Source: Seiridium cupressi (taxonomy: Eukaryota; Ascomycota; Sordariomycetes; Amphisphaeriales; Sporocadaceae). From it: 64,000 bases of DNA. Below, piece after piece: positions 1 through 64,000 of the stretch (position 1 is its first letter; each line of letters starts with the position of its first letter). Made by a program: the position numbers and the translations under genes. The notes beneath the pieces are model-generated. The model was not told the origin of the DNA, did not search any database, and saw only the letters and a list, made by a program, of their open reading frames with translations. The stretch covers positions 186,001 through 250,000 of the forward strand of contig JARVKI010000047.1 of NCBI GenBank assembly GCA_036674765.1, written 5' to 3'.

Positions 1-1859
1 GCTCGATTAACTTTCGAATCAACCTTGGGGCCTTCCGTCTTGAGACGTGCCTCTTCAGCTTTCCTGCGCTCCGCCTCTTTCTTTTCGTTCTCCTTTCGCT
101 CTCGCTCATCGCGCTTCTCTGCCTCAGCTCGCTTCATACCAGGGGCCACCTTTGCAGCCTCCCAGTCCCATTTGTCCTCGCCGAGTTCATCCCGTGCCAC
201 CCTGAACGCATCCCTCGTCACACGGTCTCCAGCGATCTCGAAGGCCGTCTTACCCTCACGGTTGTGGATTGTCGGGTCCGAGGCTGCTTTCGTGAGCAGA
301 CCTAATACAAGCGGTGCTGAATTCTGGCTGGCAGATAGATGTAAACAGGTTGGTGCATGATGGTTCTGCTGCGAGTCCGCAGGTTGGAATATGAAGTCTG
401 CTGGTATGCTGTTGTTCTTCAGATATGAGAGGAGTGCGGGTAACTTCGACCTTCGAATGAACGCCTGTAATTGTGATGTATGCAATAGTGCTGTCTCCTC
501 CGCCTCGGACAATTTAGGCGCCGCAGTCTTCGTAGGCTTGGGCGTCGTTGGTTTTGGTGGCGCCGCTTGTGCCTTTACTTCCCGAGCTGGGTCGACTTCA
601 CGGACCTTCAATCTCGTGAGCTCTATGAACGACCGCATAAGCTCATTCTGAGTCGCTCGCTTGGTGCTGAAAGGAAAGCCCCGTATCCTAGGGTCGTTCG
701 ATCTCAATACTTGTTCTTCGTACGGCCCAAACAAAGTTCTTCGATTCGTTGACCCTGTGGCCCGTATGAACAGTAGTTCTGATGTGTCGAGCAGGCCTTG
801 CCAGTCCTTCAGAAGTTGGCGCACCTCGTCCACGAGAGCTTGCTCGTTGTATCTACGAATGCTCGAGCCTGCGGAGTGCGCGTTGCCCTTAGCATTATCG
901 TTTGCAGACTGTGAACCACCCTGTTTCCTCCTAGTGGTATATCTGTGAAATGTCTTGTGTGCAAGCACGGTCGCTTCTCTGTTCAGTGGTCCTGTAGCGC
1001 CATTCTTCGTTTGCCGTGGCGCCAGAGACACGACCATGGCGGCAAAGTGGCCGCCTCCTATCATGCACAAGAAGATGTGTGGCCCCTTGTAAGCTGCTGG
1101 CGCGGCATTTCCATCAGCACCCGGTTTGGGAAACGTTATTGGGTCGAGTTGCTTCTTTTTGATGACCTCGACCAATTCCGTCTCCTTATTCGCTTCCTCG
1201 GGCTTGAATATTGCGCGGTACACCCCAAAGTAGGTATTGGCAGGCAGCACTGGTGAGCTAAACCACAATAACGGAGGCTTCCCGCTTCCTCTTTGCCTCT
1301 TCGTTGCAGGCTCGTCGTCTTCACCAGCGGCGCCACCATTGCTGCTTCGTTCCGCCAGCGTAGCCTGCTTCTTCAATAGCGCCGTAAGAGTGCTCTCTTT
1401 CCTGTCGTCTTCGTCATCTTCGGACTCGGAGTCCGAGCCAGACAAACTCTCGTCCAAGTCTCCCACAAGCTTTTCAAACTCTGCCTCGGATACTGGACTC
1501 TTCCCTCGCAACTTCTGCTTGAGATTGTAGTGGTGAAGATCCGACTTCTGGTGTCCGCGCTGATCAAGCACATTATCGAAAGAGAGGCCGCAGAGCGAGC
1601 ATGCCTGTGAACCTACGGGCAGCTGCTCAGATGATGAGGTCCGCGATGTCGAATTGTCGGAGGGTGGAAGAGTAGCTTCAGGCGCTGCTACTTCGGGCGC
1701 CGAGGCAAAAGTGAGGGTACTCAGAACTTCGGGCGGGAGATCGTATACTGCAGTCGCATCGCGTTAGTGGGGTTTATATGGCGCGATTGGAACACAAAGT
1801 GAGGTACCATAGAGAGGCCGCCGGAGGAGGTCATCGGCCTGTTTCTTTTCCTTCTCCAT
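1..1859 (-). CDS. VMS1: Vms1/ANKZF1-type peptidyl-tRNA hydrolase (3' end outside window)
   Basis: Ribosome-quality-control factor. The family releases nascent chains from stalled 60S subunits and binds Cdc48/p97 through a C-terminal VIM helix. Two exons are read: 1859-1808 and 1747-1, joined over a 60-base intron with donor GTACCT and acceptor CTGCAG. At least 599 residues are present. In order they show a short charged start (MEKEKKQADDLL), a C2H2 zinc finger (CSLCGLSFDNVLDQRGHQKS), an acidic Ser/Asp stretch, the VLRF1 catalytic domain with its conserved GGSQS motif and SAGSSIRRYNE segment, an ankyrin-like stretch (DPTIHNREGKTAFEIAGD) and a Lys/Glu-rich coiled coil (KRDERERKENEKKEAERRK). The VIM motif would lie beyond base 1. 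The ATG at 1859 is the only one in frame just upstream of the intron. This is an ordinary conserved gene and probably marks the edge of the accessory region. Confidence 0.9.
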
Positions 1860-2674
1860 CGCGACTTTGGGCCAGGGTCGGTCGCCTTCCGCAGTCTCTT
1901 GGGCGTAGCTTTGAAGGTTTGCGCTGGGTAGAACGCAATGAGGTCAGTGACGCTGCCTTACGGGCGCAATTTATGGAGGGGCAGTTGATCTTTATCGCCT
2001 GATAAGGACCCGCTTCTATAGCCGTAAACATGCTGCGTGCAATGACTCAGCCGGGGAGCTGTCATCAAATATTAATTCATTCCTCCCTCAGTCATAGTAA
2101 TAATAAACTATTGATTTATGTTCATATACTAGTGAGTTTAATTGAATCAGTATTGCTAATGATGTCCCATAAGTCTAATTATATATGTTGATTTTGCAAA
2201 ACTTCGTGCAGCATGGACTTCTCTGGCAACCAATTCATCATCTTACTGCACGTCACAAATATCTTGATTTCCTGGGAATGATTGACGGGCCTCTCAAAGT
2301 GTATGGCCTCCAGCATCGGTGATGCCATAGCACTTTCTCATTGTTACATCTGAGACAAAGGAAGGCAAGCATTGTCTAGTCAGATATGAACAAGGCTTAT
2401 ACCGATACTTTAGCGTTTTCTTTGTTCCCTCATATAATGCTCCTTATTAAAGATCCCGAGTTGATCAAATAATGTGCTTGTCTTGCAACAATTGAGATAC
2501 TTTGTGGCTGCTGCTTGTTCGATCGCTTTATAGACCCTACAGTATATATCTTGAGGTTGCCAAAACTAACACCACGCTTCGAGGTTATGTCGGGCACTCA
2601 CCCTCTCTTCACGCCCTTCGTTCTTTCCTTTCCTTATTTTCTCCTGTCTATATACATACGACCGTGCAATCATT
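1860..2674. other. Intergenic region between divergent genes
   Basis: About 815 bases between the divergent Vms1 gene (-) and the Cys-rich gene (+). It is AT-rich around 2080-2200. I see no coding signal, repeat or RNA gene. It presumably holds both promoters. Confidence 0.5.
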
Positions 2675-3844
2675 ATGTGTCAATGCATGAAGAAGAAAAT
2701 AACCTTCTCTTGCCTCCACCGGACGTACAAGCTGGAAAGGTGTTGGCGGGATGCTTGGAGAAGCAAAAGTTCATGCCTGAGTATGCTCCTTCCGAAATGC
2801 GACACACGGCCGAAGACTCAGAAGAAGAAGAGGTTTGGCTTCTGCGATAAATGTGCGACGTACTTCGGCTTACCGCAACGCCCTGACCGCTACGACGAGA
2901 AATATGTCGAAAGATTTCTGAAGTACAAGGAAGAGAACGGATGGGCAGAGGATGAGAAGAACGCGAGGCATATCCCTCTCGGAGCCGTGCTCGACGAGGG
3001 GGAGATGACACGCATTCAGGCGTCACAACAAAAACCAACCAGGCCTTCAAGTGGACACCTCACTATCAACAGCTTTGACTTGGCTGCAACTGGGGGTCTA
3101 CCGAGCAAATGGTCCACTTCGACAGACTCAATCAGCACGAGCACATCTACGCCGGACCCCGTCGTGTCAGGCCTCAAGAGTTGTTTCTCCATTTCAGACA
3201 GCGAAACATCACTATCAGATGACGAGTCGCACGAGATAGATGAGATGATGCCCCAAACCCTCTCTCCTTGTCATTCTGACAACTATCAGATGGTATTCAA
3301 TCCTCTAGCCACAGATGACAGGTCGATTGACTTGGGGGAAACTCCCACACGCGGTCATAGGATGCCTGATCTCTACCGCAATACATATTCAATGGTAAGC
3401 ACCGAGTTGACTGTAGACACTGATATGAACAAGGCCATTATCGTGCGCCAGCCAGTTCCGAGGCTGGCACCGCCGCCACAGCGACGCAAGGGCAAGAGCT
3501 ATTTCCAATTCGCAGAGCCATCAGCCGTACCACCCCGAATCTTCTCCAAGGTATATACCGGACATTGCAACGAGCACGGTGATTCTTTGAATCTCAACTG
3601 CTACACATGTAAGTCGGGGACTTATCTGGAGACTGGAATACCCACGAAAGAAGACAAAAGTCAGGACAAACTACGACGACTGTGCCATTCTGCGCCTCCA
3701 ATACTGGTCAGATGCGAAATTCCCCACTCAAAATTCCACTACGCAGTACAGCCTTGCTATTGTGATAATCAAAAGACCGAGATCTGCCTGACTTGTGAAG
3801 AAAGGCAGCAGCAGGGTGAAATCATGGGCGCAGCATTCGTGTAG
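2675..3844 (+). CDS. Unknown Cys-rich protein, 389 aa
   Basis: Single-exon reading frame of 389 residues; I do not recognise the family. The N-terminus holds regularly spaced cysteines (MCQCMKKKITFSCLHRTYK, later CDTRP and CDKCATYFGLP), which look like a metal-binding cluster. A Ser/Thr/Asp-rich, probably disordered middle follows (residues ~110-230). The C-terminal third has further Cys/His pairs (HCNEHGDSLNLNCYTCKSG, then CYCDNQKTEICLTCEE). The paired clusters suggest zinc binding, but this is inference. The ATG at 2675 is used because the cysteine cluster starts at once. A later in-frame start cannot be excluded. It stands between Vms1 and a decayed gene, and nothing ties it to the NRPS. 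Confidence 0.65.
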   Translation: MCQCMKKKITFSCLHRTYKLERCWRDAWRSKSSCLSMLLPKCDTRPKTQKKKRFGFCDKCATYFGLPQRPDRYDEKYVERFLKYKEENGWAEDEKNARHIPLGAVLDEGEMTRIQASQQKPTRPSSGHLTINSFDLAATGGLPSKWSTSTDSISTSTSTPDPVVSGLKSCFSISDSETSLSDDESHEIDEMMPQTLSPCHSDNYQMVFNPLATDDRSIDLGETPTRGHRMPDLYRNTYSMVSTELTVDTDMNKAIIVRQPVPRLAPPPQRRKGKSYFQFAEPSAVPPRIFSKVYTGHCNEHGDSLNLNCYTCKSGTYLETGIPTKEDKSQDKLRRLCHSAPPILVRCEIPHSKFHYAVQPCYCDNQKTEICLTCEERQQQGEIMGAAFV

Positions 3845-3958
3845 CACGGCCAAATAAGCATCTTACGTAGGTAGTATCTAATATATTAGAGAGAGATTGG
3901 CCCCACTTGTGTGTTTTATCTATTCAATGACAGACATTATATCTTAACGAGGGCTTTT

Positions 3959-5130
3959 CTAGACTGTCAGAAGAGGTGCAGATATCTTTGCAGACAAGTT
4001 GCTGGTCACCACTGGTCTCCGCGCCCTGGACCCCTTTAGCCCGGCCCAGTCATGGGTACCGCGGCCACGAGCAACAGGTCTCTTGACAACTGCTTTAACA
4101 AATGATCGGTAAGTCCCCGACAGCTTGCCAACCTCTTGATGGAACTGGTCTGAGCTTTGTTGAACATATTAAACGATGCGATCTTGTGCATCCCCGTCAT
4201 GACGCACGTATCGCGCTAGAGGGAAATGTATCGTGAGCTCTACCTTAGGCTTTGCGCTCAGGTCTTCTGCAGTGAACGCGAAACAGATCATTAAGGGGCT
4301 CTTGGTAAGCGGTGGGAGATAGTCGCCGGCAAGTGTATCACAGAAACGGGTCACTTCTGCTGAATCCATACAGTCCGGTGCGACAAGGGACAATCTGCGA
4401 GCAATGTCATATGGGATAGCATCTTTGGCCGAGACATGATATGGCGCTCTTTTGGACGAGCGCCGATGTCTGGACTATACTCTGTGGCGAAAAGCCCTTG
4501 AAGTCGGAAGCAAAGCACGCCGCTCATATTGGCGAGGCCAACTTCCTTCAGAGAAATTGTAAAACCATCTGGGTAAGAGAACATCTCTTTGAACAACCTC
4601 TGGAATTGAGTAATGATCGTAGCCGCTCTCATAATCTTTTATGAATTTTGCATTTTCTGGATCAAACAGTAAAGCTTTGGCACATCTGCCCTAGAGGCAT
4701 GAAGAAGAAGTCGGAACGCATGAGGTGTAGTCGCCCACCGTTGACGAAGCCTCCTGCATGTTTTTCCAAAAGTGGGGACATATAAAATCCACTGTCTGCA
4801 GTCCCTGCCAGAACGTCGCGAAATAGATGTCGTGAAGAATTTCCGCGCTCAAAAACGACTCTGAAAACGTCCAGAAGACAGTGATACCTGGGATTTCGAC
4901 CATAGCTTTCGTCTCCACGGAGCATGGCCCCGATTGAATCCGCATTCAACATTTGTACTTCTATCTTGTCTAGGTTCCACGCCTGAGCTACCTCAAAGGT
5001 AAGCGGTATTTGAAGACCCTGCGAAGGTCTACTCACTCTATTTACGAGGTGGTCAAAAGCTTGGGTTCAATTAGACCCATCGGCCTTCACTTCAGTCACG
5101 ATAAACTTAGAGTCATCCAGAGGATAATAG
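3959..5130 (-). pseudogene. Decayed DMATS-type aromatic prenyltransferase (tentative)
   Basis: Coding-like sequence scattered over all three minus frames. The best part is a C-terminal piece at about 4430-3959: IPYDIARRLSLVAPDC, then VTRFCDTLAGDYLPPL, PLMICFAFTAEDL, PKVELTIHFPLARYVRHDGD, and after an in-frame stop RGRGTHDWAGLKG and VTSNLSAKISAP. The order and spacing resemble the end of fungal dimethylallyltryptophan-synthase-like ABBA prenyltransferases, which use a basic K-x-Y/H-x-P type strand and end in a GRG...VTSYLSPE-like strand. The stop at 4171-4169 reads TAA where CAA is expected, a C-to-T change. Further frame changes lie near 4400, 4690 and 4950. These enzymes prenylate indoles or other aromatics in secondary metabolism. 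The family call rests on motif memory and needs a profile search; the decay itself is clear. The upstream limit is approximate. Confidence 0.45.
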
Positions 5131-5355
5131 TAGGACCGACAAAGCATTCAGCGTTTTTGTTTCAGTAGACTTCATATACTATACATAACATGGAGTCTTT
5201 GCTCGATAAACCCCACTTCTCGAATCGTTTCCGGAAGTCCTCCATTTGGTGGCTAGTCTTTAGCTCCATAACTTTTCTCGGCCATTTCCTGGGTATTTTG
5301 ATTATTCACATGCTAATGTAGCCCTCCATTCAATCATACTTCTTTTGGACATGCC

Positions 5356-5780
5356 TTAGTAGGCTGGTCGATTCATCCAATCTCTGATCCTATCTGACAT
5401 CTGCATAAAATCAGGGTTAGTAATTGGTTTTGAGCTACGGATAGGTTTTAGGAGCCGTGAATCGGGTTTCAAAAGACTTTGACACTTGAAATATTGATTT
5501 TCATCCCAGAATAAGCCCAAAGTGGCAAGAAAGGGAGCCCAGCAAGGTACTTACGCTTCCACTGCTAGCCCTACGACTCTTTTCATGATCGACATGGCCA
5601 ACCATGCCACATGCGCCTGAGGACGGGTGCCGACCCGTGATGGTGCGATTCTTGTAGTCTGGCAAGCTGTCAGCTGTATATCGAAACCCCGACTGTAGAC
5701 TTACTAGAGGAGTCGCGCCGCCCTGGGTTGGAGATCATGGCATCGTACTTCTCCTTCGCTGCTACGTATGCTTTCGACAT
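5356..5780 (-). CDS. Small three-exon protein of 74 aa, unknown function
   Basis: Found by splicing, because no single exon is long. Exons are 5780-5705, 5658-5555 and 5400-5356. The introns (46 and 154 bases) have GTAAGT donors and CAG acceptors, and the longer one has an ACTAACCC branch site. The exons join in frame to exactly 75 codons including TAA. The protein begins MSKAYVAAKEKYDAMISN and ends SDRIRDWMNRPAY. It is basic and hydrophilic, with no signal peptide or membrane segment. I do not recognise it. Two canonical introns that preserve frame argue strongly for a real gene. The ATG at 5780 is the first in frame. Confidence 0.7.
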
Positions 5781-6494
5781 GGCGAGTGTTATTTTTGAGT
5801 TTGTAATATGGAGATTGAATGTTTGACTATTATTATGATTCAGCTCGTCGGATTCAAGTATGAATAAATGGTCTTAAATTGGATCCGGTTTAGATGGATG
5901 TGTGTCCCTTCTTATCTATTGACTGGCCCGAGAACAAAGTTGCGCCAGGCATAGGAGTTGGGGTTGACCCCTCAATATGATATCAGATGGTTCGAGCTGC
6001 TTACAAGCCATCAATCCTATTGGTAGTGATGAATATTGACAGGAGCTGTGATTGGCTCCTCCGCACAGCTGCGTAGTTTGGTGTGCACCACAATAGGTAC
6101 ATGATTTACAGTTGGCCCAGAAGAATGATGCCTGAAGTGCCGTGACATACGTAGTATGAACCTCCATGGTCCGGTCCGGGTTGATTCGAGCAGAGCGACA
6201 TGTCAAGCTAAAGGCTGGAGCTATGAAACCAGTGCGTTAGAATGCCAGTAAACACTTTGATCCCAGCAAATCTTTTACTCATTCGATTGCCCCACGATCA
6301 TGAACATTCCACACTGATCATTGTACGCAAATGGCGCAGTGGCTTTTCATTGCAACGTGACTATTGGATTGAGATTATTCAGGACGACAACTTATGCTGA
6401 CATTTCTCTAACCATGTGCTTCTATTTTCTAGTAGCGTGTGTTCAAGAGGCGTACATGGTTGCCAAACATCAGATGATATCTAGAACAATACTA
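5781..6494. other. Intergenic region, nothing recognised
   Basis: About 710 bases between the 5' end of the 74-aa gene and the 3' end of the ATPase gene. A 96-codon minus frame (5916-6206) has no family features or splice context, and I do not count it as a gene. No repeat was noticed. Confidence 0.45.
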
Positions 6495-9400
6495 CTACCA
6501 AGCAAACTTGGCAACGACGCCATGAGGATATTTCCTGACAATGTATTTTCTCGCCTCATCAAACAACAAAATGAAAATGCCAAAAGCGAACGGCAAGAAG
6601 TAGTGCTCAACGGGGACCTCCGCCGTGCCCAGGACAGCCTGGAAGACCGGCACGTAAAGCCAGAAGATGGCCACGAGCAGCGCAAATATGATAGCTGGAA
6701 ACAGCCAGAGGTTCTGGGTGAGCTTTTTGAACGCGGCTGGGTGCTGGAAGATGCTCCAGCGCCGGGTGCGGATGGCCATCAGGTTAAACCATTGCCTTAT
6801 TTCCAGGTTAGTCGTTGATTACAAGGCATCAATGACGAATTAGTACCACTTACATGACGACTAGATTGATGAAATATATGGAAGAAGCCTCATTGAGCTT
6901 CTGCGTGTAGTAGTCGGAGTCGACGCCATCTGGCACGGTGCCGAAGCCAAACCAAAGCGTGCTGAAAGGGATGCTGTTTCGCTGGAGGTACCAGTACGCC
7001 ATCGAGAAGGACGCAAGTGTCTCCATAACACCAAGTACACCATATGCGTGCACAATGAGTTGCCAATTGACGAGGCGGTCTTGCTTGATGTCGCGAGGCT
7101 TGCGAAGAAGGACATCAGCTTCCGGCTTCTCGTACGAGAGGGCAGTTGCCGCCGCACAGTCCGTGAAACAGCTACATCATGTCAGTCAAATGGCATTAAG
7201 GAGCGGGAGGAGCTGAGCAGAGACTTACCAGATAATGATCATGAGGAATGATGATAAGATTTGCGGCAGCCCAAATAGAACATTTGTCATGACGGGCCAG
7301 AACTCAGCAAAAGATCCCGCTGGCAACAGATAACAGATCACCTTCTTAAGATTGTCAAAAACCACACGACCATATTGGACGGCCTCGACTACCGAAGCAA
7401 AAGAGTCGAGAAGTACCATGTCTGCAGCTTCGATGGCGATATCTGAGCCGCTGCCCATGGCGATACTGACATCCGCAGCCTTCAGTGAGGGTGCATCATT
7501 GACACCATCACCCGTCATTGCAACGACGCCATTCTCCTGGAATTCCTTGACTATACGCAGTTTCTGCTCTGGGGTGGTACGTGCGAAAACGACTTCTTCG
7601 TACTGCGTCAGGACTTTCCATTGATTGGCACTCATCCCCATCAGATCAGGCCCACTAAGCACGATGGATTGTCTGGAGACCGGGGACTTCTCGGCATCTC
7701 CAGACTCATTTCGAGGTAGGTCGTCCAAGCCGTGTACTGCTGGAGTAGGGAGCGTGATGATGCCGGCATCCTGTGCGATTGCGAGGGCAGTGAGGGCGAA
7801 ATCACCCGTGACCTGAGATTGTTAGCATACAGGTTAGGTGGCACCGTCGACGCAAAGAGACTGACCATGAAAAAGCGAATTCCAGCACCCCGCAGAGTCG
7901 AGACGACAGATTTGATTTCGGGACGTAGAGGATCAACGATGGCCACAAGACCAACAAGCGTCAATCCAGACTTTGCGTGTTCAACCATTTCATCCTCGAA
8001 CTGGGTGGTGCCAGTCTGGTTCTTGACATCTTCGCGCCGGATAGTCTTGCGGGCAAGAAGGATGCACCTCTTCCCTTGGCTACTGTACACATTTTTGACA
8101 CCTTCCATTGTGGCTCTCATGTCTGCATCGAATAGGTGCGCATCTCCCGAGTCCGTGATGTAGTATGAGCACCGGCCGATGAGGGCATCAGGGGCACCCT
8201 TGATTGTCAGCAAACTAACAAGCGTCTGTCAGCTAAGAACTTGAACACTACGTTTGATCTGAACTTACGTGTCATCTTGTTTGAAAGAGTCAGCTTCAGC
8301 CTGGGGTAAAGTTGCCGTGAGGCAGTCGTTCTTGAACATAGAAAAGGTCCGGATCATGAACTTGTTCTTAGAGTTGAAGGCCAGGTCGCAGGTTTTTTGC
8401 CAACACTGGCGCATATGACTCACAGAGCCAAGCTTCTCAGAGAATCTGAGGATGGCTTGATCGGTCGCATCACCATAGATCCGTCTCTCCTCCACGGGGA
8501 GGTTGTTAGTTGCAGCATCGAACTCTGCGGCGTTGCACAGTGCAGATAGAGCGCGCACTTGGCTGACACTAGTGGTGACGATACTAGCGACGTCGGGGTT
8601 TTCGCTGCCACCAAGATCGAGCTCTGCATCTTCTGCGGTGACAGTGTGAGTGCCGATGGTGCATTCTGTTACTGTCATCAGGTTCTATCTGAACATTAGC
8701 CAAGTATCACTGATAACCGTGTCCAAATACCGCCCACCTGTGTAAGTGTTCCCGTCTTGTCTGAGCAAATGACAGAGACAGAACCCAGCGTTTCGACAGT
8801 CTTGAGCGACTTGCAGAGGACTTTATTGCTTTGCATGATGTTGGCGGTAATGGTGAGACCTGCGGTGACGGCGATTGGCAGACCCTCGGGGATGAATGCA
8901 ATGGCGACACTGACACAGCTAACAATGAGCATAGGCACACTGATCCAATCAGGATGCGAGTTTCTCAACCAGGCGCCCCAAACAACCAAGACGATCACGA
9001 TCATAGTAAACATAATAGAGCAGATGATAGTAACAAAATATAGGACCTCGCGCTCCAGCGGAGTCATCTTAGCCTTGGGCTCGTTAGTCAGGTTTGCAAT
9101 CCTGCCGAAGACGGTACGGTCTCCAGTGCCGACAACGATGCCGGTACATGAGCCGGAAGTGCAGTGGGTACCTTGCAGTCCAATGTTCTTGGTCTCGAGG
9201 TAGTTATTATCAGTCGAGTCCACAGCAGCTGCAAGGGCTACAGATTCACCGGTCAGGATCGATCTATCAAATCTAGCATCACCCGATACCTGCAGGAATC
9301 GGATGTCGGCAGGCAGCTTGTTGCCAGCCTTCACAATCACGATATCTCCTGGGACAAGCTCCGTCGCTGGCAGAGATGCTTGTTTGCTATCGCGCATGGC

Positions 9401-10229
9401 CAGACAGTCTTCGGGAAGCATATTCTTGATACTCTTCATCACTCGAGACGAACTCCAGTCCTGCCACATATTGAAGGCAGCTTGAATAAAAAAGACGGCG
9501 ACGAGGACGATTGCCAGAGCCTTGTACATGTCAGCGCGCTACTCGAGATTCGATTTTCCCTTAGGGGTTGATCCTCACCAAGTTAGCTATAGCCGGGTTC
9601 GGCTCGCCCAGAGGTTTCCATGACACAAACACAAGAATAGCACCGACGAGAAGGACAGGGCCAAAGCCTTTGAAGAGGTACCCGAGATATTTCTGCAGAG
9701 TATTGGACTTGGGCGGCGAGGGAGCATTGCGACCGAATTCTTTGAACTTGCGTGTGATCTGGTCTGGGGATAGTCCATGAGCAATGGATGAACTGAGGCG
9801 GCGGAGAACCTCATCGGTGGATATGGTATGCCACTCGAGTGAAGACAGCTCTGTGCCAACAATGTTAGCGATGAGCTATCCTCATGATTCGAGGAAAGTA
9901 TTTGTTAACCCTTGGTCGCCGTATCTTTGGCTTTGGCCAGCTCAGCAGCGTCTTTGGTCTTGGACTCGGAGATGTTGAAGGATCTGGCGTATCAAGACGC
10001 GTAAGTAATATTGCATGATAGGCTTCAGGATGAGCTCGACTGACACGGTACGGTACTGGATGGGCAAGGCGATGGCTGGGTCAACTTCACGACGCGATCG
10101 TACGCTGTGTATGGACATGGAGCCTCGTGAGTGAGCGCGGCGGAGGTCGCGAGAGGGACGAGCAGCTTCTGCATCTTCCCAGCGGATGCGCTCCGTCGCA
10201 CTCTGCTTTAAGTCTGGAGCCACATCCAT
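6495..10229 (-). CDS. P-type IIC (Na+/K+-ATPase-like) cation ATPase, 1093 aa
   Basis: Membrane pump that couples ATP hydrolysis to cation transport through an aspartyl-phosphate intermediate. Nine exons: 10229-10045, 9983-9910, 9850-9579, 9520-8738, 8684-8269, 8214-7866, 7812-7229, 7171-6854, 6795-6495. They sum to 3282 bases, exactly in frame. Visible motifs are the actuator loop (ILTGESVAL), the membrane segment with IAFIPEGLPIAV, the phosphorylation site DKTGTLTQ (Asp431), the nucleotide-binding KGAPD (near 582), TGDGVNDAP (near 793-801), and the C-terminal transmembrane bundle ending KYPHGVVAKFAW. Segments such as RIANLTNEPKAKMTPLEREV resemble animal Na+/K+-ATPase alpha and the fungal ACU-type pumps rather than ENA sodium pumps. 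Ion specificity cannot be read here. Intron 1 uses a GTCAGT donor, chosen because it preserves frame and gives the expected RTVSFNIS junction. All catalytic motifs are intact. Confidence 0.9.
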
Positions 10230-11729
10230 TCTGTCCAGGCCGGGTTCACGTGTTGCTCTGCCGAATCTTGAGGAAGAAAATACCGAGTTTCACTGGTTCA
10301 GCTAGGAGTTCATAACGCACGATAGAAAGGCGGGACGACTCGAGAATGCATACTGCAAAGGAACGGATTCTACAAACAACAAGGGGAGTTATATAATTTA
10401 CGTGTGTTGTCTCTACTGGATGTGCATATGTGGCTCATGGATTGCCAGGAGCTCCTGAGAACCGATATCAGAAACAGGATGCCATACTGTCAGTTGTCTG
10501 GACTATCAGGCTCATGGCACAGTGCGATAACAGTATGGGTTACGCAATCTTATGGTAACCCGGCTTACCCCTTGCTCAGATCTTGCATAATACGGTGAGC
10601 ACCAGCGGCGTGACCTGCGTAGATGAATTGGGGCAGTGTCGTAGCTTGTCGCTCTTGACACGGGCGCAAGCGACTCATCGGCTTGCCAAGAAATCGCGCA
10701 ACTAGTTTTTGGCTAGGAAAGCTCCGCGATCTTGGATGAGGCAGGCTTCAGGTCGACGTCCTGAGAGGTGAAAATTTGCTTTGCATGGCAGGAAACAGAA
10801 ACCTCTCTTGGCCCTAGGTGCACTCCACGTTCGCTTGCGGGATATTCCTGTGAGGCCTCCCTCTTAGCAAAACAGAGCACAATGACGCCGCGGTTCATGT
10901 GCTCAGGGTCTTTTTGGGATAGCCTGGGGAAATTTCGCTTGGCCATAGCTCCATGCAGTCCAAGGAACACATTAGAGCCGTCCTGATTGGCTGCATCGTC
11001 CACATTCTTCACACGGCTTGCCTAATACGGCAATCCCTTATGGTCTCTGTCCAGCGCCCAGGAGCCGCCTGGTGGAGTCTGCTCGAGGTTCATGAAAAGA
11101 GGCGTCCACCATAAATGCTAGACAGCTCAACGGGACTATATCACCGTGCAAATTAGATCCATGGACTTTGTACTGCCACGTTGCATGCCATTCGGGTGCA
11201 ACTGGCGGCTCAGAAAAAGTAGCAGAAGGGCTCATGCTCGTCTACACTGGCGGGCACTAAACCATCCGCACAAAAGGCTCACATATCCTGTGGTCATCAG
11301 GATTATGACAATTTTGTGGTTACAGAATCAACGAGCCACTGTAAATGTAAACAAAAGTGGGAATAAATGTCATCTCCGGCTGTATACCCAGCGGGCAACT
11401 CTCATCCGCTCTGGCATCCTAACATGCCGGTGCTGCCGCCATGTCCTTTCCTCCATCCACCTTGGGGAATTTCAGCCTCTTTCGACGCCAGGTAAGTAGT
11501 TGGGTAGCAGTAGATCATCATGTGTGTTGTATTGCGTGTGTGGCCGCCATCCGTGATTGTGACCGGTGAAAATCTTATATCTAAAACTCCACTAAGTGAC
11601 TGCGCCTGCCGGCCAGCTGCTAGCCAGCTGGCAGGCAGTGACCCACGGGTGAGGCAGGTGCTAATCTTCGACAGGAGGCAGCATACTGTGCCTTAACGGC
11701 ATGGTTAAACTCTGGAGCGGAGTGCATCA
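10230..11729. other. Long non-coding stretch with two weak minus-strand frames
   Basis: About 1.5 kb with no gene I can support. Two minus frames (11235-11038 and 11012-10713) are protein-like in composition, for example PEWHATWQYKVHGSNLHGD and VNVFLGLHG-like text, but neither has a recognised family. They are separated by a stop and a frame change. They may be remnants of one more decayed gene in this block. The promoter of the ATPase should lie just above 10229. Confidence 0.35.
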
Positions 11730-12871
11730 TTACTCGCTCAAGCCAACCAGCTCCGAGCTCACATCCCAGAGCTTCTTCTCTGTCGGAGGGTCAAAAGCCT
11801 TCGGAGTGTAACCACCATGATAGTAAAGGGCATCGTCTGGGGTGAGCCATCCCTCAGCGACCTCGTCAAGATATACTCCTCCTTTGCCCTCCCACTCTTT
11901 TGCCACAGCGCCCCAAACAGTAGTCGCGGCACCCTGGGCGGGATCCTTCAACGCCGCATAGAGCAATGGGTCGGCCTTGATGTCGGCCACGGTGGGTAGG
12001 TACCGGGCGAGAGGCGTGAGAATGCCCCCCGGGTGTAAAGCTAAAGCTCGCAAGTTCTGGGACTTGTACTTACGGTCAAGTTCGTTCGCGAACAGGATAT
12101 TAGCAAGCTTGAATTGATCGTAGGCCCCAAGTGGAGTATACTCAGTCTTTTCGAAGTCAAGGTCGTCGAAGTTAATTTTGCCTCTCCGGTGCGCGCCCGA
12201 GGCAACCGATATAACGCGGGAGTTGAATGAGGGGGTCGCGGACGCAAGCAAAGCATCCTCGAGTAGTTGGAAGAGGAGAAAGTGGCCTGAAGGAATGTCA
12301 ACCACTTATAACATGTATGATATCAGATATCACATACCTAGATGATTTGTGCCAAATTGCAACTCGAATCCATCTTCGGTTTTGCCCTCTGGGCAAGCCA
12401 TGATTCCTAAAAAAAATAGTATAAGTGTGATTCATAAGAGAATAGGGCAATCGTGGCTGAATTTTGAACACTTACCAGCGTTATTAATCAAAATGTTGAG
12501 TTTGTTGCCGCTCTTGCGAAGAAACTCAGCTGCTGCGGTTCTCACGCTCGCTAGTGAGCCTAAGTCCATCTGGATAACCTCAACCTTGCCAGGCTTGCCA
12601 CCTGCTAGGATCTCATTCGCTACCTGCTGACCCTTAAACAATCTCGTGAGGTAATAAAAATATCAGCCCCAGTCAAATGGATGGCTTTAGCCGTCTCAGG
12701 CCCAAGACCGCCTGGCGAGCAGCCCGTAATCAGAACAACTTTACCACGCCACTCCGAGCTGTCAACGAGGCCCTGGTCCTTGATGATCTGAGCCGCGGTG
12801 GGACGACCGTCCCCAGGACCATTGAGGTTCTTCTGCTCGTGCGGTTCGGCGTAGGGAGCGAGACGTGCCAT
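11730..12871 (-). pseudogene. Short-chain dehydrogenase/reductase with a one-base frameshift
   Basis: NAD(P)-dependent Rossmann-fold oxidoreductase of the retinol-dehydrogenase/WWOX-like type. Exons are 12871-12476, 12406-12338 and 12286-11730, with introns of 69 and 51 bases at canonical sites. The cofactor motif TGCSPGGLG, the NNAG motif, the catalytic YDQFK (YxxxK) and the HPGGILT segment are all present. Near 12640 the frame breaks: IFITSRD is followed by a stop unless one base is added, after which GQQVANEILAGGKPGK continues perfectly. The exons sum to 1022 bases, one short of 341 codons. Either the gene is freshly broken or the assembly lost one base beside a TTT run. Everything else looks functional. 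The substrate is unknown. Confidence 0.8.
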
Positions 12872-13266
12872 GTTTGCGGCAGAGGGTTGGGAAGTTGTGA
12901 AGACCAGTGATGTGAGCGATTGTCTTGGTGCCTTTGCTAGAGTGGCGTACTGCTGACTGGGAGAGTTTTGAATTACGATGGCATTGAGATCTGGGAGGGC
13001 TGTTGAGCCTGACGCCAGGCCGATTCCAACTACCCCTCACCGCATGTCGCACATGCCAAGGGTCTCAACTTTTCAATTATTCAGCATTCCCTTCGCCAAA
13101 TCGTAAGATTCTCCATTATTTAGCATCCTTCCAACGAAACGCCTCGACACAATTTGGTATGAACATGTCGTCAATGAACTCTGCATCCGGCTAACTCACC
13201 TTAATACATATCTTTTTATTCAATTTCTTTTTCCAAACTAAGACCTGCAGGTCATCCACTCTTAGC
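12872..13266. other. Intergenic region upstream of the dehydrogenase
   Basis: About 395 bases with no supported gene. It should contain the promoter of the minus-strand dehydrogenase and leads into the inverted-repeat element. Confidence 0.4.
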
Positions 13267-13419
13267 TACAGTACATGGCAATAAACTTGAACCCCTGTCG
13301 AGTATCCTACTAAAATGACCTGTATAAGAGGTGGTATAGTTGCATACGCTTTGCCGTATTTGGTTCACGTCCCCGTTAAAATACCTGACAGGGGTTCAAA
13401 GTTATTGCCATGTACTGTA
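13267..13419. repeat. 153-bp inverted-repeat element (MITE-like)
   Basis: The 33-base arm at 13267-13299 (starting TACAGTACATGG) returns as a near-perfect reverse complement at 13387-13419 (ending CCATGTACTGTA), with two mismatches and an 87-base spacer. Both ends carry TA, as expected for a TA target-site duplication flanking CAGT-type ends of Tc1/mariner-like elements. There is no transposase inside, so a non-autonomous MITE is the simplest reading. A foldback non-coding RNA or simple hairpin is the alternative. Confidence 0.6.
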
Positions 13420-13728
13420 CAATGGAGCCCGAGATGTGTCACTACTTGTGTGTCAACAGCTTCAATATAACGCCGTGGGGGTGTGGAATCAGCAGGTTGC
13501 CGGACTGACTGGTATCGGTTCCTCAGGGGCAAGGCTCAGACTTGGCGTAAGCACATCCGGGCGTAAGCACATAGTACAGGGTCCAGACTGGTTTATTCCC
13601 TGGATGACAGCCAACTCTCAGATGATACGTACTGTCACACGAGCCCGTAAACTCGACTGCTTTCTTGGGTCCAAGTTTTAGGTGTCTCGTGCGTGAGCAA
13701 TTCTGGTCTCTTATTTACTCTTTCAGCT
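13420..13728. other. Short gap upstream of the SnoaL-like gene
   Basis: About 310 bases with no gene I can support. It presumably contains the promoter of the SnoaL-like frame. A 113-codon plus frame here overlaps the inverted repeat and is probably chance. Confidence 0.35.
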
Positions 13729-14127
13729 ATGGCCGAACAGACAATAGCCGACCTCCAGCGTCGCCTCCAGAGGCTGGAGGACAAAGAAGCCATCGTCACA
13801 CTCTTGAACCGTTACTGCAAGTTCGCAGATACTCACCAATGGAGCGCATACACATCCTGCTACTTCGAGGACGGTGTCGTGCAGTTTGACGACTGGGACG
13901 ATGTTGTCGGCCGTGATAAGATAGCCGCTCTCATAAGCAGTGCTGAGGATCGTTTCCAAGGCCGGCAGCATTCATTGGCAAACATCAACCTGAGCATCGA
14001 CGGCGACCAGGCCACTGGGACTTGTAATCTCTGGTTTGCAGCGACCTTGGACACTTCCGAGCCACATGAGTACCACGGCTTTGGTGGTCCCTATCAATTC
14101 ACTTTCAAATGTTTGGCGGTTGAATGA
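13729..14127 (+). CDS. SnoaL-like (NTF2-fold) protein, probably truncated, 132 aa
   Basis: Small cone-shaped alpha+beta barrel of the SnoaL-like superfamily, which includes polyketide cyclases, dehydratases and binding proteins. The frame starts MAEQTIADLQRRLQRLEDKE and has the typical helix with IVTLLNRYCKFADTHQW, then the YFEDGVVQFDDW strand and the EYHGFGGPYQFTFK strand. Family members continue with a GWRI-type strand after this point, but here the frame ends at CLAVE. A continuation in the +1 frame (VWRLNDVID) starts within a few bases, which suggests a small deletion or frameshift near 14108-14112. The ATG at 13729 is preferred over one 36 bases upstream because family members start at this helix. 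It sits among other damaged tailoring genes. Confidence 0.6.
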   Translation: MAEQTIADLQRRLQRLEDKEAIVTLLNRYCKFADTHQWSAYTSCYFEDGVVQFDDWDDVVGRDKIAALISSAEDRFQGRQHSLANINLSIDGDQATGTCNLWFAATLDTSEPHEYHGFGGPYQFTFKCLAVE

Positions 14128-14428
14128 TGTGATCGATTGCTATGATTATTAATCATATATCACTTTGATAACGCAATGGGGCTAGAGATTATCGCGGCGT
14201 AGCACCAAACGAGGCGCTACTTAATAGCACCCACTCAGCGGAAGGATCAGGCTACCAGGGAGGCCTAGCAGTGTGGCATAATGTTTTCCGTCAGGGCGTG
14301 ATCCTTCGCTCCTTCCAAGGGTTTTAACAATATGTATATAATGCCCAAGTCTAGAGAATTGCAATGCTTCTTGGCATTCGTAGTAGACCCTGCACCGCTG
14401 CACACACAAGACACGAATTGTAGTCGCA
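14128..14428. other. Gap between the SnoaL-like frame and the FAD oxidase
   Basis: About 300 bases with no supported gene. It is AT-rich at first, and the last part is the presumed promoter of the oxidase. Confidence 0.35.
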
Positions 14429-15693
14429 ATGAGAGGCCTTGTACAGCTTTCGGCGCTCATCCTTGCGTTCTTACAGCCTCTGGTAGCTGGCCTAGCTGTA
14501 CCTCACTACTTCCAGCCTGCTCGTTTTACTCGTCGTGATCTGTCCGTTGCCCAAGTGCAGCAAGAGTTAGGTGCCACCGTATCTAATGGGTCTACCATTT
14601 TCGGGCCAGAGGATCCTCGCTTCCCGAATGCGACGGAAAGGTACAGCACACATGATATTCCAGATATTGAAGTAGTTGTGGTGCCGGCAACAGAAGCCGA
14701 TATTCCAATCATTGTATGTCTGATTCAGCGTCTGGCATATGGGCGCCATAGCTCACATTTGCATAGGTCAAATATTGTGACGACAACAGTATCGAGTTTT
14801 CGCAATCAATCGTGGTCATGCGCGGACTTACAGCGTCGGCACATTCAAGGGCCTGATGATTGACTTGGGAGCTCTCTTGAACATCGAGCTGCAGCCTGAC
14901 CCAAAAACTGCGTGATTTCAAGGCGGAGTGTACGATGGACTAGCTATGGACTACTTGTGGGAAAGAGGCCTGGTTGCAAATAAGAATTTCGCCAATGCAC
15001 CAGTCTATTTGCTAATCTTGATGCAAGCTACCGGCAGCTGCGACTGTGTTGGTATGATGGATCCCGGTCTTGGGGGCGGCCACGGTCGCCATGAAGGCCT
15101 ATATGGCATGATCAGTGACAATATTGTCCAGCTGAACGTTGTTCTAGCAAACAATACTGCCATCAGAGTGAATGAGACAAACCATCCCGATTTGCTTTGG
15201 GCCATGAAGGGCGCAGGGCACAACTTCGGTATTGTAACGAGGTTTGAACTCAAAGTCTGGCCTAGGGAGGTAGAGCTATGGCACTACCACAACTGTGTCT
15301 GGACTGAAGATAAGCTTGAGGCACTTTTTGAAGAGTCAAACAAGCTCCACAAGGACGGGAATACACCCGCGAACATGGCTCTGAACTTCAACTCATTCGC
15401 ACTGAACACGTCTATCAGCGAAGATAGGGTGAGTTTGAATGATACCTTATTCCCCCCTTCGGTCGATCTCCTTTCTAATCAGTTATTAGGCCGTTATCTT
15501 TTGGTCATTTGCTTATCGTGGACCCGCAGATGAGGCAGAAGAAATCCTTGCCGGATTTAATGCCATCGAGCCTGTGTATGATGTTATGGGAGATGTTTCC
15601 TACCCTGAGATTTCAGAAGTTCAAACGACAGCCATCGACACCCCTACCTGTGTGGGCAATGAGCCAGTGACGTCGATGAGTGAGACTGCGTAG
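14429..15693 (+). pseudogene. BBE-type FAD-linked oxidase, broken
   Basis: Secreted or vesicular flavoprotein oxidase of the berberine-bridge-enzyme/PCMH type, common in secondary metabolism. A signal peptide (MRGLVQLSALILAFLQPLVA) starts the frame. An intron (14714-14766) is followed by a frame break near 14796-14801. After it come the FAD-binding segment INRGHART, then LMIDLGALLNIEL, then an in-frame TGA at 14913-14915 where CGA is expected before FQGGVYDGL, then TGSCDCVG and GLGGGHGRHEGLYG with the cysteine and histidine positions used for covalent flavin attachment in this family. A second intron (15429-15489) joins in frame to a short tail that stops at 15691. About 380 residues can be assembled against 480-550 usual, so the C-terminus with the BBE domain is missing. 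At least three lesions make function very unlikely. Confidence 0.8.
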
Positions 15694-17252
15694 CCACGTA
15701 GGAAAGCCATAATGATCGATTGCGAAGCACCAAGTACATGTATGCGTATTCAGCGAAAGGTTGGAATTCCGGCTCTATTTAGTATTGATATCCTGTAAGT
15801 AATCTCCTTAAATATGGATCAGCCTGTCTGATGTGTATTGACTATTAATCGAATTTTAATTTTTTATTATTTGTATTATAGCGGGCTCCCATTCAACAAC
15901 CTCCCTTTAATCCTACAAGTTTCGAGGTGTTAGCTATCCCTTCTCTATACTCGTTCCCTAGTATCTCGGAGAGATTACTCATGCCTTTATTGTCTCTCAT
16001 AGGCTATTCGTTCCAAATATATTTGGCAGTTTCGAACTTTATAAGTTGGTGTTTAGTTTTAGATCGTGGGCTGGCTTCTTTGTTCGGAAGCTCGTGTCGT
16101 TTGAAAGCTCGAACAAAGACTCCTCGTTTTTCGCCACTCGAAAGCGATCTCGGGCAAACCTCTCTTACAATAGCAACCCGCTTAAAAAGGTAAACTCTCC
16201 TCCTATACCTTCAATCCCGACCGAGTACACGGCAGCTGAAACGAAATACGCGACGGCAGAGAGTCAAAGCAATGTTCCACATCTGGATAGAGCGATTGTT
16301 CGAACCACCCGGTTCACGGCCGTTGAAGGTCTGAGACCAAGTGATGTTGGACAAGATCAATACAGCTGACAGCACCCTTGGCTATGAGACAAGGCTTTGG
16401 GGGCATAAGTCACCAGATATGACGGGTTTGTAAGGTCTTTGATGTAATCATTACGGAATTTGATAAAGTAGCTCCACCAGAGTTCACTTTGCGGATTTTG
16501 GGGGATCATAGAGATGACAAACCCACGGGCAGTTATCGATACGTCGACTCGTACACTATCTTGCTTTGAATTGATTTGAGAGCCTGTAGTACAGACTATT
16601 CGGAGCAACTATTTTCAAGTCTAGTGACATCAGACACCGAAGACATACACCAAAAGAGAGCCGAGCTTCAACACGTCAGCTATGTTTGATTGGCACATCT
16701 AGCTGTCGCCCAAGCTGGGTGTTAGCATGGGATACGATGTTGAGGCCCTAGCTGCAGTTGCAGATCACTCAGCTCCACGTACTCCAAATACAACTACAAT
16801 ACAGCCCTGCCACGCATTCAGAGACTATTACCGGAAACCCACACCTCACTCAAACTTGGGTGGTACGCATTGGACATATTGTGTAACCAACAATTTTCAT
16901 ATCCGGATGAGGAAAATGAACGAGATGTCTGAGATGCAAGGGACTGGAGACAACGAAACAATAGCCCTTGCCGGGGGTGATGTGACTAGCGGCATGCCAC
17001 TTCCAGCACTTTCAGCACTTTCAACCTTCCTCCCCCCGCCACTTGTGTAACTTGACGGGTCACTCCGCGACGGGATACAACAGCCGGTTCGCACGCAGGA
17101 TTTTGCCTTGTGGATCACCTCAGTATCCATCAATCTATAAATTCTAGCAATGAAGTCCACCTTATCGCCGTCTTCAAAACCTGCTTGACTTCTCCTGCTT
17201 GCCGAAGCCTATCTGAGCTTGTTTTCATTTGTTCACGATATGACCTCCTGCG
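15694..17252. other. AT-rich gap, nothing recognised
   Basis: About 1.56 kb between the broken oxidase and the P450. It is AT-rich around 15780-16050, with a perfect 14-base palindrome CCAAATATATTTGG near 16014-16027. No coding frame shows family features. It may hold degraded mobile DNA, but I cannot show that. Confidence 0.4.
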
Positions 17253-19212
17253 ATGGCCGATCTTAGCCTTCAGGGTGGAGGTGCCACTGCTCTCCTCTAC
17301 AGCCTCATTACTTTAGTAAGAAGCGCAATTTTTGCCGCCATGGCGAGAATGTGGGTTGATACATCCTATAGGCCACACTTTTTGCCGGTTATCAGCTATT
17401 CCTGCATCCCCTCCGGAGATACCCAGGACCTCTTCTTGCAAAGATCACTAATGGGTACACCGCATATTTCGCTGTTAAACGCACACTTCATCTAGAAACA
17501 TGGAAATACCATTATAACTACGGTCAGTTAAAGATGTTTCTTAGACCATTGGATGAAAAGGTTCTTGGAGCGCTAATATATGATAGGTCCCGTTGTCCGA
17601 TTGGGACCAGATAGGCTTGTGTTCAACTCTCCTCAAGTCTCAAAGGTACTCCCACAATCAAATACAGTTGAGGGGTTGACCAACAAATTAGACATATATC
17701 GAACTGAGAGGGCCACGAAACCACCGATCTACCTAGCTACTCAAGCAAAAGCTGGTACACACAGCCTTTGGAATTCTCTAGATCGAGATTTGCATCGTCG
17801 CAAACGAAAAGTGGTCGGCCGTGCTACCACTGATGCCTCTATGCGGGGCTTCGAACCAACTATGCTCGAGCAAATTGACATTTTTATCGAAGGGCTAGCC
17901 CAAAACCTACAGAAGCCCGTTAACATGAAAGACAGGTGCATCTATCTTAGCTTCGATATCATCGGTCTTCTCTCATTTGGATATGCCTTGAACCTGCAGT
18001 CTGATGGTGCGAATCAGTTTCTGGCCGAGCAACTAGTGCGAGGCAACCATCGCATGAACATTTTCATGCAAGTTCCCATGATTCCACGTTATAAACTGCA
18101 AGCCTATTTCAACTTGCTCTTCAAAGGCGAACGAGAGAAGACCGCTCATCTGATAGGGATAATGATCCGCACCCGTATAGCCCAGGATGCATGCGCCAAA
18201 CGTGATTTCTATTCATTCTTGGCAGAAACACTCAAAGCCAAGGACGATGACAGCCTTCAGATGAGTGATCTGTGGCTAGAAGCGTTTTTCTTCATCATTG
18301 CAGGTAAGCTGGCAGTCCTTATCTGCCACTGCTTGGAGTATCAGGAGACTAAGTAATATTGACAGGGGGTGACACAACCGCAACCGCAATGAGCGCCACG
18401 TTGTTCTACCTCTCGCGGAATCCAGAATCTTGTCGAAAACTGGCGCAGGAGATCCAAACGACGTTCGAGAATGCCGACGAGATCCATGGAGCCCAATTGG
18501 TCAGTTGCCAGTACCTCCGCGCTTGTATTGATGAAGCTTTGAGAATGTCTCCGCCAGTGCCAGGGACGCTCTGGAGGCATCTTGCTCCGGAGGAAGAAGC
18601 AAGTGGGTCATTCAAAGTGGATGGTCATATCATCCCGAAAGGAACAAAAGTCGGCGTGAACATTTACTCGCTGCACCATAACGAGGTTGGTCCTCCTATA
18701 ATATTAGTGTTTCTGTCTCAATCAGCCTTCTCTTCGAGTCGTTCGCTCAACAGTAGCACTATTCATTGGTACCCCCTACGAATATGGTTAACGTTTGACA
18801 TCTATCGCGGTTCTGGATGACGAGAGCGCAAAACTTTGCATATTTCAGTCAACTAACCTAACTTGGACAGGAGTACTTTCCCGATCCGTTCACTTATAAT
18901 CCGGATCGCTGGCTACAGTCGGGAAGCTCAGAAGACAAGGCGACTGCACAGAAAGTAATGCGCGAGGCCTTTTCTGCGTTCTCTGTAGGCGCTCGGGGGT
19001 GTGCTGGCAAGCCAATGGCTTATCTGGAATTGAGTCTCGTCCTTGCCAAGACTATATGGCACTTCGACTTCAAGTCCGCGGCCGGTGAACTGGGCGAAGT
19101 GGGAGTCGGTGAGAATGGCGAGTTTCGACTCTACGATATCTTCACATCGACTCACCATGGTCCGTATCTAATATTCGAACCTCGGGATATTAATCGTATT
19201 AAAGGTAACTAA
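17253..19212 (+). CDS. Cytochrome P450 monooxygenase, 530 aa, intact
   Basis: Membrane-anchored haem-thiolate monooxygenase. Five exons: 17253-17315, 17372-17522, 17587-18303, 18366-18685, 18871-19212. They sum to 1593 bases, in frame. The first intron lies inside the N-terminal anchor, and splicing restores LFAGYQLFLHPLRRYPGPLL, the typical fungal hinge with HPLRRYPGP. Diagnostic motifs are the oxygen-binding I-helix AGGDTT (residues ~310-315), the K-helix EALR (367-370), PDRW in the PERF region, and the haem loop FSVGARGCAG with axial Cys461. The last intron is longer (185 bases) than the rest. The substrate and CYP family cannot be assigned. It is the only clearly undamaged enzyme gene in the 11.7-20.8 kb block, so it may act elsewhere or with the NRPS; both ideas are speculative. 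Confidence 0.93.
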
Positions 19213-19615
19213 AGTACTTTTTACTATAATATAAACATTATAATAAATTAATTTCTTTTAATCTTGTTATAATTAGTTTTTAATTATTACTATAAATTAT
19301 TTTTGTACTGGGTTATTAAAAATGGCAAACACACCCCTTTCTCTTTTTTTTTATCCCTTGCTCCCCGCCGCCCCCCTTGCCGAGCCGTGTCGCAACAACA
19401 CCAACAAGACAGCTGTAGTACCCACCCACCTTGATCCTACAAATCTGGACTCTCTGTCTTGCCGCTGCTAGCTTCGAAGATTAGAGATGTTCGACTCATT
19501 GTGTCCAATCGCAAAGTGTTGCCTGTTTCCCGAGCTTGAGCCTCGAGCTTTTGGGATTACGCAGTTGTTGACCTAGATTACAGAGGACAATTTCCGCCAC
19601 GATTGCAAACAAACA
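19213..19615. other. AT-rich intergenic gap
   Basis: About 400 bases, strongly AT-rich at 19215-19320 and with a T-run at 19343-19352. No gene is seen. It is the terminator side of the P450 and the presumed promoter of the broken dehydrogenase. Confidence 0.4.
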
Positions 19616-20752
19616 ATGCTCTTCACCATCATCATTGGCATTGCAGTTGTCGTTATTCTAGCCGTCTCCATGACTGACGTCCGGAAAATGTTTCGCGTGG
19701 TCCTCCTCGGATCACGCAATGATGCACCACGCGGTGCCGCTGGTTTTGACCCCGCCAAAGATATCCCGTCTCTGGCAGACAAGATTATCATGATCACGGG
19801 CGCCGCGGGCTTCCTCGACCGCCAGACGGCTATCGAGTTGGCTCGTTACGGCCGGCCGGCGTGCATCTACGTCGCAGACCTGCCCCGGGATGAAGCCGCC
19901 AAGAAGGCCTTAGGAAAGGAAATCATTGATGAGGCATATGGAGATCATAGCGAAACTGTTGAACCTCGCACCGAGGTTCGGTTCGTTGACCTGGATCTCG
20001 CCTCCTTGGATTCCGTCCGAGATTGCGCCGCCAACTTTGTCTTCAAGACAAGCAGCTGGACATCCTCTTCTTGAACGCAGGTATTATACGCGTCTCACCT
20101 GCAACAACAAGGGACGGCTACGAAGCTCATTTTGGCATCAACTATCTCGGCCACGCGCTCCTGGCCAGATTGCTGGCACCGTCACTGCAGCATGTTGCCG
20201 AGCGACCAGGCGCTGACGTACGTGTAGTTGTTGTCTCGAGCGAAGGACACTTGATGGCACCGAAAAGTGGCGTTGACTTCGATTCAGTAAAGAGTGATTG
20301 CGCAGGCATGGTAAGCTCTTCTCACATTGCTAATATGCGACGGAATAAATTGCTCACGGTGAATTCTTGTCTACCACTACGCAAAACGGTACGGGCAGAG
20401 TAAAGTTGCCCTGATCGGCTTGACGAAAGAGTTCTCTCGCAAGTATCCTCAATTCAAAGTTGTTGCAGTACATCCTGGGAGAATCTTGACGGGCATGGTC
20501 GAGTCATTGCGGAAAGAGAGTCTGTTGACTCGTCTAACCCTTCCCATTGCGCCATTGTTCTCCGTTCCTACCACAGTTGGAATCAGAAACCACTTGTGGG
20601 CTGCAACGAGCCCAGACGTGGTCTCCGGCATGTACTACGAGCCTGTGGGTGTACCCGGGAAGCTTTCGGCCTCGGCACAGGACGAGAAGTTTCTCAAGAG
20701 GCTCCATGAGTGGACGAGTGATGCCTTGAGTGCGGTCAAGCCGCTTGAGTGA
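19616..20752 (+). pseudogene. Second short-chain dehydrogenase, broken in several ways
   Basis: Remnant of an SDR with an N-terminal membrane segment (MLFTIIIGIAVVVILAVSM). The Rossmann motif reads TGAAGFLDRQ where TGxxxGxG is expected, so one motif glycine is replaced by Phe/Asp. Near 20033-20046 the frame shifts by one missing base: RDCAANFV is followed in another frame by QDKQLDILFLNAG. NAGIIR, INYLGHALL and VVVVSSEGH then continue. After DCAGM an intron donor (GTAAGC at 20311) is present, but no AG acceptor occurs before the catalytic YGQSK (YxxxK) segment, so splicing in frame is not possible. The frame then runs to TAG/TGA at 20752. A missing cofactor glycine, a frameshift and a lost acceptor together mark a pseudogene. 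One of them alone could be an assembly error. Confidence 0.75.
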
Positions 20753-21940
20753 CCATTAAATACTGTAACGGGAGTCTATGGTTGATGCCCCATCTGCTAC
20801 TTGTACCTGTAATACCTCGGAAGCATTTGTTGTATTTCTGGATAGATCTGGCATATCTCGATGGCAAAGGGCCTCGTCTAAGCGGCGAGAGGCGTGCGCG
20901 GCAAGGCGGGATGTATATCGTTCGACAAGCACTGGTAGAATCTACATTTGTTCTTGTCGCGTACTTCCAGCTGCAAGGTTGGAATATACTTAGCTGCGGA
21001 CTGATGGTGCAGGCAGGAAACCTCTAGGTATGCAGTGTCACTATTCAGACCCTTTAAAAAGTCTCTCGCCCAATCATGCACCAAAGATGGATTGTGCGAC
21101 ATGGCAACCCACACCGGCGCAGTATCCAAACATGTTCCGCCAGTCTTACCTCGAGGCAAATGCGTCTTTTTGTGAAAGCTCCCCAAGCTGACAAACGCTG
21201 TTCATTCGCGCTAAAGGTCGAAAAATCTCCTTTGTTTGGGCTTCCTACTTGTCCTTAACATCGCCTATGACATTAACTCCGCTCTCGGAGACCTCAATGT
21301 TTATGACCTGTTTCCCCAGTAGTATGCGGTCCTCCGCAGTTCTTAACAAGCTGTTATGAAGGAATCCCATCATCTATGAATGGGTCATGAATTTGACACC
21401 ATGACAGTGACTAAGCAGATATCAACCAGGATGAGAGATCTTCCTGAGCACAGATGTCACTTTTCTTTCAGCAAATCGAGTGTTTTGTCTGTTTTTCCCA
21501 TGCTAACATCCTCGGCGATTTACTCCAGCAGCGGGTTGACAGTCTCGAGCAGACCCAGTTGGTTCAACAAGTGCATAACATGATGACTGGTCTGGTCTAT
21601 CAGAGCACGTGCTTGGATGGAGCTGGGAATCCATCTCTTTACACCACACTTCACAGCCCCCCTCCCCATTGTGACCATATAACTTCCCTGGGCTTAATCT
21701 CGATCCACTTATAGATTCTTCCAGAGACATATAAAAGCTATACAGTAAACTTCGAACTTCATAACGTAAGTGTAATGCAACTGTCTTGCTAGGATTCCAA
21801 GTTATCAATAAATATTATTAGAGTACGTTGGTACCGTTCAGCTAAGCTGGCAAAGATTTATGTTCGAAAGATCTCCGGATCGGCTGAACCGTGCCTTATA
21901 AGGGCCCAGCATGGCTGTCACCCGTACTGTAACAAGAGTC
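20753..21940. other. Gap downstream of the NRPS
   Basis: About 1.19 kb between two convergent 3' ends. Minus frames at 21186-20878 and 21808-21503 carry no family features. I see no gene here. The transcription terminators of the NRPS and the broken dehydrogenase must lie within it. Confidence 0.4.
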
Positions 21941-23365
21941 TTAAAAAGACTGCTTTATATCAAGCTTTGGTAGGCTCCCTAATGGCTGCTCTGCACTGGA
22001 AAACAGCAGCTCTAACGCCGCATCGAGGGCACGGCCAACGCCGCGGGCTTGGGTCTCAGACACGACAGATGTCCAATAGTTCATAGAGACGGACACAAGA
22101 TCCGGCTCGTCAACAACATAGACAGAGATGGAATACTAGGGAGCGTGATATGGTTAGAGTTCTCGAATGTCGATCGGGAATTTCCGGGACAAACTTACCT
22201 CGTCAGACATGGTCCCACCTAGCTCTCCGAACACGACCGTCGAATCCTCCAACGGGCCCTGTGCCGCTACACGTTGCATGTTGAGGAAGGTGTTGAAGAG
22301 GGGCTGCGTCGACGGGAGCACATTCTGGATGTCTTCGAGCGAGCAGACCTGGTTCTTTTGGCCACAGAGTGGTTAGTAACTGGGGGGGATAACAAATGGT
22401 AGGGTTAGCGCTGAGGGGGCTCACCATCATCACGTCTGCAAAGTCGGTCTGCATGGTTTGGAGCAGGGAAGCGAGGCTCTCCTGTTTCGAGAAGCGCGCC
22501 ACGCATGGTAGTAGATTGATGAATGGACCAAAGGTCGTGTCCGCGTCAGGGACAGGCGCGTCGCGTCCCGACAGCATGTAGCCGAAGCAGACATCGTCTT
22601 TGCCAATGAAGTGCCGTAGCGCGAGAGCCCAGGCTGCCTGGAAGAGGTTTGCGGTCGTAATGCCGTGCTTTCTACAGAAGGACCGGAGCTGAAGTGTCTC
22701 GCTGAACGGGACCTCAATGCTGTCGAAGCTTGCCTCCGGTTGCTGTGGTGCAGCTTGGTTCATGGACGGGAAGTGGCAAGGGGCTATCCCGGCGAGATGT
22801 GTTCGCCAGAACCCCAGTGCTGTATCTTGGCTTTGTTCTTGAAGATGCGAGATCAAGTTCCGATAGAGAGGTGCGGGTGTCTTTGGCAAGCCGCGTGTAT
22901 AAGCAACCTGCAAGTCGCGCCAGAGAATAGACATGGAGACAGCGTCGTAAAGGATGTGGCTGAGCTGAAGCTGACAGAACAATCTCCCGGAGGCTGTTTC
23001 GATTAGGATGAGCCTATGCGGCGGCAGTTTGGCGGGTGGCATTTCCGGATGCCGTTCGAGGATTTCAGTCGGATCCGATGATTGGCTACGAGAGATCGTC
23101 ACCGGCGCATCATAATGCCTGAGTACCACTTGGTAGGCCTTGTGAGATGGCCATTCTACCGCGGGAAAGACTGTACGGAGAATTCGATGGCGCTCAACGA
23201 CCTTCTGCCAGCTGCCAGCTAGTTTCTCCAGGGATACTGTCTGCTCCGGGGAAGACGCGAATAACTCTGATACCCAACTCGAGTACCACGTGCCCTTGTG
23301 CGTTGCCTGGGCGGCCGCGATGCTTCCTTGCATAGGGGAGAGGGGGTAGATGTCTTCCACGATGG
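21941..23365 (-). other. NRPS terminal condensation domain (CT-like)
   Basis: About 430 residues after T7, starting at IYPLSPMQGSIA and running over two introns (22424-22355 and 22198-22136) to the stop at 21941. The active-site motif reads SHILYDAVS, keeping the His and Asp but with Ala in place of the final Gly. In fungi a C domain at the very end of an NRPS usually serves as the macrocyclizing release domain (CT) in place of a thioesterase. Macrocyclization here is therefore inferred from position. The protein ends a short way after the SMNYWTSVVS segment. Confidence 0.8.
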
Positions 23366-26300
23366 CGGAATCCAAGCCTACATTCGGCATGTCTTTTGGT
23401 TCCATTGGCTTCCGCCACGCGAATTTGTCCTGCTCCTCCCTGCTATCAGATGCAACAGGCTTGGAGTAGGTAGCATGAAGGGCAATATTGGCGATCGTCT
23501 TGTGCTGGAAGATGTGGCGCGCCGCCACGACGACTCCCTCGGACCGGCAGCGAGAAATAACTCGAATGGCAAGGACCGAGTCTCCACCAAGACCAAAGAA
23601 GCTCTGGTTCACACCGATGCTGTCGGCAGAGACCTGAAAAACCTCGCCCCAGACCTTCTGCATTATTTGCTCCGCCTCGGACGTTGGCTGCTCGGAGGAT
23701 ACTGCCTGCGAAGGGTCAATTAATTCTAGATATGTTGCATAGTCGATTTCCTCCAGCCATTGGTCGATTAGGTTTCTATCGCTCTTCCCAGATGCAAGAA
23801 GAGGTATACTCTCTACTGGAATGCAGAGATTCGGCACCATATGGCGTGGCAGATTGGCCGCTGCAAAAGACTGAATGTCGGTAACCTGCTCGAGCAGGTT
23901 TGACCGCGGGTTGCCGCGCGCAAGGCGGAGAGATGAATTCGAGTCTTGGGCACCGTTTGAACCATCTTTCAGCGAGACAACAGCGACGAGGCGCTGCTTG
24001 AGCCTGCCGTCCCGCGGAACAGCCGCGATGGTGCTCCTCACGAGAGGGTTCAGGGAGATCTGATACTCGACTTCATCGAGGTCGACGTGCTGGACGTCTT
24101 GGCTGTTCTTGCGCCGTACGAAGCTGATGGTTCCGTCGGGATTCCATCGAGCAAGATCTCCAGTCTTGTAGAGACGACCCCAGCTAGTGCGATCTATCAC
24201 TTCTCTCGTCCAGAGTGGTGGCATGATGAAGGAGGCGGTGGTCATCTCGGGGTTATTCAGATAGCCGCGGCCCACCAGGGGACCTTCGATGATTAGCTCG
24301 CCCACGGCCCCTATTGGTACCAGTCTTTCGTGATTCTCCGGTTCCACTATCCACAGCGTTGAACGGACAGGTCGTCCGATTCCGGCTCCTTGGTTTGCCG
24401 AATTTAACCTCTCGGTCAATGAGCATATGATAGCGCACTCGCATGGGCCATAGGTGTTGAACAGGTCAACCTTGTCTACCCATCTCTTAACAATATCATC
24501 GGCGAGCAGCTCGCCTCCAACCACCACAGTCTCGAGGGACGGCACGTCCTGTGGCTCGAGCGTACGGAGAATGGTTGGTGTGAGGTCAATCCAGTTCACT
24601 CCGAGATCTGAAATTGCGCCGGCCAAGTTGCCAAGACGGTCTTTCTCGGAGATGATACAAACGCAAGCTCCATGCATCAGCGTTAAAATAGTTTCCTCAA
24701 TACTAACATCATATGCATATGAGGCGAAGTGTCCGACGCGTGATGCGGTTGTCAGCCCTTGCAGCGGTAGTGTAGTAGACATGGCGTACAGGTTTCGATG
24801 CTCTAGGATGATCCCCTTTGGACTTCCCGTACTCCCCGAGGTATAAACAATAAAAGCAGCATTTTCTGGCCTCACCGCGGTACATAGGACGCCACTGATA
24901 CTTGGTAGGCTGCGTAGCCAGCTAGCATCGACAAGCTGCGTACGCTGCCCAAGCTCGGCTATACGACCCGCCTGCGCTCTCGATGTCAAAACTATAGAGG
25001 CCTGGACGTCGTTGACTATCTTCTGTAGTGTTTGCAGGGGTTGCGAATGATCAAGCGCGACGCAAGCGGCGCCCGCTTTGAGCGTTCCCAGCATCGCAAC
25101 CACAGCCCATAGGGACTTCTCGAAGCAGAAAAGGACAATGGACTCGGGACCGACGCCATCTTCAACCAGGTAGCGAGCGACCTGGCTCGCGAAGCCGTCC
25201 AACTCAAGGTATGTCAGAGAGCCCTCTTCAGAAACCACCGCCGGCCTATGGGGTTGGGTGGTCACCTGCTGTTCGATGGCTTCGTGCAAGCAAAGGGCCT
25301 CAATTTGAGTGGGGACAGGGTTCCATTGAGAAAACTGAGCCACGTCCCTTGGGCTGACCAGCGACAGGTCGGCCATAGGCAGTAAGGGATCCTCCATCAG
25401 GCGGTCTAGCGTGTGGACGATAGCATCGGCAATGCTGGAGGCCTGAATCGGGGAGATAAGAGCGGTTGAGTAGTTGAGCATCAGGTGGATCTTGGTTCTG
25501 GCCTCGAGAACATCGACAGTAATATCATACTGTAGAGCAATCAGTTAACTATCTGGTAAAATGGGTCGCTACTACTAACCTCGATCGAACCGTGAGTGGA
25601 TTGTGGCTGGAGATGTATACTCGCAGTACCTATCTGCTCCGCAGATGAAGCAGCACTCTGCACATTCACGATGGTGTTGAAAAGTGCATCTTGTCCCATA
25701 CCGATGGCATGCAATGTTTCGTTCAACGGACATTGTTGGTGGGCCAGACTCTGAATATACGCCTTGCGGATTTCTTTCAATATATCCAGGAGTGAGGCGG
25801 ACCTGGAAAGCATCGGCCGACACACTAGCATGTTGATAAGTGGTCCCACGATATTGTGAACATCGGCAATGGGGGCATCCCGCCCGGATGCGAGATATCC
25901 AAAGCACACCGAGTCGGTACCAAGATATACGCGGAGGACGATGGACCATACCGTCTTGAAGATATCCGCTACGGACACCTCGTGTTCTCTGCAGAAGCGA
26001 TGCATCGCGGCGGCACGGTCGTCGGTTATGATGTGTTCAATGCAGAGAAGCTCGGCCGACGTGCCTGTGGTTGTGTTCAGAGTCGGCAACTGGCATGGCT
26101 GAACCCCAGCCAAATAGTTCTTCCAAAAGTTAATTGCGGCGTCGGCCGGCTGGCTGCGGATGTAGGCGATGAAGTCACTGTACAGAGGAGGATCTTGAGG
26201 GGGGAGCCTCTCGTCATATGCTTGGATCACATCTCTGCAGAGCAGTTCCATGGAAAACCCGTCGTCTAGCACGTGGCTGATAGCGAGTTTACAATACACT

Positions 26301-29300
26301 TCTCCAGAATGTAGGCGGCAGATGGATATGCGGTACGGCAATCCCTCTTCGTCGTAAGTGTTAGTTTCCGCGTCGTCAACGAACTCGTTCAGAGACTCGC
26401 ACTCCCTCATGTGTATGGGGACCGAGACTTCTTTCGCCACGACTTGGACAAAGTTCACACGGCCCAGGCCCGCTTCGATAAAGATGGAGCGCATAATTTG
26501 GTGTCTTTGCGCCATCTCTCTCCAGGCACTGGCGAGCTGGTCCACGTCAACTGCATCGGAACCTTGAGGCAGAACTCTCCAGACAGATCGGATCCTGTAG
26601 TGGCTGGGGTTCTTGGCTTGGCTGATCAGCATGCCTTCCTGCATAGGCGAACAAGGAAACGCGTTCTCGATTTCGGTTGTACCCGTTAGTCCCAGGCGAG
26701 AAGTGCAGATCTGGATAAAACTATGGAGTGCCTCTCCCGCCACTGGCAAAAGGACGAATGGGCCTTCCTTCCGGACGTGTTTAACAACGGAGCCTGCCTT
26801 CACAGCGGCCTCAGCGAGACGATCGATAGTTCTTAACCTTAGCAAGTCTTGTACCAAGATGTTTATGCCAAGGGCTCGAGATCGGGAGACAGCTTTCATC
26901 GCCGAGATGGAATCACCACCCAGCCCGAGGAAGGGTCGGTCAATGCCGATGGAGGCAGCGTCCACGTGCAGAACCTCGGCCCATACCTGCTGCAGTGCCG
27001 CCTCGATATCGTTGGTGGGCATCCGAGAAGCGGTCCCAGCGTTCGCCACGAGAGCCGAGATAAGTTGTTGTGTTTCATGATCCATCGTCTCTATCCAGGC
27101 CCAAATGGCCTTCCTATCGAGCTTCCCAGACGTGAGTTGCGGAATTTGTTCCACGACAATCCAGCTAGTCGGGACCATGTGTCTTGGTAAGCTCGTCTCG
27201 AGTTTGAGTCGAATCTCCGCAAGCCGCTTGGCCACAATTTCCTTATCACCGAGACCGACCATGTCAATACGTCGTCCATGCGGTGGGTGCTGGGGTTTGA
27301 CGTCGCGCAGTGAGATGACAGCGATTAAGCGCTTCCGGAGAGGGCCTTCTCCTGGGACCTGAGCAAGGCCATGCTGGATGAATGGGATGCGCGCAAGCTG
27401 ATGTTCAATATCCTCGAGCTCGATGCGGTGGCCATGGACCTTGACCTGAGTGTCCTTTCGGCAAACGAAAGTGAAGGTACCGTCTGCGTTAGCACGAACC
27501 AGGTCGCCAGTCTTGTAGAATCGGCCACGGTCAGAACTAGCCCATGCTGGCGAAGTGATGAATGCCGCGTCGGTCTTCGCGTCGTCGTTGAGGTATCCTC
27601 GTGCCATTGCATTACCGCCGATGACCAGTTCACCAGGCACGCCAATAGGACAGAGGAGATTGTGGTTCTGAGAGTCTACCACCCATATCGAGCAGGCGAG
27701 TTTCGAGCCGACGTTGGAGGGATGGGCGCTAGCCTTCACACCAACACGAGCGGTGGACCAAACTGTGCACTCGGCTGGTCCGTAGCCGTTGACCAAGCAC
27801 GCTTTCGGCGCCCAAGAGAAAAAGTTGTCGTAGGTTGCCATCTCACCGGACATGATGAGAGTCTTCACAGACGGCACCTCGTGTGGCTGAAGAAGTGCCG
27901 CTACAGTCGGCGTGAGGACCAATACATCCACCTGCATCTCGTTGACAGCCTCCGCAAGGCGACCAATCCTATCTGACTCGGAAGGGACACAGATGCACCC
28001 GCCGACCATCAGCGTCGTGAATACCTCTGCGATGCTCAGATCGTACGTGTAGGCTGAGAATTGTAGCACCCGGGATCCGCGGACCATCCCGAAGCTAGGA
28101 GCATGCACGCTTACACTGGTGCAGTATGCGCTGTGTTCAAGCACGATTCCCTTGGGCACACCCGTGCTTCCGGATGTAAAGATAACAAAGGCAGGATTGC
28201 TCGGTCCAGCTGATCCTAGTTCGATCTTGCTATAAGCCGGATCTCTCGCCTGACTCGGAAGGTCTCCATCCAGGGAGACGACATGAGGCACGACGCTGGC
28301 GAACAGATCGCGGTATTGGTGTTGTGCCAGTATCACTTTTGCATTGCAATTTTGAATGATGCTGTGGAGCCGACTCGGAGGATGGGTGGGATCAAGAGCA
28401 ACACAGGCACCGCCCGCCTTGAGAATGGCAAGCATTGCGACCGGTGTCCAGGGCGATTTTTCAAAGCAGTACGGAACGAGCGTTTCGGGCCCAACTCCCA
28501 ACGCGACCAGATACTGGGCCAGAGAGGTGCTCAGGGAATCCAGTTCGCCGTATGTGAACGTGGTAGAGGACTCCGTCGTGCAGACTGCGGGAGCGTCAGG
28601 GTTCAAGCGTGCCTGTCGACTGAAAGTCTCGTGGATGCAATCCGAGACTGAATCGGTAACACTGCTATTAAAAGACCTATATAGACCTGCATCAAAGCTG
28701 TCCAGGAAGTTGACTTCCTTGATGGTCTTGTTAGGGTTCGCTAGAATAGAGGCAATGGCAGCCGTTAGAGTGCGGGACAGGCTCATTGCGTGCGCTTCTG
28801 ATATGCACCGATCCCAGAAGCTCAAGGAAATCTTGATTCTGTCTGAATCTAGGATACCGAGCATTATATCGTACTACAAAAGCAAAGACGAAATGTTATT
28901 ATTGTCACAAGCATGGATGGTTCACTGATAGTGGGTGGGAAGCTCACCTCGTTGGGGTCTTGCCCTGTTTCGTCCTCGAAAACAATACTAGATGGGTGTT
29001 GCTTGTCCCTATTGCCTTGCTTCTGCATGTTGACGACGGTGTTGAAAAGCGGAGTGCCTCCTAGATTCAAGGCATGCTGGATTTTTCCCAGCGAGCAATG
29101 CTGGTATGGAAGGCTTTGGACGAAGTCCTCTTGCATCTTTTCTATCAGATCCAGGACGACGATACTAGGGTCTACCTCAACCCTGCGAATGAGCATTGTA
29201 ATGAGTGGTCCAACGATCTTGTCGACATTGGCAATTGGTATGTCTCGGCCGGAGGCCAGGTAGCCAAAGCACACCTCTGAAGTATCGGCTCCCAGGAAGC

Positions 29301-32300
29301 ATCTAAGGACCAGAGCCCAAGCTGCACTCATGAAGTTTGCAATTGTGGTCCCATGTTGTTGGCAGAAGCGATGCAGTTCATCATTCTGAGCACCCTGCAG
29401 CTCCACCTCAATGGTTTTGAATGTCGACGCATCAGTTGACGTCTCGTTAATCGCAGGGAAAATGCACGGCGTCAAGGATCCGAGATTCTCTTTCCAGAAT
29501 TTGACACCTTCATCCTCCGGCTGTTCCTCCTGCAAATAGGTCATGAAATCTCTGTAGGACGGCCTGGGACCCGATAGACTGTCTCCATATGCTTCTTCCA
29601 GGTCGTTGACAAGGATACTTGTCGACATGCCATCAATGAGCGCATGACTAATATCCATCCTGAAATAAATTTCACCCCCAGCCACCTCGCATATCGTGAA
29701 GGAGTAGGGAAGCCGGTATGGTTCTCTGGGTGCTGATCTCTCCTCGGCCTTGAACGCGTTTAAGTTCTCATGCTGGACATAAAATATTGGCGGCTTAACC
29801 TCCTTCAGAACGACCTGCACGAAAGTGGCTTGGTCCTGGTTGGCCTGGACAATGTGTGTTCTGAGGATATCGTGTCTGTCCAGTACCTGCTCACAGGCAT
29901 CCTGTAGCTTCTTCAGGTCAATGCGTTGTCCTGAGTTGCTGACTATCTTCCACACTGCTTGTACGTCGTAAAGACCGTCAGCTCGCAGTTGGCTAAGCAG
30001 GATGCCCTGCTGCATCGGCGAGCACGGGTGAATGCTCTCGATCTTGCTGGAGTCGGACAGTCCGAGCTTGTGGATACAGCTGTCGACCAGTCGGTCCAAA
30101 GCATGGTAATCCTGTAGACCCAGTAGCGGGTAGGTGTGCAAAGTTGGCATCGGTGCCCGCCGCGCCAAATCCTTGATACCAGCAACAGCTAAGCGCTCGC
30201 ACTCTTGGGCCCATGTTCGGATCTTGTCTTGCCTGGCCATGTTGGATGAGTACTCGATGCTGCAATGCAAACGGCCCTCCTCCACAGTCGCGGATATGTC
30301 GAACAGAGCCGATCTAGTGCAGCTCAAGTCCGCGTTCGATACCGGAGGCGGCGCAAGTCGGTAGAAACACCCTTCTTTAGCAGCGTCTAGCTGTTGGTGC
30401 ACGCCAAGGTAGTTGAAAAGAATCTCCATCGCCTCGTGGCCTGCGAATTGCACTGCCCCTTCTTGGCTGAGATATCGTGATGTGAAATATGGCCAGCCCT
30501 TTCCAGGGATCCGACGACGTGTATCCTTCACGTGACGAAGAACTCGGAATAAGTCACCGTCGGAGTTGCCGCTCGGACTGGATTCACCTGGTGTGTTAAT
30601 ATTGGCGTGGATCGGATACATTATCGTAAACCAGCCGACGGTATCTGAAATGCCAATGCCCTCAAGCCATGATTCACGTCCATGCCCTTCGGAGAACAAA
30701 GTGACGGCTCGGCGATCCTCGAATGTGCTTTGGAATGATGCGATGATTATAGCCATGATAATCTCTACGGGTTCTGTCTGCAGAGGACTGTTGGCATCCC
30801 CTAGGAGCAGTGAAGTGGAATCCTGATCAAGTGCGAAGCGTGCTATGGTTGCCGTCTCGAAAGTGTTTGATTGCTCGCTTACTCCCCAATAGCGGAATGC
30901 GTTATAGTTTGGTGCTGCAGAGGGTAAGACCTTGGCATGAGCCAGTTTGTTCTGGGCGTACTCATGCTGCGCCAGAGTCCATGTCTGGAATGGAAGCGCC
31001 TTCGGGCCGAGAGATCTGTGCTGCAAGAGGCTTGATAGATCGTCGAATATGCTTCGCCACGAAACCAAGTCAACGGCGAGATGGTGGATAACCAGATATA
31101 GGAATTGCTCGTCATTGTTACCCTGGACTTTGACGAAATCGGCAGAGAGGAGCGGCCCATTTTCGATGTCTAGGCTGCCTTGGCTTTCAGCAAAAGCGGA
31201 GTTGGCTTCCTCAAGAGACCCGGTTGTGAATGCTGTGAACCGCCAAGCTTCTGGAGAAGGGCCAACGAGGTGCTGAGACCATGCGCCCTTTGCATCGTGT
31301 GAGAAGCGTGTCCGTAGCATAGAATGGCGCTCGACGAGGGCATCCAAAGCACTTTTCACGTGTTCTCTATCAAATGAAAGGTTCATCTTCACAAGATTGC
31401 TCTGATTGTAGTGGTTCTGACCCCTGGGAAACTGCTGGAAGAACATCTGCTGGATCGGTGATAGTGGGGTATTTGTGTATAAACTCTCCTCGCGGTCTAA
31501 AAGTGAGCGGACAGCAAGATCCACTTGCTTGCCTTCATGTGTGATTAGCGGTGCAGTAGCGGAAATTGTACGATGGCGGAGAATGTCATGTACTGAGAGC
31601 CGTAGACCCTGGCTTCGCAGGCGCGAGGCAACCTGCATGGCCGAGATGGAGTCGCCTCCGAGGCTAAAGAAGGCTTGGTTCGCATCGATTGTCGCTATGG
31701 GTATGTTTAGAACCGAAGACCATACGGTAGCCAGTTCTACCTCGAGGTCAGTCAGAGGCACCGTCGATTTGGCGACGTCCCCGAGCGCGAGAACAGCTCG
31801 GGCGGTGCTGGCATCCATGGCTTCAAGCCAGCCAAGTACCTGGCGACGGTTGAGCTTTCCATTAGCTGTCACCGGCATTCCTTCGACGGCAATCCATGCT
31901 CTAGGCATCATGTAAGACGGGACACGATCTTGCAAGGCAACGCGGGTGTCGGCAATACGAGGTACAATTTCGTCCGACGAGATTATCTCCAACTCCCGTG
32001 TCTGTAGGGTTGGGCTATCCCACAGAGAAAAGACCATGACTAGTTTGTCCTTCCAGTATCCGCTTGATGGGACCAAGGCCGCGGCGTGACGGCAGCTCTG
32101 ACCGGTAACATGATACTCAATCTCCTGGAGGTCGACTCGCTGGCCATGGATCTTGACTTGAGAATCCTTCCTACCAATACTCAATATGTTGCCATCGAGG
32201 CCGTATCTAGCCATATCTCCCGTTTTGTAGAATCGGCGACCCGTGCCAAGGTTGGGTACACGCACGGACTTTGTCCAAGCAGGATCGAGCACAAATGCGG

Positions 32301-35300
32301 TCGACGTCTGGGCCGTGTCGAGATAGCCGCGTGCGAGGAGCGGCCCCTCGATCAGTATCTCTCCAGCACAGCCAACAGGGGCTAGCTTATTGTGATCCTT
32401 GGGATCCACGATCCAGACGAGTGCGCCGGCAGGCTTCCCCATCATTCCACCGCGTGGTACTTGCGAGGGGGGAACACGAACACTGCAGCAGACAATCGAG
32501 CACTCTGCCGGTCCATAGGTCGCCATGAGTTGCGTCCGTCCAGCCCATTTCTTGACGATACTTTCGGATATGGCTTCGCCGCCTAGCACTAACGTCTCGA
32601 GAGAAACCAGATCTGGATCGAGAAGCCCTGCCACTGTAGGTGTTAGATCAGCCCAGGTGACATTGGATGCTCGAATAAAGGCAGTAAGATCATTCATCCT
32701 CTCGAATTCCGTTGGAACGCAAATGCAGCCGCCAAATGACAGGGTGGAGAATATCTCCTCCACGCTGACATCGAATGCATATGAACTAAAGTGCAAAACA
32801 CGACTCGATTGCTGCATCATCTCCACCGTTCCACGGTAGTGGAAGGTTGTGCAAAGCGAAGCATGTTCCAAGACGATTCCCTTCGGTGTGCCAGTGCTTC
32901 CAGATGTGAACATTATGAAGGCAGGGTTTGTTGGACCTGCAGAAACGGGGATTCCTTGAGGCAGCCCCGCGAGTTGGTCCCATAACGACTCTGCCGCCGT
33001 GTCAATCGCAACAACTGCATCAGTGAGTCCATCAAATTGGGAGACGTAGCGGGCATCGCTGACGGCCACGCGAGCGGCGGTAGATGTGAGGATGCTTGCC
33101 ACCCGCAGAGGAGGATGCTCGGGAGAGATGGCAACACAAGCCCCGCCGGCCTTGAGGATTGCATACATGACTATCACCGCCCAGACGGACTTATCGAAAC
33201 AGAAGGGCACAATTACCTCCGGTCGCACACCTAGAGAAGCAAGGTGTGCTGCAAGCTGCGAGGAGAGGCAATCGAGCTCAGCGTATGATAGACTGCCGGA
33301 TGAAGTGCACACGGCTAGGGCGGCGGGCTGGGATTCGACCTGACGCTCGACTAGCTCGTGGACGCAAGCCACGACAGTAGGAGGCATGTTTGAGTTCCAT
33401 CCTAGCACCATGTCCTTATGTGTATCGCTGAAGAGGTCTAAGTCGCGGATTGTACCGAGCCGATTCTCCAGAAGGCTGTCCACGGCTTGGACCAGTGTGG
33501 ACTGCATTAGCTTCGCTTGTTCGTCGGGAAGACAAGAAGTCCAGTATTGAAGGCTAAATTCAACTTCTTCATTGGAGTATTCGACGTCGAATGCAATGTC
33601 ATACTAGAAAGGGTCCATCAGTAAAGTGTAATTAGGATAGAGTTACGGCCATGGAATTACCTCGCTCGGGTCATACCCGTGTACTGCCTCAAAGTTGAGG
33701 CTTGTGTATGCTGGAGAGGCTTGGTCGCCTTTTTGGACGTTGACAACAGTATTGAACAGAAGTTCTCGGCTTTTCCCCTGGTGTAGAGCGTGGTGGATCG
33801 CCGCCAAGGAGCAATGTTGATACTTGAGGCCGTCCAGGAAGCTTGCATGCATGCTACTGATAAGCTCAAGGACAGGGGTATCTCCGTACACGTCCACGTT
33901 GCGGATCATCATCGTAATGAGAGGCCCAATGATTCCATCCGCATTTTCCACCGGAACATCTCGCCCGGACGATAAGTAGCCAAAGCAGACAGAATCCATG
34001 CCAGTGTATGCCTGGAGGATCAAGGCCCAGACTGCGCTCATCAAATTTGCAACAGTCGTGTTGTTTTCCTTACAGAAGGCATGAACTCGAGCTGCTCTCA
34101 AGCCCCCGAGTTTTCTATTGACCGAGTGGAACACACTAGGCGTATCTGGCGACTCGGCGAGCGTGGGGAAGTGGCACGAGGGAACGCCGTCGAGCAGAGA
34201 AGTCCAATACGCAAGCAAACGTTCCGTGGCCTGGTCTCTGAGATACGAGACAAAACTGCTGAAATGGGGCGTAGGGCCGCTCAGAGAGCCGTCATAGGCA
34301 AGTGCGATGTCGTGCACAAGTCGCTTCATTGACGTTCCATCGATCAGCGCATGGTTGATCTCGATTTTGAAATAAACCTCTCCTGTTGTGGGTATTTCGC
34401 AAAGGCTGAACTGGTACACGAAATTATTGTCCTCGGGCCGGCGAGCAGACGAGATCTGCAAAAACTCGTTCAGATCATCGCAGGTGTGTCGACTAAAGCG
34501 TGGCTTGATGCGTCGAAGAACAACCTGCAAATAGGTGGTCGAGCCGAACCCTTCTACAAAGAATGTACGAAGGGCTTGGTGTCGCTTGACAACTTGATCC
34601 ACCGCGGCTTCCAGCTGCTTGATGGAGACGCGCCCTGTTCCAGAACGGGGAGTGACCTTCCACGTTTCTTGCGAGTCGTACACGTTTTGCTGCTTCGCTC
34701 GGCTAACCAACACACCCTCTTGAAGTGGAGAGCAAGGATATATGGATTCAATATCGTCGACGGTCGTGGCCTCGCCTTTGAGGGTGGTAAGACAGTTTGT
34801 GACAAGCGCATCTAGCTCGGCATATCCAAACAATCCATGCAAGAGAGGATAGTCGCTGAAAGTTATCAGAGACTGTTGTCGGGATGATAGCGTGCGCGAT
34901 GCCACCTGCAGGCATATCTCGCATTCCCGAACCCATTCTTTGATGCGCAGCTGGTGTTTCATATCCAAGGAGTAATTGAACTTGAACTGGAAGCTCCCTC
35001 GCTCGACAACGCTGACGATGTCAAAGAGTGCCGCCCGTGGCGTGTTGGGATCCACGTCAGATGTACCAGGCGGCAGCTTTACTTGCTCGAACAGAGCTTC
35101 TTCCTGCTCCAATTGTTGGTACTGGCCCAAGTAGTTAAAAAGAACCTCCATCTTATCATGGGCCGAGAATTCACTGGCCCCCTCGGGGCTCAAGAAGCGG
35201 GAGGTAAAATATGGCCAACCCTTGCCGGGAAGACTGCGCCGCGAATCCTTCACAGCTCGGAGCACGGAGAAGAAGCTCTCTTCATCCCGCCCAGGCGCCG

Positions 35301-38300
35301 TTTGGCTAGGAATTGCGATTGGAAACATGGTTGTGAACCAACCCACGGTCCTTGATATATCTATTTGATCATCCCACGCCTCGCGCCCATGCCCCTCGGC
35401 GAATAGTGCAGGCGCACGGCGGTCAGTGAAAACGGCATGGAAGGAGTAAAGGATAGCTGCCATCAGAATTTCCACTGGCTCAGTGCGAAGAGCTTGGTTT
35501 GCAGAGCCTAGAATGGAAGCTGTAGTCTCCTTATCGAGCGTAAATGTCGACGAAGTACTCGATTGATACGTAGGGGCTTCAGTCACCCCCCAGAACCCAA
35601 AGTCGGCAGTAGGGACATCAAATGGCAACACCCGTGACGGGGCCAGGTCTTGTCTCGCCTCTTCGCTAGCGTGAGAGATCTGCATGCGTGTCCATGTTTG
35701 GAAAGGCAGTGTCCTTTGACTATGCAGCCGTCCGGTACTTATCGCCTGCTCGAGGTCGTCGAAGATAATGCGCCAGGAAACAAGATCAATGACAAGATGG
35801 TGGGCGACCAGGAAAATGAATTGATTGCCATCCCGCAGAGTAAACATCTCTGCCGCAACCAATGGTCCACGTGAGATATCTAAACTGCGTTGAACCTCCC
35901 CAAGGAGCTGCGAGGCAGCCTCAAGAGACGCCACTCCCGACGTGACATGGAACGTGAGCGAGGACTCTATGTTATTCGTCACAAGCTGGCTCCACTTTCC
36001 ATCCGGAGCTTGGTTAAATCGAGCCCTAAGCATCGAGTGGCAGGAAATGATGGCTTTTAGTGCTTTGAGAACGGTCTCTGGGGGCTGGTTTTGCCTGAAT
36101 TTGAGAAGGAAACTCTGGTTGAAGTGGTTCTGGCCCTGAGGTATGCAGCTGAAGTGAAGTCTCTGGATGGGAGACAGGGGAAATTGCGTATCAGTAACAT
36201 CATCCAACGAAACTTGGGCATATGCAGTGGTTCGTGTGGTATGCTTGGCGATCTCGACGATTGTCCGATGTTGAAGGATGTCCCGGACTGTGACTTGAAG
36301 TCCTTCCAGACGGAGCTTAGAAGAGACTTGAATGGCAGATATAGAGTCGCCGCCGAGACCAAAGAATGTCTGTGTCGTACTAATACGTGACTTGGGGATA
36401 TTCAAGACACTACTCCAAGCATCTTGTATTTGTGACTCGGTAAGATTCGCGTATTCTGCCCCATCCGTGGGACCGCTGTCCAGCTTCATCGCCATCTCAT
36501 AGGTCTCATCGCTCATGGATTCTACCCACTGAAGCACCTCACGGCGGTTCAGTTTGCCGTTGATTGTCACAGGCATTTGTTCAACACATAGCCAAACACG
36601 AGGGAGCATATATGCCGGCACACGAGTCTCTAGCAAGCAGCGGAGTTGCTCTATCTGGCGACTCGTCTCTTCCGTTTGGAGCAGCGATAGGTGTTGGCGC
36701 TCACCTGCTCTCGACTCCTGGGAAGCTCGTTGAAGTGGTGAGAAAGACAGCACCAAGCGGTCCGCACATGGACCGGCCTTCGGAACCAATGCGGCGACGT
36801 GTCGAGTAGTTAGAGTGGTAGCAATATGATGCTCGATTTCCCTCAAGTCCACCCTCTGCCCATGGATCTTAACTTGCATATCTTTTCGGCCCACACTGCT
36901 TATGGAACCATCGAGATTAAATCGAACCAAATCTCCTGACCGGTACATCCGGCGACCTGTTGCGGGTATTCCAGTGATTGGAGCCGAACGGCTCCATGTG
37001 GGATCGAAAACAAACGCAGACTTGGTTTGCTGTTCATTAAGATATCCTCTGGCCAGCAAAGGGCCTTCAATGAGCAGCTCACCCGGAGATCCGACAGGCA
37101 GTAGTTTGTTATAGTCCTGGGGATCGACAACCCAAAGCAAAGCCCCTGCGGCCTTCCCCATCAACCCACCGGCAGGCTCAAAGACTTCAACACCAGAGCA
37201 GGAGATCGAGCACTCTGCAGGACCGTACGTTGCGATTACTTTGACTCCCGGTCTGGACAGCCATTTGGAAATGATGTCATATGGGATTGGCTCGCCGCCG
37301 AGCACGAGTATCTTGAGACAGGGGACCTCATCGGGACCCAGTAGCCCGGCGACTGTCGGAGTAAGGTGCGCCCAGTTGACCTCAAGCTGGCGTATTGCAG
37401 ATGCTAACCCGCTTAATCGCTCGTCCTCAGTCGGGACACATACGCATCCGCCAAACGATAGCGTTGTAAATATCTCCTCCACGCTGACATCGAAGATGTA
37501 AGAGCCGAATTGGAGAGACCTGGCCGAATTGCTCAGCAACTCAACTGAGCCGTGATGCTTAATGCTGGTACACATTGATGCATGTTCCAGCACAATTCCC
37601 TTAGGAACACCTGTACTACCCGATGTGAATGTGACAAAGGCGGGATTGTTGGGCTTGGCTAAGGCAGCAATTTCGCAAGACTGGAGCTCGGCCCAGAGAC
37701 CGGAGGTTACGGGCACAACGGCAGCTAGTCCCTCGAACATACTACCATAACGCGCTTCACAGACTATTACCTTGGCTTTCACCATGCTGATAATACTTTC
37801 AAGTCGTTCGATAGGGTGTCCCGGGTCGAGTGCCACGCAAGCACCGCCTGCCTTCAAGATAGCAAACATAGTAACAACGGCCCACGGCGACTTCTCGAAG
37901 CAAAAGGGCACGAAGTCCTCCGGCCCTATTCCGAGAGACGAAAGATGGGACGCTAGCCTGGTGGCGTGGTCGTCGAGTTGGCGGTACGTCAGATTACCTT
38001 CCTGTCCCGTCACGGCGACTGCTGGAGCATCAGGCCGAAGTGCAACCTGCTGTTCGACCAGCTCATGCACGCAAGCAACCGTGGTCTCGGGGACTTTATT
38101 GTTCCACTTTGAAACTTCGGCTGCGTGCGCCTCACTGAACACGTCTAGATCCCCGATGGTGCCGGAGACGTTCTTCAGAAGGGTTTCGATGGTTTGGAGC
38201 AGTGTGGCCTGCAAAAGTGGACCATGTTCCTTGGGTAGACATGACGTCCAGTATTGAAGACTAAATAATATGCCCCGTTCTGAATCGTCGGATACTTCCA

Positions 38301-41300
38301 CGTTCAAGGTTATATCGAACTATTTTGGAAAGGAAAATCTTAGTTTTAGTAATGCTTTTTATGAAACTCCACTGAGGGAGAAGAGGGCCTGTGACTTACT
38401 TCGCTTGGGTCATAACCAGAGATGTTATGAAAAGAGATAGTCGAGGTGGTGTCGTCTCTGGATGCCTGCCTTCTCTGCACGTTGACCACTGTATTAAAGA
38501 GAGCTTCGTGACCTGGATTTACGGCGTGTTGAATCTCTGCGAGAGAAACATGCTGGTGCGGCAAGCTCTGAAGAGATTGCGAGTGCATCATCTGCAGCAG
38601 TTCGACCACGGGGATGGAGCTGTCAAGCTCTGCCCGGAGAACCAACATGGCGATTAAGGGCCCATATATGTCGTCAACCCCACGCACAGGAACGCTTCGG
38701 CCGGATGAAAGGTAGCCATAGCATACAGATGCGGTGCCGACATAGGATTTCAGCAGAACCGCCCAGGCTGCTCGCATAAAGTTTGGCACTGTCGTGTGAT
38801 GAGCCTTGCACAGCTCTTGAATACGGTGGGCTGTCGTATTATCCAATCTGAAGTCGTGGCTCATGAAACTGGCCTTTTCCGGTTCTATGGCACTTAGGTG
38901 CGGGAAATGGCAAGGGTCAACATCCTCCAAGAGACTCTTCCAGTAGTTGATGGAAGTTGAGGCAGGTTGGGACACCAGGTACTCGATGAAATCGCGGTAC
39001 AGCGGGCGCGAGCTCTGGTCGAGTACTCCATCGTAAGCTTGTATAATGTCTCTCACGAGAATCCCAGTCGATGTTCCATCGCTGATGGCGTGACTCATGT
39101 GCATCTGCAGGTAGCATTCTAGAGCTGAGGTCTTGCAGATGTTGATGAAGTATGGCAGTCCCGCATCAGTAAGGATAGGTTGTGGGAGGCTCTGCAGCTT
39201 GTAAAGACCGCCTTGGATGGTGTGTATTGGCTCTGAAACCTTCTTTAACACAACTTGTAAGTAAGGATGGTCTTCGAGGCCACTCTCGACCAACAATGTC
39301 CGTAGGGCTTGATGGCGGGAGATGACAGCCTTGCAGGCAGCTTCGAGCCTGGCTAAGTCCACCTCCACCGATGCACCTCGGGGTTGGACCCTCCAGGTCT
39401 GCTGGACAGTGTACAACTCAGAGTTCCTTGCCTGGCTGGACAAAATTCCCCGCTGCATGGGTGAACATGGATATATATCCTCGATATCCTCGATGCTGAC
39501 AAGGTTATGGTCCAGTTGGCCCACACTAGACTGGAGGAACGTATCCAAACCCCTATAGTCAAATTTTACAAGTGGGTAGTCGCTCAAAGTCGCTGTAGGC
39601 TGAACTTGCTTTTGGAACTTCAGGGTCATCTGCCCAAGCATATCCTTGCACGTCTGGATCCAGAGCTCAATCCTTTCTTGATGCTTCAGGTGTGAGGTAT
39701 AGCCAAAGTGACAGACCAAGACCCCTCGCTCAACAACGAAGTTCAGTTCAAAAAGGGCCATGCGTGGTGTCTTGGGGTGGACGTTTTGCACGCCAGATGG
39801 AATCGGAACCTGCTCGAACATCTGATCACTTCGCTCCAGCTGCTGGTATTGTCCGAGGTAATTGAATAGCACCTCCATCTTTTCGTGGTCTCTAAACTGT
39901 GTAATTGCACGCGGGTCCAGGGAGCGCGCAGTGAAGTAGGGCCACCCTTTTCCGGGCAGGCTGCGGCGCGTATCCTTCACCCGACGAACCACGTCGACCA
40001 TGTCGGAAGTTGGAGTCATATCAACACCTATGGGCCAGATAGTGGTGAACCAACCCACAGTCCGTGAAATGTCAGCATTCTCGTCCCAAGGCTGCCTTCC
40101 ATGGCCCTCGCAGAACAGTGGGGGCACTTGGCGGTCATGGAACACCTGGTTGAAGGAGTGAAGAACAGCGGATGCCATGATGTCGACCGCTTCCGTGTTA
40201 AGTGGAACATTGGCATCCGATAGCAGTGCCGACGTAATGTGCTGATCGAGACGGAATGTTGACCTGACTGTGCTTCCGTATGTCTGCGCGCTATCCACGC
40301 CCCAGTAGCTGAAGTTGGGAGGCGCAATGTCGAATGGGAGAACATGTCTCGGATCAAAAATCTCTTGGTTTTGCGGGCTATGGGTATATGCTTCCTGGGA
40401 CCAGACCCAGGACTGGAACGGTGTCGCGGGTAAACTCTGCAGCGCTCCTGCTCGCAATATGTCGTTGATATCGTCGAACATGGCGCGCCACGAGACGAGA
40501 TCCACAACAAGATGATGTATTGCCATGAAGAGAAACTTCCCCCCATTGTCGACCTGGACCAACCGGGCTGCTACAATGGGCCCACGTATGATGTTGATGG
40601 CACTGTGGGCGGCATCGAATATGTCTTTGGCTTCCTCAACCGATCGCAATATGACATCGTCAAAATCGAGTGACTCATCGACTAGTTCACTGACAGCCTG
40701 ACTCCAATTCCTGGACGAGTCACGCGAGAACCGCGCACGGAGCATCGAGTTCCTCTCTATGATGGCTTTTAGGGCGCTGTGAATAACGTCGGTTGAGTGA
40801 GTCGGGTCCCGAAGCCGCAGGAGGAAGCTTTGGTTGAAATGATGTTGGCCGTCCGGCATCTGCCGGAAGTGCAACATTTGGATAGGAGATAGTGGGAATG
40901 GTACGTTCACTTCTTCTACCTCAGCCGTCTGCGAGTGACTATCGAGAACATCTGCGTATTCTGAGATTGCCTCGATGGTTCGGTGTTGTAGGATTGCTTG
41001 GACGGAAACCCGGATGCCCTCGGCTCGTAACCAAGAAGCGACCTGCATGGCTGAGATGGAATCTCCGCCGAGGCTGTAGAAGGATTGAGAGAGACCAATC
41101 TGTGTTTTTTCCACATTCAATGTGTTGCTCCAAGCTAGCTGTATCTGCCGTTGAACCAGAGTCGTGGGCTGAGAAGCGGCGAGGGCATCGATCTCGAGGG
41201 CTATCGCGGCTTGTTGCAAGGCCTCATCTGCCGAATTCAGCCACGCTATGGCCTCGTTACGGTTAAGTTTGCCGTTTGCCGTTACAGGAATCTTTTCCAC

Positions 41301-44300
41301 GCACAGCCACGTCCGTGGGAGCATATAAGCGGGAACCCGATCTTCCATAAAAGACCGCAGGCTTGAGACCACCTTCTTGGCCGCCTCCGTCTGCACCAGC
41401 TGCAAAGACTGGTCCAATGACGAAGATGAAGGAGACGCGGGCGTAAATATGGCGACCATTCTATCTTTCCAGCAGCCCCGGCTGGGGACTCCAACAATAG
41501 CGTGCTTGGAGAATGCTGAGGAAGCGATATGGTGTTCTACCTCGCGAAGGTCAACACGTTGACCCTTTATTTTAACCTGCGCATCTTTTCTCCCTATGGT
41601 TCTGATGGAACCATCCAGCATCATGCGGGCTATGTCGCCCGTCTTATACATCCGTCGACCAGACGCCGGCACGCCAGCGACCGGCGTCGTCTTAGCCCAT
41701 GCCGGGTCGACAATGAAAGAGGCAGCGGTCTGCTTCTCGTTGTTGAGATACCCTCTAGCGACTCCCGGTCCCTCAATGATGATCTCTCCTGGAGCACCAA
41801 GGGGCGCAAGCTTGTTAGGATCTTTAGGATCAACCAGCCACATTAAGGCACCATAGGCCTTCCCCATCAGCCCGGCGGAAGGCTCCAGCACGTCCTCGCC
41901 AGAGCAGGTAACAGAGCATTCGGCTGGTCCGTAGGTTGCAACCAGCTGCACTTTGCCGACCCATTTTCCTGTCAATCCATAATGGATCGGCTCTCCACCC
42001 ACGCAGAGGGTCCTGAGCGACGGGATATCGTCCGGCTCAAAGAGACCCGCAACGGTAGGTGTCACGTAAGCCCAGTTCACACCAAGCTTCGCGGCTGTTC
42101 CTGCGAGACTGTTCAAACGCTCATGCTCAGAAAGCACGCACACGCACCCACCAGACGAAAGGGTCGTGAAGATCTCAGCCACGCTAATATCAAAGTTATA
42201 GGAACAGAACTGCATTGCCCTGGTCTTCTCATCTACGTGGAGCGCCGGTCCGTGATGGTTGATACTGGTGCACATGGACGCATGCTCCAGGACGATGCCC
42301 TTCGGCACACCAGTGCTGCCGGAGGTGAAGTTAATGAATGCGGCATTCCCCGGGGATGCCTGCTTGGGTGTGGCGTCGACGAGGGGCAGTGTGTCCCACA
42401 GGTGTGGCACAAGGCGAATGAGGGTAACATTCTCATCCTGGAGCATGGACGAGTACTGCGGGTCACAGATGATAATCGTTGCACCCGCGGCTTCTATGAT
42501 CTGTTGCAGGCGGGATACGGGCTGCTTCGGGTCGAGGGCGACGCAAGCACCGCCAGCTTTCAGGATGGCCATCATCACAACGACTGCCCAAGCTGACTTG
42601 TCCAGACAGTACGGAACGAGAACCTCTGGCCCGACGCCAAGGACTGCTAGGTGGGATGCTAAACGAGTAGATAGATCGCCTAGCTGCCCGTACGTGAAAT
42701 GTTGGTCGGTGCTTGCCACAGCTGGCGCATCGGGCCTGCGTGTGATGTGACGTTCCACGAGATGGTGAACGCAGGAATCGACCGTCTCGGACGCATCTCC
42801 GTTGATTTTCAGAAGTTGGCTCTTATGGCTCTCACTGAAGAGATCTAAATCCCGGAGCTTTTGCGTGGGCTGCGTGAGGAAGCACTTCAGGGCTTGTAGA
42901 ACTGTGGCCCCGAGATTCTTCGCTTGCTCGTCGGATAGACACGATGTCCAGTATTGGAAGCTGAGCGTATCTCTTCCTTGGTAAGAGAAGACACTCAGCG
43001 TGATATCGTACTTGAGAGGCATCTGTTAACGGCACTCGCGTGCAGATCATGATGGAAAGAAGGGAACTCACTTCACTGGGATCATAACCAGGTTGATCTT
43101 CGAAGGTAATCGTACCCACCCTGGCATCGGATTCGATCCGGCGCTGTAAATTTACGAGGGTATTGAACAGTGACTTCCCACCTAAATTGAGGCTTTGTTG
43201 GATCTTGGCTAATGAAGTGTGTTGGTGAGGAAGCCCCTGCAAGAACTGGTTCTGCATAGTCTTTACAAGGCCGAGTAAAGTTGTTGAAGGCTCGAGGAGT
43301 GCTGTCTGGATTAGCATAGTAATCAGGGGACCTACCATCGCGTCTGCGCCATCGACAGGAATGTCTCTTCCAGAGGCAAGAAATCCGAAACAAACCGTGT
43401 CGACGTCTTTCCCGGTATATGTGTGCAGCACCAAGGCCCAGACGGCGCTGATCAAATTCGCCATCGTGACGCCGTGCTCGGCGCAGAAAGCCCGCAGCTT
43501 GCGGTTTTGATTTTCCTCCAGCTCGCACTCCAGGCTCTTGAATGCTGGGCTAGCAGACGCATCGAGACTGGGGAAATAGCATGCCTCGATATTTTCCAGC
43601 TGTTCCTGCCAATACGCGATTCCCTCGTTTTCGGATCGCTGGTGCAGGTACCGGACAAAGTCACTGTAGAGTGGGGCGGCGGGTTTGGCGACGCCATCGT
43701 ATGCTTGGGTTATCTCGTCGACCAAAACCTGAACCGCCGTCCCGTCAATAATGGCATGGTTGATATCCAGCATGCAGTAAATTGCAGCGCCCGTCTCCCA
43801 CAGCGTGAAGTGGTACGGGAGTTGTCCCGGCTCGTGGATATCGACGACCAACGCCCTGAGCTCCTCAATGGACTTGGCTTGCGCCCAGGTGATCGGCTCC
43901 TTGACTGTATTCAACACCACTTGGAGGAATGTGGCATCTTGAAGGTCCATTTCCACAAGATATGTCTTTAGGCCTTGGTGACGTGTGATGACGGTACGGA
44001 TAGCCTTGTCTATGGTTGAAGCATCGATGCGCCCCGTCCGAGCCGCCAGCTTCCAGACGGCGCGATAATTATACAACTCGGAGTGTCTGGCTTGGCTGAC
44101 AAGAATTCCCTCCTGCATGGGGGAGCATGGAAGAATGTCTTCAATCTCACTCATGTTCTCGATTTTCAGGGACTTGGACACAGCTTCCATCATGCCATCG
44201 AGCGCCTCATAGTCGCAGGAAAGGAGAGGATAGTCGCTCAGCGTGGCCTTGGCTAGGCTTTGAGGCAAGGTGCCCGCAGCATCTCGGAGAATCGACTCGA

Positions 44301-47300
44301 GCTCCTTCACGCAAAGACTTATTCGATCCTGGTGCGCCATCTTCGAGGACCAGGAAAATTTGAACGCCAATGAGCCTTGCTCGATGGCTGATGACAGCTC
44401 GAACAGGGCGACACGAGGGCAGGTACTGGAAACCTCTTCTGGGATCTGGATGTCAGAGACCCGCTGGAAGGCAGAGTCTTCTCGTTCAAGCTGTTGCCAT
44501 CCACCTTGGTGGTTGTAGAGAAGCTCCATCTCGCCCAAGAGTTCACTTGCGTCTGTACCGCCGATCGGGTACTGGCCTAGGAGGAAACCTCTCCCTGTAT
44601 CTGGCAGGGTCCGTCTTGCATCCTTGACAGACCGTACGATATCAGCAAGATCAGAGCAAAGACTCAAATCAGCAACTATCGCTGCAATTGTCGTGAACCA
44701 GCCTACGGTTTGAGACAAATCCAGTTCATCTGTCCAGGTCTGTCGGCCGTGCCCCTCGGTGAACACAGCGGGCGGCTCCCGATCTTCGAAGGTCCTTTTG
44801 AAGGCTAAGATGATAGCTGCCATAAATATCTCCACAGGCTCTGTTCGTAGCGGCTCATTGGCTGGTCCAAGTAGAATGGAGGTCGATTCTGCACCCAGAG
44901 TGAACGAGGAGCTGACCACCGTGGAATAGGTGTTGAGCTTGCGCTCAGTCAACCAATACCCGCGTTTTGGCTGCGGTGGGTGACGTAAAAGAGCAGCTCC
45001 AGGGTCAGAATTTTCATAATGCACTCGGTGTAGATGTACCCAAGCTTGGAAGGGGGGCGCACCGCTATTCGGCAAATTTTGGCATCGGAGAAGCTCATTC
45101 AGCTCATGTAGAATAACTCTCCAGGAAACAAAGTCTACTACCAAGTGGTGTGCCAGAAGATATAACAACTGCGGTTGGTCAGGTAGCGTGACTAGATCTA
45201 CCGAGAACAGTGGACCCCGCTGAATGTTGAGTGACTTGTGGCTCGCCGTAAGCAGTGGTGCTATTTCTTCTTGGCGGCTCGCAGAAGATTCCATGAAGCG
45301 CCATGAGTTGTCATTCGTGGTCTTTTGAGACCACTGCCGAGAGGAATCTCGATTAAAGCGAGCGCGAAGCATGGAGTGCCTCGAAACAATTGTAGATATT
45401 GCCTGTTGGAGTTGTTTCGGAGACACGGAAAGCTTGAGCCTCAATAAGAAGCCTTGATTATAGTGGTCCTCGCCATCCGGCATCATTTCGAAGAAGAATC
45501 TCTGAATAGGTGCCAGAGGGAACTCCTTGTTGTGCTCCTCAAACTGGGCCGTCATTGATGCCAAGTTTCCCACGTCTCCGAGGACGAACTTACACCGGGG
45601 TGCTATCTCGGCAATTATACGGTACCGAAGGACATCGTGGACAGAGGCCCTGATTCCATTGGCCCTGGCCTGCGAAACGACCTGCATTGCCAGAATGGAG
45701 TCACCTCCCAGGTTGAAGAAGGGCTTGTGGATGCCAATGCTCTCAGCCGGGATGTTAAGAACCCGACTCCAGATCATGGAAAGAGCTTGCTGCATAGGGT
45801 CATCAATCCTCTCTTCGGCTTTTTCGTAACCAATGGCCTGGAAATCAGTCACAGCCAAGAGGTCGGAGCCTGCCATGTCCGCAAGCCACCGTCCAACCCG
45901 CAGTCGATCCAGCTTTCCAGACGGCAATAATGGCATCTCAGGGACAGCTATCCACAATGTTGGGACCATGTAGGCCATTAAGGATGATTCTAGTGCGTCC
46001 CTCAATGCGCAGACTTGTCCGGCTGCTGTCGCTCTTGCTCCAGCTGGGACGAGCTTGAGGGACTCGCCTGTTTGAGATGTAGGCATAGAGGTTTTCAGGG
46101 AGACCACGGCTGTCAGCTTTCCCTTTAAATGACCGGTCTTGGGAATTGCCACAATTGCTTGTGTCACAGAGGCCTGGCGGGAGAGATGATGCTCAATCTC
46201 TCCGAGTTCGACACGTTGTCCATGTACCTTGATCTGGTTGTCCATGCGTCCGACGAACTTGAGAGAGCCATCGTTTCTTTGCCGAACCAAATCGCCGGTC
46301 CTGTAGAAATCATAGTGCCCACCGGGACGATGGATGTCTAGATCCACGAGCCAGTCAGGGCGCGATATGAAGGCAGCCTGGGTCTTGGCAGGATTGTTCA
46401 GGTAGCCCTGGGCCACATTGGGACCTTCGATCACTAGTTCGCCAACGGCACCAAGCGGAGACAGCGTATTGTAGTCTTTGGGACTGACCACCCAAGCTCT
46501 TGACCCGATAGCTTTGCCTAGAACGTCGTTTGCCCGCCCAAGCTCAGTGGAGAACTCATTCGTTACGCATACGACGCACGTTTCCGTGGGGCCGTAGCCG
46601 TTTATCAGCCTGACATGATCACACCAGGTCTCTATATTGTCCGCGCCGACCGCCTCACCGCCCATGACAACCGTGCGTACATTGGGGACATCAGCGGGAC
46701 CAAAGAGCCGGAGAAAGGTAGGGGTAAGTACGACCCAGTTCACTGCGAGACGGTTGATGATGCCCACGGCGTTGTCAAGCCGGTCTTGTTCCGATGGAAT
46801 GCAAATGCATCCTCCGTGTATCAATACTGTAAAGGTCTCGGCTATCATGGCGTCAAAGGTGTAGGCAGCGAATTGGAAAGCCCGGCTCTCCCTAGCGATG
46901 CCCATTCCTTTCCCATGAGCCCACATGGAGCTGCACATTGCTCGGTGTGAGATAACGACACCCTTAGGGTTTCCGGTAGAACCGGATGTGAACAACACGT
47001 AAGCCACTTCTTCGGGCCTGACGACAGGTAGGGACCTCGCATCCCTGTCATCATTGACAGCAAGAGATTTGCTGCTCACATTGATGGCGGCCATGTATGG
47101 AAACCTAGACTTGATTGTGCCGTGCGTTATGTCGTCGACCAAGATAATCCTTGCGCTGGCTTCGTCCATGATGGTCGCCATGCGGCTAGCAGGACTGGCA
47201 GGATCCAATGGTATGAAAGCGGCGCCAGCCTTCATGATGCCAATCATGGCGATTATGGCCCATGGTGACTTATTCAAGCAAAATGGAACCATATCCAGAG

Positions 47301-50300
47301 GGCCAATTCCGATTGTGTTCAGTTGGAGGGCGAGACGTGTTGATAGCTGACTCATTTGACGATAGGTGAGCTCCATGTCAAGCGAGTATATTGCGGTTGC
47401 CTCCGGAAATCTTGATACTTCCTCCTCAATCAAATCATGGGCACATTCGTCGCTGACCGGGGGCGGAGCATCGTTCCATGACATTATGCGATCCATATTT
47501 GCTTCACTGGACGCGTCCAGCTCAGCAAGCCGCTTGTGGGGGCTGTCTATTACTTGATCGAGGATCTTTAAGAGCGTTGCAACGACGTTCCGGGCATCTT
47601 CATTGGATAAGCAGCTTGTGGAGTACGTCAAGTTTCCGAGAACCTTGTCTTCTGTTTCTTCGACGTTGAGGATCACACTGTACTCAGTAGGATCTCGGAC
47701 ATCAAGGATGTCTACGGATACGCCAGAGGACGATTTTGACCGAGGGCGCCTCTGAACATCGACCATAGTGTTGAATAGGTTGCCGCTGATCTGCAATTCA
47801 TGCTGGAGGTGGGCAAGTGAGCAGTGCTGGTAGGCCATGCTCTCAGTCATGCTGTTCTGACTTTGCTGGGTAAGCTCCAGCAAAGTTCGTGACCCACTCA
47901 GCTGCAACCTGCCAACCATGACGCTGATATATGGTCCTATCGCAGTCTCGATGCCCGGAAGTAAAGCATCGCGACCGGAAGATAGGTACCCAAACGCGAC
48001 ATCATCACGATCCAGGTATACGGACAGGACCAAGGCCCATAAGGTCTGGAAGAGATTGGCCGCGGTGATATCATGCCTTGCACAGAAGCTGTGAATGTCA
48101 CTTCTGAAGGTGATTTCTTCGTGTAGCACTTGGTTCGCATTGCCAGGGGCATTAACTGCCAGCACCGGGAACAAGCAGGGGTCGATCCCTGTCAGGAATC
48201 CACTCCAGTAGGAAATGTTATCCGCCTGCGAGAGGCTCCCCAAGAACGAAATAAAATCGCGGAATGGCGGCCCTCGCACCTGCAGCGACGGATCTGAGCA
48301 CAGGCGTGAAATTTCCCGTAGAAGCAGCGAGCTTGATGTGCCGTCGGTAATAGCGTGACTCATGGCCAGCTTGACGCAAACAGAGCCGGAGCCGTCTTCC
48401 CATATCTCCATACCGTGAGGAAGCGGGCCGTTCGCACTCAAGCTCAGCTCCCTAGCCATAAAATCATCCTGTGATATATCATTCACCTTGCGAACAACAG
48501 CATCGACCTCCTTCAGGACGACTTGGGTAAACAAGCCCCGCCCGGTGGCATCCTCGACAAATACGGTACGGAGGATTGGAGCTTGGTGGACGACTTTGCG
48601 CCACGCTCGCTCTAGAATTTCAGCGTCAATGAGCTGGCCGTCAGGCACTGACCGCACCTTGAACGTATACTGAACCTGATACAGCTTTTCATTCCGAGAC
48701 CGGCTGACGAGAATAGCATCTTGCATCGGCGAGCATGGGTACACGTCCTCGACGTTGGCAGGGCTGATGGCCAGCTGCTCAGCAGCCTGAGACTCGAGGA
48801 ACTCGCTCAGGCCGGCGTCCCCGCCAAAGTCCATGAGCGGGAAGTCGCTCACGGTGGGGGCTGGTTCCGTGTTCGGCAGCATCCGGGCACAGAGTTCCAA
48901 CGCACACCGGCATTCCGTAGCCCAACGCGCAATGTCCGGGCTGCGTCTCAGGCCCTTGGGGAATTCGAGACTGAAATGCAACTTGCCCATGTCGACTACG
49001 ACGGATATCTCAAAAAGCTGTGGCCGGTGCATCTCGGGGGACTTGTCGACGACCGCTACACGGCCCGGCTCGACACGTCGCAAGACAGAGTCCGATCGCT
49101 CGAGTTGCTGGAAAACACCCAAGTAATTCACGAGTATTTCCATTGACTCCTTTGTTGCGAGACTAGGACCGCCGAGATAGCGGGCTGAGAAGTAGTCGAA
49201 GCCCTTGTGGGGTAAGCTCCGCACTGCGTCTTTGGTGCTTCGAACGCTGTCCACGATCGAGCGGTTGCTCGAGGCGAGAGGAACGCAGAGAGGCGTCATT
49301 GTTGTGAACCAGCCGACGGTGCCCGACAGGTCAATTTCATCAGACCATGCCCTGCGACCGTGGCCTTCAAAGTGAATCGGTGGAAGCGAACGGTCCGTGA
49401 AAACACACGAGAAGGAGTGGATGATAGAGGCAAGTATCAGCTCGTTGGTTTCCGTGTTGAAAGGCACGTGTGCAGGCCCCAGAAGCCGGTCTGTGACATT
49501 CTTATCCAGCGACCAAGAGACGGTTGTCAGATCGCGGTATTTCAGCTCCTCCGCATTTATGCCCCAGTACTGGTCGAAATTGGCTTTTGGCACAGTATAG
49601 GGCAGAACCTTGGTTACATCAAGACCTCGAGCGTAATCCGCCTGAACCTGCGACCACCTGCCGAACGTCAACGACTCGCTCGGCCTCAGTGGTTCATTCT
49701 TCAGATGGTTCTCAATGTCCTGTAGCATAATCCTAAAGGACACCAGATCCGATACCAGATGGTGGGCAACGATGAAAAGATATTTGTCGCTGTCCGAGGT
49801 CTCGAGTAGCTCGGCAGCGAGGATTGGGCCTCGGGTGATGTCCAAGCTGCGCTGACTAGACTCAATTATATCCGAGGCATCCTCCAGCCTGCCAACTTTA
49901 TGTTTATTATATGTGAAAGAAGAATGGACCTCGTCGGTGGTGAGCTGCTGCCAGCTCCCGTGCTCATCCTTGAGGAAACGAGCGCGGAGCATGGAATGTC
50001 TGCGGACGAGCGCTTCAAAAGCAGCTCCTAGGTCCTGTAGAGGAACAGAACCCGCAAGCTGTACGAGGAAGCTCTGATTGTAGTAGTTCTGCCCATCTGG
50101 TGCCGAGTTGAAATGCAGCCGCTGGATTGGGGTGAGAGGAAACGGCGTTCTGGGCTCGTCCTCGTGCTGCCCATTCAGCTGTCCGGCTCCATGGTGCAAT
50201 CCCGGCCCCAGCCATTTGCAGCGCTTTGCGATCTCGATGATGGTCTTGTGGTGCAGAATATCGCGTACCGTGACGGCCATGCCGCGCCCACGGACGCGAG

Positions 50301-52326
50301 CAACCACCTGCATGGCCGAGATGGAATCGCCACCCAGGCTGTTGAACGTTGCTGCCAGGTCCACCGACTGGATGTCCATGTTCAGAACGTGAGTCCACAA
50401 CGATTGGAGCAGTCCCTCGGCGTCTGTGCTCGGCACAAATGTACCCTTGCCCTTCTCGTGGACCACGGCTTGGGCGCCGTCCGTAGGACTTAGCGCTTCA
50501 AGCCAAGCGAGGAATCGCTTGCGATCCAGCTTGCCAGACGACAGAAGTGGGAATCGGTCGACGACTACCCACTGTCTCGGCATCATCCATTCCGGAACCT
50601 GGTTCTCAAGCACGCCCCGTAGGGTATTGACCGCTCCCTGGGACAAGTCCGGATGCACGCTGCTCAAGGCTCTCAGGTACTGGTCTCCGCGAATAGGTTC
50701 CTCGAGCTCGGAAAGGGAGAACGCCACAACAAGATGGCCAGCCCAAGGTCCAATTTTAGGCATGGCCACTGCCGCGTGCCTCACGATGTCTGCAGATAAT
50801 AGGTGGTGCTCAATCTCGCCAAGCTCCACTCTCTGTCCATTTACCTTGACCTGGAAATCCTTGCGTGTGACGTAGTGGAAGACACCATGCTCGTCTTGGC
50901 GCACAAGATCTCCAGTCCTGTACATACGTCTGGGATAATGCCCAGAGGAAAGAGACCACAGCGGGTCAGTGATGAAGGAGCTCTTGGTTCTGGCCTTGTC
51001 ACCAAGATACCCCTCGGCGAGGTTGTGGCCCTCAATTAGGAGCTCACCCACGGTACCCGGGCTCACCAGCTCGTTGGGGTTTTCAGGGTCAGCCACCCAC
51101 AAGCAGCAGCCGGTAGGGCGGCCGATTATACCACCAGGGGCATTCGAATCCAGCGGGCGCGTAGTAGCCGAGATAACTGAGCACTCAGCGGGGCCGTAGC
51201 TGACAATGAGCTGGACTTTGGAGACCCAGGCGGTGATAATATCACCACCTATCGCTTCGCCCCCGACGACGAGAGTCTTCAAGCCAGGAACAGCGTGTGG
51301 CTGCAAGAGACGTATGACGGTTGGCGTCAACTTGGCCCAGTTGACATGCAGGCGGTTGATGGCGGCTTCTATGTCATTATGGCGCTCATCTTCAGATGGG
51401 ACGCAGATGCAACCGCCGTAGATGAGAGTAGTCAGAATCTCCTGGATGCTGACATCAAAGGTATACGACGCAAACTGCAGAACTCGGGAGCTGCTTTTCA
51501 TATCCGTAGCAGGTCCATGGGCGTGGGCGCTGGTGCAGAATGCGCGATGCTGGATTTTGATGCCCTTCGGTTTGCCCGTTGTGCCCGAGGTGAAGGCCAC
51601 ATAGGCCAGATCGAAGGGGCTACACTCTACCGGGCTTGAGTAGCTAGCTCCCGCGTCGGATTCCACGTGGATGATACTCTCCACGTCCATCTGGATGATC
51701 TCTATGACGCTTTTGGCGAAGAAGCAGGCAAACCTGGGCTCTGTAACAACCACCTGGGCGTTGGTATCCTGGATAATAACCTCCCGCCGCCCTTCTGGGA
51801 ACTGCGGATCGATAGCGGCAAAGGCGGCGCCTGCTTTTAAAATCGCCAGGATGGCGACAACAGTGACCATGGACTTTTCGAAGCAGAACGGCACGACAGA
51901 GCCCTGACCGACGCCCAGGCCTCGCAGCTGGCGAGCGACCGCAGACGCTTTAGCATCGAGTTGCTCGTAAGTGAGACTGCCCTCCCAGGAAGTCACCGCA
52001 GGCGCCTGGGGCGAGGAGATGGCTTGAGTATGAATGAGATCATGCACACAGCGATCCACCGCATCGGGCAAGCTGCGAGGATGCTTCTGCTGGACCGAGG
52101 CATGGCCCTCGCTACTGCGAGCACTCTGGCCCGGAGAGCTTCGACCCGAGGACTGCGGCTTGCTGCTTTCCGTGGATCCATCGAGGAGTGAATTGATTTC
52201 GGGCAGGCCGCTGTCACTTGAAGGGGCCGACGAGCTCGACGGTGTTGATAGTAATGGCATGACGAGCCCAGTAGCGTTGATGGCGTGGTCTCCATCGCCG
52301 GCAGTGTTTGTTGTATCACTCTTCAT
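21941..52326 (-). CDS. Heptamodular non-ribosomal peptide synthetase, about 9,976 aa
   Basis: Multimodular cytosolic enzyme that activates, loads, epimerizes and condenses seven amino acids. Eight exons: 52326-43072, 43010-38400, 38319-33661, 33603-28948, 28873-25580, 25529-22425, 22354-22199, 22135-21941; all are phase 0 and together in frame. Domain order is A1-T1-E1-C1-A2-T2-E2-C2-A3-T3-E3-C3-A4-T4-E4-C4-A5-T5-E5-C5-A6-T6-C6-A7-T7-C7. All seven carrier domains keep the phosphopantetheine serine (LGGDS), and all A domains keep the GK(L/S)(D/N)R lysine. All five E domains keep HHLxxDxxS and EGHGR...TVGWFT. There is no starter C, methyltransferase, thioesterase or reductase, so the terminal C domain is expected to release and cyclise the product. 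The start is the first ATG (MKSDTTNTAGDG), followed by a Ser-rich leader. For exon 2 the acceptor AAG before TACGAT is preferred over a CAG 12 bases upstream, because it restores the E|YDIT junction and leaves normal distance from the GTTAAC branch site. Confidence 0.96.
23450..26695 (-). other. NRPS module 7: C6-A7-T7 (no E domain)
   Basis: C6 starts at AFPCSPMQEGML, has SHVLDDGFS, and is split by the 50-base intron 25579-25530. It follows a module without E, so it should accept an L donor. A7 has YTSGSTGSPKG and a variant A10 motif, ASGKSDRN, with the catalytic lysine kept; its hand-aligned code is DVEDVGTIIK. T7 has GLGGDSVLAIR. Residue 7 should be L or achiral. Confidence 0.85.
26800..30055 (-). 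other. NRPS module 6: C5-A6-T6 (no E domain)
   Basis: C5 starts at IHPCSPMQQGIL, has SHALIDGMS, and is split by the 74-base intron 28947-28874. A6 has FTSGSTGVPKG and TSGKLDRK; its hand-aligned code is DLAVISGVWK, the most different of the seven. T6 (GLGGDSISAMK) is followed within about 90 residues by C6, with no epimerization domain between. Residue 6 should stay L or be achiral. Confidence 0.85.
30115..34765 (-). other. NRPS module 5: C4-A5-T5-E5
   Basis: C4 starts at IYPCSPLQEGVL, has NHALIDGTS, and is split by the 57-base intron 33660-33604. A5 has FTSGSTGTPKG and NGKLNRRQ; its hand-aligned code is DVEDVGTIVK, one position away from A7. T5 has SLGGDSISAMQ. E5 has IHHLAVDLVSW and EGHGRESW...ISDTVGWFT. 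Predicted residue 5 is D; it is the last epimerized position. Confidence 0.85.
34845..39515 (-). other. NRPS module 4: C3-A4-T4-E4
   Basis: C3 starts at IYPCSPMQRGIL, has SHAISDGTS, and is split by the 80-base intron 38399-38320. A4 has FTSGSTGVPKG and NGKLNRRE; its hand-aligned code is DVEHVGTISK. T4 has GLGGDSISAIQ. E4 has AHHLVIDLVSW and EGHGREAW. Predicted residue 4 is D. Confidence 0.85.
39575..44154 (-). other. NRPS module 3: C2-A3-T3-E3
   Basis: C2 starts at ILPCSPMQEGIL, has NHAIIDGTA, and is split by the 61-base intron 43071-43011. A3 has FTSGSTGVPKG and NGKLNR; its hand-aligned code is DIAYCGTVTK. T3 has SLGGDSISAMQ. E3 has IHHLVVDLVSW and EGHGRQPW...ISRTVGWFT. Predicted residue 3 is D. 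Module limits are approximate. Confidence 0.85.
44227..48774 (-). other. NRPS module 2: C1-A2-T2-E2
   Basis: C1 begins at VYPCSPMQDAIL and has SHAITDGTS as its active-site motif. It takes a D-residue donor from T1. A2 (~1628-2145) has FTSGSTGNPKG and PSGKLDR; its hand-aligned code is DAAVVGGVVK. The T2 serine is residue 2210. E2 (~2268-2700) keeps AHHLVVDFVSW and EGHGRQTW but is divergent later (LPDTGRGFLLGQY and LLYNHQGGW instead of the LPGKGWPYFT and LFNYLGQYQ of E3-E5). C1 is the only condensation domain here without the conserved intron at its end. Confidence 0.85.
48862..52074 (-). other. NRPS module 1: A1-T1-E1
   Basis: Initiation module; limits are approximate. A1 is at residues ~85-605, with core motif FTSGTTGKPKG and ending SSGKLDRK. 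T1 has its serine at residue 668 (codon 50325-50323). E1 covers ~725-1155 with AHHLVSDLVSF and EGHGRRAW. A hand-aligned specificity code for A1 (ten positions, GrsA numbering) is DVQKVGSVIK. No known substrate could be matched to this code from memory. The presence of E1 means the first residue should be presented as D, made on the carrier and not supplied by a racemase. Confidence 0.85.
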
Positions 52327-53182
52327 CTTGGAAGTTCTTTTCACAACACACTGTCTTTTCAAGCTATCTTTCGTGCTCTATCTTTATGGTTTCGTGTTTA
52401 CTATCCAGCATTGGATCTTCGCGAGTCTAATAGTCCTTTCGGTCCTGACGAGGAGCCTATTTTTCTCTACGTGCATGCTCTCTTACAACTGCATAGAGTA
52501 TGAATATTACGAGGATAACCCCTTACTAACAGAGACTGGGATCCTGAGCCAAATCCACTTCTGTTCTTTCCTAGATGTTGCATTAGTGTTCTTTCCGGTA
52601 TACACGAGGGTGAGTCTGATCTGTTGGCATACGCCACCGGCTGAAGGGTTCCGAAGGTATCCTCGTCAAATTATACTTTCCAAGGATGAATGAAATAACG
52701 AACCAATTTCGGTGTGCGCCTCAGGCTTGCAGACTCCTAGCGTAATCCTGCATAGCTTCATCGTGGGCCTTGCCCGCATAATTCACGGGGCAGGTGTTCG
52801 CTTGCGGATCTATCTTTCGGTACGATGCAATCCCGTTGCGTACTATACTCTAAACCACACGTCAGCACAGAAGAACCTCCGACAGTGGAGCTGCAGCCGA
52901 GGTACAATATGAGTAGCTAGTAGTGAAATGGTTTGTACTCCCAACACAAGACAATGTACTTGTTTGTACCCGAATTGGTCCTATCTCACAGGGTATTGTT
53001 CCTTCGCAACAACAGTGGTAGTATCACCGGTGTAGGCATACGTCATTTCTTCTGCTATTAGGAGATTGGATATTACAATCGATGTCCACACATAGCCATG
53101 TGATAATGGTCTTGGTAAGTTGAGAAAACTACAGCCTTTTACACTCAGAAGAAAAGTCTTACCATCAAAATCTATCCTGATC
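52327..53182. promoter_or_regulatory. Shared 856-bp divergent region of NRPS and dioxygenase
   Basis: The NRPS (-) and the dioxygenase (+) start on opposite sides of this interval. No other gene is supported inside it. Divergent start sites allow co-regulation, but I cannot point to a specific operator with confidence. Confidence 0.5.
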
Positions 53183-54334
53183 ATGGCCTTCCAGATATCC
53201 CAAAGCCCACCGGATCCTCCCTCAGTACGGGACATCGCAGCCGAAGGGAAACCTGTGGTTTCTGCCACCCTGCCCGTCTTGTCTCTGGGCCGTCTCAGAG
53301 CTGGTGACGCAGCAGAGAACGCAAAGCTGCTGGAAGCGTGCGACACCTATGGGTTCTTCTACCTTGACCTGAGCCCATCTCCGGAACTTCTTGCTGACTG
53401 GGTGGCAATGCTGAGCTTCGCCGAGAATTACTTTGGGCAGCCCATCGACGACAAGATGAAAGACTCGTGCGGCAGTGACACTAATGGGTACGATTCATTG
53501 CCATCACAAGAGGTGTGAAACTTGGGTACGATGGCTCACTGACTCTCGATAGATATGAGGCTGTTGGCACGTCGGCGGGGGCTACCCTAACCGAGGTCGA
53601 TGCGTATGAATCGCTCAAGGTAGGAGAAGGAGCTCTCAGAAACGCATATCTGGTGACTTACAAAATTTCAGATCTCAGAGGCAGAGATGCGGGGCGGCAA
53701 GGTTGCCGTGTCAAGCCCCCTTGTGCATGAACACTCAGAGCTTTTCTTCCGATTCATTCGTTCCGCCCGCGGCATTGCGATGATGCTGCTGGAGCGCCTC
53801 TCAGACAAACTGGGCCAGACAGGCCTCAGCCGGCTCGAGAACTACCACGCCGAGGACAAACCGTCTTTGAGCACCCTTTCCATGTTCAGATACCCCAAAC
53901 ACCAGCCGGGAGCGTCTGGGGTCGGGCACAACAAACACACGGACCTTGGCACCTTCACCTTCCTGCTCGCGCGCCAGTGGGGTCTCCAGGTGCTCTCGCC
54001 GGACACGGACTCATGGGCTTTTGTGGCGCCACGCCCCAACCACGCGCTTATCAACGTCGGGGACAGCTTGCGCTTTATCTCAGGCTTTCGCCTGGCCTCG
54101 GTCGTCCATCGCGTGCTGCCTGTGCAGGAGACGCAACACGAGGACCGCTACAGCATCGCCTATTTCCTGCGCATGTCCAACGACGTGGAATACCGCGACG
54201 GCAGCGGCGAGCTGTGGTCGGCCCAGAAGTGGCATGACTTCAAGTTTGAGACCTTTCGGTCGCCCCTGGGATCTGACATGAGCCTCCAGGCCCTGACTGG
54301 GGGCATGGAGAAGGACGACAGGCTGGTAGTTTAG
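53183..54334 (+). CDS. 2-oxoglutarate/Fe(II) dioxygenase, IPNS-like, 344 aa
   Basis: Non-haem iron oxygenase of the isopenicillin-N-synthase-like fold; such enzymes hydroxylate, desaturate or cyclise small molecules using 2-oxoglutarate and oxygen. Exons are 53183-53487, 53553-53619 and 53672-54334, introns 65 and 52 bases, total 1035 bases in frame. The N-terminal DIOX_N part has ACDTYGFFYLDL. The C-terminal barrel has the iron ligands His213 and Asp215 (HTDLG) and His270 (VVHRV), plus the 2-oxoglutarate-binding RYS (283-285). All are intact. The ATG at 53183 is preferred over an upstream one (53120), because family members begin with a short leader before VLSLGRL. It starts 856 bases from the NRPS start in the opposite direction, the best candidate for a peptide-tailoring step. 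The substrate is not known. Confidence 0.9.
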
Positions 54335-54424
54335 ACCGATATACCTCGCTTACTCAGCCCGCTACAGATTTGCTGTGGGGACCGATATACCTCGCTTACA
54401 CAGCCCGCTACAGATTGTTATGGG
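54334..54424 (+). repeat. Tandem duplication of 46 bp at the end of the dioxygenase gene
   Basis: The unit GACCGATATACCTCGCTTAC... occurs at 54334-54379 and again at 54380-54424, with a few mismatches. The first unit begins at the last base of the dioxygenase stop codon, so the repeat lies in its 3' untranslated region. Confidence 0.75.
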
Positions 54425-55150
54425 GACCGGTAAAGCCATAGACGCCCCAAATACTTGCTACACTTTCTTGTTTTCCACCTCGTATAATACAGATATTAAT
54501 AGCACAGGCTAGCTCATACTATATACACTACTTTCATATTCAACAAACCCATTAGGGATGGTTCTATACGATATCCCCAAGTACTCCAAGCAATTTACCA
54601 GCTACCCTGGCGGTATTGGCTTCGGTACATGTGAGTGCGCCGGATTTATAGTGGGAGGGGGCGGCAGCGGGGCGGATACGCCGGACGCGCTGTGTACTAT
54701 AGTATCCCTAGTGGCAAGTGTGAAAAACTATATCCCTGTCCGGAGCCCGGGGAAAAGGTCCACAGAAAATACTGTGCCGTTCCGCTAAGACTAAGCAGGA
54801 CTAAGCACGCATTAGCACATGCGACCCGCGCCCAATAAGAACGCAGCCGTAACTTCCCCGAGATAGGAGCAGTCATGTCCCTGCGGCGGGATACTCCAGC
54901 GCTAGCTCTGGAACAGGTTCTAGTACTCCTCATCCGCCCAAATACAACTATTTTCAGTTCCTGGTTTCTCCCCGGACGCATCTACCAATGGACGGAGCTA
55001 GCGGCTCTACCCGAGAACAGATGTGCCAGATCATTTATCAAATCATGTTGCAAACAGAGCGCCATCGCGTAGAGAGACCGCTCATTAATGCAGGCTTACG
55101 GCACAATCAGCGAAAGTAGGTAGGTGCCGCCGATTTCTTTTCGTAGTAGC
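54425..55150. other. Gap with a small uncertain frame
   Basis: About 725 bases. A 76-codon plus frame (54558-54788) starts MVLYDIPKYSKQFTSYPGG, and an overlapping frame holds GKCEKLYPCPEPG with several cysteines. Neither has a signal peptide or family features, so I do not call a gene. Confidence 0.35.
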
Positions 55151-55731
55151 CTATTTGTTTGCCTTGGCCGCGTCGCGCCGGACCAGCGTACGGAACGGAA
55201 TGAACGCTGTATTTTCCATGTCCCAAATGCCTTCCTTGACGTATGGGTCCGACCGAACCTTGTCCATGAAGCCGTCCCAGCTACCCTCGTTCACCACCAT
55301 CACAGACCCTTTGAACGGCCGCTGGCTCACCTCCTTGTCGACGTGCGCATCAAACATGGGCCCTGTAAACACCGAACACATCAGTTTCTGGCCTCAAGCT
55401 CGCTCTGGGAAGCGTCAGGGGCGCCGAACCAGCCCAAGAGACGTAGCCCTCGTTGTGGAGCCGCACAAAATTGGGCGAGTGACTGGGGCGTATGAGAACC
55501 CGGCGGGCTAGCTGTACACCGGGCAAAGTTATAGTCAGAGCGCGTCGTAAGATCCAGAGTGCAGCTAGGCAATGGCGCAATACTCACGACATTGGGCTTG
55601 TCAGGCAGAATGACCAAGTGTTCAGGAGCGTTGGGTATGCCTTGATGCGGGGAACGTGCTGCGTAGAACAAGCGAGCTACCCCTGGCACGCCGCCAGCAA
55701 GCGGCGCAGTCAAAGGCACTCGGTGGGCCAT
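55151..55731 (-). CDS. YCII-domain protein, 145 aa
   Basis: Small ferredoxin-like-fold protein of the YCII (YciI) superfamily, whose members are implicated in small-molecule catalysis or stress responses. Three exons: 55731-55588, 55511-55430 and 55362-55151, total 438 bases in frame. The segments are PEHLVILPDKPNV, then RRVLIRPSHSPNFVRLHNEG and YVSWAGPMFDAHVDKE across the second junction, then FKGSVMVVNEGSWDGFM and VKEGIWDMENTAFIPF. The second intron uses a weak GTTCGG donor, chosen because it restores the WAGPMFDAH junction expected for the family. The first 33 residues could be a mitochondrial targeting sequence (Arg/Ala-rich), but this is a guess. No obvious tie to the NRPS. Confidence 0.8.
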
Positions 55732-58243
55732 GGCAATCAGAAGCAAGAATGGATATTCTAAGTCTGGTGGAATAGGAGAAAGATTGGCTAGGTTACGGCG
55801 GCTGACATGATATTTGTAGTCCGGATCGGGCAACCCCTGCATGCTGCTACAGCGTGTTATCAAGCACATGACATGAATGCTGACGTAGGATTTGAGGGGA
55901 TTATGAGACATTCCAATACGATCCTTACTCCTTAGCATGTAGCTCATGGTCCGTCACCTTCCGAGTGTCAACGACACTCGTCAGCCGTGCCTCAATATAT
56001 TTGATCCGGGCGACCAGAGCACACAGGCATGTGGCGCGAGCACGCACAGTACCATTCAAAATTACGTGCCGGGTTGCACAAGAGATTTCCAATGCTAAAA
56101 CCGTTGGGCCCTTCCATGTGCGGCATCAACATTCGATGTTTTCAATTAGCTTCACACTTATGTTAGGTACTCTGCCCGGTAAGCATAAGGGCTCTTCTCC
56201 CGCTCACCCGATGCAGTAATCATGTGTGCCTCAGTGGCAGGCATCCAGGCTCGTCATGGCACCTCTACCGCTGCATTTCCACTTTCAAGAACAGCCTAGT
56301 CACCGCCATGTCACCGATGTATCAACAAGTCACTACCGGGGAGAAGCGAAAGCTGAACACTTACGGAATTCAATGTGACTCGGCTGTGGCGGAGACTGAG
56401 TTGTGCCTCTTCCATGCTTGAAGCGGACCTGGATATCGTATTATACCGGCTTGAGCCTTGCCGGCTTGTAGCTGACGACGCAAGCGAGATAATGGCGTGA
56501 CAAGAAGGACGTTGAGGGAATCAATGTACAGATCCACTCCTTGAACATGTTACTGGTGATGATGAGCCTAGCTATATTCCTTTATCCCGTACACCTCCTG
56601 TTATCCCGACGAGCTCATCTCCGCTCTGATTCAGGGACGATTCGCCGCCGGCCCCTGCGAGTTGGTGCATAACATGCTTTGGCACAGTCATGGAGAATAG
56701 GAATGTGTCGATCATGTGGCACAGCTCGTTGTCCTGGAAGAGTTTGCGATATGATCCCAAAAGTCCCATTTTACGGAGGTACCGGTGGCCAGGCTATCAG
56801 CATTCCCTCTTCTCATTCTTGTGAGGTTAACAATTTCCGCCAGCAAGCTGCTCAAAACTCCCCAGATTCTTCCCAATTCAGAGATAATCTCACCTCTTCC
56901 CTCATTACCTACATGTAACCATGTGGGCCAGAACCTCCCAGGTGAGCCGGAATGTCGCCAGTACGGCTGGCCTTGCCCGCCTAGCACGCCGTCTACACTC
57001 GGGGCGCGGTCCCTTGCGAGAATAGTCAGTAGCCCCGGATCCCCGTTGCTGAAATGGCAATCCATCAAGAAAGCCCTAACATCGCCGGGCAGCTTTGTCA
57101 TCGTCTGGGACCGGCCGGACGCCGACCGGCGTCGCATCCAGCAATGTGATCTGGTGCCGCCATTCTGTACGTTTGCGGGCGAATGCATGAACCCGAACCC
57201 GTCCATCCAACCTCTGGCTCAAGGCAACGGATTTGCGTGCCTCGCCCACAGCGTCGAAGAGGTTCAGCACAAGATGAGGACCTCGGTCTACAACACGCAG
57301 GTAACTTTGAACCCGGAGCCATCGAATAACTGAGTTATGCACGCGCTAAAAACGTACAGGGGATATGGGATATATCTACGGCTTCTATCTCACCCCTGAT
57401 GACAGTTCATTCAAGTGATTATGATGCACCGGGACACCAGGGTCGTATTCCTGTTGAGATAGAAGAAGAGGTTGTCAACGTAGAGCGAGCAGCTTCACAG
57501 GAGTAAAATGATATGTTTTTATTGTTCTGGACACATGGTCTTTAGTGAATCTTATGCTTGAAAATTCCAATTTTCAAAGTAACGTCCATGTGGTAGGCAA
57601 TTCAAAGGTTGCCAAACCCATAATACTATGCTCGATCAAGGCTTGATGAACAGTTTGAGTTGCGATATAATAATATATTATTCAAATCATACCTTATCCA
57701 AGATCGCGTTCCCCAGTAAAGATAGGGCTGCATGATGCTGTGTAACATGAGAGCACGTGGTTAATTGGGCAGAGAGGCAGGCATACATACAGACACAAAA
57801 CAGCCAATTAAGGGTCCAATCAAGCTGATTGGAGACGCCAAGATTAATAAGACATCCTCGTAGAAGCGAAAAGGGTTGAATTTTATCAAAGCAGCGAATA
57901 TGACGCAAAATACATATCTATAGGTAAGATCACGTGATCTGACCAAAAGAACGTATAATTTCAAAGCAGACACCCTGCACCACTTCGATGTAATGGATGA
58001 GTTCTTGAAGGAAGCTAGCTATCTGTTTCTGTACCTGCACGTAGGGGACAGAATCAACAAAGTGTGGTGTTAGTACTGCATATGACAGTCAAGTCACTGC
58101 AGTCGCTTGTATTGCTTTATGGAAACGAGTAGGGCTGGTTATGTCGAGATTACCCTGGAATTACAAATGTGGAAGCTCCGTATAGGAAGTGAACATAACA
58201 ATTCATGTCATGTTTCGATACAACGTGAGGAGGACTGGGATGA
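55732..58243. other. 2.5-kb gap, no supported gene
   Basis: Several overlapping frames of 80-180 codons lie on both strands around 56570-57340, the longest being plus 56785-57333. None shows a signal peptide, known motif or convincing splice pattern, and two strands compete. I suspect decayed coding sequence on the minus strand but cannot show it. AT-rich stretches occur at 57500-57900. Confidence 0.4.
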
Positions 58244-60029
58244 CTACTCGATGGTTCCGATGGATACCCTGGTGACTTCCACGGACGCAAAGACGAGAGC
58301 AAACATCGCTGCAGCCACAATGAAGGGCAGTCCGACATAGAGTCCGCCCAGTCCCAAACCAACATGATATATGGCCGGCCAAAGCGGTCCGCCGATTAAA
58401 GTGCCTATGATGTCAAGCGTACCCATGATGGAGAACACGAGACTTCGATGAGGCGCATCCGTCAATATTGTAAGCAGTCCGCGCACCGAGGACGAATAGC
58501 CTGCGCCCAGGCCAAAAAGAATCACGCCTGTTGGGACGGTTAACATACAGAATTACCAGAATCAGCAAAGGGGACGGGGGGAGTGGGCGCGTACTCAGTG
58601 CCATAATTGTAGGTGTTGGAGAAAAGGCCATTCCGGCGCTGCCGACAACTGTCATTAAGACGCTGGCTCGTGCCAACCACCAATCCCGGGAAAAGCTACT
58701 GAGGGAGAAGCGCGATGTGAGAATGAGCGCGGCGCCGGGCAGAATAAACAGGACCGTCAAGTGAACCGCGCTGTCTAGAGTGACCATGTATGCAGCCTAT
58801 GGATCTCGTTAGCGGCGCGGTTCGTAACGTTTGGTTACGGATAAACCATCATGTCATATGCATACCTTGGAGTAAGTCCAATCAAAAAGCCGCGAGGTGT
58901 AGAGAAGCTGTAAGCCTGTCACGCTTACGGCTAGCATGCGAAGCCAGTAGCCAGCGAGGAGGGCGGGGATGACTTTTCTTTGCTTCACCAAGGTCAAGAA
59001 AGATTGAACATATTCCCAACCGCTCTTGTTGGAGCCCGTGTCCTCATTCCCGTGAACTGCATCTTGGTCTCCCTCTAGCGTCGCAGACAATTCTTCAGCG
59101 GGCTTCTGTCGATCCACTTTGATGAACCGAGAAGTCACCAGCAGCAGTATGATTGCGAATAGGAGCAGCACCAGTCCAAGCAAGATTGGTATCCAAGGGT
59201 TTACATCCGACAGGGCGGAGCTGATGACATAGCTCAGAATGTTTCCAATGTAAGCGGCAGCTTCGAGTTGGAAGAACCGTGACGACCTAAATGCGGTTGA
59301 GTTTCCCATTCGAGGCTCAATCTGCTTCAAACCAACATTCGCTTACCTGAGAGTTGGGGGGGTGGCGTCGGCCACGAAGATGAAGAGTAGCGAGATGAAG
59401 GCAGGAGGGCCTCCGCCTAGCACAAAGGAAACCGGAGCGGCCCAAATCAACTCGATTGGCCAAGTGGGAGCCATCCAGTCTAGGCGGGCACGTTTAACGG
59501 TGAGTCTAGAGTACTTGGGACAAGAGAGAGGATTTCGGAGACGCACAAACAAGGCTGGACACTGCCTCTCTTAAAAAGATGCCGGTCAAGGCTATGGCCA
59601 TGATGGGCCGCGTCCCGTACCGGTCGGCGAGGGCACCAAAAGGGACGGTAAGGAAAATGCCTGAAGTCAGCTTAGCCAGCGCCCGGCGCACTATCTTCCG
59701 CCTTCGACTGTACCTGGGATCATAAGGGTCAAAGAGGCGATGCCTTTGAACATGGCGAGCTTGGACTGGACATCATCAGCTTTACAATCGCGCAGCGATC
59801 CGTGTTCGCGCTGGCAGATGACATTCTCCAGGAGCCCGGTAGAAGACACCACTGGTGCAATGAGACCTGCTTGGAGGAGGGTGATTAAAGCCAGCGCAAG
59901 AAAAAAGGCCGGCCTGTTGCCAACACCTGAAGAAATACCCGAGGAGGCTCCATCCGGAGACGGGTTTGACTCTGGGGGTGGTAGGAGAGACGTTTGTTCA
60001 TCCTCGTCGGGTTCTCGGCCAGGTGTCAT
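58244..60029 (-). CDS. MFS transporter, 489 aa
   Basis: Proton-coupled exporter of the major facilitator superfamily, probably with 12 membrane helices. Six exons: 60029-59714, 59660-59547, 59479-59347, 59286-58866, 58796-58595, 58527-58244. They sum to 1470 bases, exactly in frame. The N-terminus is acidic and carries EQTSLLP, a dileucine-like sorting motif. The loop after helix 2 has GALADRYGTRP, the MFS motif A. The third intron junction (donor GTGCGT) was chosen because it keeps frame into APTWPIELIWAAPVSF. It ends VSIGTIE. It starts 504 bases from the divergent ABC transporter, so the two may be co-expressed. The cargo is not readable from sequence; export of the NRPS product is a hypothesis based on position. 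Confidence 0.9.
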
Positions 60030-60533
60030 GGTTGCAAGTTTGCGCTGCACGGTACAATCGTGTGGTGGAAAGTCAAAGCCTGGGGAGAGGGAGGCTAATG
60101 AACTGCGTGACAGCGCTTACGTCGCAGGGAGTACAAATTACCTCTGGGTACGTACTCAACTATGTAAGCAGTATTATCTACCATGTCCTAACTAACTACA
60201 TAGTCTAACGGGGTACGCTACATAATGTATCCGCGATTGTGGGGACACATCGCGGGCGGCTGCAGGGCAGATTGATACGGACTAGTCTAGCTCGTGAGCG
60301 CCGCAATCCTGGCGATGGATTAGGCAGGTACTCCGTAGGCGGGCTGGCCGTCAGTACACACGACTCTGCCCAGTCAGTCTGGCCTGGTCTCCCTGCCGGA
60401 AATACTCAAAGAAAAAAAGGGCCAACACTCAATGGGGGAGCGGGTGAGAACCAAATAAAATCCAAGATGCACCCATCCATTCACGAAATCTTGTCATTTA
60501 TGCAATCTTGATACGTCACTCTTGGTATCAGCC
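60030..60533. promoter_or_regulatory. Shared 504-bp divergent region of MFS and ABC transporters
   Basis: The MFS gene (-) and ABC gene (+) start at the two ends of this interval. No other gene is supported. A common promoter region is likely, with no identifiable operator. Confidence 0.45.
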
Positions 60534-63500
60534 ATGTCATGCGACCGGGCTTTTGGCCCTCGTGTTGCTTTGAGCTGCCGTGCGTTTGATTTTACCCTCT
60601 ATTTTGAAGACGCAGTCTTTGCCGTTCTCCCAACTGCGGCACTCTTACTTCTCTTGCCTTTGCCGTTGGTCTTCCTGTTAAGAAATCCAAAGGTGGTGAA
60701 GGGGTCCAAACTGCTCACAGCGAAACTGGTAGGTCCGGGTTCACTCCCGAGTCTGTATACGGGCTGACCAGCTGTAGGTAACATATCTGTGTCTGTTGGC
60801 ATGTCAAACCGTCTTCCTCGCCTTGCGGTCGGTGAATCCTGGCCTGTGGACCCAAGCGTCTCTTGCGGCAGACGTGATTGGCATCGTTGGTGCGATCGGA
60901 GTTGCTCTGCTGTCATGGTTTGACCACCAGCGCTCCATCCGGCCCTCGAGCCTTCTTGCCATGTACCTCATGATTGCAACGATCCTTGATGTTGCTAGGC
61001 TCAGAACGCTCTGGTCCATCCCGGGAGCCACGGGAGCAGCCATTGTATTTTCCTTGGTGCTCGGCCTGACGCTGACGGCATTGGTCCTGGAGTCCACAAA
61101 CAAGCACCAGGCTCTGCGCTCGCCCCGGGAGTACTCGGGCATCGGATTGGAACCGTTTAGTGGTCTGTGGGCGCGCATCGCATACTTTTGGTTGCTAGGC
61201 ACTGTTCGACAGGGATACCACAAAATACTCTGTGTTGATGACTTGCCAGGCATGGACCCTCAGCTCAGGAGCGGCGTGCTGCATAACAAACTGGAGAAAG
61301 AATGGTCTGCATGTGAGATTGCCCTCCGCTCCAAAACTGAGCGCAAAACTGATACGGTGCAGGTGATCAGACGAGAAAGTATAGCCTTATTGTGTCTTGC
61401 TTCCGTGCCTATTCGACCGCACTCTTCTCGGCTGTCCTCCCTAGATTGTGTCTCACCGGCTTCACTTTTGCCCAGCCGTTTATGATCAACACTCTGACGG
61501 ACTGGATACAAGAAACAGATGCGTCAGAAAGCTCAGGGAAAGGGATGATTGGTGCCTATGCCCTTGTCTACCTAAGCCTGGCGGTAAGCGCCAAACCCGC
61601 GAATGCGAGATAGCAATGGGGCCCGGTCGCATGCTATCAGTCCTTTTTTTTTTTTTTCTTTTTTTTTCCTCTCTCTCAAAATCCGTCGCTAACCTCAGAC
61701 TTCGCAGTCGGCTACAGCTTTCTATTGGTATCAAACTTTCCGCTTCATCACACGCGTTCGCGCCGGCTTGATCTCACTAGTGTATCAACAGACAGTACAG
61801 ACCAGGTCCATTGACTTGGGCGACACCACCGGGCTGACGTTGATGGGAACTGACGTGGACCGTATTGTGCTGGCATTCCGCTCCCTCCATGAAGTCTGGG
61901 CATCACTTCTGGAGATGTTCTTGGCCATATATCTGCTCGAACGCCAACTAGGGGTCCCGTGTGTCATGCCCGGCCTACTCACATTAGGTACGTGGGCTGT
62001 GCATGTATTTGGCCCATGATCGTAATTGACTAACCCTAACTTGAGCTTTCACTTTGACCACGTTTAAGCTATCTTCCATGGGCAAGACCTCGCAGAAGCG
62101 GTGGATCGAGAGGGTGGAGAAGCGACTGAGCGTCATATCCAGCATGCTCGGCGATATCAAGGCGGTGAAAATGCTGGGGCTCACTGACAAAATGTTTGAC
62201 ATCATCGACCGGCTACAACGAATTGAGATTGAGACGTCAATGCGGTTTCGCAAGATTTTCATCGCCCAGGTATTCTTCTGTAAGTGCTGACCGCTTTGAC
62301 TGCGAAGATGACCTTGTCGCAGAGATCAAATCCCCTTGCTGACACCACACGCAAGCCAACGCACCGGCCGCCCTTGCGCCTATTGTCACCTTTGCCCTTT
62401 ATGTTGGTATCTCGAATGCCAAGAACGACAACACACTTCTTGCTTCGCGGGCGTTCACGTCGCTTTCGCTCATCTCTCTTCTTACAGCATCTGCACTGAC
62501 GTTCATTCAGTCAATCCCCTCCATGATTCAATGTTTTGCTTGTTTCGAAAGAATCCAAGAATATTGCCGCCAGCCCGCCAGCCCGTTCGCTGCCCAGGAA
62601 CATTTGCCCACTCACTCTAATTTATCGCGGGAGAAGAAGCAAATCCAACTACACCAACTCGAGATGGCCAGTGACAGCAAAAGTTCCTCGCCATTAATTT
62701 CATTCTCCAATCAGGGCTTCTCATGGAGCAATTCTGGGCCAGCCATCCTCAAGTGTCTCAACCTTGAAATCCAGCCCAAGAGAATCACCGTGATAGTAGG
62801 CCCGACGGGGAGCGGAAAGTCTACGTTACTGCAGAGCATTATAGGAGAAACAGTTGCCTTGGGAGGCCAACCCAAACGGAACTTTTCGGCCGCGGCCTAC
62901 TGCTCGCAAACTCCGTGGTTGACAAATGGCACAATACGCGATAACATCATCGGCGCGTCTCCCCTAGACGAGGTCTGGTATACTTCAGTGTTACATGCGT
63001 GCGCACTCGAGGATGACATTGCGCGCCTGGCTCGGGGAGACCGCACCAAAGTCGGAAGCAATGGCGTCAACCTGAGTGGGGGCCAAAGACAGCGTGTGGT
63101 GAGTTGATTGATCGACCGTACACCTCTATGAGTCTTCATGTACTCTACTGACTAAGACAAAGTCTATGGCCCGGGCTGTATACTCCAGGTGCAGACTAGT
63201 CTTGTTTGATGATACCTTCAGTGGTCTGGACTCCCACACGGTGGAGCTGACTGCCGGTCGCCTCTTCGGCCCGGAGGGCTTATTTGTCCGCAATCAGACT
63301 ACTGTCATCATCGCTACTCATTCATGTAAGCGGCGGGAGCAGATTTTGGTGTGAGATGGGATGAATAGCTGCTAACATATAAAGCCGCTGTACTTGCCTT
63401 GGCGGATATTGTCGTAGTGCTCGAAAATGGCAGCGTGGTGAAGGTCGGAAAGTCGCAGGCGCTGAAACAAGCCGCAGAAGAGGATCTTGCAATTTCCAAC

Positions 63501-64000
63501 GTGGATTCGACCGATGAATCCGCCCAGGGTGATGAATCTGGAAGCCTACGCGGTTCTAAGTCGACTCAAGCTGCTCAGGCAGACTCTTCGCTAGACCAAG
63601 ACGCCGCTGATGTGACTGACCTGAAACGACAGCAGGGAGACTGGTCGGTATACAGCTACTACTTCAAAGCCGCTGGGAAGTATGAGTTGGCAACCTTCCT
63701 TGCCTTTATGTCATTGTGGACTGTCTGCGAACAATTCTCTGGTATGTACCCCCGGCCAACTAGGAGTTCGAATCCCGGAACGCTGACATGGCCACGAAAG
63801 CGGTATGGCTCAATTGGTGGTCTGATGCGAACGAGACATCTCTAAATCGCCGCGATGGGATGTATCTTGGAGTGTATGCCGGCTTGGGCGTCGCCGCTAG
63901 TGTCTTTATGGGTGCTGCCTGCTGGTGGGTATCTTCAAATCTCTACGTCCGCTTCGTCTACTAAGCCTATAGGTTTCTGTTCATCAACATGATAACAAAA
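60534..64000 (+). CDS. ABCC (MRP)-type ABC transporter, 3' end outside window
   Basis: ATP-driven multidrug-type exporter of the fungal ABCC class. Exons are 60534-60728, 60778-61312, 61363-61583, 61708-61987, 62046-62279, 62356-63098, 63163-63325, 63385-63741, 63801-63924 and 63973-64000 (continuing). Every junction keeps frame. The N-terminus has the extra membrane region typical of ABCC proteins. The first membrane domain runs to about residue 570. The first nucleotide-binding domain has Walker A GPTGSGKST (residues 637-645), signature LSGGQ (728-732), Walker B LVLFDD and the switch His (IIATHS). A Ser/Asp-rich linker follows, then the second membrane domain begins and is cut by the window end. 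The junction at 61312/61363 was chosen because it gives CDQTRKYSLIVSCFRAY as expected. The intron at 61584-61707 holds a long T-run. Export of the NRPS product is an inference. Confidence 0.93.

What the first reader, a model, noticed from the sequence alone, without database searches (positions are those of the whole stretch)
21941..54334. Heptamodular NRPS cluster with an unnamed heptapeptide product
One gene of about 9,976 residues carries seven A, seven T, five E and seven C domains with no thioesterase, and a divergent 2OG dioxygenase starts 856 bases away. Seven-module fungal NRPSs that make cyclic peptides are known (unguisin synthetase is one, from memory). I cannot match this exact architecture, with E in the first module and in modules 2-5, to a named product.
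Basis: partly seen in the sequence, partly recalled or inferred. Interest (0 to 1): 0.85.

Follow-up and report, generated by a model that had tools for sequence, protein, structure and literature searches.

The report
Seven-module fungal peptide assembly line
A cypress-canker fungus carries one intact giant gene for an enzyme that should build a small ring-shaped peptide with five mirror-image amino acids; its product is not known, and relatives in other fungi have shorter versions of the same assembly line.

Summary
One intact minus-strand gene (52326-21941, 8 exons, 7 phase-0 introns, 9,976 aa) encodes (A-T-E-C)x5-(A-T-C)x2 with a terminal C domain and no thioesterase found; a 344-aa 2OG dioxygenase starts 856 bases away on the other strand. 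The window is from Seiridium cupressi: the dioxygenase is letter-identical to that species' database protein, whose contig length (333,582) equals that of the window's contig. No characterised orthologue was found. Unguisin synthetase differs (no E in modules 1 and 3). The gene belongs to a clade without named product: a six-module relative in Xylariaceae sp. FL0804 (same codes in modules 1-3, no module 4) and five-module relatives in Aspergillus stella-maris, Trichoderma and Conoideocrella (they start at C1 and seem to pair a module-3-type A with a module-4-type C; in the last two the E domains are dead or gone). Most likely product: a cyclic heptapeptide, D at 1-5, L at 6-7. Residues cannot be read reliably from fungal codes. 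It is a new member of a known kind; the 5/6/7-module series is the more interesting part. The search returned no protein above 7,995 aa, so longer orthologues may exist unseen, and the serinocyclin synthetase could not be compared.

The parts
21941..52326 (-). NRPS gene, 9,976 aa; exons 52326-43072, 43010-38400, 38319-33661, 33603-28948, 28873-25580, 25529-22425, 22354-22199, 22135-21941
   Evidence: gene model; Pfam; PF00668 scan
47485..52086 (-). module 1: A1-T1-E1-C1 (E1 48895-50142, C1 47485-48753); code DVQKVGSVIK
42822..47484 (-). module 2: A2-T2-E2-C2 (E2 44239-45528, C2 from 44142); code DAAVVGGVVK; intron in C2
38122..42821 (-). module 3: A3-T3-E3-C3 (E3 39579-40895, C3 from 39482); code DIAYCGTVTK; intron in C3
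33403..38121 (-). module 4: A4-T4-E4-C4 (E4 34855-36186, C4 from 34749); code DVEHVGTISK; no counterpart in the Xylariaceae FL0804 protein; intron in C4
28673..33402 (-). module 5: A5-T5-E5-C5 (E5 30190-31470, C5 from 30036); code DVEDVGTIVK; intron in C5
25338..28672 (-). module 6: A6-T6-C6, no E; code DLAVISGVWK; intron in C6
21941..25337 (-). module 7: A7-T7-C7; C7 is the last domain (putative cyclising C, motif SHILYDA); code DVEDVGTIIK; two introns in C7
53183..54334 (+). 2OG-Fe(II) dioxygenase, 344 aa, 3 exons (53183-53487, 53553-53619, 53672-54334); identical to P0198 of Seiridium cupressi
52327..53182 (.). 856-base divergent intergenic region between the NRPS and dioxygenase start codons

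Best explanation
The gene encodes a collinear fungal NRPS of Seiridium cupressi. Each A domain activates one alpha-amino acid and loads it on its T domain; the five E domains turn residues 1-5 into the D form; C1-C6 make six peptide bonds (C1-C5 with D donors); the terminal C7 cyclises and releases the chain. Expected product: cyclo(D1-D2-D3-D4-D5-L6-L7), possibly hydroxylated by the adjacent 2OG dioxygenase. Shown here: gene structure, domain order, presence of the E active-site motifs, domain-by-domain kinship with lines of five and six modules. Inferred: cyclisation, the D/L pattern, use of each module once, the role of the dioxygenase. Unknown: residue identities. The Glu/Asp pockets of A5 and A7 resemble, from memory, bacterial codes for basic residues; I give that about 0.3.
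For: Gene and domain order. E motifs HHxxxD, EGHGR and NYxG or NHxG at all five E domains: (E1 reads HHLVSDLVSF, slightly off the usual form). Terminal C and no TE; a branch with support 100 parts C7 and the relatives' terminal C domains from the 30 non-terminal C rows. All seven A pockets carry Asp at the first code position. A collinear six-module single-chain relative, P0001 (7,879 aa). Identical codes in modules 1-3 in both species. Dioxygenase with PF14226 and PF03171; its FL0804 counterpart P0205 lies on a contig of the same length (5,554,875) as P0001.
Against: No expression data or chemistry. Module reuse or skipping cannot be seen in sequence. Fungal codes predict substrates poorly (stated in PMC10896222, passages). 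In Conoideocrella the one listed 2OG homologue (QQS21_006418) is on a contig of another length than the NRPS QQS21_000322, so the pairing is not general. The five-module relatives start with C1 and no loading module, so module 1 is not needed in every member. Codes of modules 6 and 7 differ between the window and FL0804.
Confidence: 0.7

Rival explanations
1. It is a serinocyclin synthetase (the cyclic heptapeptide of Metarhizium), or makes a close analogue.
For: Seven modules for a heptapeptide; a 2OG dioxygenase could make hydroxylated residues; a 'serinocyclin, 100%' antiSMASH call is reported in Nigrospora musae, a fungus that I recall as fairly close to Seiridium (PMC13027451, passages), and four matches of at least 75% in Trichoderma (PMC10512312, passages).
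Against: Serinocyclin A holds three Ser, Hyp, beta-Ala, Acc and HyLys. Three alike Ser codes are not seen, and all seven pockets keep the Asp that binds an alpha-amino group, which beta-Ala pockets are expected to lack (recalled; codes). I take such percentages as counts of matching genes (recalled), not as evidence of orthology. MaNPS1 itself could not be compared.
Confidence: 0.1
2. It makes a linear or otherwise non-heptameric peptide: one module is reused or skipped, or C7 releases by another route.
For: Reuse is known in fungal NRPSs (fusahexin, PMC10967133, passages); C7 differs from the other C domains (SHILYDA).
Against: All seven T domains keep LGGDS and all seven C domains keep the second His of the C motif; C7-type terminal domains are kept in the five relatives compared.
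Confidence: 0.2
3. It is an unguisin-type synthetase.
For: Heptamodular, terminal C, D-rich product class.
Against: UngA modules 1 and 3 lack E (PMC10896222, passages); here modules 1-5 have E and 6-7 lack it.
Confidence: 0.02

Closest known systems
Hypothetical protein GGR56DRAFT_680719 of Xylariaceae sp. FL0804 (P0001)
   Same: Collinear, same N-terminal A-T-E, same codes in modules 1-3, terminal C; A domains 58-63% identical in modules 1-3
   Different: Six modules: module 4 has no counterpart; A6/A7 only 47/42% identical and with other codes; no product named
Five-module NRPSs of Aspergillus stella-maris (P0004), Trichoderma (P0028, P0052) and Conoideocrella (P0021)
   Same: Modules 2, 5, 6 and 7 have counterparts in the A tree (all four proteins) and in the C tree (P0004, P0021, P0028); terminal C shared
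   Different: Start with C1, no A1-T1-E1; one module seems to combine a module-3-type A with a module-4-type C; in Trichoderma and Conoideocrella E domains lack HHxxxD or are gone
Unguisin synthetase UngA/UgsA (Aspergillus)
   Same: Seven modules, terminal C, cyclic D-rich heptapeptide (PMC10896222, PMC12113358, passages)
   Different: E pattern; D-Ala start from a racemase; GABA in module 7
Serinocyclin synthetase MaNPS1 (Metarhizium; MIBiG BGC0001240)
   Same: Product is a cyclic heptapeptide with hydroxylated residues (the gene name is recalled)
   Different: Sequence could not be compared here; residue set does not fit the codes read
Fusahexin synthetase NRPS4 (Fusarium)
   Same: Fungal multimodular NRPS making a cyclic peptide, with ABC and MFS transporter genes in the cluster (PMC10967133, passages)
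   Different: Five modules, last module used twice

Membership tests
Fungal multimodular NRPS | Repeated A-T-C modules with intact core motifs in one chain | tested here: met
Fungal multimodular NRPS | Release by a terminal (cyclising) C domain instead of TE | tested here: inconclusive
   Terminal C present, no TE found, parted from other C domains with support 100; cyclisation itself not testable
Unguisin synthetase (UngA) | Seven modules with no E in modules 1 and 3 | tested here: not met
   E in modules 1-5 against PMC10896222
Unguisin synthetase (UngA) | Alanine racemase and hydrolase in the cluster | tested here: inconclusive
   No racemase and no peptidase-type hydrolase among the flanking fragments scanned; only selected fragments were scanned, and in A. 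candidus the racemase lies outside the cluster (PMC12113358, section title)
Serinocyclin synthetase (MaNPS1) | Orthology to MaNPS1 over the modules | not testable with these tools
   No protein named as Metarhizium among the 120 listed hits or the 120; no returned protein exceeds 7,995 aa
Serinocyclin synthetase (MaNPS1) | A beta-Ala module whose pocket lacks the first Asp, and three Ser modules with like codes | tested here: inconclusive
   All seven codes begin with D and no three agree, though A4, A5 and A7 are similar; the rule for beta-Ala is recalled
N-methylated cyclic heptapeptide synthetases (cordyheptapeptide, ternatin, scytalidamide; N-methylation recalled) | N-methyltransferase domains in the NRPS | tested here: not met
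   Only three Pfam families, none a methyltransferase, in 9,860 of 9,976 residues
2OG-Fe(II) dioxygenase (isopenicillin-N-synthase-like) | DIOX_N plus 2OG-FeII_Oxy domains | tested here: met
   the matches among solved structures are diverse 2OG enzymes, none diagnostic (46 sequences)

The most novel reading that the evidence does not exclude
The Seiridium gene preserves a fuller form of one orthologous assembly line, and its relatives are natural deletion products of it: FL0804 lost A4-T4-E4-C4; the Aspergillus/Hypocreales lines lost the block between A3 and C4, fusing a module-3-type A with a module-4-type C, and lost A1-T1-E1, leaving an orphan C1; Thozetella lost module 3; and Trichoderma and Conoideocrella then killed the E domains. 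It would be a ready series showing which junctions nature cuts to resize and re-configure a peptide ring.
Probability: 0.35. Interest if true: 0.6.

Novelty: new member of a known kind. Interest (0 to 1): 0.42.

Why it matters
A complete, apparently intact assembly line without a known product in a tree-canker fungus is a concrete target for finding a new D-rich cyclic peptide. Lines of five, six and seven modules with domain-by-domain kinship, some with dead E domains, offer natural examples of how module number and stereochemistry change, which is hard to achieve in engineered NRPSs.

Tried and rejected
Unguisin-type synthetase: rejected on E pattern. N-methylated heptapeptide synthetases: no methyltransferase domain. 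A split into several genes: frames and splice sites are collinear through all introns, and the relatives P0001 (six modules) and P0004 (five) are single long chains too. A recent tandem duplication of a module: the most alike A domains, A3/A4 and A4/A5, are only 55% identical, about as far apart as A4 and A5 from the FL0804 counterpart at 57%.

Led nowhere: searching the paper library for six code strings, five of them from the window in full or in part (0 papers); 'heptamodular' plus fungal terms (6 papers, none in listing a fungal heptamodular NRPS); papers on a Seiridium NRPS (none of the 15 listed holds the word Seiridium; one of 12 listed names S. cupressi); that review, read in passages (PMC8067579), gives butenolides, a macrolide and sesquiterpenes for Seiridium, and no peptide in those passages. 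MaNPS1 architecture: nothing useful. Structure prediction was not run: I judged that it would not identify the substrates.

Limits: the database search listed 120 of 838 and 120 of 765 hits; no returned protein exceeds 7,995 aa although the length window reached 10,500, so full-length heptamodular orthologues may exist unseen. P0001 and P0157 are public gene models with pieces missing (E hits in P0001 and the first A of P0157 are cut), so a 'missing module' could in part be annotation; losing a whole module of about 4.7 kb that way is less likely. Rows dropped: A pieces of 400 residues or less and C and E pieces of 300 or less, which left out the first A of P0157, P0144 and P0164; the trees use 18-19 chosen A rows, that also 19 chosen C rows. 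The grouping that sets the five-module A with A3 has support 93/89 and 96/95, and setting it with W_A4 is not rejected (p-AU 0.078; 0.105 with P0157 added). The pairing of W_A4 with Thozetella's A is not shown either (not in the best tree, not rejected, p-AU 0.348). The C grouping with C4 is firmer (98/96; the alternative with C3 rejected, p-AU 0.016). These groups were named after the first trees had been seen.
Full report
What is there. The window is positions 186001-250000 of contig C47 of a 45.4-Mb assembly in 228 contigs. The contig is 333,582 bases long. The dioxygenase beside the NRPS, as I spliced it (344 aa), is letter for letter the database protein P0198 of Seiridium cupressi (compared), whose longest contig is also 333,582 bases. 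The window is therefore from S. cupressi (Sporocadaceae, Amphisphaeriales).

The gene. On the minus strand one gene runs from 52326 to 21941 with eight exons and seven phase-0 GT-AG introns and encodes 9,976 residues without an internal stop. Pfam (6 of 8 exons, 9,860 residues) sees only A, T and C-type domains. Of 68 PF00668 matches genome-wide, 14 lie in this gene: 12 main ones and two short pieces. Motifs separate the 12 into seven C and five E domains, with seven A and seven T: (A-T-E-C)x5-(A-T-C)x2. The five E domains have HHxxxD, EGHGR and the NYxG or NHxG motif. The last domain is a C domain with SHILYDA; no TE was found. Six of the seven C domains carry an intron at the same place, after the Glu of ..E|YDI or its variants, as expected if modules share descent. 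The divergent dioxygenase begins 856 bases away.

Pockets. Reading the ten-residue code by motif (positions in gramicidin synthetase numbering recalled, not computed from a structure; the tenth residue, K, assumed) gives A1 DVQKVGSVIK, A2 DAAVVGGVVK, A3 DIAYCGTVTK, A4 DVEHVGTISK, A5 DVEDVGTIVK, A6 DLAVISGVWK, A7 DVEDVGTIIK. All begin with Asp, as for alpha-amino acids. The six strings searched, which cover A1-A5 and A7 but not A6, are in no paper of the library. Fungal codes are poor predictors (PMC10896222, passages), so I do not assign residues; the two acidic pockets at 5 and 7 recall bacterial pockets for basic residues.

Relatives. A search with exon 1 (838 hits, 120 listed) gives one outstanding match: P0001, a hypothetical protein of Xylariaceae sp. 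FL0804, 52% identical over 78% of the query; the other 119 listed are at 38% or less. It is collinear but has six modules: A1-A3 are 58-63% identical to the window's and have identical codes, then comes a module of the A5 type, then modules 6 and 7 (47 and 42% in A). A search with module 6 (765 hits, 120 listed) and the domain comparison bring in a second group at 50-52% identity in that module: Trichoderma guizhouense P0028, T. harzianum P0052, Conoideocrella luteorostrata P0021 and Aspergillus stella-maris P0004. These four are five-module chains that begin with a C1-type domain and lack A1-T1-E1; three more Trichoderma models (P0143, P0144, P0164; 51-52%) are shorter. Thozetella sp. P0157 (45%) is a shorter model that begins in an E-like remnant.

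Domain trees. In the A tree, A2, A6 and A7 fall into clades with their positional counterparts; the window's A1 groups with FL0804's A1 alone; A3, A4 and A5 form one larger clade. FL0804's fourth A belongs with A5 (96/91, 92/89), so module 4 is what it lacks. The five-module proteins' second A groups with A3 (96/95, 93/89; grouping it with A4 is not rejected, p-AU 0.078) and keeps nearly the same code (DMAYCGTVA or DMAYCGTIA against DIAYCGTVT), but the C domain after it groups with C4, not C3 (98/96; the alternative rejected at p-AU 0.016). That pattern fits loss, or gain, of a block between A3 and C4 rather than of a whole module. Thozetella's A before its C4-type domain is nearest to A4 (61%) and does not belong with A3 (p-AU 0.006), though a clade of it with A4 is not shown. 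The groups were named after seeing the first trees, so these p-values are somewhat flattering.

Stereochemistry. In A. stella-maris all three E domains keep HHxxxD; in Conoideocrella and T. guizhouense the module-5 E remnant has lost the second His, the module-2 remnant lacks that stretch, and no E was detected in the module between C2 and C4; P0052 likewise shows no HHxxxD motif. So these members of the clade have probably stopped epimerising at positions where Seiridium still does.

Surroundings. Left of the NRPS on the plus strand are pieces of a P450 (17577-19209), a short-chain dehydrogenase (about 19990-20749, below Pfam's cut-off), an FAD-oxidase piece (14916-15530, below cut-off) and a SnoaL-like protein (13651-14124); further left a P-type ATPase (about 7228-9538, minus) and a VLRF1-type gene (3-1763, minus). 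Right of the dioxygenase come a weak MFS piece (58857-59342, minus, below cut-off) and an ABC transporter (weak TMD0 piece at 60778-61482; ATPase domain in 62343-63104; further membrane and ATPase domains in L009 324-1546); beyond it a purine gene (GARS-AIRS, L009 4990-7287) probably marks the end. Which of these belong to the pathway is not shown. The dioxygenase has many homologues (313 hits, 120 listed); its FL0804 counterpart P0205 (61%) is on a contig of the same length as P0001's, a weak sign of linkage, while the one listed for Conoideocrella is on a contig of another length.

Verdict. This is a real, apparently intact, uncharacterised heptamodular synthetase and most likely makes a cyclic heptapeptide with D residues at 1-5. 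It is a new member of a known kind. It is not an unguisin synthetase; the serinocyclin synthetase could not be compared and is unlikely on composition. That I found nothing in print on this synthetase rests, in an open-licence library only. The more unusual aspect is the set of related lines with five, six and seven modules.

Papers: passages only were read of PMC13027451, PMC11457142, PMC12113358, PMC10512312, PMC6150023, PMC5159617, PMC5088523, PMC10896222, PMC10967133 and PMC8067579; part 1 of 2 of the text of PMC12352038, which gives 10 NRPS clusters in its text and 14 in its table for Conoideocrella and, in the part seen, does not describe this one. The rest were search listings.

Noticed in passing
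G000:C7:464864-489522 (same genome, outside the window): Ten of the 68 Condensation matches lie in about 25 kb with open frames of 4,190 and 3,694 aa: another very large NRPS gene in the same fungus.
   Followed up: no
window 13651-20749: SnoaL-like, FAD-oxidase, P450 and short-chain dehydrogenase pieces on the plus strand, ending about 1.2 kb from the NRPS stop (two of the four families below Pfam's cut-off); they could be a separate small cluster.
   Followed up: partly
P0021, P0028, P0052 (Conoideocrella, Trichoderma): Five-module NRPSs that start with a C domain (HHGVSDA motif) without a loading module and carry dead E remnants; either fed in trans or relics of a lost first module.
   Followed up: partly
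window 60778-64000 and L009 1-1546: ABC transporter close to the NRPS, a plausible exporter.
   Followed up: partly
window 43071-22136: Introns at the same place in six of seven C domains; only C1 lacks it.
   Followed up: partly
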